DNA from: Polyrhizophydium stewartii
Lineage: Eukaryota > Chytridiomycota > Chytridiomycetes > Rhizophydiales
Direction of reading: 5' to 3'
NCBI GenBank assembly: GCA_027604665.1
Contig: JADGIZ010000002.1
Coordinates: 1 to 64,000, forward strand
Length of the DNA stretch: 64,000 nt
Shown: one piece after another, positions 1-64,000 of the stretch
How positions within the stretch are numbered: the first letter of the stretch is position 1
How the letters are laid out: each line of letters opens with the position of its first letter
The notes under the pieces: model-generated
Seen by the model: only the letters and a program-made list of their open reading frames with translations
Told to the model about the DNA's origin: nothing
Database searches by the model: none
Position numbers and translations under genes: made by a program

Positions 1-167
1 CATGGTCTCAGGAAGTTAAGGATAGTTAACATATTGGTTTCATAAATTGGCCGCGACGCAAAGATTTTAATTGATGAGAAAAGATCGAGGCTTGAATTTG
101 TGATTTGGAGCGGCGGCAAAAAATCAATGATGGTATTTCATCAAAGCCTTAACCCTAGCCGCGAGCG

Positions 168-190
168 ATTAGATGGAGTATAGAGGGGAA
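168..190 (+). promoter_or_regulatory. Dispersed motif ATTAGATGG-n-TATAGAGGGG
   Basis: The motif reads ATTAGATGGAGTATAGAGGG. It recurs at 981-1003 (+), 44607-44630 (+), 48086-48110 (+), 36863-36884 (-), 42100-42122 (-) and in part at 1203-1222 (-). The rough consensus is WTTAGATGG, about 3 variable bases, then WATAGRGG. Conservation in both orientations amid unrelated sequence suggests either a functional site such as a mitochondrial promoter or processing signal, or the edge of a mobile repeat. No transcript is visible from sequence, so the regulatory label is a guess. Confidence 0.3.
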
Positions 191-262
191 TATCTAAATG
201 AGATGAGGATTATAGAAAAGGATGAGGTTATCTATTATCGAGGTCAACCCAAAAAAGAGGTG

Positions 263-342
263 CCAGGGTCTGGGCGGGGCCCATAAGAGTGAGGCGAATG
301 AGCTTGCCGAGTAAGCCGATACGTATAAAAAGCCAGACCCTG
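263..342 (+). repeat. Stem-bounded junction element, copy S1
   Basis: The outer stem is perfect: CCAGGGTCTGG pairs with CCAGACCCTG. The interior has an inner stem (GGC/GCC) flanked by the conserved strands AGTGAG and CGATACGTA. It aligns with copies at 363-450, 1306-1383, 44504-44583 (minus) and 51147-51228 (minus). Between copies both stems change sequence but keep pairing, which is what selection on structure (RNA or hairpin DNA) would leave. Confidence 0.6.
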
Positions 343-362
343 TTTAGATTAGATGGTAATTA

Positions 363-450
363 GAGCACCTGGTCGTAGACGGCCCCCCGAAAGTGAGTCA
401 AGCGAACGAAGGTGAGTGCGACGATACGTAATTAGCCAGACCAGATGCTC
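363..450 (+). repeat. Stem-bounded junction element, copy S2
   Basis: The outer stem GAGCACCTGGTC pairs with GACCAGATGCTC, with one G-T pair. The interior carries CCCCCCGAAAGTGAG and then GAGTGCGACGATACGTA, either side of a short TCA/TGA inner stem. It is the closest relative of the minus-strand copy at 51147-51228. Confidence 0.65.
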
Positions 451-524
451 TCAATTACTCTATATATTGTGCGGATTCGAGATGATTTCTGCTTAAATCT
501 AAATGAACCAACCCATTTGGTACA

Positions 525-564
525 AACCGATCTTAGATCGGGTTGCCCGCCTATGCGGTAAATC
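525..564 (+). repeat. Bistable double hairpin, copy D1
   Basis: The first hairpin is AACCGATC/GATCGGTT. A second follows, CCGC-ctat-GCGG, then AATC. The middle strand GGTT can pair either with AACC upstream or AATC downstream, so the two extended hairpins exclude one another. Related copies are at 15882, 36706, 40668, 50182, 60014, 61808 and 63344. Confidence 0.55.
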
Positions 565-833
565 AAACTCCATTTGACGGAAAATCACCGCTTGAATCTG
601 ATTAGATGGGGTTTTGATAGGGGGGCAAACCCCCCCAAAAAAACTTCCAAAGAATTGTCGCTCCAAAACCGGGAAATCATTGTCAGCTATCCTCAGTTAT
701 TGCCTACATTACATTGCGGTCTCCTAGATCAGCCTCACTTCGCTACGTTGATCTAGCAATAACTTCAGAGAGGAGTTAGCTGACTTTAGAAATACAATTT
801 AAGACAATTTATTGATTCTACATTTATTCGTAA

Positions 834-870
834 GGACGACCCCCGTACGGGGGGAGCTAACGCGCCGTCC
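834..870 (+). repeat. GGACG/CGTCC hairpin element
   Basis: GGACG and CGTCC close an inner palindrome CCCCCGTACGGGGG. Shorter relatives with the same ends (GGACGTCGCTGAGCGCCGTCC minus one base) are at 57676-57696 and 61394-61414. All three are followed by CGAT or CGATT. Confidence 0.5.
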
Positions 871-980
871 GATTTCGATTAATTCTGAATCTTCATCTTA
901 TTTATTCTTAGCTGTCGCGGCGGAGCCGCTCCCATTTAAAATCGCAATAATATCTATTCCAGCAGGTTCTTTAGTTTTGG

Positions 981-1003
981 GTTAGATGGGGAATATAGGG
1001 GAA
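981..1003 (+). promoter_or_regulatory. Dispersed ATTAGATGG motif
   Basis: The copy reads GTTAGATGGGGAATATAGGG. It matches the motif at 168-190 and the minus-strand copy at 42100-42122 especially closely. Function is unknown. Confidence 0.3.
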
Positions 1004-1081
1004 AGCTATGCTTGAAGAATTGGGTGAAAACTCCGCCGCGCACAAATTCGAATTTGAAAAAAGTACGACCAATTACTAAAT

Positions 1082-1164
1082 GGGCCGACACCCCGACACC
1101 TCCTATAGATTCGCCATCTAATGGGCCGACACCCGGCCGTCATCGGTGGTGTCAGGCCGACACC
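1082..1164 (+). repeat. GGCCGACACC repeat array with matching stem
   Basis: GGCCGACACC occurs three times (near 1083, 1123 and 1154). The last two bracket CGGCCGTCATCGGTGGTGTC, so GACACC and GGTGTC can form a hairpin. It resembles the other GC-rich hairpin clusters. Confidence 0.45.
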
Positions 1165-1305
1165 TCACTAAAACATGAGCGGGTACGCGTTCTCTTTTGG
1201 GAAGCCCCGCTCTAAACACCATCTATTAGCAAATGCAGCGAAGATTTAGCTAATGATGCGGAATTAATAAATTCCTGATTTCCCATGATAGATCATCTAA
1301 TCTAG

Positions 1306-1383
1306 CCAGGGTCTGGGCGTCACCCCCGAGAGGGAATCGAACGTCCGGAGAGTGAGATGAACCGTATAAGAAGCCAGACCCTG
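1306..1383 (+). repeat. Stem-bounded junction element, copy S3
   Basis: The outer stem is the same as in S1 (CCAGGGTCTGG/CCAGACCCTG). The inner stem is different (GGA/TCC), and the junction strands have diverged (GAGAG and GAGAGTGAGATGAACCGTATA). It keeps the architecture of the family. Confidence 0.5.
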
Positions 1384-1440
1384 TAGTAGAATCTTGGGCT
1401 AAACTATGCGGTAAATAAAACTCAATACGATATCTAAAAC

Positions 1441-4400
1441 AAATTTTAAGGATTACTGACGTTCTATTACAACCTATATACTTATAAATTAACTCTCTTA
1501 GAATCTAATAGTTATTATTGTGCAGTAATGTTTAGACCTCTATATTGATAAATAGATAGAGTGCACGCAGAAGGTAAAGTATAGTACCTATAGCTAAGTA
1601 AGTAGTAATATAGCTCTGTCTAATATCTATACTAAACTAATTGACGTAGTGACCTATAGGAATCTCTACTATAATTAATGACTCATTTATACAGCCGATA
1701 TCTCCACAATTAATTTCTCTATACAGTAAGATATAGTCAATAATATGAACACGATGGGTTACAATAAATAAGAACTTAAATGTCGAAGTAGAGATTTAAC
1801 GAGGAAAGCGGCCTTTTATATATTCGAATGGACATGGGCACAAATAATAGCCATAATCTACTGTATTAAATAATAACAATTGGTAGGATACTAAATAGAA
1901 AATAAGCTAGTGTAGAACAGAATACCGATATTAATGTATAATATCTAATATAAAAATAAATAATAACAGACTAGAAAATATTAGACAATCGCGCATTAAA
2001 TGACATTAATTAGCAATAGAGATATAATACTAGTTATAATTACCCTGATATAATAAGATAAAGAATATTCTATAGTCGTATACAAATCCCAATGCTAATT
2101 ATGATATGAACAATAGATAATAGCACAACATATAAGAATATATTAACATCTTTATAACTACTAAAGATCCGAAGGCCAGAGTACTTATTCAACCAGTTTC
2201 CTATTGATTTATGTGGGTTTGATTTATGGTTAGACTGGTTCTACTAATTATGAGGCTATTGAATTGACAATAGAAGAAAATCACTAACTTGGTATGAATG
2301 GCATGGACAGAACCTCCAGTCCGAGTTTAGAGGTAGCCATCCTCCCATTTTTATCCAACCGAAGTCCGGATCTAATTCTCATCTTCACTACAAGGTCTTA
2401 AATTCAGGTAACTCTATTTATGCTTATCAATTAACTATAAATACGAGCAAATCTAATAATAAGTACCTACGGGTCCTGGGTTTATTCTTGCCTTTATTAA
2501 TAGCTTATTTATCCCAGAGTTCCTTCCTCTACAATAAAATACAAGAGTACACCTTCACTCAAAGTACATAATTGGCTTTGTTAACTACTTATTCAAGTTT
2601 TAGTGTTAGATGATTATGCGTGTCAATTAAATAGAGAACTTTAACAATAATCCCTCTATTCTAAATAAGTCAGCTTGTTATAAACATAGGGGTAAAATTC
2701 TCAATCTATTCATATGATACTGCCACTTTAAAGTTTTTATTATTACCCAACGGATTCAAATAAGTTGTATTCATCCCAGTTAATCTATTAAAGTTCTTAG
2801 GGTGGTAATGCAGTTCCCACCCCTACAACAAATGGTGAGTATCCAGCAGAGAGCTAGTAGGTAATTAGACTAATCTTTAATTAAGCAAGAGTTCTCTATA
2901 CTTAGCAATTAAACTAGGAGTAATCCATGTCTGATATGAAGAACTTCTGAATCTTAATACTTACCTTAGATGACTTAAATAAAGACGGTGGATTTGTTAC
3001 TGTTTTTTAATAGGCTTAATGTTCGAATAATTATCCCACCAAAAGGGCCGTATTAGTCTCCCACAATGCGCTTAAGTATTGCAGAAGAGGGGGTGGAATA
3101 TATAATGACCTAAATAGAATAAGGTGGCCCGACCTGCGGATGTACGGCTAAATTATTATAAGTAAATTACGAGATTTACATAAAGTAGCCCATTTATGAT
3201 AGGGGTTTATGTGTAGTGTATCCTCTCTACCACAATATTAGATACAGATAGGTCACAATGAAATTAGAATAAAAGAAACTTAACCTTGTGACATATAGCA
3301 AATTGAATATTAGAAATAGCTACCTATAAATAGACACCAAATTACTATCAAACAGGGTCAATGGGTAATTCTAGCTCCCAAATAACCAATTAGTCTAACA
3401 AATTATGAGACAATATAGTAAAGGAGGTCACATATAGTAAAGTACAGAGAATGAAATAGAAGATTTGGGTCAGAATATTCCAAGTCAATGTCGAAGGATG
3501 CTAAATCTCTTAGGTTAAGACACCCGGAGGTCCCTACCAACTCCTCAATATAACGGAATCGGTATTGGAACCTATTTATATAACAAGTCAGATGTAGATA
3601 GGTGCTACGCACTCAAGTTAAATTATTAAGATAGCTAAATTCGAATCTAATTGCCAAACCCCTGGGTATGAAGATATTCACCTTTCCATCTGATACAAGA
3701 ACTTAACAATACATATTATTCTACGAGGTTGTCTCTACCTGTCTATGCATAATAATCCCTATGGCAAGTGAAACGAGTCCAGTCTTGTCAATTACTGTAG
3801 TTTAGTATTCAGAAGACTAGGATCCATTAATATAGGAACTGTAAGTTCTCCTCTTGGACCTCAGGACAAGAGTCCCTCGGAATATTTGTTATCATATTGC
3901 TCTATTATGGCCATAGGCCTAGTCTAGTTGGGAATATAATGTAGTTAGGATTCAGAGTCTAGGTAGTGCCTACCATTGTCATTTAGATGGGTCATCCGTA
4001 GGTAGACCTCTAGTCAAACAGGTTCTAATTATTGTTACTAGTATGGTCGAAGACCTAGACTTGCTGTTCTATTTAATAAGATTAGAAGGTGAGAACAAAA
4101 CCAGAAATTGCCTAAGGCAGGTTGGAAAATGATTCTAATGTAAACCCTTGCCCAGCCACAAAGTCATTTGACAGTATCTGCAATATTTCTAATTAGATAG
4201 TGCTCAAGGGATCCACTCGTTATCAAAAGCCAGAGTTAAACTGCGAGAGCTAAAGAAGATTCACCTCTATAACTCTTTTATTATATTGTCCTTCAACTTA
4301 TGTCATTAACAGAATTTTATATAGATAGTGCCCCTATTAAACGAATATTCATTTGAAATCTAACTATTAATCCACTTATTAAACAACATAACATTAGATT

Positions 4401-7400
4401 AGACTTCTATTTATAGAGATATTGAACGAATAAACCACAGGGGTGGCACTATTTACTGAGAGAATCCTATAACAGAAGGGTGCGATTGTTTCTTATACAA
4501 TAGAATAGTGATCCTAAATAACAACTTTCTCTCTCTCCATTACTAATTATAAGACTAATACCCTCTCTTTATATTAAATTCTTATTTAGAAGCGTATAAA
4601 TAGCCATATCTTACTAATAAATCACAAAGTAACTATATCTCTCCTACTATTTTACATTATAGACCCAAGTAGGTGATAAATCTTCTTATATGGATCTAAA
4701 TCGAGTGGATCTCTTTCTGTTCTCTTATCCTCACTTTTATTATTACTGCTTATTATACCCTTACACCATATCGCTGAGAAAGAATCAAGGCATTTATATA
4801 CTAGACAGAAATTATAAGGGAGGAATAGTTGAGATCTATTCTTTAATTAAATTAGTATACTTAGACTTATGTGGTTATGCCCTTGAGTCGGATAAAAGAG
4901 ATCTAATATAAAGAGTGAGCAACCTCTAACTACTAATATATTAGCCATATGTTGGTCTAGTTTGCTTGGCTCTAATCTGAACTATATACCTAGACATAAA
5001 TAGTTACTATATAACTACGCAGACTATTATAGCTATGGACTAGGATAGTTAATTGACGATGATTTAGTTTATTATCTGTGTTATCCAATATAGCTATGTC
5101 ATTATATTAATTGAGCAGTCTGTATATACCTTATTAGATAGTAAGGCTATATTTATTAGATTTGTCTTAGATTTTTTACTTATATCAATTAGAGCGCCTA
5201 TTATGCAGTAATACTTATAGACAGATAGACCCCTTATCTATATAGCGAAATGTTATAAAGAGCCTTTAAGCTAAATTGTCTAAATAAACTACTATTCTAC
5301 CCTTAGATATTAAATAATAGAAGAATTCGATCATAATATTCTAATAATCCCCCCCGTATTTTGAGGGTTGCTCGAATTAATACCGGATGAGAGTGTAACC
5401 CCCCCCCCTAAATCAGGGATAATAGAATAAGTACTAAATTATTGAATAGAAGATAAACTATACTACACTATACTCTTAGGAAAGGCATACTAATACTTAG
5501 ATATAGAGGAGGTCCCAGTTTAATTAATATAACTAAGTATACATAAACATAATAGCCTTCTATCCATAGCCATTCTATTTACTATCTATCCCCTTCTCCT
5601 TTAGTATAGTTATTAGTTATAGTAGAGTAGAGAGTAGTTTATATACCTCTTTATAGACCAATAATAGGTAGTATGCCTTATAGAGATCTCCAGGATCTAT
5701 TGGAGATTAGATAGACTGTATTATTAGGAATACTATTAACTAGATATTAGAAGGTCTTCTCTATTAAATAATAGAAGAAAGAGCAGGAAGGCTTATATTA
5801 ATATAAGTAAAGAGTTTTACTTTAATACTATAAATTGAGATACCTGGTAGACTCTAGTAGAGCTCTGTACATAGCAGATAATATAAATAGTTATAATAGA
5901 TCTATGATTAAACATTATAGAAGGTAGACTGGTTATATACTTATCTTCCAAATAGCTTAGGAGAGATCTCTATTGTTAATGTTCTCTGTCTATATACTTT
6001 TGATAGTAGAAGCTTTATCTACTAAATAGTTATATTACCAAGAGTATCTAATCGAAATCTATAATATACAAGCTATTTTCATCTACAGTTTAGTCTATTC
6101 TATATTATATTCAGCTATATTGTATAATCCAATCTCTATCCCCTAATACTAGAGATTACCTGTTATTACTCTATTTTAATGGATATCATTCTAGACTGTT
6201 TATCTTTAGTAGGGATTATAGTATAGTTTCTATCCCTTCTTAGTCTATCCAATGGTTATTGGGAACCTATTTAGCTAGTATTAGTAGTTCTATTATCTTA
6301 GTTATATAGATAAGCTATGTTTAGATAGTTCTAATTATTATACCTCTACACTATTTTTAGTGGATCATAGACTAGCTATAGTTGTATCATTCTAGTCTCT
6401 ATTATTAGTCCTCTATCTTCCTGTCGTTATCTTAGTCTTAGTTTATATAATTAGCGCCCACGGATTATATTAAATTGGTGATGAAGCTGATGATGGTGTT
6501 TAAAGAATTAGGATAATCGTAGCTAAGGGGCGCTATATTAATATTTGATTTATATTTAAGTATTAGACTAACATAGCAGTATCTTACTTTTATTGCAGTT
6601 TATTATAAGTATGTAAGTATTGCAGGGTATATACCTTTGTCTATTATTCTAGTTCTAATGTAGTATCAAGTTAAACGGTCTAATTAGATAAGTATTTCAG
6701 GCGATATAGCTTAATATTCTACCATTACAATCTACTATATATCTACTTTAGTAGTAACTTATAAAGGATTGGATATTAATATAAAGGATTGGACTAAATA
6801 ACTCTAATTCTAGGAACTATAATAAATAAGTGATCTATAACTATTTACTGGATAGACTAATTATAAGAGTAATGCTATATAAAGATAGTTAACTTACAGT
6901 CTATAATCTAAACCTATAAGAGTCTGACTTATCTAACTATATAAACAGAGAGAATAATAATGAATAGTAACTAAAGATAAATAGAACCTAGTATAATAAT
7001 ATACCGGCCTATAATCTCTAAGTAGGAGGCTCAAGTACTAATAGAAATGATAATATAAGTCTTATAAATACTTAATATAACAGTTTACCTTTCTAGTTTA
7101 ACAAGGTCAACCTCCATTTATGTAGGAAGTATAGATAGTCTTATATAGGAGATCTTCCAGACTAAACCATAAATAAAGTTTCAATAATACTTTCTATATA
7201 AACACAAGTTTAGAAGTAACTAAAAATAGAAAATATTGCTATCTCCCTATTAATAGCTACCTTCTAAGTAGCGGTAGCTAAATTACTATGTAACTAGAGT
7301 AATCTCGTAAATCTAATTCATGTAATGACCGATATAACTATACAGGGTATATTAAAATATAGATTTAACCAGTATTATATTGAGATAGATAAAGGTAGAC

Positions 7401-8170
7401 ATTATATCTTTGTGTAGATTCTAATTACTTAACCTTCATAGTATTGTATCTATCTTATATAGTATATTACTCCTGTTTAACTAAAATAACTATCAATACT
7501 AACTATTCCAATATAGTAACATATACTTTTTACTATAAATAATAAGTAAAGCTGCAAAGATCAAGTGTAACCATTAAATAGAGTGTTATATATAGTGCAA
7601 TGGTTATTATATAAATACTATAGCGCCCGTAAGTTATATGTCACATCCTTTACCTTCTGTCCCTTATAACCTTCAATCCTTATTTAGTATCTTCATAGCT
7701 TGTTCTCTAATATTATTTACCTTCTCTAAATCTCTAGGCCTCTTTACCTTTATGTCCTCCTAGTTAGGATTTATCCTCATTCCTACTTAGTCTAGCTTCC
7801 TTTATAAATAATACCTATCTAGTCCACTTCTATTCTTTATGGCTATTCGATGCTGCGCAATTCTACTTTATTAATTATTACTTACTTTGCTTTCATTTAG
7901 ATTTCGGCCTAAAACTATTATAGGACTATTGCTAGAATTCTTGTATATGATTATGAATAGCTTATATTGTGATGCTGTCGCAATTATATTAATCGATATT
8001 GATTTACCACTATCTTAGTGATTAATATACCATCTAGTAAGGATTATACAGTGACTAAGATTATAGGATAGCAGTCTTAGATATTTTTATTTTAGATCTT
8101 TAAGTGCTTATGTAGTTTATTTGATAACAGACATTAGTCGAATACCTTATATTATATTACCTAAAAGTAC
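1441..8170. other. AT-rich intergenic sequence, rich in TAG/CTA
   Basis: No gene, rRNA or tRNA signature was recognised on either strand. The trinucleotides TAG and CTA are strikingly frequent. GC runs are rare (for example CCCCCC tracts at 5348 and 5400). Open frames at 3403-3612 (-) and 4690-4911 (+) have no recognisable domain. Because TAG appears to be a sense codon here, standard-code frames are unreliable in both directions. Confidence 0.6.
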
Positions 8171-8975
8171 TATAGCATGACTAAAACACTACTTTATAAA
8201 TCGATGCGATGCTCCTCCCGGTCCCCCGGGCTGGGACGCAAACGCAACTAAATAAATGGTAGCTTAACTCCAAGATTTGTAATACGTCCGAAGGCCGGCC
8301 AATATAGAAATATGCACTTTACCCTAATTTAAATAAATATCCCTAGATTGTTAATCTCTAATTTGTTTGTATATGAAGGAATCCTCTTAACCCAATAGCA
8401 ACCCCACTTTAGATTTTCGTTATAATAGTAGCTAAATTCTAATATATATATATATAATAATAACCATAATTGGCAGAGCCATCGAAGTAAGATACTCCCG
8501 TCATCTCTAATATACTAATGATCGCTTATAAACCTCGAACTAAAGCAGACTTTTACTATAAATTAATACTATACTCTTAGCGAGTAAAAGATATAGACCT
8601 GTATTCTTTAGATAAATAATGGGGGTAAAATACTCACAACTTAGCTATCTTCCTTATTCTTTATATAATCCTCAAGTGTGAGTAGATAGAATTCCTCTTA
8701 AATAATTAAAGTTCTACTTATAATCCCCCTGGAATATATTACTTATAATCTAAGCCTCTGTCAATAACTAAGATATTACTATACTATTATAAACATAATA
8801 GAGATATACATATTAGGATCCAGGGTAGACTTTATACAATAGCCACTCGAATTCTAGCAAATTAAGATTGCGTGAGCATCGAATACTACCTGGCTTGTTT
8901 TATACAATAGGATATTCTCACTTTAGTAAGTTGGCTTCGCCATCTAATTTACAATTTAATATAAAATCTCAGATG

Positions 8976-8990
8976 CACAGCTATGCTGTG
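8976..8990 (+). repeat. CACAGC-tat-GCTGTG mini-hairpin
   Basis: A perfect 6-bp stem with a 3-nt loop. An identical copy is at 12706-12720 and an inverted-loop version (CACAGCATAGCTGTG) at 16481-16495. Partial relatives (AGCATAGCTGTC) occur near 12999 and 37423. Confidence 0.5.
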
Positions 8991-11204
8991 AATAGTTAAT
9001 ATAGAGAGTCAATTACTCCTCTACAATAGAATATAATTTAAGTTAAGTCTGACCAGACCCGAGGGATATTTCTGTTTCTCCTGGTTATATAACAATAAGT
9101 GCTCTATATATATAATTTGATAGACGAGAGTAACATCTTAAAGAGATTATTATTAGAGTCCAATATTGATATTACTTAGTCTTCTCTAATAATGAGTCTG
9201 AAGGGCTATCGCTCTTAATATCACTAACTGTTTTATTAGGGTAAATTGATTATCTTTTAATATTATATGCTAGACTTATATAAAATGGGGTAGACTTTAG
9301 TTCTAAATTAATATACTATAGGGATTATTATTTAGATCGTCACCCTTATTACAATTATAGATAGTAGACTTATTCTTAAATATTCCGATCGCCCCGTAGG
9401 GGCTTATTTTAATATATACCTAATTTAGAGACTATTTGCTTAGTAGAAGAGTCTGACCTTCGGATTATCTTTTATTAGATTATATACTACCCCAAAACTA
9501 TTATTTATCTACTATTGAGAATCTCTAACCTTTGTAAGCTAAATTTACTTATATTTAACTACTAGTCTTCTTAGTCCACACTTTAGATTAAGGGTAAATA
9601 GAATAGGGATGTATAACTTATAGTAGTATAGATCCAGTATAGGACTGATTAGACACCAGAGAGAAGTTGCTTTGACGATCAAAATAAACCTTACCAATAA
9701 CTAAGTCCTGACCTTCGGATTGCCTACAAGGTTAGTTAGGATAGATCAATTTAGCTATTGGTGGGACTAAAGCTTACTTCACATTGGCAGCAGCCTAATA
9801 ATACTAGTAAAGATGTCTTCTGCCCCGCAATTTCAGTTTCGAAGGCCTCAATAAGTAGAAAACAAGGGGTGTAAATAGCTATTCGTAGATACGTTCAGAG
9901 AATAAGAAAGTGTTAACTACCGACTACAAACAAACGCTTGCTATAGTAATCGTGGGAGGCTTTAAAGTCCCGAGGGACCGAGGTCCTTTCCTCCTGGATC
10001 ATCGGTACATTGGTTAGCATAAAACTTGTTCTCACAATGGGTACCCCCAATTTCCTATAATCATAATAAAATCGGCTTCTGCCCCAGCAAAGATTAGTTT
10101 GAAGCAACAGTAAAACCCACACAATGTCAATGGCTATTTGTACGATCCCTGTAGATAATTAAAAGTTTACTACTCACTATACAACTCAGCGAAGCTGAGC
10201 TCGTTGCTGGCCATAACCCTTCAAATTCTCTTCCCCTCTTTGTCTCGTGCACCCTCTTGAGTATTGTTACATATTAATAAGTAGAATTGCGAAGCCTCGA
10301 TAAGTATGAATCTTGAGATTATAGTAGGCTATAAAGTACTAAGTATATCTACAATAAATGTAGTATACAGTTATAAAGTAGACTATGTCTTATAGAATAG
10401 TAGTAAGTAATATCTAATAGGTAACTTCTAAAGTACTAACTATTCTAATATAATATATACTGTAAAGAGTTATATAGCTTATAATAATAGTTATATAGAA
10501 TAAACTAATAGAAATGTATCATAATAATGATATGATTTTGACTTGTATAATTAATCTCTACAAGAATCAGTAAGTAATAAATAGCACTGAAGTCTACACT
10601 AGATACGCTAGCAGTCTAAGATGTAAAGTACTAATAATATATAGGAAGGCAGTGATAAACATAGTTTAATAGATAGTATAAGTAAAATACAGTACTAGAA
10701 GAAATCGATAGAAACCAGTCTACACCGCCCAACTGTAGAAAGAGTAGTAAGTCCAAGGGGTCCATCATAAAATAGATCTAAAGAGTATAAGACCTGCAGG
10801 TTGAACATCCACACCAATAGTCTAAATAGTACCTCTACTCTAATAAACCAAGTACTAGTCGATATTCCATTGCCCTCCTTTGTCTTATCATAAAAGTCAT
10901 GACAAGTATAACACCAGTAATAAGTAGAGCATCCTAACTAATTATTAGATTGAGAACTATTGACTAGAGAACCTATACTAACAGCTACAAGAGACTCAGT
11001 AATTGGTATCAACAGGATTGGAATCAATATAACTTTAGTTGCTAATATCCATATTTTATGAATAATCCGAAATATGTGCTGCCATTAACTAATAAAGATA
11101 GAATAGGTAGACTCTAAATAATAAAAGAACCAAGCATATAACTGGGAGTTCTATAAGCCGAGATAAACCCATATATTATTAGACTATAGATATAATTAGT
11201 ACCG

Positions 11205-11430
11205 ATGGACAACATAAAGTTCAACATTCTTCTTGTTAGTTCAATATATTTCTTGTTAGTTCAACATATATCGGTTTAAGTTCAAGACTTTCTGATGCAA
11301 GTGCAACACTTCTTGAGGGAGGTCCAACATAAACCCTCGTAAGTTCAACAAATTACTTGTTAGTTCAATAAAACTATGGTTAGTTTAATGAAACCCTAGT
11401 TAGTTCAAGGAAATCCTGGTAAGTTCTACA
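11205..11430 (+). repeat. Degenerate tandem repeat, TTAGTTCAA-type units
   Basis: About nine to ten units of roughly 20-27 nt run in direct orientation. Each centres on GTTAGTTCAA or GTAAGTTCAA and is preceded by TTCTT, CCCTA or similar. The first units (TTCTTGTTAGTTCAATATAT) are the most alike. The array ends immediately before a GCGAAGC mini-hairpin at 11430. Confidence 0.6.
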
Positions 11431-11667
11431 TTGCGAAGCACCAAATCAGGTTTAACCTCAAAATCAGGGACGATATAGAATAAATATACTATAAAATGAA
11501 AGGCTCTAATAATTAAGACTGAAGGATATAGTAGAACAAATAATATTAATATCAAGTTAGCATAATAGATATCTAACCCTTAATATTCACATAATAAAAG
11601 AATAAAATAACTCTAATCGCGATTGATTCTCGTCAATCGCAAATAGAAATGACAATAATTAGAATTT

Positions 11668-11684
11668 ATTGCGAAGCACCGAAT
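11668..11684 (+). repeat. ATTGCGAAGCACCGAAT mini-element
   Basis: A 17-nt element around the very stable mini-hairpin GCGAAGC. Identical at 33769-33785. Close variants are at 11430-11446, 17882-17897, 34119-34135 and, inverted, at 13402-13416, 13922-13935 and 17026-17041. The bases flanking each copy are unrelated, so the unit itself is dispersed. Confidence 0.5.
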
Positions 11685-14639
11685 CATATAAATTAAATAG
11701 TTAATAGAGGCATATATATTGGGGGATTATTAGAAATAGAGCACAAGTATTAGTAAAATATTTAGGTCAAATATAACAAGATAAATAATCCTAAGACGAC
11801 AATTCTAATTATATCGGTAGCTATGCAAATGTTCTAAATATATAATAATTTAGGGTATGTACCTACTATATTAATTGAGTAGCATATCGTAAATCAAAAT
11901 AGAGCCACAAATAAATATCTTATAGAATAATAAGAAGAGTGATATCTAAATATTAGAAACTTTATCAATCAGACCGATGTCCCACCGGCAGGTCAGAATA
12001 GAAAGAATCAACTCTTAACTCTAATAAAGCCATTCTAGAATAGTAAATAAATTCGATCCAGAATATCTCCCGCAATCTCTAATTTTAATTAAAGGTAATA
12101 AAATAGAATCTAAACTATAGCCATCCTAATATTAATACTAAGAATTAATTAAGTGTAACTAGATATAACAGTCAGAAAATTCAGATTAATAATTAGACTG
12201 CAGATTACTTATGTCTATTACTCCAAATTAAACTCTAATAAATTAGATGGACCTCGGGCCATCGGACTTATTGCTTTATATTTAGATATCACTCATCACT
12301 ATCCCTTCCCTATACACTTATAAGGATTTATTAACTATACCTGATTACAACCAGCTCCGCTGTATAATAATCCATTTTATTCTAATTTAGATCTAGATCC
12401 TACTAATTATATTAGTTTAGAAAGGTTACTATTCTGCTATGGGTCTAACTTACCTTACAGATATTACTTTATTTATTATAGCACTAAGCCTATCTCATCC
12501 ATTGTACTATTATCTTATTTTGCTAGGTTTAAATATCTCTTATTATACTTTAAATAATTGAGTCTCGGATATTCACTTGAATAGGATTATTAGCTCCCTA
12601 CTCTTCTAATCATAGTTATTATATATGTATTTTTTATTCGATGCTCATAGAATCTAATGATTATTATACCTAGGTTAGTATCCCATTTGCCGGGGTAGTC
12701 TTTATCACAGCTATGCTGTGGAGGTTTAGAGGATTATTAAGCTATTATAAATAGCTATCCAATGATTGGAATGCAACTATTGTGTTAATTCTAGCTTACT
12801 ACTTATTAGACTTATGGTATTTGATACTAGATACATATTTCCTTCTGGGTTTATGAATTACAACATGCTTATTATCTAACTTATTTAGATCTGAATGTTA
12901 TTGATTAATGTCGATGCATTCCAACTAATAATGGTTTAGAAGGAGAATAAGTAATATAAGCTATAATGATCCTAATATTGACTGTATAATAACTAGCAGC
13001 ATAGCTGTCACATCCCTATTAATAAGTATAGGTAATAATATCTCTATCTATAATAAATACTACAATACGGTGCTACCAGTGACACTAAGTAAGCAGCTTT
13101 AGCTGGCCACTCCGTGAATTGTAACCTAGCTATAAAGGATAATAGCTATTATATAACTAGTAAGAAATCAATGATGAATTGCGATGCATCGAAAGGGATA
13201 GCCTATAGAACAACTAGGGTTTCTTAAAGTAATACTATCAATAGGTTTAGATTAATTACTTATGGATACTGATACGATTCTAGTTAAAGGGGGGTACTAT
13301 GTACCTAAATCATTTAATACTCCTCAATCTAATTACTATATTTATTTATATCTAAGATTCACTTGATGTATAGATCTTAGGTGAGTATTATTAAACTAGA
13401 TCGATGCTTCGTAATTACATTTCAATAGTTCTTATTCTATATTTGCCTATTACACATTTTAGACCAATGTTCCTTACCTTCTTGTTACTTTATTCGATAC
13501 TTCTTCCCTATTTAGAATTCTATTGTCAATATTCTATTATCTCCCATATTCATATTCACGATTCTTCTATATTTCATTATCTACCTATTTATTGATTAGT
13601 CATTATTGTATTATAGTTCTTTAATTAATATTATACTATTTAAGATTTATCCGACAGGATTTTACTTATTCAAATTATGCCTTATTTATTATCTAACGAC
13701 TCAGCTATTAAAGTTTATACATTTACTCATATCTAAATTATTCCAGCTTCGCTGTTATTTATTATTGGTTTATCCTTACTTCACTCAAAGCTATATTCTA
13801 TTTATTTACTATTTTACTTTACTTACCTCTTACTCCTTCAAATATTATTGAGTTCTATGATTATCATCAAAGTTCTAATTCGATTTCTATTTTAGTTCTG
13901 AACTATCTCTGCCATTTAGTTCGATGCTGCGCAATAATATTCTTCATTCCCATTATTACCCTATTCCAGTTACTTACTCTTTACTCATGATTGATATTAC
14001 ATTATATCCAATGTCCCAGAGGTCCATGGGACAGCTCTGGGCAGTAATTTAATTGATCAGACCTCCGACACCGTAGGTTGGCATGTAGAGCATTGTCAGT
14101 GAGGGTTGCGGTGATTTAATTAATAGCAAGTATTGGTTGAAGTTAATCTGGTAGATTTGGTGTAAAATAATTTGGGTTATATGTAATAAGCATAAAAGTA
14201 TAATAGCACTTTCAGATTGGACTGATGGTAGGTCTTTAGGATTCTCTTCTGGCCGGAGGTCTGCCACGGATGCTATTTATTCTTAAATTAGAATTACTAA
14301 TGTCTTATTCTTTCTTTTATTGTCTGATCAGTTAGAGGTCAACCGAGCCCTCCCATCTGACTGGGCTTCCCTAGTTCTAAAAGTCTCATTATCAATATTG
14401 ACAGCGTAGCTGGGTATAACAGAATTCAACCTGAACTGTGAGTATTAAGTCATATTATATTTTATGTTAAAAGGGATTACTAACTTAGATGTTTATAGTC
14501 CTCCACAGTATTTTATTCTCCCAACGAAGTTGGTTTATTCGATGGCGTAGCCAATAGTATTTGTAAATGTCCCTAAGTAAACTTAATTTTAGAGTATTAA
14601 ATACATAACTTTCGTTCTTCACTATATGTTCAATATGTC

Positions 14640-15360
14640 ATATTGCACTTGATGTCCAAGAGTGAACATTGCAATGTCATTAATAGCCAGGATTGGTGGT
14701 CATTAATATAATCATGTTGCTGATTGATTTGTTCTGGTGATTCGGGCGGATTGATTGGGGTCCTGAAGTGTAAAAGATGAAAAGTTGCTATTATGCTCCT
14801 TCAAAACCCAACGAGATGGATAGTGTAGTAATTATTTTATCCGGGCACTGATTTCAACTCTGACTTTGTTTCTGCCTCCCGTCTTTTGAGGGTCCGGAGG
14901 CCAACCTATCAGTTGCGTTAGTTTTAATTCTTGTAAATCCACTTGGTTTTCTTATCTGGAGCACCTACTTTCCCTTTCAGCCAATGGAACATTGCCATTT
15001 ATTTTACTCTTTGGTTGGTAACCAGCTCTTTCTTGTTGCGCCGCAACCACTTTAATTTTAATCTAAAGCTATCATTCTTTGGTGAATAAGAAGGTACAAG
15101 CAGACAAAAACTGTAAGAATCCAATGGCTCTGACAACTTTTTACTAATAATCAAGGGAGTTACTAAACTACTATGACCTAATTACTAATGGTTAATAAAG
15201 GGGAGCATGTCCACTAATACCAACCCAAACCATCAAGATAATCCCCATCTAACTTCCCTTAAAGTCACATACCTACCAAATAGACGCTGATGAGAAACCC
15301 ATCAGCATAAATTGCAACCCTTAAAGGCATTGAGAATCCACACAACAGATACAAGAAAAA
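14640..15360. other. Island of higher complexity, origin unknown
   Basis: This stretch is visibly less AT-rich and less TAG/CTA-rich than its surroundings. The minus strand has short protein-like stretches interrupted by stops (for example M-A-M-F-H-W-L-K-G-K from about 15003). I could not assign them to a family. It could be the remains of inserted plasmid or nuclear DNA, or an ORF continuing from 15361-15651. Confidence 0.3.
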
Positions 15361-15651
15361 TTAGTCAGCCTACCTCAACTCTCTTTCCCACTAAATTACA
15401 TAAAGAGTCATGATTATCCCCTCTTTCCCAATTAGACTAAAGCCCCCGTCGACTTGAACAACTTCTTCAGTTTGTTCTTCTCTATCGTGTATATTTGGGA
15501 TTATTGTGACATATGAGATAAAATGTAAAACCTCGCCCTCGGCTCTCAATACTGTACTGTCTATCACTAAAATAGGTGTCTCATTACTATCCTTATTAAT
15601 ATCTAACACTATTTGTTTGGGTGGGATTAAAACTTGTTTAATAGTAAACAC
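15361..15651 (-). CDS. Hypothetical protein, 96 codons if TAG is Leu
   Basis: The frame starts at GTG (15651) directly after an in-frame TAA. Under the standard code it ends at TAG (15391) after 86 codons; reading TAG as Leu, as the HE genes suggest, carries it to TAA at 15361-15363. Composition is balanced for a mitochondrial ORF: mixed charged residues, an acidic stretch near residues 55-65 (D-R-E-E-Q-T-E-E), no clear membrane segment and no recognised motif. There is no ATG start and no neighbour that hints at function. It may be a fragment of an inserted gene. The lack of low-complexity bias is the only reason it is listed. Confidence 0.25.
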
Positions 15652-15663
15652 CCCATATTAAAA

Positions 15664-18600
15664 CCCAGAGATCCTTACATTAAATAGGTTTAATAGTAAC
15701 AATTATTATATTAAATAGAGCAGTTTACGGATTTATCTAAGAGTCTAACTGGGTTTAATGATTATTATTACATACATTAGTCTTAATTTATCCGGAGAAC
15801 CCCGGGGACTAAGTATACAATTCAAGGTTTATATGTTAGATATCTTTATACTAAATACTCTAGATGGCTAATAAGTTCTAGAATCGGCCCCCTGGGGGGC
15901 GATTCCCCGCTAGCGGTGAATCTGTCTTAATTCTAATTACGATGTACCACAATTTTTATAATTAAACTACATAATAGATCTAAGTAGAATAGATCATTAG
16001 TCTATCTATTTATTTGATCAACATTCCTTTTATAGTTAAACTGTTACTGATATTCTAATAAATTCGGCATATTATGTAAATAACTGGGGATGATTAGTAT
16101 TAGATAGTCAAATTTGTTAGACATCTATGGACCCTTTGTTATTCTATTCCACGTAGTGCTCTTATCGCTAGGCAAATTAGATAAAAGTATAGATAAAAGC
16201 AGGAATATGAGAGTATATGATGAAATACATGACACATAAGATACAGATATAGACGACAGTTCGAGTATTATCCTTATTCACATCCTTTATAAGATAGGTA
16301 AAATTAGATTTAGTGTAGTTTGTAGTTATTAATAATAATATGGTTTATATTCTATTAATAGATATGGTTTATATTATGGGTTTATACAATATTAAAGGGA
16401 TATTACAGTTCTGATTATAGTAAAGAAGTTAATTAAGATAGATTACAGAGAATACTTAACAATGGCTTTATTATACTTAACACAGCATAGCTGTGGATAT
16501 AAATAAGCTTATTAATAAATAAGATAGAATGGATACTATAAAGAATAGAAGAGTATACTTAACTATCAAAGGAGATTAAGACATACTTACTTAAACAATA
16601 GGGTAATGTCTATATATAACAAGTATATTATCTGTGGATATTTAATGATTATATAGAATGTCTAGGAATTAAGGATAGTGGTAATAAAGATCCGCTTACT
16701 CTCTGTACTGGCATTATTAAAGTACCATAGTAAGCTAGTAGTTATAGTTTAGAACTTATAATTAATACTATTTAATGTATTTATACTTAGAATCATTGTT
16801 AATATACTAATAGTAAAGAATAAACAAGATAATGATTAAGAATCCCAAAGGGACGTAAGTAATATTAATATACCTTATAAATAAGTAAGAATAATAGATA
16901 GTATGTTATTAATAAGAATACTTATAAGAGTTATATTAACATCAACAGGTACTTACTTATACTGGTAATAACCATTCTAATATACTCTATTAATAATAAA
17001 TATACCAGAGGAAAGTCATCCTTCTTGGTGCTTCGCAATACTTAATAACTCATTAACATGATTTACAATGTGGATACTATATATACTCCGGTATTTCATT
17101 TATTTATTATAGTAGTTTCTAAAGGAGATTATGGTTTATTGCTATTTATATTTAGGGGACAATTCTACTTGATTCCCTTCATAGCTTCTATGTAGATATC
17201 TCTACCAATATACACATCCCTCATAAGTGTAAAACAATTTTCTTCCGGAAGAATAAAATAGATCTAATAATAAAGTTATTCATATTATCTTAATAATGGA
17301 GACTATCCTTATTCTTTGACATAGTAAATAATAAATATTATGCGTCTTGCTAGCAAGATGAGTTACAGATGTTGACGGTGACGACTAGTCATCGTCCCCA
17401 AGATAATAAAATTGATATGTTATAAGCCATTCTACATAATATATGACACAGTCTAATTAATAGTCATTCTGATCTCTTCTAGTCTTTACTATTTTGTATT
17501 TGTCATTTATTAATAGGATGATAGATAGTATTCTCCTTTAAAGTAAATATCGGTAAGAATAAGGGTATACCTATAACTATTAATTAGATATATTTCTAGT
17601 GTTATTATTAGTAAGATAGTAGCTAAATATAGAGATTGAATATACGGATATCTAAGAAATTGCTGTGCATCGATATAAATAAACTGTAGCAAATAAAGAT
17701 AAGATAGATGTTACTCTAAGTCTATATAAGGAATATAGTGATGGTTTAACAAGTAACCTGTTATAGTAATCACGAGAGATAAGTACAGAGAGTAATAATA
17801 GTAGAGATGTAGATAATACAGAATGATCAGTATAAGATTAATACCAGATACAGTTAATTATTAGGCATCAGGTGTAGTATAATTGCGAAGCATCGCTAAT
17901 TATAATAAAGTCCTACAATAAATACAGCTGGTAATAGATAGACTAAGACTAAGAATATAATAAGTCTCGAATATATTCTAAATTAAAAGAAGAGTATAGA
18001 CTAAGCACTAAAACTATAAGATAAAATAATGTATATAAATATTCTAAGCTAACTCTAATAAACAGATGAAATTCTAAACACAGTTAGTGCTATTAGAAAT
18101 ATATAATAAACCCCATATAGAACTAAATAACATGGAGAGATAACTAAAGATCTGTAACCCTAATAAAACTAACAGGGTCAGTGTAGACTAATAATCATAC
18201 TCAAGAGATATACTAACTATACCTAACATAGACTACCAATACCTTTTATAATAACCCTAAATATTCTTATTGTTTAGTTTATTTTACTATATGATCTGTA
18301 GTCTTTATACTTATTCCTATTAAATTGAGATCTAGTTATCTTTATAATCATAGGATAGAATTTAGACTATTATAGCTTAAAGTTCCATTGGTGCACCATC
18401 TTTACTTTAGTATTTATTCTTTTATATATCTATCTCCTTAGTAGGCTTTATATTATCTTACTTATTATATATTTACCTTTATATCTTCAGTCTTATACTA
18501 TTCTATATGTTACTTTAGTTACCTGATTATTGTGTTTTATAGGCAGCTTATACCTCTAATCCTGAGTATAATCATATTCGTTTATACTATATTGAGTTAG
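15664..18600. other. AT-rich intergenic sequence upstream of rnl
   Basis: No gene was recognised. It holds a double hairpin (15882-15922), a CACAGCATAGCTGTG hairpin (16481-16495) and GCGAAGC-type hairpins. The 5' part of rnl (domain I and early domain II) would normally be expected here, but none of its conserved signatures is visible. Confidence 0.5.
15882..15922 (+). repeat. Bistable double hairpin, copy D5
   Basis: The first hairpin is AATCGGCCCC/GGGGCGATT. The second is GATTC-CCCGC-ta-GCGG-TGAATC. The strand GATT (15901-15904) is shared by both and can pair with AATC on either side. Confidence 0.6.
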
Positions 18601-18620
18601 ATTAGCAGGGTGTAAATCCC

Positions 18621-19325
18621 TGCTGTAAAGATAGTGATCTACTCTATACTTTATTCAGGTATATTACCATCAGTCAATTGGTGCGAAGATCGATTGACAA
18701 GAGAGAAAGAGCTCCATCTATAAGCTAAAGTTCCGAAATATAAGATAAGTCATACTAGAGGTCGTTTACTTAGATTGTAAGATCTTCTTTATGTAGGATT
18801 AGTAGGTTCCATCGAAGAAAATGAGTGAGTAATATCTCATGGAAGTCGTCCTGATATTATTATCCGGGACAAAATCAAACGACCGTTAATAATTGGATTA
18901 AGTCTTATTACTTTAGCTATAGCGTGTGAAAAATCACGGGTAGCGGAGTGTGTTGATTTATCATCAACAACAATAATGCTGACATGAGTAACGTAAAGGA
19001 CGGTCTTAATCCGTCCGGCCTATAGTTCAAGGTTTTCAAAAATCTCTAAAGAGGATTGAGTCAATTGGTATCTAACCTCAAAAGAGGGAAGATTATGTAA
19101 ACAGTTATTGCAATAATAATATTCGATATCATTAATTAGCTGATACTGATTCGGGCTACTTATTAATTTTGACCCGTAACAGGAAATAAATTAAATAAAT
19201 ACCATACTGATAACCGACTCTGGTGAACAGGCGTTTATTGCGCTAAGGCTTTCAGAGACCTATCTAGAAGGAACTCGGCAAATTTGAAGTGCGACTGTGA
19301 CTTGGAAAGGATTTCCTCATATAAT
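18621..19325 (+). rRNA. Large-subunit rRNA, domain II (part) to domain IV (start)
   Basis: This segment follows bacterial 23S in order. ATAGTGATCTACTC matches the GGTGATCTA helix of domain II. GAGAGAAAGAGCTCC, then CTAAAGTTCCGAAAT, then GTCGTTTACTTAG match the GAGGGAAACAACCC / CTAAGGTCCC / GTTGGCTTAGAAG series. AATGCTGACATGAGTAACG (18974-18992) is nearly universal. ACCGACTCTGGTGAACAGG and GAAGGAACTCGGCAAA (19213-19283) match the domain III-IV border. About 250 nt of domain II that normally follow the first motif are absent. The segment stops where known intron site L1699 would be, just ahead of an HE frame. Exact ends are approximate. Confidence 0.8.
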
Positions 19326-19348
19326 TAAATTAAATTTAAGAATAATAA

Positions 19349-19933
19349 ATCAATAAATGCGGCGGCGGCAAAAATAATACTAATAATCGTATACAAAATA
19401 TATTAGAAAAAATTAAACTTAATCCATATTGGTTAGTTGGACTAGTTGATGGAGAAGGATGCTTTACTGCTAGTCTCTATCCACATAAACATTCTAAATG
19501 GGGTGTTCAACCTCAATTAAGTTTTCATATCACTCAATCTCAATTAGATGTAACTATGCTTGAAGCTATTGCTCTTTTTTTTGGTGTTTATTCTAAATTT
19601 TCTACTAAAGGTGTTTGTGATTTTAAAGTAATTAGAGCCTCCTATTGGATTAATTATTCCTTTTTTCCAACAATATGAACTTTTAAGTAGAAAAGCAAAT
19701 ATGTTTACTATTTGGGTTAATGCTATTGAGGCTGGTATACATTTAGGTTCTACTCTTGAAGCTAGAGATCAATTTATTTCTTTAATGGAAAAATTAAATG
19801 CAGCTCCTGAGAATCTAAAGAAATTAGAAAACTTGCTATTCGTGAATTCTTACTTTCTTTAGATACATTACCTACTTTAGAACAACGCCATTCTTTACAT
19901 CAAACTCTTGCTACTTTATCTAAAGCTAAATAA
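19349..19933 (+). pseudogene. LAGLIDADG homing endonuclease HE-1, frameshifted
   Basis: HEs of this family cut the intronless allele and spread their intron. The frame opens after TAA at 19346 without an ATG. K-L-N-P-Y-W-L-V-G-L-V-D-G-E-G-C-F begins at about residue 22. It continues to about 19640, shifts frame once near 19645 (resuming at G-L-I-I-P-F-F-Q-Q-Y) and shifts back near 19820, ending at TAA 19931-19933. The second part has the usual W-V-N-A-I-E-A-G-I-H-L-G block. It lies directly after an rnl segment ending near E. coli position 1700, so it probably belongs to an L1699 group I intron, although I cannot see that intron's core. HE-2 at 20832 is a clear relative. Confidence 0.75.
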
Positions 19934-20238
19934 TAAATTTTTAGAGTATTTAAAGATGTATATGAATTTATTTTATTACATATTTATTAATATAACAGCA
20001 TAAATACTATCAATTAGCTAAGCTAAATACTATATTTCTAACCTCTAACATGACCTAAATATTGTAAAACAGGTGAAATTGATGCAGCTATTAAGAAATA
20101 GTATTAATATTTGTGGGAGGGTTTAGTGCTAAGTAGCAAATAATTTATTAATAAAAATAGATTGGTGCACTTATTTATTTTAGAACCAGGTAAACAGCCC
20201 ATTTTTGAGTGAGTTATTATTTAAATTTGATTAGAAAA
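19934..20238 (+). other. Intron tail and probable short rnl segment
   Basis: The rnl bases between sites L1699 and L1787 should lie here. GGTGAAATTGATGCAGC (near 20072) is a possible but weak match to this part of rnl. No firm exon boundaries can be drawn. Confidence 0.3.
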
Positions 20239-20831
20239 AGCGAAATTGCGACCTGCAAAGCTAATTAAAACAATGTGGTGTAACCCCACTAGATCATTCT
20301 AAGCCTAGATACAAATATGATAAGGGTAACCTTTTCGTATTAAGCTGTATTGACAATGTAAGCTATCTTAATAGTATACTATTAGCTGCTAGGCTAGACC
20401 AATATGGATAACGCAAGTGAATCTACGTTGAGGTGCCGTTAACAGTCCCCCCGTCATTTTTATTGCTTTAATAAAAGCGGTTTCCTAAGGGTTAAGGTTC
20501 AAATGAATATTCTTCCAATAGATAAATTGATCGATTAGAATACCTTCGGCATAGAGTAGGATCCTAAGTTGGTTATTAAAGTGTTTTAATTGGAACAGGG
20601 TAAGCCCAATAATCTCCAGAATGGAGGACCAATCGTGAGGTTGGTTATCGGTTAGTGGGTATAGGATAATACAAAAAGCTAATGGTTTACTGTAATGGTA
20701 GACATAGGATGCCCGATGCATCTACTTCGAAAGAAGGCTGACTTGTATACAGGTGCTAATTTGTTTACTATTAAATTACATATTAAGGATTATATATAAA
20801 AACCGTGTTGAATAAATTTAAATAGCGATTA

Positions 20832-21351
20832 AAGCTAATGTGGTTAGTTGGTCTTACTGATGGAGAAGGTTGCTTTACTGCGACTATTTATCCATATATT
20901 CATTCAAAGTGAGGTGTTCAATCATAATTATCATTTTTTATTACTCAATCTCAATAGGACTAGGATATGTTAGCAATTCTATTTTTTGGTGTTGGATCTG
21001 TGTATAACCGTGTTAGACATGTTTCCGATTTTAAGGTAGTCCGTCGTGGGCTACAGAGTAGCCATATTATTCCTTTTTTTACTAATTATTCATTATTAAA
21101 CGTCAATGAATGAAATGTTTACAACATGGGTTGAGTAGTTTAATGCGGTTGAAATTGATATACATTAGGGTAATACTCTTCAAGCTAGAGATCAATATCT
21201 ATTCTATAAACAGTAGATAATAAAACGTCAATGCCGCATAAGAAGGTTTTAAGAAAATTAGCAAGAAACTCGTAAAATAGAATCCTTAATAATTAAAGAT
21301 ATTTAAGTTTATAAGCCTTACCTTCTTTAGAATAACGTAAATAATTTATTG
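20832..21351 (+). pseudogene. LAGLIDADG homing endonuclease HE-2, decayed
   Basis: K-L-M-W-L-V-G-L-T-D-G-E-G-C-F starts the readable part, which parallels HE-1 along its length (H-S-K-W-G-V-Q, I-T-Q-S-Q, F-F-G-V, D-F-K-V, W-V-E-L-F-N-A-V-E, L-P-S-L-E). TGA at 20910 stands where HE-1 has TGG. TAG at 21136 and 21166 stand at Leu positions, as does TAG at 20955. TAA at 20922 and near 21333 replace Gln codons CAA, which are true nonsense changes by C-to-T. TAG at 20961 falls on a Val position and is probably decay. Several frameshifts are present. It sits in domain IV of the group II intron. Confidence 0.75.
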
Positions 21352-21497
21352 AGAATATAAAATCAAGAGAAGCCTTTAAATATATCAAGGGGTAGGTCCG
21401 CGCTCCACTAAGAGAAATCATATATTAATGGACTTCACAAGGTTAAACCTTAGTTTAGTAGTATCTAAGCGTTATTAAACATGCTAATTTAGTGCTT

Positions 21498-21531
21498 GAG
21501 CCGTGTGCTATGAAAGTAGCATGCACGGTTC
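21498..21531 (+). ncRNA. Group II intron domain V
   Basis: The 34-nt hairpin begins GAGCCGTG and ends CACGGTTC, with the AGC catalytic triad at positions 2-4, a two-base bulge and a GAAA tetraloop. This is the most diagnostic group II feature and it is intact. Domain VI follows: GAGAGGT (21536-21542) pairs with ACCT-A-TTC, leaving A21564 bulged exactly 7 nt before the splice site, as expected for the branch point. Confidence 0.92.
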
Positions 21532-21571
21532 TTAAGAGAGGTCAACGCGAGAGCGCTTAACCTATTCTAAC

Positions 21572-21650
21572 CATAAGTCTTCGCTAAACTCTTTATGAGG
21601 TTGTATGAAGGCTGACACCTGCCCGGTTCTACTAGAGCCTGGTTAATACA
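21572..21650 (+). rRNA. Large-subunit rRNA, domain IV segment
   Basis: CATAAGTC continues the L1787 loop, and GTATGAAGGCTGACACCTGC followed by CCGG (from about 21603) matches the GACGCCTGCCCGGTGC helix of 23S. GGTTAATAC near 21641 matches GGTTAATTG. The 5' boundary is the group II splice site. Confidence 0.8.
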
Positions 21651-22044
21651 TTGTTTTATGCCAAAAATAGACACCCGTTGGGTAGCGTAGCTGCCCCTAA
21701 TTATGTATTTATTGGCAGGATTAGTCGTTATAGACGAAAATATGATTCGAAGGCTTGATCAACCAAAGCCAGCTGTTCTCGTAACGAAGCGACCTTATTT
21801 TTTATATGATTGACGCCTTGCTAATCTAGCTATTCTACGCGGCTTGGCTCGTTATTAGCTTCGCGTAATACCGCTTTGTAGAATCATATAACCGATCCCC
21901 AGAGAATTTAAACAAACCAGATCAGCTATTAACGTTTTTGTTGGCTTATTGGTAAGAAAAAATCCATCCGTATCCGGATTTATCCTTATATACGTAACGA
22001 GGCTAGTAATTTAAGATCTTCCTGTTTTACAGGGGGGTATAAGA
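21651..22044 (+). other. Insertion between rnl segments, hairpin-rich
   Basis: In 23S only about 40 nt separate GGTTAAT from GTAAACGGC, but here about 400 nt do. The insert begins with GCCAAAAAT and has ATTTATTGGC about 50 nt later, so it can fold on itself. It also holds GCTACC- and CTTCGCG-type hairpins. No ORF or intron core was recognised. Confidence 0.4.
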
Positions 22045-22080
22045 TTTAGTAAACGGCAGCTGTTCTATTCGGCTGTCTAA
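22045..22080 (+). rRNA. Large-subunit rRNA, GTAAACGGC segment
   Basis: TTAGTAAACGGCAGCTGT matches the 23S string CGGTAAACGGCGGCCGTAACTA up to the region of sites L1917-L1931. The normally invariant AACTATAACGGTCCTAAGG is degraded to something like TTCTATTCGGCTGTCTAA, or is interrupted. Confidence 0.55.
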
Positions 22081-22399
22081 TAATTAAATTATTGCTTAAA
22101 TAAGAAATGACTATAAGCAGGTGGTATTGAAGCAGCTTCGATTGAAATTATTATCTTCATTATTATAATGAACATGCTAAGATGGATATCGTAATAATTA
22201 CGGGCACTTTAGCTTCGTATGTTTGCTGAATGCTACCCCAGAGATTATTAATTAAGCGCCGATACATCGGCAAGATTTAATCCATAAGTACTATCCTAAA
22301 GGGTATGTATGTTATATATTAGGTAACTCTAACGGTAAAATAAAAATAAGAATGTGATCGATTATTAGCGTAAGTAAGTAAGTAAAAAATGATAAATTG

Positions 22400-22790
22400 A
22401 TGAATAATTGGTTAGACCGCTGATGAAGATTCTTTTGTTGGCTTATGTAGGTACCGCCGATGACAAATTATCAACTTGGATTTCGTGACAATATTAACTA
22501 CTCTATTCTTATTAACTAACCATAATCATAGCTTATCTCAAGAGGACTTATAAAATAACATTTTGGGGTAGGTAGTGGCGGTCGCGATATGACCAAATAT
22601 CTATGTGGGGGGTTAAACGATATTTTTAGAAGGCTTGTTATCATTCCATTTCAGCAATCGCGTTATATGCTAATAAAGCTACCGATTTTAAGCTTATTTG
22701 AGCATTATTGCTTTACGAAGAAGATCGTGCGCATTAGACTAAGGATAAAATATTAATAATGCTTCCCAGAATACCAGCGACTATTCTTAT
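22400..22790 (+). pseudogene. LAGLIDADG homing endonuclease HE-3, frameshifted
   Basis: ATG at 22400 opens M-N-N-W-L-D, and the usual acidic LAGLIDADG block (A-D-E-D-S-F-V-G) appears one frame over. M-T-N-Y-Q-L-G-F-R, H-F-G-V-G-S-G-G and I-I-P-F follow. Then A-T-D-F-K-L-I-W-A-L-L-L, A-H-L-T-K-D-K-I-L occurs in another frame. In that last part TGA at 22699-22701 reads as Trp and TAG at 22735-22737 reads as the conserved Leu of H-L-T. It lies in an intron between rnl segments at 22080 and 23424, near sites L1923-L1931. At least three frameshifts make it non-functional as written. Confidence 0.65.
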
Positions 22791-23423
22791 GATATTCGTT
22801 AAGCCCACGTATCACTTAACAATGAATTTGATAAGGTCGATAACTATGTTACCCCTTGAGTTTCGTATTGGATACGTAGGCAGCTTATTCTTAGTGCAGG
22901 GGCCTAGTTTAATGACCAATAATTCGACACGCTAATAAATATTTCTATTTCTAAATTTTATAAAGAGCCGTTATAACAACTTATTATATGCAAGGACGAC
23001 TTGCAGGTTATCTGCGTTACGACGCATCAAATCTAAAAGACTTGATTTAAGCAGTGATATTCGGAAACAGACCGATGTGTTAAGATAAAGTCTAAACCTT
23101 TTTTGTTATTTGAGCATTAAAGGATAATTGTATAAGGTTAAAAACTGCCTTAACTAGATAGAAAGATATGCTCAAAATGGATTGGTCAAAAAGCTGAGAA
23201 AAAATAATAAGCAATAGGCCTTCCAGGGTTAGATGTTTATACAAGCAACTAATTTATAATAGTTATCAGCAGCTGGAACATTACACGCCCCCCTTATCTG
23301 ATTATGATATAATCATATTATCGTAATAATTACGGAGGGCTATCACTAGCTCAACGTCAAATTTAAGATATAATCCAGTTTAATACATAGTCAGCCGATT
23401 GGCCAGCTTTGTATTTTATTAAA
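22791..23423 (+). other. Intron sequence with a second eroded reading frame
   Basis: With TGA=Trp and TAG=Leu, a frame of about 34 codons is open from near 22804 (N-E-F-D-K-V-D-N-Y-V-T-P-W-V-S-Y-W) to about 22920. I do not recognise it. The rest is AT-rich intron tail without a clear group I core. Confidence 0.3.
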
Positions 23424-23455
23424 CGAGCGAAATTCCTCAACCGGGGACAATTGTA
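23424..23455 (+). rRNA. Large-subunit rRNA, AGCGAAATTCC segment
   Basis: AGCGAAATTCCT (23426-23437) matches the invariant GGTAGCGAAATTCCTTG after sites L1923-L1931. The next expected strings (GACCTGCACGAATGG) are not visible, so either another intron follows at once or the gene has decayed. Confidence 0.55.
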
Positions 23456-23722
23456 ATCAGATTATACCATATTATGATTGCTAAATATATATGTAAATAC
23501 GCTAAAACGTTAACATGGACAATTAGCGAGTAACTAATAACGGCATGGTTTCCGGCTATAACCGAAGCCACCTACTACTTATATATACTTCAAAGACTTA
23601 AAATTGAGCTATATTCGGCATTATAAAGTCTAAAAAATTGACCCATTTATGGACTATTTGTTTAATGCGGCACGTAATTTGTGTCCCGATTGAAGGGTTA
23701 GGGGATTAAAATAAAAAATATT

Positions 23723-24506
23723 ATGAATGCGAATAATTAGAGTCCTTGGTTTATTACCGGATTTACTGATGGTGATGGTTGCTTTAGCTTCTCTGTTTCT
23801 AAAGGAAGATTAAAATTGGTATAACTAATATTCAAGCTCTTTTCGGAGGACATATTCGTTATTATGGCCGTTTATGTTGTAAATAAGCTAGAGGATTTAA
23901 TAAAAGTCCAAGAGCATTTTAAAAATTCTCCATAGCAAACTACAAAAGCTATACAGTTTAAGATTTGGAGTGTAATATTAGATCTAAAAATAATTGGAGC
24001 ACATTAGACTCAATTACCTTATATACTATCATTAAAGGTACCATTAAAAAATGCTCTAGATGTAACTCAAAATGTTATTACGACTGTCAAAAATTAGATC
24101 AACTTAGATCCTAATTGGATATCAGGTTTTGTAGCAGCAGATGGATGTTTTGCTTGCCATGTTAAACGTCGTATTAATAAAACATACTTTAGTGTTGATT
24201 TTAAAATAGTACAACATCTACGAAGTATTATAGTCTTAGAAAGTATTCAAAGTTTATTCGGAGTTGGTACAATTAGGTAAATATCAAAATGAAAATATCT
24301 ATGTTTACCGTACTACCTCTAAAACTTTTTGTGTGGAAACATTAATCCCATTTTACCAACAATATCCTTTACATGGTACAAAGTTATTAGATTATCAAGA
24401 TTTTAGTAAGATTGTAGAGATATAGGAAACAGGCGAACATTTAACAGCGTCTGGTACAGAAAAAATATTGTCGATCATCTCATCAATGAATTCTAAAAGA
24501 CGATAA
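23723..24506 (+). pseudogene. Two-domain LAGLIDADG endonuclease HE-4, nearly readable
   Basis: ATG at 23723 starts M-N-A-N-N-L-S-P-W-F-I-T-G-F-T-D-G-D-G-C-F, with TAG (23738-23740) at the usual Leu. The first domain then has a deletion and frameshift near 23810. From about 23907 it reads on as V-Q-E-H-F ... S-P-L-Q-T-T-K (TAG 23933), G-A-H-L-T-Q (TAG 24005) and K-N-L-I-N-L-D-P-N-W (TAG 24095). The second motif is W-I-S-G-F-V-A-A-D-G-C-F. One more shift occurs near 24278, then the frame is open with V-E-I-L-E-T-G-E-H-L-T (TAG 24423) to TAA at 24504-24506. This is the best single witness for TAG=Leu. A group I core follows (24540-24760). Confidence 0.8.
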
Positions 24507-24539
24507 CGATTCTAGACCATCATGCGTCACATTATTATT

Positions 24540-24760
24540 AGATATAAAAGGAGATTTAACCTCATATTACCGTTTTTATTTTAATGCCCTTCTAAAATAT
24601 ACCAATATATAAGCTTATATAAAACATGTACATAATTAACTACGTAAACGATTTCTATTCGTCCGTTATAAATGTTAATAAAATCAGCTGATTCTCACTA
24701 TGTGAGATTTGAAGAGACTAGAAATAGAAATTATAAGATATAGTCCGAATTATACCATTG
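24540..24760 (+). ncRNA. Group I intron core (3' half)
   Basis: GAAGAGACTA (24711-24720) and AAGATATAGTCC (24734-24745) are the R and S elements that form P7 of group I introns. rnl sequence resumes shortly after. The upstream part of the core is mixed with the HE-4 region and was not delimited. Confidence 0.65.
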
Positions 24761-24769
24761 ATATAAGAT

Positions 24770-24928
24770 TTATGGTTACGATGCTTCTACTGTCTCCTAG
24801 ATAGACTGAGTGAAATTACAATATCAGTGCAGATGCTGATGACTTGAAGGCAGACACCCGTTTACCTTCATTAAATATATAATTATATGCTTCAACTAGC
24901 TTACTCAATTATTTGTAGGCATAATTAG
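24770..24928 (+). rRNA. Large-subunit rRNA, end of domain IV to domain V
   Basis: CTGTCTCCTAGATAGACTGA, then GTGAAATTAC, then GTGCAGATGCTGATGAC match the 23S strings GCTGTCTCC...GACTCAGTGAAATTGAA...GTGAAGATGCAG. GAAGGCAGACACCCGTTTAC follows, where all functional rRNAs have GGAAAGACCCCGTGAACC. The nearly invariant AAAGACCC is changed to CAGACACCC, which suggests decay. TGCTTCAACTAGC and ACTCAATTATTTGTAGG match the next stretch. Confidence 0.7.
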
Positions 24929-24939
24929 CAGAAAGCGGG

Positions 24940-25030
24940 TCTAAACCATGCAGATCTCAAAGACTATAATATTAAACATTAACCTATATACTGGTTAACG
25001 GTAAAGATCTAGTCTTATTATAAATTAATA
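24940..25030 (+). ncRNA. Group I intron core ahead of HE-5
   Basis: CTCAAAGACTATAAT and AAAGATCTAGTCT, separated by about 40 nt, look like R and S (P7) elements. The core precedes the HE gene, as when the ORF sits in the P8-P9 region. The flanking rnl segment ends near 24928. Confidence 0.45.
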
Positions 25031-25185
25031 AAATCAGACTAATATGGAGTCTAGCTAGTTGGACGTCCATATACATATTCAATTAGTATAATCCTAAATA
25101 GCGCGAGTATATTGCCGCTTGTTCGAAATAATAAGAGAAATTATTATTATTAAAATGAAGTAAACCGCTATTGTATCTATAGATC

Positions 25186-25941
25186 ATGAAACGACTAGAT
25201 TTTAATACTCCTTTGAATTCTTATCAAGCTCAAGCTATGGTTGGACATATGTTGGGTGATGCTACAGCTGATCAAGGTAAAGGTAGACATAAAGCTTGCA
25301 TTAAATGGGATTATTCTGTTAAACACGCACCTTATTTCTATTATTTGGTGAATTTATCCGCCAAGAACCTTTATTATACTTTAAAAAGGTAGGTGGACCA
25401 AACTAGGCAATTAGAACTCTTACTTTTGCCTGGGCTACCGAAATTCGTGCTGCTTGGTATAATGCGGACCGGAGGGGACGTGACGTAGGAGCCTTTACAA
25501 GGCTCCGGTCACTCCGCGACCGGCCCCCCTTGGGGGCCTACTAGCGTCCGCGACCGATCTTCGATCTACGTCGCACCTACAAATCGTATAAAAGTTCTTC
25601 CTATAAATATAGCATAAATTTTAACTCCAATAAGTTTAGCTTTTTGGATGATGGTAGTTTTAAGAATAATATTATTAGATTAGCAACAGAAAGTTTTACA
25701 CCGATTGAAGTAGCTTTACTAGCCGATATTATTTTTAATAAATTTGATATTCCTTGTACTGTTATCCCTAAATCAGGTGGTAAACCTAATCAATTCCAAA
25801 TTGAAACTCGTGGTGGTAAAGCTACTATGGCTAAGTTAAATGATTTAGTTGGACCATATGTTATTCCACATTTTGATTAGAAATTAGGTCTTCGTCCTAT
25901 GTCATTATACGAATATCGAGGACCTAGACCTGATAAGTAAT
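25186..25941 (+). pseudogene. LAGLIDADG endonuclease HE-5, split by a GC cluster
   Basis: ATG at 25186 begins M-K-R-L-D-F-N-T-P-L, with the first motif M-V-G-H-M-L-G-D-A-T. A frameshift near 25355 leads into F-I-R-Q-E-P-L-L-Y-F-K-K-V-G-G-P-N-L-A-I-R-T (TAG 25404 as Leu) and A-W-Y-N. There a 114-nt GC-rich cluster (25464-25577) intervenes. After it come K-V-L-P-I-N-I-A, TAA (25615) where relatives have Gln, and I-L-T-P-I-S-L-A-F-W. One more shift precedes the second motif D-D-G-S-F. The frame stays open past TAG 25878 (P-H-F-D-L-K-L-G) to TAA near 25941. This is the family whose second motif reads F-M-D-D-G-S. The insertion and shifts make it inactive. Confidence 0.75.
25464..25577 (+). repeat. 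GC cluster inserted in HE-5, nested
   Basis: The edges match a small hairpin element found alone at about 45763 and 46857 (ATAATGCGGACCGGAGGTCC then TACAAATC). Here that element is split after GGACCGGAGG by a longer cluster that includes GTGACGTAGGAGCCTTTACA and ACTCCGCGACCGG, the same text as at 48981-49024. So this is one mobile GC element inserted in another, inside a coding region. Confidence 0.65.
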
Positions 25942-26846
25942 TCTTAAAGCCATGGGTAGTTGTTATCTTGAGTTTATTAGTTATGAGTTTTTAAAGTCGA
26001 ACGATTGTAAAATCGTAACACATTAGCCTGGTATAACCAAGCAATCGCTTTACCAACTGCTCTAAGAGCAAAATGATCTCGAGCTTTAATTATGTTCTAT
26101 TTCCATATATTTTATTAAATTGAGACGAGAAGACAAAATTAATATGATTCAAAATAGCATTATTCCTACAATGTAAGATCGACTAAGCTATATTGGTTGA
26201 CTTATTTAGCTATAGAGGATGAATAGTTCTATAATGATCCTTATGGGTCTTCCTTAAATAAAATAACCAGGTTATGACCCTATTTTATGGTCATCGTTGC
26301 CAGTTTACCCATATCTAATATTATTACTGCAACTTATATATGCTAGAACAATTAGTTACATAAACCAACTTGATTGGTTTACTGATGAATTTAATTAGCA
26401 AGTGTCTAATGGCACTTTAGAGACTAATAAATTTTCTAGTCCTATTAGCTCTAAACTATTAGTTTAGTTAGATAGCTTATTCGGCCTTTTCTAATATTTG
26501 TTTATTTAGAAATACCAATATATTGGTTATCTAATTTGTTTATATTAATGGCTATTCTTTCTTATCTTAAATTATTAATAGCCCCTCTAGTGAGAGGGGA
26601 GAGATAGCTAATCAAAGGGCTTTCTACTATTTTATTCTTGCTTGTCTTTGATAGTTTATTGTGGATGTTACGGGAGCAACTAAAAGTTGCTTAGGATAGT
26701 CTTATCCTCTATGCCACCGTAAAAGGCTAGCACCCTAACTTACGGTAAAAGTCTCGGATATTTTCAACTAAGCATTTAAAAATTAAGCTTTCTTTATAAC
26801 TAATAATATATTTAATTCATGTGGTGTTAAAACACCATAGTTGTTC
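25942..26846 (+). other. Intron/intergenic stretch between HE-5 and HE-6
   Basis: No rnl segment could be placed with confidence; GAGACGAGAAGAC near 26132 weakly recalls the GAC-GAGAAGACC helix. A three-way fold is evident at 26668-26722: TTACGG/CCGTAA closing two hairpins, AGCAAC-TAAAA-GTTGCT and AGGAT-AGTCTT-ATCCT. The tRNA-like text at 25990-26075 (minus strand) is discussed among the rejected items. Confidence 0.4.
26668..26722 (+). repeat. Three-way-junction hairpin element
   Basis: The closing stem TTACGG/CCGTAA encloses two perfect hairpins side by side. Architecture resembles the double-hairpin elements described in chytrid and Allomyces mitochondrial DNA. Only one copy was noticed. 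Confidence 0.4.
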
Positions 26847-27152
26847 GAACATCCTATCAAAATAGATGGTGATTGGTTAGCAGGTTTGACTGACGCTGAA
26901 GGGCATTTAGGTATTCAAGTTTCAAATGGTAAACCTAGCGGCGTTATTTAAAAACTTACTAAACATTATGCTTCTATTAATTGATAGTATGCTATTCAAG
27001 ATTTTTGAGGTTGCGGTAGAATTCATGAAAAACATGGAGACAACGATATTATGAGACTAAATAGGATGATATAGTTAATATTATTATTCCTTTATTTGAA
27101 GCTCATAGTTTAAGAACCTCTAAGTATTAGGATTTCGCCGATTTAAAAAAAG

Positions 27153-27180
27153 CAGCTTGGAGGGCCTCCGGCCCAGCTTG
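27153..27180 (+). repeat. GC mini-cluster with 7-bp direct repeats
   Basis: A 14-nt palindromic GC insert (GAGGGCCTCCGGCC) lies between two copies of CAGCTTG inside HE-6. The same GC text occurs at about 34953 (inverted), 51408 and 61040. The direct repeats look like a target-site duplication, direct evidence that such clusters insert. Confidence 0.6.
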
Positions 27181-27304
27181 TTTATGAACGTCGTAAAGCA
27201 AAATGTAAATTAACTTAGGATGACATTTCTATGATTCTTGAACTTAAAGCATCAATGAACAAAGGTAGAGATCTTAAAAGTCGCTTAGATTGTAGTTATG
27301 AACT

Positions 27305-27412
27305 TCATCGCGTCGCGACGTCGCCTCCGGCCCGGATCTGAAGGATCCGGGGGGGCCCCCCTAAGGGGGGCCCCGGTCGCGGAGTGGCCGGCCTTCGCCT
27401 ACGCCACACCAG
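27305..27412 (+). repeat. GC cluster between HE-6 domains
   Basis: It is made of nested palindromes: CGGATC-TGAAG-GATCCG, GGGGCCCCCC/GGGGGGCCCC, and GGTCGCGGAGTGGCCGGC followed by CTTCGCCTACGCCACACC. The last module recurs at 38920, 45880, 46975 and 62015. It breaks the frame between the two endonuclease domains. Confidence 0.65.
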
Positions 27413-27904
27413 CCGCTCAAACTACTTCTACTTTATCAGATTCTTGGATTAGAGGTTTTACTGATGGTGATGGTGGTTTCTTATTTCACATTTCAGAAGT
27501 GGAGCGCAAATTAAAAGAAGGCTTCAGTACTATTATTCAGTGGAAAGTTAGTTTGCATTATACTCAAAATAGTTATGATCGTCCATTACTTGATAATATT
27601 AAATTGTTTTTTGGTGGCGGTTATATTACACCTAAACAAAACTCTACTTAAAATTACGATTAGCAAAATATGACTCCTGCGAGTCGTTAGCATATTACAG
27701 AAATGTCAGTTATAAACAATAAAATAATTCCTTTGTTTGATAGTATACTGTTAGACATTTAGATTATATAGATTGGAAATTATTATTAAATCTTAAAGCC
27801 CATTAGACTCCAGAGGGTTTAGAGTCTATGTATAAAATTAGATATGGTATGAATAGTTTTAGAACTTAGCCATCTAAATAAACATTAAATCCCGGAGCGC
27901 TATC

Positions 27905-28165
27905 TAGGGGCTTAAATGCCTTGATTAATCGCTACCGGTGCAACAAAGAGCTTCCTAAAATTTTAATAAAATATATAAATATTTTGTTATGATATGCTGA
28001 AATCTCAATAAAATATTTCTGAAAATCATCAGCAGAATTGTCGATAAAATATGGCCATAAATTGGCGTTTATTAATTATAATTCTTAGAGACTAAATTGA
28101 AATTAGATCCAAGCAATGCTAAAAAGCAGTAGGTATGTTTTGACTAATTTAGGATATAGTCCATT
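27905..28165 (+). ncRNA. Group I intron core
   Basis: TCTTAGAGACTAAATTG (28083-28099) and AGGATATAGTCC (28151-28162) are the R and S elements forming P7. ACGAAAGGGTATAGAC just after fits the P9 side. The core follows the HE-6 frame, and rnl domain V resumes at about 28275. Confidence 0.7.
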
Positions 28166-28274
28166 CAAACTTATTAGAATCGGGCTTATGCTCAACTTTT
28201 TAACGAAAGGGTATAGACTAATAAGATAAATGATTGCTTTGGATCTTAACTGTTACCTCTTCAACTTATAGTAG

Positions 28275-28480
28275 AAGGAGAGGGAGACAGTTTGTCTGGG
28301 GAGGAATTCTATTAAATAGTAACATAGAACTACAAAGGTATGACATTGTTGCAATGGATTAATCATACTTGACAAGTCGGAGGGATACCTCAACTTGATA
28401 TTCCGGCCGATAAGACCGGAGTAAGTCATAGTGATCCCCTAAGTTAGTTAATCTTCTTAGGGCTCAAGAGATCAAAGATA
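28275..28480 (+). rRNA. Large-subunit rRNA, domain V segment
   Basis: GGAGACAGTTTGTCTGGGG, then ATTAAATAGTAACATAGAAC with ACAAAGG, then TTGCAATGG and CTTGACAAG, and GTCATAGTGATCC match 23S from about 2240 to 2400 in order. It then reads GGGCTCAAGAGATCAAAGAT where the strongly conserved GCTCAACGGATAAAAGGTAC is expected. The next universal string, GGGATAACAG, is missing. Confidence 0.85.
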
Positions 28481-28519
28481 ACAATAACATAATCTGTTGT
28501 CCTCGCTATTAGAATAGCA

Positions 28520-28660
28520 CTAAAGAGAATATATGCAGAGATATAAAATTGTCAATACTCTGCTGGAACTTTTAAAGATCCTCAACGACTCTAAACATAT
28601 CTATAATAGAAGAGTAGATACGTTGTTATCTATTAATATAGTCTAGTTTGATAGGATGAA
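28520..28660 (+). ncRNA. Group I intron core
   Basis: ATACTCTGCTGGAAC (P4-P6 side), CTCAACGACTCTAAACATA (R) and TATAGTCTAG (S) can be followed in order. The intron would lie in domain V near position 2400-2450. Confidence 0.55.
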
Positions 28661-29230
28661 ATTGACCTATGCAAAAGACGAACAGCGTGGTCCTGGGTTG
28701 GAGTCCTTATTTGACCCGGGGTCCTAATTATTCTTAATAGATTGCCTTCATCGATTTATCGATCTTAATTTGATCTATTAATAATTTTTAGTTAAATTAA
28801 ATCATTATGCTAAATAGCCATGGTTCTATCATTTTAATCGGCTGTTCTATATTTTTAGCAGGATTGCCGGGCCTAAGCCGGCTGTGGACAGCGGTACACT
28901 TATTTTTCCTTAGAGACTAATCGATTTAAATTAATGTATACAGGGCGCTAAGTATATCTTGGTGCCTTTTTATTTATGTGAAATAGTCCCTTATACGCGA
29001 TGTTTTAGCTATGCTAATATGACGTCGAGCAGATAATTTCTGCTATATTATTTAATCATAAGCAAGAATCAGTAACGAAACTTGCTGCTTAAGAAATTAG
29101 AAGCTTAAAGACTCTTTATTAAAATTGTGATTTCGATAAGTTAGTCTCAAGAGAAACGCCGGCTTAGCCGGGACAATCAAGCAATATTTCAGAGTCTAAA
29201 AGAAGATAAATATACTTACTTCTTACTATT
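28661..29230 (+). other. Intron sequence, no ORF recognised
   Basis: It contains a CCTGGGTTGGAGTCC/GACCCGGGGTCC palindrome (28691-28728) and two related hairpins, GCCGGGCCTAAGCCGGC (28866-28882) and GCCGGCTTAGCCGGG (29159-29173). The conserved peptidyl-transferase strings expected between positions 2440 and 2495 of 23S were not found here. Confidence 0.4.
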
Positions 29231-29295
29231 GGTCGACTTAGCTTATCCTGGTGTTGTAGATGATACCAAGGGTGTCTCACCCTTGTAAATATAGC
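29231..29295 (+). rRNA. Large-subunit rRNA, domain V segment near position 2500
   Basis: GGTCGACTTAGCTTATCCTG, GTGTTGTAGATGATACCAAG and GGT match TGTCGGCTCATCACATCCTGGGGCTGAAGTAGGTCCCAAGGGT. Several normally invariant bases are changed. An intron core begins about 50 nt later, near the common site L2504. Confidence 0.6.
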
Positions 29296-29340
29296 AGCTT
29301 TTTTAAATGCAAGTTAACTTTCCGGTAAGCCGATTGAGTC

Positions 29341-29430
29341 ATATCAAGATCGGCCGACTAATAACGTTGCCTCGCAGGGTAACAAGCTAAAGCTGGGCCC
29401 TCAGAGACTATATTAAGACATAGTCCTATT
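29341..29430 (+). ncRNA. Group I intron core
   Basis: CCTCGCAGGGTAACAAGC, CTCAGAGACTATATTAAG (R) and ACATAGTCC (S) are the best-preserved group I core in the window. Confidence 0.7.
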
Positions 29431-29584
29431 GGATAGGGATATATATCATTATACAAAATGACGGGGACTGTTCTTCCTAAATGGGGAGAATAAATTTAAA
29501 TTAAATGCTGGAAGTTTACCGATAGGCTAGATCTGTCGATAAAGGATTATAAATATTAATTAGCAGATAATATTAATATATATC

Positions 29585-29620
29585 TCAGAGACTTTATGTT
29601 TAACTATAGGACTTTATATC
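29585..29620 (+). ncRNA. Possible further group I P7 region
   Basis: CTCAGAGACTTTATG followed by ACTATAGGAC resembles R and S elements but less closely. It may be part of the preceding intron. Confidence 0.3.
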
Positions 29621-30221
29621 CCGGTACGGATAACATCGGTGTTAACACACCTTTGGTGGCCTTCTTGTTTTATCAATATTTAAATAAAATTGAAGCTCGA
29701 AAACGATAAAGTCCCATCAATGAACAGCTTATTAACGTTCGTTGTATTGAATCTATAGCAAGCTTTGGTGGATACAATATTTGCATAAAAAGCTACATGA
29801 GTCATCTGGCTCCGACTATATTTTATTTGGTTGTATAATCTATTAATATGCTGTTATATTCTATTCATAAATCAGCAAACTCATGATGGTATTACCATAG
29901 GTAGAGTATAAGCCCTGTGTCAAATATTTTATTATATTATAATTATAAATATAAGGTTGCCTGTAAATAGCAGTTAACCTATCTATATTAGCTAGAGTTT
30001 TTTAATTAATTTGAGTGGGTTTAGACCTCTACGGTTAGACCATTTCTATCAATAAATCATTAAGAATTGATGCAGGAAATAAGATAGTTCATAACGGCCC
30101 GTAATATTATCGATTCTTTTAATAATCTGCAGCAAATTATTACCTTATCAAATATTAATCTTAAGTGTTTAGGTAATAATAATTTTATTGCTCAACGATT
30201 TTCTATTAACACCAACCATAA
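29621..30221 (+). other. Unassigned stretch before HE-7
   Basis: ATATCCCGGTACGG and CATCGGTGTTAACACACC recall the end of domain V or domain VI, but not closely enough to assign. No sarcin-ricin motif AGTACGAGAGGACC is present. The rest is AT-rich and may be intron. Confidence 0.3.
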
Positions 30222-30676
30222 TTCACAGCATTTTAGAACACATCTCTAAACGTCAAGTTAAGCATTAGAAGCCAAAAAGCTAAACGTGTCGACTATTTAA
30301 TAAATAATCATAGAAATAAAGCTGCTGAACTTTCAACATCATGGGTTGCTTGGTTCGTAGGTTTATTAGATGGTGACGGTTATCTAGGACTTACTAAATC
30401 TGGTAACAGTATAAAATGGTAATTGAATATTCGCTTAAGTTCTATAGATTTACCTCTTTTATTACATATTCGCGATACTTAGGGTATCGGGGTAGTTAAA
30501 TCAGTTAAAACACCTGACTGTAGCTTCTAAAACTGATATTTGTGAAGTTCTAATTCCTTTATTGCCCTTTTTAGCGCAATATTTTATTATCACGAGCTTT
30601 ACAGATTCTAGAACATAAGAGATTTATCTATAGTGATTTACCTTCTATACAAGATAACTTAGCCATATTCGCATAA
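30222..30676 (+). pseudogene. LAGLIDADG homing endonuclease HE-7, frameshifted
   Basis: The frame opens after TAA 30219 without ATG. It reads T-A-F-L-N-T (TAG 30234 as Leu), then A-E-L-S-T-S-W-V-A-W-F-V-G-L-L-D-G-D-G-Y-L-G. TAA at 30420 stands where Gln is expected. I-R-L-S-S-I-D-L-P and R-D-T-L-G-I-G-V-V-K follow (TAG 30480 at a conserved Leu). Frameshifts near 30530 and 30590 lead to V-L-I-P-L-L-P-F-L and I-L-L-S-R-A-L-Q-I-L-E-H-K-R-F, ending at TAA 30674-30676. Probably the ORF of an intron in the 3' part of rnl. Confidence 0.7.
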
Positions 30677-30729
30677 TATATTTGTCAATAATAATATTAA
30701 ATGGTTCCATGACTGGCTAGGAGCTTGCG

Positions 30730-31420
30730 CAACTAATCCCTCCCTAATAGACCCGAGTCAACTAACTATTCACCTAATTTAATTAACTAATGGGCCACTA
30801 GCGGAAGTTAAACCAACGTATTAATTACGGGTTATTCTCGATATTAGAACAGCTCAAGGCTGTAAGTCAAAAGTTAGTTACTCAGTTAATTAGTCATTGG
30901 TTCGCCAGGGGCGCATCGACATTCGATAAGTTAGTTATATAACCTAGTGATCCGATTAGTTAAATAGAGGATCAGTTATATAATTAGTTAAATAATACGT
31001 TAGATAATTAAACGAACTATATATACTCCCTAATAAAGCCGTTTAACCATCTTTCCTACCTTGTCAATTTATTAGTTAGACATTGCGAATGGAAATGAGT
31101 AGAAAGTTGGCTTTGACCTCTACCGTCGCATCTCTATTGAATTTATAAGTAAGATAATTAATTAGCAAGTTAGTGAGATATTGAATATATTATAAATTAG
31201 TGAGCAAGTTAGTTATGATTGTGGGAGTGATAAATTAGTTAGGATTTCATTCAATATTTTCAATGTATAGCTGGATCTATTAATAGATCAATTAGCCAGT
31301 CAGCTAGTTGTTAATAATAATGTAGTTGATTACTTCAGGAGGCAGATTATTAGTAAGCAAATTTATTAGCTGGTTATTTACTTATTCAATAAGTTAGTTA
31401 AGATTTATTCCCGATATTAG
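30730..31420. repeat. Low-complexity AGTTAGTTAA-rich region
   Basis: AGTTAGTTA, TTAGTTAAT and their complements recur irregularly over about 700 nt, with TTAATTAACTAATGGG (about 30780) and CAGTTAATTAGTCATTGG (30884-30901) forming an imperfect inverted pair around GC-rich patches. It looks like slippage-expanded sequence; no gene was seen. Confidence 0.45.
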
Positions 31421-34400
31421 AATGCCCTTTATTATTTATTATTCCGAGTTGATTGAATTTGTGGGTTTGGTTTGCTCCTAATCCCGAATGGAGTTTAGTG
31501 TAACTAACATGTTAGAATAAATAATAATATTGCGATTGCGTCCCATTGGGCCGCATCGCATCGTAATTCGATTTATAGTCTAATATATTGTAAGCTGGTT
31601 CAAATTAATAGTTAATTAAATTGGTCGCGGGGGACCGCCATTGATGGCACCTACGGTCAAAATAATTGGTCCTGGTCCTGCTTTAGTATGGGCAGATTAC
31701 ACGAACGGTATTGTAACTTATCGTCTTAATACAATCTTTTCTTCGATTGCGAGCCTATTTATTATGTTCTGTAGTATTTCTTCTTATTATTATATGCATC
31801 TAGTATTATATTGTTAGGCTCGCTTAATTATAATATACTTAATTAATGTAGAGACATCCTTAATAATTTATATAGAACAATTGGTATGTATTAGTTAAAT
31901 TCGTAAGAGTTATTAATACACTACATAGGTAATTAAATTAAGCAAACAGGATCGATAGTACAAGATACTTGGTATTATTAATTTATATAAGAGATTAAGA
32001 ATAGAAAGAGAAATCCCTTGTAGAACATTTGCGGACTACTTGGAGATTTAACATTGGTTAATTAACACAAGATCTTAGCTGTACATATTACATAACATAT
32101 ATACCATAAGATATTTGTATTAACATATGACATTACATGTTATTGGAGTAGACAATACTTGAATTGAGAGATATAGATATACTTAGAGGACTAATGCCCA
32201 AGAGTTTTAGTTAAACTAAGTCTATAACGAGAAGTAATACTATAATTAATCACAGGGGCAATACAAGATACATAATTATTGATAGTAAAGACTAACCAAC
32301 ATTATTGATGCCTGAAATACTTGATGGCTACCTAACTCTCACCTGGGCCATAACTAATATACCAACTTCGGTGGCTACGCCAATGATTTATTAGGTGGCT
32401 ACTACAAAGATATGACTAATATAAACAAGAAATATTAGGACTCGTTGCAGACAAGACTATGTATCATCTGCTAATACATAACAGATCTAACTAATAATAT
32501 GGTCATCTATTAATCCTAAGTATTTTACTAATACAATAACTCTCACATTTAGTTACAAGGAGACATTTAACCATGGGTCTATTACTTACCTACACCACCA
32601 TGGGTCTATCACTTACCTACACCACTAGGATATACCTAATAATATTTAGAGGTTACATTACTTAACTAGTATGCTACTATAACTATTCCACTAGGGAGAT
32701 TTATGCTGAATCTATTAATAAACTTGACAATATAAATATTAAGACCAACAACCTAGGCTCTAATAAACGTTCTATATGACCTCTAAAATGACAAGATTTT
32801 ATTCCGAAGGGACAATGTCCCTGAGGTCCATTGGAACAATAAATGAGGAAAACTGATATTAATAGATAACAACGTATCTACTCAGCTAATATATGTAAGA
32901 TTGCAGGATAATAGTACCCTTAAATACTCACTTAATTTGACCTCTGGTTGTGTTAGAACAAGAAATATTAGTAGACCAAGTACTCCTCTTTGGTGCTTGT
33001 ATTTAATAGGTAACTGCGTCTTCTACTTATGATAATCAAATTCCTCGTGTTATTATAATATATCAATTAGCTAAAGTATATCTAGATCTAATACATAACA
33101 TAGTATTAATCAGCAATATTTGAGATGATTATTAGTAGTAAACACTACTCTAATTGAGTACAATAGTCTTGGTATAGAATAGCGAGTGGAATGGAACCTA
33201 TGGTAATAGAAGTAGTCGTTAATATTGTACTAGCATTTACTACATAAATTAACAGGATTCCTATCCAAGTAACAATATACAGACCCTATAATGCTTAAAG
33301 TCTCTCTTGGAATATATAAAGTAATAGCAAGTAGTTAGTTATGTCTTATTAATGTACATAGATTTAGACTATTGAAGACACTGATGCCATATATCAAATA
33401 CCTTCATTAGATACATACCCATGGAATGTTTAATAGCTTATAATGAGAAGTAAGATATTAGAGAGAAATACAGTCAACTCATACTAAGATCTAAAATTCT
33501 AAGTACAAAGGTAGTATTGTATATATTCAAGTTAACTAGATAAAGGTTATAAGCTTAGTGACCCGCTATTGTAGCCATTAGGAATCTAGTAGTCATATCT
33601 AAATCCTAAGTAGAATCTAATTATACACCTGATTTAATTCATCCTCAAGGTTTAGAACGTTCAATATCTACCTGAATGACATTGGATTTCCTAAGTATAT
33701 TAACAACATTAAGTTATACAATTAATTAAAGATTTTTTATAGTATAGCGTCATTCAATTTAGAAATCCATTGCGAAGCACCGAATCTAATAAATTGTATA
33801 TGAACAGTAATTGGTTGGCCTTTAATTATTAACACTAAATATACTGATTATAATAAACTATATAACACTTGTAGACTAAAAATGGCCCTGATAACCCACT
33901 TTACTATTATAATATAACTAATCATTAAATCTAATACTATAATTAAGGGAATAAATAAATTGCGATCCTCCGGACCCGCATCGAGAGAGATCAATAACAT
34001 ATCTGTCTATTAAATCATTTATAATAGAATTTACGATACTTTGCCTTTACTAATGCCTTTAGTAATAAATAACATGTAAACTGATTTAAGATAATATCTA
34101 TAGTAATAGAAGAATTAAATTGCGGAGCATCGAGATCGAAGATTAATAACAGTCTAATTTAATAATATATTTATAACTCGAAGACTAATCTGGCCTTCGG
34201 ATAATAACACGAAATATATAATACTAATAATTAAGATCAGGGAGATAGTATAGGATAGACTATAGAAGAGAATTAACTAAAGAGTAAAGATATGTAATTA
34301 ATTTATTACTTATGAAATGATATAGAAGTAGCGATTATGGATAATACAGGATTGATAATGACCTTAAGATGAGCATAATAGACAAGAGAGATAAAAGTTA

Positions 34401-34890
34401 TCGGATATCATATCACTTGTACTTAAGTTACTGTCCCTACCCGCTTCTTAATAATTAGTATGCCTCTCGATTTGGAGATTTGACCGCATCCCAGTTGATC
34501 AATTATTAATTCTAGGGTGTATATTCTATACTATTCATATAAGATATCACTATGTATAATTAAGGATCACCAGTAGCTTAAATCTAAGACTATTCAGGAT
34601 AAAATAACTACCTCTATAGAAATAGTTTAGGGTCATTTTCATCCTAGCTATATAATTTAAGTGTGAATTCTAGTAAGTACTAGCTAATTCTCAGTCTTGG
34701 TGTCAATAGTACGATGGTCCATATCAATTCGACTATAGAAATCTTAACTAGATCTAGTCCATTCCATAAACCCTAGATATCGGGGAAGATAAGGATCAAA
34801 TCTCAAATTCCTATTGAGAGTCTATTGAAAAGGCCTCTACAAGTAATAAAGCCAGGATAGAGGGTATCAAACTAATTAGAAATCGGCCGA
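31421..34890. other. AT-rich intergenic sequence
   Basis: No gene was recognised. It contains a GC hairpin at 31527-31565 (TTGCGATTGCGTCCCATTGG and following), the 27-bp tandem repeat at 32571-32624, and GCGAAGC-type elements at 33769 and 34119. Confidence 0.55.
32571..32624 (+). repeat. 27-bp tandem repeat, two copies
   Basis: CCATGGGTCTATTACTTACC and seven more bases are repeated once with a single T-to-C change. Confidence 0.8.
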
Positions 34891-35341
34891 TTTTAATTTG
34901 GGCTCCGCGCTTGAATTTGATGAACTATTCTGACCACCCGCGTTAGCCGGGCCGGAGGCCCTCCGCGCCACCGCGCCGAGGTGGTTGATAAATGGTTAAT
35001 AGAGAAGTCCAACTTCACCAAGAAGGTCTAACAATAGGTTTAAGGTAAATAGGTCATCATTAATTCCGCAATTCAATATGCAAATGGCTTTCGGGATTGT
35101 AGTTATAATAGAGAAGCGGTTGATAGCCAAACAACAATAGAGTGTAGATAAGCTCGCTCCGGTTCAACCAGGGAGCCACCCAAGGGGTGGCCCCAGAAAC
35201 CTCAAAAGAGGAAATTGCAAAGACTACCCTACCTACGGTTGGGCTCTTAACTATTTTGGTATATACAAAAACTCAGTTTTATATGATTTACTCTGTCGAG
35301 GGATTAGACCTATAGATTTTATAAACCAATCGTGTAATAGT
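34891..35341. other. Intergenic GC clusters
   Basis: A GC-rich palindromic cluster at 34937-34986 (CACCCGCGTTAGCCGGGCCG and following) ends in CACCGCGCCGAGGTGG. A GCCACCC/GGGGTGGC hairpin is near 35175. No gene seen. Confidence 0.5.
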
Positions 35342-36219
35342 CTTCTGCTAATTGTTATCTACTACAAATACACCTAATTGACTTAATATAAACTTTAGTT
35401 TAAGTCGCGGCGGTCGCGACGTAGGGCGAAGCCCGGTCGCTCCGAACTAATAAAAAACTATACTGAGCTGCGACGTAGGAGCCTTTACAAGGCACCAGTA
35501 CCAGAGGTACGGGGCCCCCTGTACGGGGGGCCCCCCGGTGCTTAAGCACCGGGCCGATTTGCATGCTTCATCGGCGACGTCACGACCGCTCCGCTGCGAT
35601 TATTATTATATCGCGAAGCTACTCTGATTCATTAAAGAGAATAACTTACAATTGGCCGGAGGGAGAATTCGTGCGACACACTGAATTATCAGCAGATTGG
35701 CGCGACTAGTCGCGCTCATCGCCCCTCCGGGCCGATTTCTAGAAGTTCTAGGAGAGAAAGAGGTCAAATGAGCCCCCCATCTTCTGCTAATTGTTATCTA
35801 CTACAAATACACCTAATTGACTTAATATAAACTTTAGTTTAAGTCGCGGCGGTCGCGACGTAGGGCGAAGCCCGGTCGCTCCGAACTAATAAAAAACTAT
35901 ACTGAGCTGCGACGTAGGAGCCTTTACAAGGCACCAGTACCAGAGGTACGGGGCCCCCTGTACGGGGGGCCCCCCGGTGCTTAAGCACCGGGCCGATTTG
36001 CATGCTTCATCGGCGACGTCACGACCGCTCCGCTGCGATTATTATTATATCGCGAAGCTACTCTGATTCATTAAAGAGAATAACTTACAATTGGCCGGAG
36101 GGAGAATTCGTGCGACACACTGAATTATCAGCAGATTGGCGCGACTAGTCGCGCTCATCGCCCCTCCGGGCCGATTTCTAGAAGTTCTAGGAGAGAAAGA
36201 GGTCAAATGAGCCCCCCAT
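35342..36219 (+). repeat. Exact 439-bp tandem duplication with GC cluster
   Basis: Copy 1 is 35342-35780 and copy 2 is 35781-36219. I see no difference between them, so the event is recent (or an assembly artefact). Each copy holds a GC cluster (from GTCGCGGCGGTCGCGACGTA to CACGACCGCTCCGCTGCGAT) with several nested palindromes, and a second one (GATTGGCGCGACTAGTCGCG) that recurs at about 36793. Confidence 0.85.
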
Positions 36220-37690
36220 CGATCTAATGAAGCGGCTAGCCGAGCGCTCCCTGCGATTAAAAGGTGGCAATTATTGCAAAACCTTAAGCGTAGTCCACCG
36301 TAAGCATATTAGGAATAGTCCATATAATTCTTAGTATATTAAGCAGTCAATAGGACCGCCTCGACCCTCGTGACCCAATACGAGTAGGTTGTAATTTGAG
36401 CAATACCAGTAGTTAGTATTTATCTTCAATTACAGCATTATAATCAGAAATTGAGGTTTGAACTGGAATAGATCAGATATAACAGTCTAGATTGGTATTA
36501 CCTGCTTTAGAGACTTGAACTCTTCATGATTATGCTCCATAAAACTTAGATATCTAGAGGTAATCAACTTGTAATAATTGGGTAATCTACATCCAAATTC
36601 CATTCAAGAGTTAATTTGCAATGGTACTATCTTTAGTCTCTAATCTGATAACTCATAATAATAATCTAGTCATCAACCTGTAATAGTACTAACATGTCTA
36701 AGGTCAACTCGGCCGAAGGGCGAGTTCCCGCGGACGCGGCAACTCTAATATAAAGTCATAATCAAATCTTGTTCTTGTTAACTTTCTAATTAGATTGGCG
36801 CGACTAGTCGCGCTAATCGCCCCTCCGGGCCGATTTGCAGATTTTCTCAATTTGGGGAGCACTCTCCTTTATACACCATCTAATCCCTACAGGGGTGTCA
36901 AATAATGTAATTAGATGTATTATGTTGCGGCCTCCCCCTCGTAACACTCGATTTATAGATGGTCAGACAGGGATGGAGGGACTAGATTAGGTAATTGGTA
37001 TTTATTAGTCAGCTAGCTCCTCTCTGATGATTTACCGAAGGCTCAATCTGAGAAAGGGCCGGCTTATGTGAATCACGCCTAGCTGACGGGTCGAATCAAT
37101 CAGACTAAGACAACTACCAAATCTGGAAATTAGCCTAGATATCCTTTTATTCTGCTCGGAATAGTAGTTCGATTAGAATTGCCTAGTAAGCATGTATAGG
37201 TACGCTAGCTATATATATCGTTTATTGTATGCAGGCTCTATGTTGGATAATTTAATACAATAGGAGGCCAAAGGCCCCTTACAATTTGAGGTTTGCCTTA
37301 ATTATTTATCTTACATTCTTATACTCTTATATATTAGCTATTATGGGTACTACCGTTAATCTAATCTTGTAAATTCAATGTCGCCTACTTCATGCTACGA
37401 GGTTTAATTAACTATTTATCCTTAGCATAGCTGTCGTCTAGCTGGGCTCCGTAATAATATTCTTATGTTATTTATTACTTTTATCGTTTACTTATTAGTT
37501 GCTTATATAGTATGTAGTAATTGTTACAAAATATTTTAATAGATAGACAGCTAATAGTGTTTGCAATATGAGACGCACGTGTACATGTGTCATATCGTAT
37601 ATTAAAAAGCGTAGCTACATCATAGGGGACACGTGCGTGATTTCCTATAATAATATATATAATAGACCTCTATTAATTAGGATAAATAGT
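36220..37690. other. Intergenic sequence
   Basis: No gene seen. It contains a double hairpin (36706-36745), a GCGCGACTAGTCGCGC palindrome followed by CCCCTCCGGGCCGATTT (36796-36833, also in the 439-bp repeat) and an ATTAGATGG motif on the minus strand (36863-36884). ATTGCAATATGAGACGC- and TGTGTCATATCG-type inverted text lies near 37560-37595. Confidence 0.5.
36706..36745 (+). repeat. Bistable double hairpin, copy D2
   Basis: AACTC (36706-36710), GAGTT (36722-36726) and AACTC (36741-36745) are the three strands. The second hairpin core is CCGC-GGAC-GCGG. The middle strand pairs perfectly with either outer strand. Confidence 0.65.
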
Positions 37691-37786
37691 AAATGTGTGA
37701 GGTAAATGAGATATGATCGTGGGACAAGCCTGATTACAGAGGGGCTAAACCAGATAGACAATTATATTGATGGTCTTTCAACTAAT

Positions 37787-37824
37787 GATCGTGGAGGTGA
37801 ACGCGGGGCGGGCACGTCCACCTC
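37787..37824 (+). repeat. 38-nt GTGGA hairpin element, copy 1
   Basis: GATCGTGGAGGTGAACGC, three loop bases, GCGGGCACGTCCACCTC. Stem segments GTGGA/TCCAC, GTG/CAC and CGC/GCG are separated by a G-G mismatch and an AA/GG internal loop. The copy at 60712-60749 differs only in the loop (ACC for GGG). Confidence 0.6.
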
Positions 37825-38050
37825 AAAACAATCTGACCAAGACCCTAAAAATCAATTGAGGTGTTAATGACTTTAGTAACCCCTTTTGGAAAGGGGGTTC
37901 TAATAAATGGAACGTTATGAAAAGAACTTTAGGTTTGACGCACTTTTTTGTTGATTCAGCCGTTTTACTAAATTGATCGGGCGGAGCCCTAACAAACCAA
38001 GGCAATTTTGCAATTGCTTAATGAATGAAATGAATCAATCTAATAGATTT

Positions 38051-38136
38051 GGAGCCGCGACTAGCCTCAGAAGAGCTTCTGAGGCGACGTCACGACCGTG
38101 GCCGATCTTCGATCTACGCCACGCACGCACCGTCCG
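38051..38136 (+). repeat. GC cluster with GCCTCAGAAG/CTTCTGAGGC stem
   Basis: GCCTCAGAAG-AG-CTTCTGAGGC is followed by GACGTCACGACCGTGGCC and CTACGCCACGC. The stem is identical at 50898 but reads GCCTCATAAG-AG-CTTATGAGGC at 49258, a paired change. Confidence 0.65.
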
Positions 38137-40667
38137 ATAATCTAGGCTTTCATAGTCATCTCAGGTTATCATCCTTGTTATCACCATATTACTTGAATAA
38201 AGGGTTCTATACTATCATATATATAGAGAGTTATCAAGAACAGCTGTTGACCCGAATTTGGAGAGTATCATCTGATGAACTAGCCGCAGCGGAGCAGCTC
38301 AGGATTTAATTTGTAAACAATATTATGCACTCTCAATATAGAAGCCAATAGATGGTGATCGACAATTAAACTCGCAATTAGATCGGGAAGTCATCTATGG
38401 AGGTTGATGATGAAGTCTGATCATTGTAAAATAAAAAGCCAAGCGACTAGCCCCTTGACGGGGCGCTTGGCTCAGCGATTCGGCTCTCTAGATCCACTCT
38501 CAGAAGTTGTATCTTGGAGCGGCATCCGCCGCTCTTTTTAATATAATTGTAATTCAGGAGCCCTCTAGTCTAGAAAAAGGCTCCTTAATTTAATAATCAC
38601 GCTCAAACGCCGCGAGGCGGCTCATCTTTGATTAGCTGCAACTCCTAGTTATGCCCAGTCAAAGTTAAGATAGAAAGTCCATCTAATTTACTAATTATTT
38701 GACCAGAGCTGTTTTCAATCCGGATAGAGAGTTCCTAAATACTGGTAACATATTGCGTATTCACATGGAGTTGTTTATGGTACACCAGAGGAACCAGTAC
38801 TTAATTAGATGTGTAGCTACTTGTCTGAATCATGAGGTACTATGTTATTCATTATGAAGCAACCAGAGGTTGCTCAGATTATATGACCATCGACGAAGTC
38901 GATCATTATTGGAGCTCCTACGCCACACCTAGCGGTTCTTTTTGTAACTAGGTGGCTAAAGGATATTCACAACTTAGTTGTTAAACAATTAAAAGGGAGA
39001 AAGGACACATCTTAGATGTGCTAGGAATATAACGCAGATTAGTGAAACTAATGAGTAATAATACCTTTGGAATAAATTAAATGCTTCAACCCTCTGGTCA
39101 ATTTAGCTTTCTCACTTTGTCGTCTGCTACGCTTATTTTATCTATTCTTATCTTTTTGGCACCTTCATTAGCATCTTAGGCAGAATAAGGCTTCTAATTA
39201 GACCAACAATCCTCAATGCAGAAGTTCTAGCCACTTAAGAGTTTAGGTAAAATCTCTGTGCCCTATCTGGGTAGACTTTTGATTTGATGATGGTTTCTAC
39301 ACACAGTCTGACCATCTCTGGTATGATCTGTCCAATTACACAAGAGAGGAAAGAGAACTATTTGGAACCGCTGCGATTAAGATAGTTTAGAGAGATAGCT
39401 TTTGATGTAGATAACCGTCATAGATAATAGCTAAACCAACCGTCACGTAGCTTATAGATGAAGACCAACTCTCAATCTCACAACCTAAGGTTGTAGCGAT
39501 TCATAATAGCCGTTAGAAGTCTAAACTACTAAGATCAAACTAGAACTCCTATCTTCTCTTACCCTAGAAATTGTCATGTGTATTATTAAAAATGTAGTTT
39601 ATTTAGGGGTAAGCTAAAGTTGAAGCCCAACCTAGCCGCGTGGGCGGCGTTTCACGAGGTTGGTTAATAATAACTTATTTCAATGAATCGTTTTCTTCAA
39701 CTTGATCGTGAACTCCTCCTAGGCTCACTGCTTTAATCAAAGATGCACTCTAGGATGGACATATACAAGTTCTTGCTCAGGATTGGAGCGACTCCTAGCG
39801 ACCTTTTGGGGATAATTCTTTGTGACTACTGAATGTAGTTGGTCAAAGTACAATTTGAGCATCGGGGCCATTTTAATCGATCTAAGCCTTTAGCTCGATC
39901 CATTTCACGAAATATCATCTCAAATTCTGATCAGCCTATTATTGAATAATGTTGTAATATAAAGTCTTGATCATCTATAATGGTATGATCGGAAAATACT
40001 TTTAACCTATACTATCTCCAACGGCTACAAGTGGTCTATCATAACTAATTAAATGACAGGCTAAGGTTTCACAAGATAAGAATAACTAACATATTGGAGC
40101 TACCTTAGATTGCTTGAGGCTACTTCGCGTGATTTGATCAAATTGCTCTTCACTATATAAGCTAAAGGGTTAATTTACCTGTTTAACTGAGTTGACAAAT
40201 GATTTATCAAGTAACCTGGGCAATTAGACATCTAGGTAATCTTCTATGTGTAGCTTGATCGCGTAGCAATAAACTCAGTTGAGGGATAAGCTCTAGAACT
40301 CTTAATAGACCACCCACCGAAGGTGGGTGGGGAGTAGATCCGCTCGCACCAGAGGTGCGCGCGTGATGATTTTGGAAAATCCGGAATCGACTGTAGGTCG
40401 ATGATCTTAATGGTCTCTTTAAGCTATCCATGAACGCAGGGGCTGAATACGAACTTGCATGTATTTAATGACAGAATATTCTTTTTATTACCTTTTGGCA
40501 ACCATTTTTATTACTCAATTGATTATACGTAATTAGACACGATCAATCACGACAAACCTACCAACCAATTGAAGTTAACCTTGAAAGCAATGTAGTCGAT
40601 TAATTGATAATCAACATATTTATAGAAGACTACAATATCCTTAGAGCTTTATCTGTAGTTTTGGAAG

Positions 40668-40707
40668 AACCCGATCAGAGATCGGGTTCCCGCATCCGCG
40701 GTAATCC
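40668..40707 (+). repeat. Bistable double hairpin, copy D3
   Basis: AACCCGATC/GATCGGGTT, then CCGC-ATCC-GCGG, then AATCC. GGGTT can pair with AACCC upstream or AATCC downstream (one G-T). Confidence 0.6.
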
Positions 40708-42099
40708 TCCTTGATTAATTCACAGATGTCAGTTACGAGGACTGCTATCGAGTATAACGATCACTTTGGCTTTGGGAGTTACTTTAGTAACTTAGAACAA
40801 CTAAAATAGGTCACTAGGAATCAAGGTACAACAATTAATTTCAGACCTTTATTAACTTTTCTGGTACTTAATTTAACACCATGGACTTTCTAAAATAAAC
40901 CAATAAAAGGTTGTCCTATCTACAGCTCAAAATGAGCGGACCGAGATTCGTATCATTCGGCTAGCTCATTCAAATTATTAGGATGCTATTGCTAGCTCAT
41001 TAAAACTATAAAGAATAGAGACTCGCAAATCTAAGATAATTGCTAAAACTAGTTAAGTGGGCTCTATCAATAATTATAAAGTACTATAACAATCTAGCTA
41101 TAGTGATAAATAATATAAATGGTCGAACCTCTGGTTCGATTAAAGGGTTACTAAAATGTGTTGAAATAATCTAGTAATTGAAGCGGCTTCGCAATTAAAG
41201 TTTGGGAGTTTAATTAAATATCTTTTTCAAATAGGACGAATGCAGCGAATTTAGAGGATGTCACTAATACTATATCTTATTAGTTAAATATACCAGTAGG
41301 TTAATTGCTATATTAGAAACAAAGTTACTTGAGTAACTGATCCAAATGAAATGGGTTCTAAATATGTAACAATCGATGAAATCGATCGACCCTTAAAGAG
41401 AAATAGGTACCATAAAAATAAGTCTAGAGCCAAAGTCGAGCAACAGAAATTATTGATCTCACTAATAATTTAGTCATATGAAGATTACTCGGTGGATTTG
41501 GGGTTGGCTACTACCCAATTGATTTGAAACACCTTGTTCTATTCAATACAACGTTCAACTACTTCATCTTAAGAAATATTTCAGTATATTGTTGATAAAT
41601 GGAATAATAGTGGTTTCTAATCTTGGCTTTCGTATAGGATCGATCTATAAGATCGACATGTTTGTAAATAGCAATAGGAGTGGAGGGCGAAGCCTAAATT
41701 GATAATAAACTAAATTGAAGCCTCCTATCTAGGCCTATAGAAGAGACAAACTAGCAAATGGTTGTAATAACATTTGGATAAAACTAAAATAGGTGAGACT
41801 TCATCGATGAAAGTTCTTCAATAACCTCTCATCTTGCAAAATCTGCTGTTCTTTGCATTAGATGGGGTTTTATAAGATATCTCACCCCTAAAATAAATGA
41901 GTCGCGTCCGCTGCGTCATTGATTGTAACCTGGTCAGTTGTTTTCTGTCCTTTTCTATCGGGGGTGGCAAAAATAATTCAATATTATCTCCTATCAAAAT
42001 ACCATCTATTCCTAAAATCACCTAATAAATAAGTATCAATGCTGCTCACAATTTCAATTTGCTCAAATCAGCCAATTGTTTCCTGATCATATCATATCA

Positions 42100-42122
42100 C
42101 TCCCCTATATTCACCATCTATT
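42100..42122 (-). promoter_or_regulatory. Dispersed ATTAGATGG motif
   Basis: On the minus strand it reads AATAGATGGTGAATATAGGG followed by GAG, close to the copy at 981-1003. Confidence 0.3.
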
Positions 42123-42677
42123 CTGAAAATTGAGTAAATAAAACAACCTATTGCGATTCTTGTTAGGGTTTCAGCTCTGCAGCGGCTAGCCCCCTATCAT
42201 TAAGCCATCTAATAAAGACCTAGGTGGTGCCTCGAATAGTAGGAGCAACGGAGCTCCCAAATGGGTTTGATGCTATGATCCGATACAATGTCGGTCAATA
42301 GTAAATAGAATAGCTCTAGTTCTGAATCCATAGACCTAAGCAAGCCCAACCCTGCTCGGATATTTAAGTTATAAAAAAAATATGGATTACTATAATTTAT
42401 CGCCCCTTACTCCTAGTCTTGCCATCAATATATTATCCCGATATCTAATAAGAACGCCGACCTGGGTAGGGTTAAGCCAGGTAATATTATCTTAGTTATT
42501 TTATTTGACATATAAACTTATTATTAACCCCTGCTTCCGAATTCTTCGTTATCCTTTACCCCCCTTATATATTCTTTATTAAAGAGACTAACTATGCTAA
42601 ATCGATAATTAACAATCGGTCTTTTTATTAGCTTGATAAGAACAAATGCTTGTATAAATAGGAATTAATTTATCGAC

Positions 42678-42710
42678 CTGGTACCGCTACGGGTGATCAT
42701 GGAGCAAATT
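42678..42710 (+). repeat. Deleted remnant of the TGATCACCG-bounded element
   Basis: GGTACCGCTA is joined directly to CGGGTGATCATGGAG. The full element at 51852-51942 has about 40 nt between these parts, so this looks like an internal-deletion derivative. Confidence 0.45.
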
Positions 42711-44503
42711 ATATATAAGCCACCTACTCTTCTTATCCTATAACAATTACCCTAGAAGCATATCTCTACTCATCCAGGATCAAGCTAGATAAGTTATGAC
42801 GGCAACCTAAGCGATTCTAAATTAATCACGGACATTGCTTTTATAATAAAGACTGTAAGCTCGCCAAGAAATTCACAAGATAGAATTATCATAGATGTCT
42901 AATCCATAATATGGTAACCATTCGATATAACCTAAGTCTATTTCATCTGCTGTTTTAAATATCCCCTTAATGGGTCTAAACGGTTTCAACATCTATATCG
43001 GGTAACATTGCTAAAGAGTACCCCCCCTACACTCAATATGCATGCTCTTTCTAACCTTTGCTTAGCTATAGCTTATAATCTATTTACCATTATGAGACCT
43101 AATCATTATATCTATTTATCCTTAACTAGAGTTTATATTGTTTGCTCTTGATAAGCTATTCTCTTATCACCCTAATGATCAATATTCTAGTCGCTTATCC
43201 TAACTTAGGGATACTCTCTTTACTTATCATATTTTATGTCAATTTTGCAAATCGTCTAACCCATTCTCGCCTTTTTCCTGTTTCTTCATTTCCCTCTCTT
43301 TATTAGATGGCTTAATGATAGAGATGTCTACATCTGGTCAAATTAAGATAGACAGAAAACCGATGAAGTGATAAATAACTCACTTCCCTTGATAGACCAT
43401 CTATTAAGAAAATAGACCAAATAAGGAGGAGCGTAGCAGGAAATAGAAATCAAGCAAAGATAATCTTCTAATAGTAATTTATAGGGAGGGAAGATATTAT
43501 TACTAATTGAATCAAACTAAAGAGATATCCATAAATAATATGACTATTCTAATTTTTACTTCTTTCCTATTTTATTAAGTGTAGATTACTTACTATAAGG
43601 CCTCTATTATTAAAGAATTTAGAAAAGTAGAGAAATAGCTCCTCTAGACATATATCCTAAACCAATCTAGATTAGATTCTTATATTAAACTTACCAAGGA
43701 AACAGCGTGGATACTAAATAAAATCTTGGTAGGTTACTTTTAAATAGAAAACCCTAAATTATTGATAGATTCTCTAACATACAAATTATTGTTTGTTTAC
43801 TTGAGATTGGATAAACCTAAAGAGGTTAAATATGATAATTTGGTCCCAATGAAACTGGGTGGATCCTATTTATATAAAAATTAGTTTACCCTCATATTTT
43901 ATAGGTCTCAATCAATTATTAACTCTTTCTCTTAGTTTATTCGTGTTTTATATTGTATAATGGATATACCTTAGATTATAATAAGTCCAAGGATATAAAG
44001 TAGAAAAGAAACCTTGGTTGATCAGATTTGTGGAGCTTAGTTATAATCAATAATACCGACTCCTTAACCGATTATATATCTCTTTCTCATGTACATTAAT
44101 AAATCTTTTTATATAGAGAAATATATAGGTCCTTTAATTCTTATCTTCTGGTCGGTTGTACCTCCAATAAAAATTCTGATACTTGAGCGGCTTCGCGATT
44201 TACCTATTTGATGTTCCTCCTCGTTGGGTTCCTATACTATATTTATCTCTAATCTACTTGTATCTTATAAATTCCTTTGGTCCAAATCTAGAACATATAG
44301 TTAAACCGACCTATCTAAGGAGATTCTAAATTGTTCCGGGAGGAAAGTTAGAGCAATAAAATATATAATTACTCGGTTCTCTACACATCCTCTGGATCTT
44401 CTCTAATTAAAATTCTATAGGTTCTTAAACCTTACATTGCACATATCTCTGAGATTTAATTATTATCTCATCGGGGCTACCTCCAGCTTCTCAACTTTAC
44501 ATG

Positions 44504-44583
44504 ATCAGCCGGTGTCTTGGTACGTATCGTCGCACTCGTCAAGCTCGTTTGACTCACTTTTGGGGGGAGACACCCCGGCTGAT
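44504..44583 (-). repeat. Stem-bounded junction element, copy S4
   Basis: On the minus strand the outer stem is ATCAGCCGGGGTGTCT with AGACACCGGCTGAT. Inside are CCCCCCAAAAGTGAG, an inner stem GTCAA/TTGAC, and GAGTGCGACGATACGTA. Both stems differ in sequence from S2 and S5, yet the junction strands are the same. Confidence 0.65.
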
Positions 44584-44606
44584 TTCCGCGCCGCTAATCG
44601 ATCTTC

Positions 44607-44630
44607 ATTTAGATGGTGTATAGAGGGTAA
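44607..44630 (+). promoter_or_regulatory. Dispersed ATTAGATGG motif
   Basis: ATTTAGATGGTGTATAGAGG lies 24 nt after element S4. Confidence 0.3.
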
Positions 44631-44830
44631 GCCAGAGAGAGCTACACCGTAGCGGGAGTTATGATGAAAGCTGATCAGAATTATTTGATCTAATAATTAG
44701 AACTTGTGGGTTTTTCAATAGATACCATGGTCAGGGGGGTAACCCCCCAGACCCAGCCACCTCACTTTTGCTCATTTGATCGATTTTGTTCAAATCTCAG
44801 ACTTTTGGGAGCGACGTCGCTACCGCGTAG

Positions 44831-47073
44831 CTCCGGCCACTCCTAGCTCCAGCCTCGAGTGTAATGCTTAGAAATTATTAATTGAATCGAGTTTATATTA
44901 CTGTAAATCTAGGTCTTAATCACTTCAACGTGATTGCTGTATTAGCGATCAATAAAAGGTGCTTCACCACAGCCGGCGACCTGAATGGACTCATTTGATC
45001 AATCAACTTAGTTGATTCGCACTATATCAGACCCCCTAATGGGCGATGTAAGAAAAGAGTCTAGATTTGCCGCTCTGCGGGAATAGTAGTAAAAAAAGGT
45101 TGTATCTGGATTTAAAGTTATTCTGTTTATCCAACCTAAGTGTTACCAAATAAATAATAAAAATGTATGATGAAAAAGGATGAGAAACAGAAATACCATT
45201 AGCAATGCCACTACATTCATCAGGAGTCAATGAGATTATTCATTTACATCTGTCCTATTTAGATCACTTAAGTGATTAAAGAAACTGTTATAATAGTTTG
45301 TAGTAAGCTAACCTACCCCAATAGAATATACTAGTATCTTCGACTCATCTAGATGAGTCAATAATTTAATACGACTCTTTATTCAAGCAGAAAAGATGCT
45401 TTAAAACTTGTTTCATTTTAATAGTCGATCATTAGATCGAGGGTATAAGGATCAAGAGCAAGGATCAGGCATTCGTATAATTACCGAACTAGTTTATATT
45501 AGATGAGATCTCAAATTATTAGTAAGCATATGATAGCAGATTTCTAATTGTCTAGTTATGACAGGTACCCTTTTATATAACTACATTGTCATATGATTAC
45601 TATTTCCGATAAAAATTATTCAGTTCTCAGATGATTTGCTAGATAAACTAGTAGAACGAGGCTGATATAGGAGATCGCAACGGAGTGAAGACAAATCAAC
45701 TTAATAATCAAGAATGAGTCTGAGTGGGGTTTGAATGTAATAGTGAATGATATTTTTAATATAATGCGGACCGGAGGTCCTACAAATCAAATAAACGGTA
45801 TATAAGGAATAAATAGCTGATAATGGTGCGTACACCTCAAAATAAGCATGAAAATAAATTAAATGAAACGAGACGCTAGGTGTGGCGTAGGTGCTAGTAG
45901 GCGAAGGCCGGTCGCTCCGCTACGCTCCGGCCACTCCTAGCTCCAGCCTCGAGTGTAATGCTTAGAAATTATTAATTGAATCGAGTTTATATTACTGTAA
46001 ATCTAGGTCTTAATCACTTCAACGTGATTGCTGTATTAGCGATCAATAAAAGGTGCTTCACCACAGCCGGCGACCTGAATGGACTCATTTGATCAATCAA
46101 CTTAGTTGATTCGCACTATATCAGACCCCCTAATGGGCGATGTAAGAAAAGAGTCTAGATTTGCCGCTCTGCGGGAATAGTAGTAAAAAAAGGTTGTATC
46201 TGGATTTAAAGTTATTCTGTTTATCCAACCTAAGTGTTACCAAATAAATAATAAAAATGTATGATGAAAAAGGATGAGAAACAGAAATACCATTAGCAAT
46301 GCCACTACATTCATCAGGAGTCAATGAGATTATTCATTTACATCTGTCCTATTTAGATCACTTAAGTGATTAAAGAAACTGTTATAATAGTTTGTAGTAA
46401 GCTAACCTACCCCAATAGAATATACTAGTATCTTCGACTCATCTAGATGAGTCAATAATTTAATACGACTCTTTATTCAAGCAGAAAAGATGCTTTAAAA
46501 CTTGTTTCATTTTAATAGTCGATCATTAGATCGAGGGTATAAGGATCAAGAGCAAGGATCAGGCATTCGTATAATTACCGAACTAGTTTATATTAGATGA
46601 GATCTCAAATTATTAGTAAGCATATGATAGCAGATTTCTAATTGTCTAGTTATGACAGGTACCCTTTTATATACCTACATTGTCATATGATTACTATTTC
46701 CGATAAAAATTATTCAGTTCTCAGATGATTTGCTAGATAAACGAGTAGAACGAGGCTGATATAGGAGATCGCAACGGAGTGAAGACAAATCAACTTAATA
46801 ATCAAGAATGAGTCTGAGTGGGGTTTGAATGTAATAGTGAATGATATTTTTAATATAATGCGGACCGGAGGTCCTACAAATCAAATAAACGGTATATAAG
46901 GAATAAATAGCTGATAATGGTGCGTACACCTCAAAATAAGCATGAAAATAAATTAAATGAAACGAGACGCTAGGTGTGGCGTAGGTGCTAGTAGGCGAAG
47001 GCCGGTCGCTCCGCTACGCTCCGGCCACTCCTAGCTCCAGCCTCGAGTGTAATGCTTAGAAATTATTAATTGA
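44831..47073 (+). repeat. 1094-bp tandem duplication, two copies plus 55 bp
   Basis: Copy 1 is 44831-45924 and copy 2 is 45925-47018; the first 55 bases of a third copy follow (47019-47073). I noticed only two substitutions (near 45582 and 45652 in copy 1). The 64-codon minus-strand frames at 45036-45230 and 46130-46324 are identical because of the duplication and show no family signature. Each junction carries the module AGGTGTGGCGTAGG...GGCGAAGGCCGGTCGCTCCG. Confidence 0.85.
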
Positions 47074-48830
47074 TCTGAAGTAGTCTCAACCTCCTATAAA
47101 AATACTATATATAACACAAAATACAAAACTATAGCAAGTAGACTTAAGTTTGATGCTATCTTTCTAGACCTACTCGTAATTCTCAGCAAGAAATAAAACT
47201 GAAATTATTGATCAGCAACTACGTTACGCCTTTGTATAAGATTTCATAGTTATCTATAAAGTGTAAGCAGCCCAGAATTGATGGGCGACAATAGCTGTTA
47301 ACCTGCATCAAAACTGTATACCAATCCAAACTTCTGAACTAATGCTAAAGGTCAGAAAACTACCAATACTCTTGAAACAATTAGATCAGATACGAATTAA
47401 TCAGATGAGTTACACTTCATTTTATTAAATTAGAAGGACAACCATTTTGATCACTACTCCTCCATAGGGTTACCAAGGTACCATTTTCAATTTGACCACA
47501 CCAATTTCTGTTTCACTCCGACCAATACGCGTGAACCTCCACCTAGATGGTTTAAGAATCTTAAGTAACCAAACACTGCCTACCAATTTAAGGCCAGCCG
47601 ATTTTGTAATGCGCCGCTTTATTTTGATCTCCTATCGAGGGGGGTGAAACACCCCCCGAATTATCAGACTATTGAAATAGTCCGCTTGGCCGCTCCCAAA
47701 TAATCAGACTATTGTTGCTTCTGTTACTAATCAGGACCTAATTATTATTTCTAATACTGCATCTATAGGTATCAGGTATCGGCTCATTTATCGATCTTCA
47801 GATAATCCTATAACCTTTGACAGAATATCACAAATTCGGATAAACCTCCGCGGCAATTCTAGTTCTAATCTACTTCATTGATTGTAAAGAGTTGCCCAAG
47901 CTCTTATAACAATTCACTACGTCATTCCCTAACGTTTGAACATATTGATTTTGACCAGTACTTCAGATTTTATTCCCCCATATTCTCATGGTCTATGGGG
48001 GGCTAAGATAGTTTTTTTATTGGTTTCATGAGGGGATGTGGAAAACCGCCTGTTGTTTCTAATAGGAAGTCACCCTGATCCTTGAGCTTAGATGGCAAAT
48101 ATAGGGAAAATCTGCAAATACGCGGAAAGTAAAAGAAATAACAATTAGGAGCGACGTAGACCGGAGCGGAGCTGCTCAGAAATTTGCAAATAAATCAAGA
48201 ACTAAAAATGGGAAATAGATCTAACCTTTTGTATTATTCTAGGGGAAGAAAACGACTTCTTATAAGCTAGGGAAGATAAAACCTCTACCAAATTATATTG
48301 AATTGCCCTTAAAGATACATACTATTTAGACCCCAGATTAATAAATAGTCTAAGTAGGAGATAATAAATAATCTATTTAGAATCAATATTTTAGGGCTCC
48401 TTCCTTAGATATATAAGCCTAATAGTCTCCGTAAGTAATCTACATTATCTATGTTCTTTTTTATCTAGTGTATTCAAAGGATATTAGCTTTTTAGGAGAT
48501 CAACCCTCATATAATTAGTTAGGGAAACCAAGATAAGATTAGTATTATAAACAGACTTAATTTAGATAAAATGGATCTCTCTTTTGATTAATTGAGAAGG
48601 GAAACCTAAAGTTATATATGAACTATAAGCCAAGACGGACACATTATTTATATAGGGAATTTGATGAGATGTGATACTCTAAGATAGAAGGTTCCCAAAG
48701 GGTGAGTCATTACAATAGGTATAAGATGTATAATAATTTCCCAAGGATTTGGTATCTAAATTAGATCTATATATGAAAATATCAATAATAAATGATCTGA
48801 GATAGAAAACCCTCATATAAATCTGAAAAT
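47074..48830. other. Intergenic sequence
   Basis: No gene seen. It includes a GGGGGGTG-AAA-CACCCCCC hairpin (47640-47658), a partial double hairpin (CCGCGGCAATTCTAG near 47848) and an ATTAGATGG motif at 48086-48110. Confidence 0.5.
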
Positions 48831-49049
48831 CGCGACGTCGCCTATGTCATGTTTCATCGGGCCCTAACCGGCCCGCCCCACCCGGGACCCGGAGCGGCTC
48901 CGCCGCGGCAAGGGGTCCCGGGGTCTTTAAGACCTCGAGGGGCGGCGGCCCCCCCATCTTCGATGGGGGGCCGGTCGCGGACGTGACGTAGGAGCCTTTA
49001 CAAGGCTCCGGTCACTCCGCGACCGGGCTTCGCCCTACGTCGCTCCGGG
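48831..49049 (+). repeat. Largest GC cluster, about 219 bp
   Basis: It is composed of successive palindromes: GGGCCCTAACCGGCCCG, GGACCCGGAGCGGCTCCG, GGGGTC-TTTAA-GACC, CCCCCCATC-TTC-GATGGGGGG, and the module GACGTGACGTAGGAGCCTTT shared with 25477. The end CCGGGCTTCGCCCTACGTCG resembles 35430. Confidence 0.7.
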
Positions 49050-50846
49050 ATATTATAAAAACAACTGGAAGATCTCCCTATAAATTCTCAATATTTAAGC
49101 TTAAGTAAATCTAATTTGGTTAGCCAATCTAGAACCTTGCAAATAATTATTAACTATTTTTTTAGGTGCATAATCTCTCTACGGTTTATCCTTTACCTAG
49201 GATTAGATGAGAACATACCCAATTCTCGAAGGGGCCACCGGATCTGAAGGATCCGGGCCTCATAAGAGCTTATGAGGCGACGTCGCGACCGCCCCGATCT
49301 TTTATATGTCGTTTTATAAGAATACACCCAAAACATTATAAATAATACACCTTAAATCAAGGGAAGAGATATTAGATAGGTCATCGACTTCGTCGATTAA
49401 TAATACTAAAATAACCCTTCTTATTGGTTTTACTATCCATTATAAAGGGAAGATTATCTAGTTATATACTATCCTTCTTTTGTCTTATAAAATTATTGAG
49501 AGGGACAACTATCAAGTTATCATTAATTCCGTTTCTAATCTCCAAATAAAAGAGGTGTACACAAATTATAGGTAAATATTCTATTTTATCTACGGATCCT
49601 ACCTAGTAAAATGATCTATTCTCTAAATGTTTTAAGATGTCAATCCATCTAATTTTTATATAATCTAAAGTATAAATTAAATATATAAATATCCACCTTA
49701 CTAATTAAATATATAGGTAACCCTCTTTGGTCTATATTATGGCTCCATGAGAATTATTAAGATCTACCAAAATATCATGTTTTTCTCTACCTAAGATTCT
49801 TATTATGAGATAATAAACACAAATTCCCTTCCAATTATTAGAGAAGGTTCTTTATTTATGTAGATACTCCTTGGCTTTTCTAATCTATAAACCTTGGTCT
49901 TCTTTATTAACTCCTTATAATAGTTTCTTCTTACGACAGCTTCTAAGGCTAGAATTTCTTAATAATCAGAGGATCCTATAGTTATTATAAAAAGCTAGCT
50001 AGAATTGCCGCTAGCGGGCCTCCGGACGAATTAGGTTAGTAAAACTTATTACAACCCTAATTATTAGTAAAAGCAATATCTGCTACATTGATCTAATTAT
50101 TATAGAAGGGGTGCAAGAGATTGAATGCTTATTGATCTAAGTATAATTTGACAGATAGCGATAAAAGAATGTTTGGGTATAAATCGGCCGAAGGGCGATT
50201 TCGCTCCAAGAGGAGCTTCAATCTATTATAAGTAAAAATACAATGTTTATTATATTTGTAGGGGAATAAGATATAGATTAATTTGATTACCTCTGATTAA
50301 TTATAGATCCGTATTAAATTATAAGTACCCTTTCTCTTGTAGCTTCTACAATCATTTCTTTAGATAGACTACAATTTCAATAGCTATTTATTAGGTTAAG
50401 TAATAGAAGGAAAGATACTATCTTTTGAGAATGGTCGGTATAACCAGCTAATTAATTAGCTTAATCTTTAGTAGTAGAAATTTTAATAATAATTAAGCGG
50501 CGTCGCTAGGCGCGAGCTGACGCGACGCGATCTCTTCATATAGTTGAATCTAGGATATATTAAAATATTTATCTATAGTTCTATGTGCGTTTATTCATAA
50601 TTAGCCTTAACTTGCTTAATGCTATAATCTGGGATATTCTCAAATGTACTAGAAAACCCTTGGTTATTTATAGGGTTGTACTAAGTGAGCCAATAATTGG
50701 TTTAATCATTTATTATTATATGTAACACTACCATCTGCATCAATTTGACCAGACAACCTACCATGATTCTAATGCAAAGGTCGAGGGGGAATATAGTCAA
50801 TATTGTATTTATCCAACAATCTTTTTAATTGAATAATCCTGTCAAG
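49050..50846. other. AT-rich intergenic sequence with GC clusters
   Basis: No gene was recognised. It includes the GC cluster at 49227-49298 (GGATC-TGAAG-GATCC, then GCCTCATAAGAGCTTATGAG), a minus-strand partial double hairpin (50009-50033), a full one (50182-50223) and a GC patch GCGGCGTCGCTAGGCGCG (50499). Confidence 0.5.
50182..50223 (+). repeat. Bistable double hairpin, copy D8
   Basis: AATCGGCC/GGGCGATT, then GCTCC-aaga-GGAGC, then AATC. The second stem differs completely from other copies, but its position and the shared GATT strand are kept. Confidence 0.55.
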
Positions 50847-50930
50847 CTGGAGCGACCGGGGCGCCTCAGGCGCCCCCCCGCCCCTCAAGGGGCGGGCCTC
50901 AGAAGAGCTTCTGAGGCGACGTCGCTAGCG
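50847..50930 (+). repeat. GC cluster
   Basis: GGCGCC-TCA-GGCGCC, CCGCCCCTCAAGGGGCGG and GCCTCAGAAGAGCTTCTGAG followed by GCGACGTCGCTAGCGA. The last stem equals that at 38065. Confidence 0.65.
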
Positions 50931-51146
50931 ATGGGGTTTCTAATTTCTACATTTTTCAGTCCAACTTTATTGTTTAGTCTATAACGCTTATTCTATTTGG
51001 TTTAGATCCGGCAGCAGCCCTAAATCTTCATTAGGGCGCTTCCACGCGCCCGCCCCTTTAAGGGGCTTATTCTGTTTATTTGAGTAGCTACATTTCTTAG
51101 TAGAATTTCTCGACTATACCAATCTTACGGAAATGAGGTATAACAA
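50931..51146. other. Intergenic spacer
   Basis: It contains short GC hairpins (CCCTAAATCTTCATTAGGG, CGCGCCCGCCCCTTTAAGGG). No gene seen. Confidence 0.5.
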
Positions 51147-51228
51147 CACCTGGGTCTAGCTTCAGTACGTATCGTCGCACTCACCTAGTTCGCTTGACTC
51201 ACTTTTGGGGGGACGTCTAGACCAGGTG
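51147..51228 (-). repeat. Stem-bounded junction element, copy S5
   Basis: The outer stem CACCTGGTCTAG pairs with CTAGACCCAGGTG (one bulge). On the minus strand CCCCCCAAAAGTGAG, a TCA/TGA inner stem and GAGTGCGACGATACGTA follow. Confidence 0.65.
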
Positions 51229-51851
51229 TACCATATAGAGGATCAGATATGATCAAAGATCGATCAGAATTGCGCATCCTGTAAAGGTTATTCGGGTTTT
51301 GTTTGGGTGGTTATTCCTATCATTTGACCATCTATTAGCAAATGCAGCGAGGCAATAACTGAGGATAAGGCCCGTGAGGGGCAACCCCGATCTCGGCGCG
51401 GAAGCGCGGAGGGCCTCCGGCCCGGCTAACGCGGATCGGGTTTTGTCTTTTTAGGGCGGCGCAGCCGCAACTCCTAGCGTCCGCATCTTGAATTGGAGCG
51501 ACTCCGTCGCGGGCGCAATTATTCAATTGCTTTAGATGGAGAGTACCTAACTTATAAGGCAATCCGAAGCCACGCTTAGACATGAGCAGATGGGAATAAG
51601 CCGATGACAATCTAGTTTGGGATTTCTAGAGGGTTAATGATCATTAGATGGTGTAATGATAGTATAGAGGAGTAACAGAGGTAGCTTCAATAAATAATGG
51701 GGGTCTATAGGGGAGTGCTTCATCAAATCGAATTCCGCGCTGCAATCATGCTCGTACTCGATAAAATCGAGTTGATATCGAATTTATTAGAAAACACCCC
51801 TAGAGGGGTCGAGTGAAGCGAGGGGGTGGTTATAAAAAACTCATCCTCATA
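51229..51851. other. Intergenic sequence with GC patches
   Basis: CCATCTATTAGCAAATGCAG (51327) repeats the text at 1220. A GC patch at 51361-51500 includes GGAGGGCCTCCGGCCC and explains the minus-strand frame 51335-51610, which I do not consider a gene. Confidence 0.5.
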
Positions 51852-51942
51852 CATGATCACCGGAGTTTTACCTGGAAAACGGAGGGTACCGCTAGTTATC
51901 GAGGGAACGTAGTGGATGAGAAGCTAACGTACGGTGATCATG
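51852..51942 (+). repeat. TGATCACCG-bounded hairpin element
   Basis: A perfect 11-bp terminal stem CATGATCACCG/CGGTGATCATG encloses 69 nt, including CCTGGAAAACGGAGGGTACC and GCTAGTTATCGAGGGAACGT. A deletion derivative is at 42678-42710. Confidence 0.55.
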
Positions 51943-54700
51943 GAGAAATGGTCTGAGGCACAGCGCCGATTGAGCGTATAAAAAATAGCAAGATGAGTCG
52001 CTCCAAATCGACCTACGAAAAATCATCCGCGACAGCCGGTATTATGTCGCGGATGATTCTGAGGCGACTAGCGTCCGCGACCGGGCTTCGCCCACCGCCC
52101 CTCCGGGGCCTACGCAATTATCGGGATAGCTAATTTACTACTAAAACTAAAACAATAGGAACCCTCATCAGAAATGAACAATAATCGAGATTTAAACAAA
52201 ACATGTAACACTAGTTTTTAGTGATTTAGATTTTGCTACTTCTTTAATAGCTATGGAGTTGTCTATGTAAAGTCCGAGAAGAAGAACCATTGATCTAACA
52301 AACTAATAGTTTGTCAATTTGTTAATAAACTAACCAAGTAAGTAAGATCCCTAAGCTCTTTAGAGCGAAACTGCTAGATTGATATTTGTTGCATACAATT
52401 CAAGTTAAAACCTTTAATACTTAAGAATACTTTAGCTGTGGTATTAATTTTAAATACTTGATAAATAGCATTTTTTACTACAAATCATTAGATGTATTGA
52501 ATGAGTCAACCTCATTATGAGGTTAATACAGAATAAAGATAGTTAATTACACAAATACATATGGACACAAGAATCAAGAAGACCTATAAAATTCTTATTG
52601 TAGCGAATGGTATGATTTCCTGAAACAATACGAAATATTGGGTCACGTAATTAGTGGTTGGAGATGACTTGGGCTATAAAGTATCATCAGTTTCACTGAT
52701 GTTATTGCATTCCATCAACTTCGTAGTTATTATTTGCCCATCAAGTCTTTGTACAAAACCGGTTTACCTCATTTCATGAGGGATTATTTAAATTACCTTA
52801 AGCAGGATGACTAGAACCCTAAATGTCATTAGTTCTTGTCTAGTTTATATGGATTGGTCTATAATAACATCACTTTAAGTTATGGTAATTGTTATACTTT
52901 TATTTAACTCTTACAGTTGTAATTACAAAGACACCTACTGACAGCTTACTGTTGGTTAGAGGTCCTTAACAATCTACAAAACCCTTAAGGGGGTTGGCCC
53001 TCTGGGCTCAATTTGATGAAAAACATTTATGAGTTTAGAGGATCTTCCGTTAGCCTTCTAATCGTGTTACATTTAGAAATTAATGAGCTGATCCAGGCCC
53101 TCGATTTATCTGTAATGACTTAGATCTAACGTTTTGGAAATATCTTTGAGGTTAGAATGAGTTGCGGAGTAGAAATGATAAGAGGATGATGGCTATAACA
53201 ATGAATGAGCATCAACCTACATCACAGGGTCCTTCTGATTCTCCCGGCTTGACGCCGTTTTCTGCCATTTATCTATACAGCACTAGCAGTTGCACACTTG
53301 ATTGCTCTTAATACTCATGATTGTAATGGATCCGGAGCTCAAGAATAGCTCTGGATCCTAAATTATTACAATACCAAGAGTAGTATAATCTTATCTAACA
53401 TACTTCTCGTGTTGAAGTTACAAACCATCTTTAAGTTTTCCTAGAGATTTCAGAATAGAGTCAACAGTTTAGGCTGATGTTGGTACGTAGCCCTCGGCCC
53501 CAAAAAAAGGGGGCCCGGGGGCCTTTTTAGGCCCCGAGCCTAAGCGGCGGTTGAACGATCATAATAGAGTATATGAAACCCAAATATCTGGGGGGATTGA
53601 CTTAGCAGAATAAAAATATAGAAGACTCTTGTCCAAGCTGTTGGTGAAGTATTCGAAGTCCTTTTTGTATCTCAACATTTACAGATCTCATTACAGTCTA
53701 TTAATGATCCTTAACATATATGATGTTTTAATAAAAACTAGAACTATGTACATAATAACAAAGATAGATCAACTTAGTTGATGAAGAATTGACAACTTCT
53801 TATAAGTTATTATAGAACTACTCTGAATTGTCTAGATAAAATACAAAATAATATATGAAGCTGAAGAGTTCTACCTATGAAGCGGCTGTCCAATCGAGTT
53901 TACTCGATGAATGCTTCAGGTCAAATTTGTAATACCTATTTGTTAATTTCTAATCGCATCCGGTATGAAACTTACTAATGCTAGCGTTAAATATAAAATG
54001 TATTTGATAAGTTATAGAGGTGCTATTCATGTTCTAAATGGAGCGATTCTAAATTGTGTATAACGCAGTTTTATCTAGGTTTAGCTGCTCTATAATAAAA
54101 CTGATAGAAAATCAACCGTAGATCGATGGCAGTTTATAGGGAATTTCCCTCAAGCGCAATCGTAGATGGCTTTCTACCAATCTAGGAGCGGCATCCGCCG
54201 CTGATGGCCGCTATCGGAGCGGCTGTAACTGCTAAGAAAACTACTATGCCAAATTATTTGATGACGGTAATTAATCACTAGTGTTCATGCATTATTTTGA
54301 GCCTTTCATAAAAGTTTCCCATTATGTTCAAATAGTTATAGCCGTTTTATTTAATATCTAGACTGTTTCGTTTAGGACCCCTTTAGGGTCCAATTAGTTT
54401 TATTTTAGGTCGCATTAATAATCTCATCACCGCTCAGCTAGGTAATGACAGGCTCAATCTCATTTTTGAATTATTACTCAGATATTTCAATATACTTCAT
54501 TTACTAATTTTCCCCTTTTCGAGTTTAGATTTTTAGTAATTTTGAAAATTCCTTGTTTTGAGACAATTGGCCGGAGGTTGGATGATATATTACCTCCAAA
54601 ATAATCCAAAGGTGTATTTCACACATACGGTTAGATTCTTAGCCGAACCTGAGAGGCGTAGGATTTTACTAGGATAACCCTGGCACAGGGTGCTACCCGT
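51943..54700. other. Intergenic sequence with GC clusters
   Basis: No gene was recognised. Elements include a GC cluster at 52019-52119 with a perfect 13-bp stem (AATCATCCGCGAC/GTCGCGGATGATT), and a cluster at 53483-53548 (TACGTAGCCCTCGGCCCC and its partner GGGGCCTTTTTAGGCCCCGA). A structured stretch at 54650-54770 has CGTAGGATTT twice (about 54658 and 54699) and CCTGGCACAGGG. Confidence 0.5.
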
Positions 54701-57700
54701 AGGATTTAAACGGAGGAATGCCTGGAAACCCCTGATCACGAAGCATCACCGATCACCACAAACTTACGTTTTCTATTACAACCATATTTAGGTTCTATTT
54801 CTATCATTATGATTTATTGGTTTACATCAGTTTACTGTCTTTTACTCTTACTTTCTATTCGGAGATGCTATTTTAGCTTATTAGTTTTGAACTCTAACAC
54901 CTAGTATTAGCTAACTCATGTAGATGAGTGAGATATTTATCATTATATTTATTACTAGTTTTTAGAACTGAAGGTCTTTTATAGATTTGTTCTTGAGTCT
55001 GCTTACGGTCAGTATTATTTCTCTGGTACTGTTGTATATATAATCAGCTTCATTCTAAGCTAAGAAGACCCCCTCTGATTGGAAGGAAGTAATATGATTG
55101 TCTAGAATCTACTCAGCTTTATCAGATGATTCAGCATAAATTAACTATAAATCTCAAGGTTATTTATTTACATTCTCATTGTTTTCAGATAAAACACTAG
55201 AAGAACTTTCTAATATAACTAACTTCAGTAATATATGATTGCCGATTTGAAGTCGGATCTATTGTATTATAAAATCAGACTCGATGAGCAACTGAACCGT
55301 CTCACTCGCTTGCTTACCACGTAGCGGACGCAAGCTTCCTCGCCTAGGCCGGCTGGGCCATTAATCAGGACTAAAGCCAATTCGTAAAGTTACAAAAGCA
55401 AACAGTAAGTTCTAAAATTAAATTATATTAACCACACTTTATACAACTAGACCTTTACAGGAGAGTTACTCATCTAACACTACAATTTCTAGATCAAGAA
55501 ATAATCTGACACAATCTACAGATCGTTTGATAAATAGTCGGGATAAAAGCTATAGCCAATTAAAGGATTGACTAATCAAAATTATGTATTTTCTCTTCAT
55601 TAGGGTAAAGGGCTATTCCAATTATTCAGTTCATCGATCCGCGGCGGAGCCGCTCCGAGATTGATTGTAACTATTGGGGTATTTGTATTTTATATAGATC
55701 AGTCTAGTAATGGTGTAATAATAGACTCGAATATCAACAAACAGACTCTATAAATAAACGTAGGAGGGATGTGAGGGAAGTAAATAACAGGTAAGCTTTC
55801 CCTATTTTTAGATTTGATGCTTCCATTTAGTGCTTCGTAGAATTATTATAAATTGAATTTTAACCTAGAGTTCTCATTAACATCTAATCAAAACCTATTA
55901 AACTGTTTATAAGGGTATAACCAGAACACAAACTAATCTTAAACTACAGTGGACATCTACAAAGAATATCAGCCTAGTATAAAAGTGTACTGATAACCGT
56001 AAATATGAATAGAGAGCCATCTCTACGAGAACACTATACAGAATAGAAATGAAGCTATTAATTGACCTTCTATGATCGTAACTTAACAGAAAATCAAAGT
56101 ATAAGGCTTACACTAAACCATACCAGTCTACAGACCCATTACGAACTACTCTAATCTACCAAAAATAGCCCTCTAGCTCATCTAGATGAGCCATTAAAGC
56201 ATCAACTTTATATGATTGCCTCCTAAATCATTAAATATTATCTTCATACTAGAAAATGTTATAAACTCCTATATAAGTGAGCATCTCTATATAAAGTTGT
56301 GGCCCTCCTTAGTGGGGTTAGATCCTACAAATGATTGCGATTGTTTAGAAAGAGCCAACAGCACTTAGATAGACGAAAACGTAATGGCTTTAATAGATGG
56401 CAGAGAGACTCCTAGGAGCTGATATGATTATTTGGAAATCCTACTAGTTGCTGTCTTCTCATTAATTACTAATAATAATGCAAGCGACATAATGCCTTAA
56501 GCTACAGTGCAACACAAGGTGGATAAAACTTACCGGGTCAAACTCATGTAAATGAGTGTAAAACCTTAGATAAACAAAAGATCACAAATATTGGCCTTTA
56601 GCTTTATTTAATAATGATAGCAAATCGCCGCGTTGAGGGCAATTGTCAATTGCTTTATAAAGGATTGAGCGGCTGGAGCGACCGCCTCCTTCAAGGAGGC
56701 TACGTCGCGGCGCGATTTGAATTTGTAATGACAGGATATAAAGGCTGCATAACCTGTCGGACTTGATCGGCAACCTATCTAGTCTTCCTGAATAGCATAG
56801 AAATAGTTGTCAATTGTATCAATAAGCAACCATAGGTTGCCTTATTCATTCCTTTAATATTTTATAAACCACCCACAAGTGTTTCTTTAATAATAATTCA
56901 TTGGGACTTAACTCACTTTTAGTAAGGGCAGTAGTGAAACTACGGATTAAGTAAGTAACTCAATAATAACTCAGCTAAATTCTAACCTTTGCCATTTTAT
57001 TATCAGAAATTCTACAATCAACGAAGTAGGCTAACGCGCTCTGATCGTGATATTAAAAGATTAAGCAAATTGGGGAAAATCACGTTGGGCAGATTTGATG
57101 AAACTTAAAAAGAGTTGGTAAATTGAATTGTTCTTCCTTAATCCGCAGGAGGTACCTAAATTAATCTCATTATTGCGGATATTTTCAGTGTAAGCTAATT
57201 AATATTTCTCAATTTCATTTCAAGTATAACATTTTGCATAGTCGGACTCTGTCCTCCAATATTGTGTTCTGACAAGGTCGCACTCTCGTGCTCCCGAGTA
57301 AATACTACTTCATATACCGTTAGTTACTGGAAGTCTCTTTACTTATTTGTCTATATTGCTTTATGTATTAGTATTGATTTCATTATAATTTAAAATGATG
57401 AGAAGCGAAGCGGTTTAAGACCGATGAGCGTATACAGCAATGTTCACCATTCGATTAACACAACAATAGCTATCATATCTTATACGCATAGTTATCAAAT
57501 AATTAATATTTTAGCTTGTCTACAAAATTTGTTATCCAATTAAAATTGCTTCTAAATTACAGAAGATTATGTCAACACTAATAGATGATGCATCAATAAA
57601 TTCAATCAGTCAAAATCTATAAAGGAATCAAAAGATCTAGAATAAAATGAAAAGATCAAATTAAAATAATCGTTTGGACGTCGCTGAGCGCCGTCCGATA

Positions 57701-60011
57701 AATCTAGAATTTCTACTTGGGATTTCCAGTTCTTGGATCTGATTAAGCTCATTGGTTATTCAATGCTAATTAAACGATTTGAGATTAACCAACTTTTCTA
57801 ACAGGTATCGATCTTTGATCGACGTTTAAGGAGATAGCTATTCGAATTGTCTTAGGTAATACAACAATCTATTAAACCCAATTAGAAGAGCAACCCATAC
57901 GGTTGCTTTTAAGCTTCATATGAAGTTGATTCCTTTCCACTTCAATAATTGTATGATTGGAAACTACTGCTATGCAAATTTGAGCCCTTCGGTGCTCCAG
58001 TTTATTTAAAGATTGATTTGAAGCAAAGCTCTTTAGCCACTTTCATCGACTTTAATCGATCTATTTCTTATTTTCTTTAAGTTCCTCACCTACATCTATT
58101 AGATCTTAATCAATCCCTTCTATAGGAGACTACTTTTTCTCACTAGAGTTGACAAGGTTTCATGGAAGAAACTAAGTTAATGAAAGGAGGATAAACACTC
58201 ATCCTCAACGTCAATCGGGTGGCGCGTGAGCTGTAGTTATTGATTTATAGATGGAGATTATTAAAAATTAAAACTTTTAATGATTTTATTCTTCACAGTT
58301 CATTCTATATAGACTTGACCGTATCAGTCACTTCAACCTTCGACTCCACTACGTTCTCGCTCAGGTAGTGTAGCTCCTTCACTTGTACCCCACTCAGGCC
58401 GTTCGGGCCTATATAACTCAATTTGATAGATTAAGGTTAAGCAATAACCCACCAACTGTAAGTTGGTTGAACTCAATTCGTAAATAAAATACAATCAACA
58501 AATAGTCAGGATCCTTACCATTTTTATAAGATTGCTCTTCAAGAGCGGACCGCAAAAGAAAAGGGACAACTTAGTTGTGAGGAATTACCATTTACACAAA
58601 TCAGGGTGCTCTAGGCACCCGCTCCTTTGAGGAGCGTAGATTGGGCCCTATAGTAATAAGGTTTAAATAGATTAGAGGATTCTATTTAATAAGCGGAGTA
58701 GCACGGTTACAGCTTCTATTATACCTTTCAGGTCGTCAGAGCTTAGGGTTTCGACTGAGAATAATCCATCAAAGTCGACTTTATTGAACAAATCGAGGAG
58801 AGAGGTCTAGACTAAGGCGGTCTTTTAGGGCCACCAAGTAGAATCAATTCGAACCGAGTCTCAAACGGTAAGAGGGCAATCAGAATAATGATCTCTATAC
58901 CAATTAGAAGACCGAATCAAAGGCACCTAGGATAATAAACTAATATACAGTTAGATGAATTAATTAAGGCCAATATACTAGAAGATCTTAAAAGTCTAAA
59001 AGGGTAGTAACCATAGCAAAATAAGCCTGAGGAGTTGGAAAGCAATACCCGGTAATATAGAACCATATATTTGAGAATTATCAGGTACTATTACTAGAAA
59101 AGAACTTGGTCGTTTACTATAACAACATGGATTATAGATTAGGATACAATTCAACTTGATTGGTTGAAATCAATAGATGGACTCAATCGTGTTCTTACTT
59201 AATACGGGTATTATTAATTTGAGCCGATTATTGCCAGAGGTCATACCGGCCGCTCAATGAGCGGCCTCATCTTTAGAAATGGGCCCATTATAATAATTGA
59301 ACTATTCAGAGTTCTTAGGTATCCGACGAACATAGCGAGGAAGTAGATAAGGCTCCCGTCCTTAATCGCCCCCCTGGAGCGGCCAGGGTTAATCAACAAT
59401 TTAGGATATTATTATACAAAGGCCAATACTTATTAACATGCAATTTTTTAGTTAGATTTGACATCAGCTGATGTCATTAGAAGTAGAAGTCTAATAGATC
59501 CACTACATAATTTATCAATTTCTGCAATGTACTCAGTAAATACCCATCTAATGTAAATCAAGTAATACCTATATTGCTTAATACGGGCCTTATAGAGATC
59601 AGTTTGACCTTTTAATGAATTATCATGATGTTTGATGAAGTTTTATGGTAGTCTACCACTTTGCCTAATCATTTTATTTGGAGCCAATTCTGAACGATCG
59701 AAGATCGTGTAGTTAACTTTAGACTTATGATACTCAGGGCATATGCTACAGTAATGACCTAGAATAAACAAGTTTTCATAACGGATTAACTAGAAGTTGG
59801 CAATAGTTACTTAATTGGTGCCGAATTAGTACAGTAAGACTATTTTCATTGCCATAGTGTTGACATAAGAGATTTGAATTTGTGGCTTAATATATTCATA
59901 GTAAGTTGGTTTATCCTAATGAATAACATATCTATTATTAACTAAATAGCTAAAGATGACCATGGATAGTCGATCTACTGATCGATAATAAAGCGTAGTA
60001 TAATAAAGGAG
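54701..60011. other. Intergenic sequence with short hairpins
   Basis: No gene was recognised. Perfect hairpins such as AGCTCATCTAGATGAGC (56170), AGCAACCATAGGTTGC (56824) and CAACCCATACGGTTG (57893) are frequent. GGACG/CGTCC hairpin at 57676-57696; GC patch with GCGACCGCCTCCTTCAAGGA near 56679. Confidence 0.5.
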
Positions 60012-60013
60012 AA

Positions 60014-60052
60014 TCGGCCGTGAGGGCGATTCCCACTGACGTGGTGAATCTA
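60014..60052 (+). repeat. Bistable double hairpin, copy D6
   Basis: AATCGGCC/GGGCGATT, then GATTC-CCAC-TGAC-GTGG-TGAATC. Compared with D5 (CCGC/GCGG), the second stem carries a paired change C-G to A-T. Confidence 0.65.
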
Positions 60053-60711
60053 ATGATGATTATTAATTAGCATGGTTTTTAAAGCTACAATTTAATTGCC
60101 AATCCCTCTTCAATTCTACACTATACCATGGCATCGTATGAGTTTTCCACTGATTATTCCTATATGGTTAGCAAATGTTTATCATTTACGATTATTAAAT
60201 ATCTTCATATGTTTAGATTTTACTTCTATCATACCCATTTACCATTTTAACCTAAGATTCCCAGGGAGTTTCAACGAGTTGCGGGAATAGCTATATGGCA
60301 TAGTTTATATACGGGATTACCTATAAAATAGATATCAAAATATCTCGATCTTCAGATCGATGAGGCGAACTCATAAGAGTGGTAATCATCAGTAATCTCT
60401 AGAGATTTATCAGTAAATCTATTGAAGTAGTACCAGCTTCTAACATTTCTAGATTGACATTTTGACTACTTATTGATTGCGCCATTGCAAGTTCATGCTA
60501 TATATTGTAAGCCATAGTAATTAATTGCCTAGAACTTAGTCATTTGATTATTGGTACCTTAAGTTATTACAATAGCTTGCTGGTACCAGACCACCGTAAG
60601 ATAGATCGGCCAACAGATCCTGATATTTAGTACATCATATTAAGTCAATTTTGGAGTACAGTTAACTATGGGGTCATGCTACATCAGTGGCCGAATATGA
60701 TTAGTGTAACC

Positions 60712-60749
60712 GATCGTGGAGGTGAACGCACCGCGGGCACGTCCACCTC
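60712..60749 (+). repeat. 38-nt GTGGA hairpin element, copy 2
   Basis: Same as 37787-37824 except for the three-base loop (ACC). The flanks are unrelated, so the 38-nt unit is the mobile or conserved piece. Confidence 0.6.
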
Positions 60750-61807
60750 GAAATTGTCGCGGCCCAATTATTAAAAAGAGATAGTTTTTCATTTATTTCT
60801 TAACCTAAACACCTCGATTTTGGCAATTCTCCTGCTTTATACTCTCTTTTACATTTGATCGCAACGGAGTGAAGATAATCATATTATTGATCGAACTAGT
60901 TCGATGGATTATTGTGATTATGATCAATAGAGGTAAGAAAGGGGCTATTTAATCCAGCATGTAGCGCAGCGGAGGAGGACCTCCGCGATCAGACCCTATC
61001 TTATTTATCATACCTATATCTAGACTTATCTACATGCTCGGAGGGCCTCCGGCCCGATTGCTAAATTATTTATCATACCTCATCCTTCTATTTTGCTCAT
61101 TTGATCTTGAATACTGCCGACCCTCAATTTAAGCAGAATTTATCCCTTTTACGAATCACTATGATTCCACTATCTAATTTAAAACCCGAAGATCTCTTGA
61201 GATAAGCTCAATTTGAGCCGCTAGGAGTCGCTCCAAGTCAATTGGCACCACGAATATTTGAGATTCTGTAATTACCTCTCATATATTTGGTCCCTGCTAT
61301 ATACCCCATATAATTACTATTAATTGCAGCGGCTCAACTTAGTTTGTTCATAGCTTATTTCCTCATAGATCATTGTTATATATATATTCGTTAGGACGTC
61401 GCTGAGCGCCGTCCGATTAGCAAGATCTATTGAATGATTGATCGAGATTTATGAATAATTCAAAAACAACAATTCGATTATTGACCAATTATAGAAAACC
61501 CTAATTTAGCAAATGGGTCTGGGTGATGTCGCGGCGACACTCTTGCTGCTATTTTTGTATGTGGATGAATATTTTTAGTACGTATATCTATTAATTCTCC
61601 CAATCAGTTACAACTATTGCCTATTAACTATAAAGTAAAGGTATAACGAAATAAATGATGAATCTATATAACTCGATCGATGATATTGTTCATTAGTGCT
61701 ATATAAGATTAAGCTATTCGTGTAAATGCCCAGCCACTAAAATGATCAATTGGGTGGATAAACTGATACAGCTTGGTACAATCTCTAAAATCAATAATTT
61801 CTCTTAG

Positions 61808-61853
61808 AATCGGCCCCCTGGGGGGGGCGACCCACCACCATAGGTGGTGGTTC
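61808..61853 (+). repeat. Bistable double hairpin, copy D7
   Basis: AATCGGCCCC/GGGGGGCGA, followed by a long second stem CCACCACC/GGTGGTGG and then GGTTCTG. The 3' AATC strand is not kept, so this copy would not switch. Confidence 0.5.
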
Positions 61854-61978
61854 TGCTAAGCTTACATCTAAAAAGTGAGAAAGGATGCTAAAGATATAGA
61901 AAGAGTAGATAGAACTATATAAGACTCGATCTGAAAGATCAAGCTATTGTAAGAATGGAAAGAATAACTGGCTGAAAA

Positions 61979-62048
61979 TCGCGGCGGACGCGACGTAGGC
62001 GACGTCACGGCCGTGGCCTGCCTTCGCCTACGCCACACCGCCGCTCCG
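61979..62048 (+). repeat. GC cluster
   Basis: ATCGCGGCGGACGCGACGTA, GGCGACGTCACGGCCGTGGC and CTTCGCCTACGCCACACC. The last module is shared with 27390 and 45880. Confidence 0.6.
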
Positions 62049-63343
62049 AAACCATTGATAGATGAACCAGGGGATAAATCACCTAAGGTCCTACTTTATA
62101 ACTCAGCAGTTCTATGAACTTCTATTACTTGAAAGTTTTATTTACAGGTGGTTATCACTCCTAACTATATAGACCAAGACTTAAAACTTTATTGACCCTT
62201 TACAAACCTTTAGACTCTATTTATCTTCTTAGATGCTTCAACTAATAATTAAGTTAGAAAGAGATGAAGCGGCTTCGCGATTGGTTGTTATTAATAATTG
62301 AACTCACCCCCATCTTAGATGGGTGTTAAATATGACAACTCTAACATTGCGTCCCATCCGCATCGAATTGAGTAATTTAGAACTATTCCAGCTTCGCTGT
62401 CACAATCATTCTCACCTTCGGATTCTATCCTCTTGTATAATAAGTCTAGGCATTCTGACATATATAGGTCGACTTTAGTCTATTAATATAGATTTATTGC
62501 TCTTATTAACAACAGTAGTTCTAATACTAATGACAATCTGCTTTGATTTATTAGCTTTCTTTAATTTATCAGCAATCCGAGATTGCTTCATTTGTCATTT
62601 ATTTGATTGCCTTCATCCACAGTTCTATTGTCTCTTATATCTGTCACATTCTATTCTTTAATTAGTAAGTATTCTGGTGCTTCGCTATGATCATTAGTAT
62701 CTTATTATAGCTTCTATCTATTAGATCGACCTCTATAAGTAGTGTTATGTCTAAAAATGAATCATTACTATCTATTTATATCCTTTATCAGATATCTACA
62801 TCCCAATCGTGAGATTGGTTTAAATAGGTTTATGGTGGTGAAAGATTCAACTGCTAATTAAGAGTCTTTGAACTCTCCAAACATTCATCTTGTCTGTAGA
62901 TGATAATTGTTGAGGATCATTCCTTAAAACAAGAGAGGTTTTGACCCCGTAGTGAGGCCGGTTTCTAATGAAGATCTCAAATCATATTACACCAATAGCC
63001 TATTCATTCTAGATCGAGGCCAATTTCCTGCGACTACAATAATGGAGTTGATTAAGCTCACTTAGTAGAATCTAGAACTTCAATGGTAGAATGTAGTTGC
63101 TCTATTAGAACTTGTTATTATTATCTAATGTGATTGCAGTAACAATTGGTAGTGTAGCTGATATATAAAACCATTAAACTAGCATATTCAGTGCGCCGGG
63201 CGAATTCTTATTTAGAGAGATAGCTTACTACATAGGATCTGTACTCAATATTTGACCATTATCTTACATTCATAACACAATTTAATAAGAATATTAATTA
63301 AACAAATACAAATTCTCATCTCTGATACCTCAAAGTAAGAAGA

Positions 63344-63384
63344 AACCCATCCAAATGGATGGGGTCCCGCGGACGCGGCAACTC
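63344..63384 (+). repeat. Bistable double hairpin, copy D4
   Basis: AACCCATCC/GGATGGGG, then CCGC-GGAC-GCGG, then AACTC. The second hairpin and its 3' flank (GCGGCAACTCTA) are identical to D2, while the first stem is entirely different but still pairs. Confidence 0.6.
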
Positions 63385-64000
63385 TAGCTCTGATCAGTTC
63401 TAGCATTAGTTTGTGTGCAGATCATCAGACTATTTATGTATAATTTTTATACCTAGAAAAACACATGGGCTAATTTCTATGTTAACTAATTCTTTTTACA
63501 ACTACTATTGGTATTAGCTTATGGATACACTGCTTTTCTTACATCTATTATTTTATATTACCTTATCTTATTCCAATGGTACTATTTATTAGATGACTAA
63601 TTAAGGAACAATGTCAAATAAGTTAGAGGAATGAAACAATTGTTCTTATTTAATATAATTGACAATCTCTAGTTGATGTCTAATGTAAAAGCTCTATTGA
63701 GCCAAACTTATTATGTTAGATCTCGCCTCGAAGTAGTACATCACTTAAGATCCTATTGCAAATTATTCAGTAGCTAGAACTTTAGCAGGTAGTATTTCTC
63801 ATCACCTAAAAGGACAAATTACCATAACAATATTTAGCTGACTTGGAGCGACTCCTAGCGGCTATTATTGACAATAGAAGTTTGTCTAATGGATAAATCT
63901 ACACGATCTAATTAGATTCTTCATTACTATATACCATTCTTTTTTCACTACCTCATTGGCCGCCATATGCTTTCCCCTAGATTTTGAGGTGGAATCGAAT

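Follow-up and report, generated by a model that had tools for sequence, protein, structure and literature searches.

A dispersed hairpin with a covarying core in mitochondrial-looking DNA of Polyrhizophydium stewartii, best read as a mobile mitochondrial hairpin of a new kind

The first 64,000 nucleotides of a contig from the chytrid Polyrhizophydium stewartii (JADGIZ010000002.1; hereafter the window) carry five copies of a structured element of about 80 bases, raising the question of whether it is a conserved RNA, a ribozyme-like fold or a mobile DNA recognised through its hairpin. To our knowledge, the literature mostly treats mobile hairpins of mitochondria as palindromes of unknown function. 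The helices of this element covary, its copies are dispersed, and outer and inner hairpins have been exchanged between copies. It is best read as a new kind of mobile hairpin of fungal mitochondrial DNA, one that rather probably must fold as a single strand in order to spread.

From the outside in, the element consists of P1, which is the outer stem, an internal loop whose strands are fixed (CCC..ARA facing GTA), a two-pair helix of the form G-N/N'-C, a presumed tandem G.A/A.G with a presumed one-base bulge (base 48), and a variable inner hairpin (P2); the other pairs are established by covariation. P2 comes immediately after G(T/G)GA and ahead of GA..CGTA, and apical to it lie two further pairs and a small variable loop.

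All five copies described in the earlier note were located. Copy 1 (263 to 342, plus strand; 72.1 bits with the core model) pairs the P1 arms CAGGGTCTGG (264 to 273) and CCAGACCCTG (333 to 342), and its P2 joins GGC (293 to 295) to GCC (315 to 317). In copy 2 (363 to 450, plus strand; 61.8 bits), P1 is formed by GAGCACCTGGTC (363 to 374) and GACCAGATGCTC (439 to 450) and P2 by GTC (397 to 399) and GAC (420 to 422). Copy 3 (1306 to 1383, plus strand; 53.2 bits) has the same P1 arms as copy 1, CAGGGTCTGG at 1307 to 1316 and CCAGACCCTG at 1374 to 1383, with a P2 of ATC (1336 to 1338) and GAT (1356 to 1358). The two remaining copies are on the minus strand: copy 4 (44504 to 44583; 64.1 bits) with P1 arms ATCAGCCGGGGTGTC (44569 to 44583) and GACACCGGCTGAT (44504 to 44516) and P2 strands GTC (44551 to 44553) and GAC (44529 to 44531), and copy 5 (51147 to 51228; 68.5 bits) with P1 arms CACCTGGTCTAG (51217 to 51228) and CTAGACCCAGGTG (51147 to 51159) and P2 strands GTC (51196 to 51198) and GAC (51174 to 51176). 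These scores of 53 to 72 bits are not independent, because all five copies are among the 21 sequences from which the model was built.

The strands between the stems are nearly constant, as had been claimed: allowing up to three mismatches, the window contains GAGTGCGACGATACGTA four times (0.04 expected) and CCCCCCAAAAGTGAGTC three times (0.08 expected). P1 pairs in five of five copies, as the earlier note held; its view that the outer stems are unrelated in four of the five gives way to three sequences, CAGGGTCTGG in copies 1 and 3, CACCTGGTC in copies 2 and 5, and CAGCCGGGGTGTC in copy 4. The inner stems pair in another register than the one proposed, and neither GGA/TCC nor TCA/TGA, both cited there as covarying inner helices, is the helix that covaries.

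Searches of the same assembly with patterns and with a covariance model, the latter leaving the fixed columns undemanded, brought the family to 75 places on 27 contigs, so that five copies was an undercount. Three reversed-pattern controls gave 0, 0 and 1 matches. Three of the places (the end of C4, the start of C18, and C524) have 76 to 77 bases in common at contig ends and are maybe fewer than three distinct copies. One pattern match, C425:10598, was dropped because its P2 is unpaired and it stands alone on its contig; it is still counted in the tally of 57 cores below.

Covariation carries the core of the fold. Across 57 distinct pattern-found cores, the isolated pair 17-49 is T-A in 46, C-G in 8 and G-C in 3, the last type being that of copy 3 of the window (1333 with 1362, plus strand). 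Once the likely false C-G row C425 is removed, this pair is standard in 56 of 56 cores, and standard pairing holds for P2 pairs a, b and c in 55, 56 and 56 of 56, each with at least three pair types. P2 carries a single mismatch in each of C3:12068 and C42:13888. With the C425 row included, no permutation out of 20,000 came up to any of the four pairing counts. In a model-fitted alignment of 56 distinct rows, 96.5% of cells pair (80.9% shuffled, at most 52.6% slid), and two of five covariation measures were not above shuffles. A scan of 595 column pairs, taken from the element apart from its apical loops and its distal 3' strand, placed predicted pairs at ranks 1, 3, 4 and 5. Over seven pairs, with P1 outside the tally, 17 cells are G.T or T.G and one is A.C; the excess sits mainly in P2b and may stem from shared descent. 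In two weaker model matches, L091:2783 and L068:750, the inner part is either rearranged or tiny.

P1 is absent from the covariance model and was assessed through its pairing energy. Over 54 copies, which omit L008 and L010 (cut by contig ends) and pattern copies without extracted loci, each arm paired with its own partner at a mean of -23.1 kcal/mol, against -15.9 (sd 0.59) when permuted, and none of 10,000 permutations was as good. P1 is weak or mismatched in four copies: L015:+1813, L034, L090 (chimeric arms) and L056. Thermodynamic folding alone is weak evidence for the predicted structure. The five copies give RNA z-scores of -2.2 to -3.2, and the full proposed fold, with P1 and the inner helices, is the minimum in copy 2 only. 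Two opposite strands reach -1.6 and -2.4, both strands folding below shuffles because of P1, and folding as DNA is weaker (-0.4 to -2.5).

The loci examined have a GC content of 26 to 47%, like mitochondrial DNA, and the element-bearing DNA is probably mitochondrial, judging by its appearance where read. The core of the element is richer in GC (0.45 to 0.64, against 0.343 for the whole window). Other plain GC palindromes are abundant in the same DNA.

None of the known families searched accounts for the element. Rfam 15 gave no model match for copies 1 and 2 (E up to 10), and none at the copies in the whole window (E up to 5) or in 20 loci (E up to 1); known ribozymes, riboswitches and introns, and membership of an Rfam family generally, were accordingly rejected for the copies tested. 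No tRNA or tmRNA was found in the window. Among prokaryote contigs GAGTGCGACGATACGTA has two 17-base matches, in Bradyrhizobium and in an Actinomycetota MAG, neither with a core in its surroundings. Viral contigs gave no match to two patterns, and plasmid records only partial matches (E 2 to 8, in four records). The earlier note's interpretation is supported in part: the fold is conserved and truly covaries, the element is dispersed through mitochondrial-looking DNA, and no Rfam match was found at the copies tested, although some of the note's stem details needed correction. The outcomes it had set against itself, namely no further copies, no covariation or an already described element, were sought within the assembly, which instead returned 75 places, covariation and no Rfam match.

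Hairpins have been reassorted between copies. The ten copies with a CAGCCGG P1 contain ten different inner hairpins, and seven inner sequences are found under at least two P1 families, one of the seven relying on a copy with a broken P1. Since identical inner hairpins stand inside different P1 stems, the stems move as cassettes. Exchanging entire nested stems in this way is an unusual means of generating diverse structures.

As the element is dispersed, it is probably mobile. Sequence similarity among dispersed copies mostly ends at P1: the likeness continues directly outside it in 8 of 1431 copy pairs, and six of these eight reflect the extra hairpin that a subfamily of five copies, on five contigs, has in common in its right arm. 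Target-site duplication is absent from the 51 of 54 copies whose P1 is firm (-15 kcal/mol or better), with a mean shared length of 2.94 against 2.88 permuted (sd 0.16), and the insertion mechanism is therefore unconstrained. In a single pair of loci the same flank adjoins a full element at one (C42) and a left arm only at the other (C29:3933), which would fit deletion as well as insertion. The flank motif TTAGATGG..TATAGGGG was considered as an insertion target and not built on, because its distance and orientation relative to the element vary. Single-strand DNA transposition of the IS200/IS605 or REP type was rejected, as the Y1 transposase it requires (PF01797) has no match in the assembly, which may be incomplete.

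In the mechanism proposed here, the folded strand, most likely RNA from read-through transcription, would be bound by an enzyme, such as a reverse transcriptase of the group II intron type, and be copied into new sites. Template switching within the unpaired fixed strands would swap whole stems, and chimeras with unpaired arms would lose the ability to spread. A reverse transcriptase of this type is encoded on C31, with RVT_1 and GIIM domains above cut-offs, in a partial frame that scores 128 bits against an NCBIfam whole-protein cut-off of 300. In this element it is the unpaired junction strands that stay fixed amid free stems, a pattern known from functional RNA, and its roughly 75 natural variants provide a ready structure-function data set. 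The question of movement in RNA or in DNA form thereby becomes open to direct test.

A purely DNA-based origin, as an ordinary palindromic GC cluster, is unlikely, though the likeliest of the alternatives. Here the fold would be functionless, and within extruded hairpins one arm would be corrected to the other by repair or by template switching. Such an origin suits the plain GC palindromes abounding in the same DNA, the merging and shuffling of yeast mitochondrial palindromes reported in parts of PMC4478555, and the lack, by eye, of a G.U preference among P1 mismatches. Correction should nevertheless turn the G.A/G.A positions and base 48 into pairs, and they persist; the isolated pair beside the G.A positions also changes on both sides. 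Moreover, the unpaired strands are the fixed parts, the reverse of the sponge hairpins as portrayed in parts of PMC2800124, an argument weakened for the pattern-found cores used in the covariation tests because the search patterns demanded some fixed columns.

The element could also be a small ribozyme of a new type, self-cleaving or self-ligating, that acts on the element's own transcript, with cassettes exchanged through RNA ligation at the fixed strands. This seems quite unlikely. Its compact size and roughly 15 to 20 nearly fixed bases, mostly outside the freely varying stems, agree with a ribozyme, as does the RNA-mediated ligation proposed for yeast GC-cluster shuffling in parts of PMC4478555. 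Against it stand the Rfam searches, which matched no model, ribozymes included, at the copies tested and leave the earlier note's word 'ribozyme' unsupported so far; the hammerhead core CUGANGA is missing ahead of P2 in the copies examined, and the 22 highest-ranking column pairs listed from the scan include no prominent additional cross-strand pair. A bolder version, in which the fixed junction is a ribozyme that breaks and reseals a mobile RNA at the constant strands, the RNA being multiplied by reverse transcription and swapping its stems with other copies by RNA-level ligation, is more doubtful still; if true, the element would be a modular catalytic parasite of mitochondria.

A host signal, such as a hairpin that directs 3' processing of mitochondrial RNAs or stabilises them, seems highly improbable: copies do lie past the SSU rRNA match on C116, by about 330 nt, and, by 384 nt, past an LSU rRNA match on C1 that is under the Rfam gathering score, both on the same strand as the gene, and about 840 nt beyond a COX1 exon on C98, but on C29 the copy near the COX1 start has the opposite orientation to the gene, gene-to-element distances are irregular, and the 75 places divide into 36 on the plus and 39 on the minus strand, contig strands being arbitrary. 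Elements lie outside the rRNA and COX1 matches seen, a comparison limited to those matches.

Among known systems, the hammerhead ribozyme has a CUGANGA core and three stems, and its domain 2 is arranged as G-A, stem, G-A-N, where the stem is free and the G.A pairs are in tandem. The element resembles domain 2 in this order, in its putative tandem G.A pairs and in its free stem; unlike a hammerhead, it has a two-way junction with no CUGA turn or third stem, base 48 is not fixed as A, and no CUGANGA precedes P2 in the copies examined. The GC clusters of Saccharomyces mitochondrial DNA (GC42) are likewise palindromic and mobile, shuffle and merge, and occur as fragments; AG or ACT repeats flank them like a target duplication, which the 51 copies with a firm P1 lack, and the parts of PMC4478555 that treat them describe no covarying junction fold like that of the element. 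The repetitive hairpin-forming elements (RHE) of sponge mitochondrial DNA are also dispersed hairpins of unknown function, with conserved stems and variation confined to the loops according to parts of PMC2800124. In the present element, by contrast, it is the loop strands that are conserved, and the stems change in a compensatory manner. A double-hairpin element (DHE) comprises two neighbouring stem-loops, lies mostly between genes and may be present in one genome and missing from a related one. Within fungal mitochondrial DNA, DHEs were reportedly first found in a chytrid. They are short, dispersed, GC-rich hairpin elements of Allomyces and fission yeast (from parts of PMC10085805), and those of Allomyces are said to have no flanking duplications (as cited in parts of PMC2800124). 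The element described here is similarly short, GC-rich and dispersed through mitochondrial-looking fungal DNA; unlike the two separate stem-loops of a DHE, its hairpins are nested, P1 enclosing P2, and it is distinguished by the conservation of its two-strand junction, by compensatory changes in the stems and by the exchange of cassettes.

The five copies of the hairpin element lie where an earlier note had placed them (263-342, 363-450 and 1306-1383 on the plus strand, 44504-44583 and 51147-51228 on the minus strand), and the conserved strands between their stems occur far more often than expected by chance. Two parts of its description are revised. The outer stems, thought to be unrelated in four of the five copies, comprise only three sequences among the five, and the inner stem as first drawn gives way to a helix of 3 bp between GTGA and GATACGTA (GGGA and GAACCGTA in the third copy). 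The covariance-model search proposed as a check does find further copies. Three patterns run over the whole assembly (12.86 Mb in 690 contigs; the window's own contig, C2, is 79,094 bp) match 30, 35 and 29 places, versus 0, 0 and 1 for the reversed patterns. With the outer stem P1 omitted, a covariance model built from 21 core sequences yields 59 matches at E <= 0.001 in 44 sources (194,656 bases). The pattern places and five extra model matches make 76; removal of C425:10598, a match judged false (inner helix P2 unpaired, alone on its contig), leaves 75 places on 27 contigs (36 plus, 39 minus), a count from non-exhaustive searches in which three places are possibly a single assembly repeat.

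In the numbering of the core alignment, the element pairs 16-50, 17-49, 20-45, 21-44, 22-43, 25-40 and 26-39. Between positions 17 and 20 lie G18 and A19, and between 45 and 49 lie G46, A47 and base 48; the former four would make tandem G.A/A.G pairs, while base 48 would bulge. Among 57 distinct cores (C425 counted), pair 17-49 is T-A in 46, C-G in 8 and G-C in 3, and the P2 pairs vary likewise: P2a is G-C 36, A-T 17, G-T 2, others 2; P2b is T-A 25, C-G 17, G-C 14, other 1; P2c is C-G 45, G-C 7, A-T 3, T-G 1, other 1. At each of these four pairs the Watson-Crick count is reached by 0 of 20,000 permutations. The patterns left 17 and 49 free, and two of the three also left every P2 position free. 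The flanking positions A15, G16, A19, G46, A47, C50, G51 and T52 were fixed in the patterns, which accounts for part of their constancy. No such requirement was made in the model search; among its matches are a G-T at 16-50 and two copies whose inner parts are rearranged or tiny.

Covariation was also assessed statistically, as the earlier note had proposed. When 56 distinct rows are aligned to the model, pairing holds in 96.5% of cells, against 80.9% in shuffles (0/500 as high) and at most 52.6% with slid partners, and both sides change in 74 cells versus 20.0 shuffled. Two of the five measures stay within the shuffles: the number of pairs with a both-side change (83/500 as high) and further pair types (207/500). 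Across the seven pairs, G.T or T.G fills 17 cells and A.C one. A background-corrected mutual-information scan of 50 distinct rows (effective number ~20) by 35 columns, apical loop and P1 excluded, ranks P2b first, 17-49 third, P2a fourth and P2c fifth of 595 column pairs, the second rank going to an adjacent dinucleotide of the 5' strand. Kinship among copies inflates every covariation test used; descent alone would nonetheless hardly produce an isolated pair with three types between constant non-pairs.

P1, kept out of the model, pairs more strongly than permuted flanks: mean self-pairing is -21.8 kcal/mol versus -14.8 (sd 0.67) in 37 copies and -23.1 versus -15.9 (sd 0.59) in 54, with 0/10,000 permutations as low in each. 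Compensatory versions include CAGGGTC/GACCCTG versus CTGGGTC/GACCCAG, CACCTGGTC/GACCAGGTG versus CACCAGGTC/GACCTGGTG and GGGTCTGG/CCAGACCC versus GGGTCAGG/CCTGACCC, and some copies (e.g., L005:1501, L050) retain a T.T mismatch. P1 is weak or broken in 4 of 54 copies: L015:+1813, L034, L090, whose arms belong to two different families, and L056. As copies with unpaired arms are few, it can be argued that pairing matters for propagation.

Eleven P1 families are named, with two copies outside all of them. The CAGCCGG family has 10 copies with 10 inner sequences and the CCTCATCGG family 11 copies with 10, while seven inner sequences, one depending on L015:+1813, occur under at least two families. 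Inner hairpins thus combine almost freely with P1 families. The whole apical part is also replaceable, as in GGGTC-GGTATAGCAA-GACCC, GCATC-GGTATAGCAA-GATGC and GCCTC-GGTATAGCAA-GAGGC, and in L090 it is a bare GAAT-GTA-ATTC hairpin atop ATC/GAT. The exchange points would be the fixed unpaired strands.

Similarity between copies mostly ends at the ends of P1, extending directly outside it in 8 of 1431 pairs (54 copies). Six of these reflect the extra right-arm hairpin of one subfamily (five copies, on C39, C29, C17, C18 and C32) and one an adjacent repeat (L042/L050). In the last, L016:+1445 (C524:1437) and L064 (C1:56894) have a left flank of 31 bases or more in common and differ in inner hairpin and right flank, a pattern that crossover within the element would give. 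Fragments with only the left or only the right part exist. C42:13888, a full element, and C29:3933, with CCTGGGTCTGGGC only, have a common flank, which insertion and deletion fit equally. No target duplication is seen in 51 copies tested, and no Y1 transposase gene was found in the assembly. Contig C31, which carries two element copies, also encodes a partial reverse transcriptase frame of group II intron type, with RVT_1 and GIIM domains above cut-offs.

The surrounding DNA looks like fungal mitochondrial DNA, judging from its GC content (34% in the window), LSU rRNA pieces at 18642-19312 (one match above and one below the gathering score of a bacterial model), a group II intron (20289-21571) and reading frames of LAGLIDADG type; of three such frames tested, two exceed the Pfam cut-off and the third falls just short of it. 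COX1 exons lie on C29, C98, C4 and C61, and six of the nine matches contain an in-frame TAG codon; TAG read as leucine is a chytrid mitochondrial trait. The host is probably a chytrid: for a nuclear actin frame of the assembly, the 120 matches listed of 7983 include Synchytrium microbalum (96%) and Entophlyctis helioformis (95%), although actin is strongly conserved and many animals score 94%. Among fetched loci, GC is 26-47% in those bearing the element and 62-67% in four element-free ones (L059, L060, L061, L063). Two COX1 first exons (C29:38597 and C4:46134; protein 67% identical) point either to a second mitochondrial genome among the contigs or to gene paralogy. The 21 of 27 element-bearing contigs of known size total ~853 kb, summed by hand, which in one organism would be a fungal mitochondrial genome of unusual size. 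Recent tandem duplications join 44816-45979 with 45911-47073 (99.5% identical) and 35341-35781 with 35780-36220 (100%).

Other repeats accompany the element. A second, larger structured family lies at ~51777-51998 (+) in the window, C4 ~35890-36100 (-), C39 ~10020-10280 (-) and C1 59281-59425 (+). In an alignment of these four copies, its stems seem by eye to be compensatory (ATGATCACCG/CGGTGATCAT versus GCTTCCA/TGGAAGC, GTTTT/AAAAC versus GCCAAAAG/CTTTTGGC, GTTA/TAAC versus GGCA/TGCC), and its window copy has no Rfam match. The motif TTAGATGGnnTTTATAGGGG, perhaps a promoter or another repeat, occurs at many places in the window (e.g., 169, 349, 602, 982, 44609), frequently close to elements; the count of TAGATGG over 150.7 kb of sequence pieces is 111, versus ~25 after first-order resampling. 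GC palindromes, for example GCCTCAGAAGAGCTTCTGAGGC and GGAGCCTTTACAAGGCTCC, recur across contigs and form arrays at 38064-38122, 48943-49301, 50849-50934 and 25476-25577, and dispersed hairpin families are found at 35694, 36133 and 36791 (AGATTGGCGCGACTAGTCGCGCTCATC) and at 37784 and 60712 (GTGGAGGTGAACGC..GCACGTCCACCTC).

The element most likely spreads via a folded single strand, probably RNA. The G.T excess of the inner pairs would favor this strand as the folded one; P1, judged by eye, has no such excess. Recognition of the folded strand would rely on its junction and fixed loop. A candidate for the enzyme is the reverse transcriptase encoded on C31, and template switching within the fixed strands could swap the stems.

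The family is real and ordered and, as far as the searches reach, undescribed: no description of the fold appears in literature listings searched by text rather than sequence, with most subscription papers outside their coverage. Its known relatives in kind are double-hairpin elements, the repetitive hairpin-forming elements (RHEs) of sponge mitochondrial DNA and yeast GC clusters (PMC10085805, PMC2800124, PMC4478555, PMC2670323). By habitat and dispersal the element would be a mobile mitochondrial hairpin, and by its evolution it resembles a structured RNA. Sponge RHEs are reported to have conserved stems and variable loops, unlike structured RNAs (PMC2800124), whereas this element follows the opposite, structured-RNA pattern.
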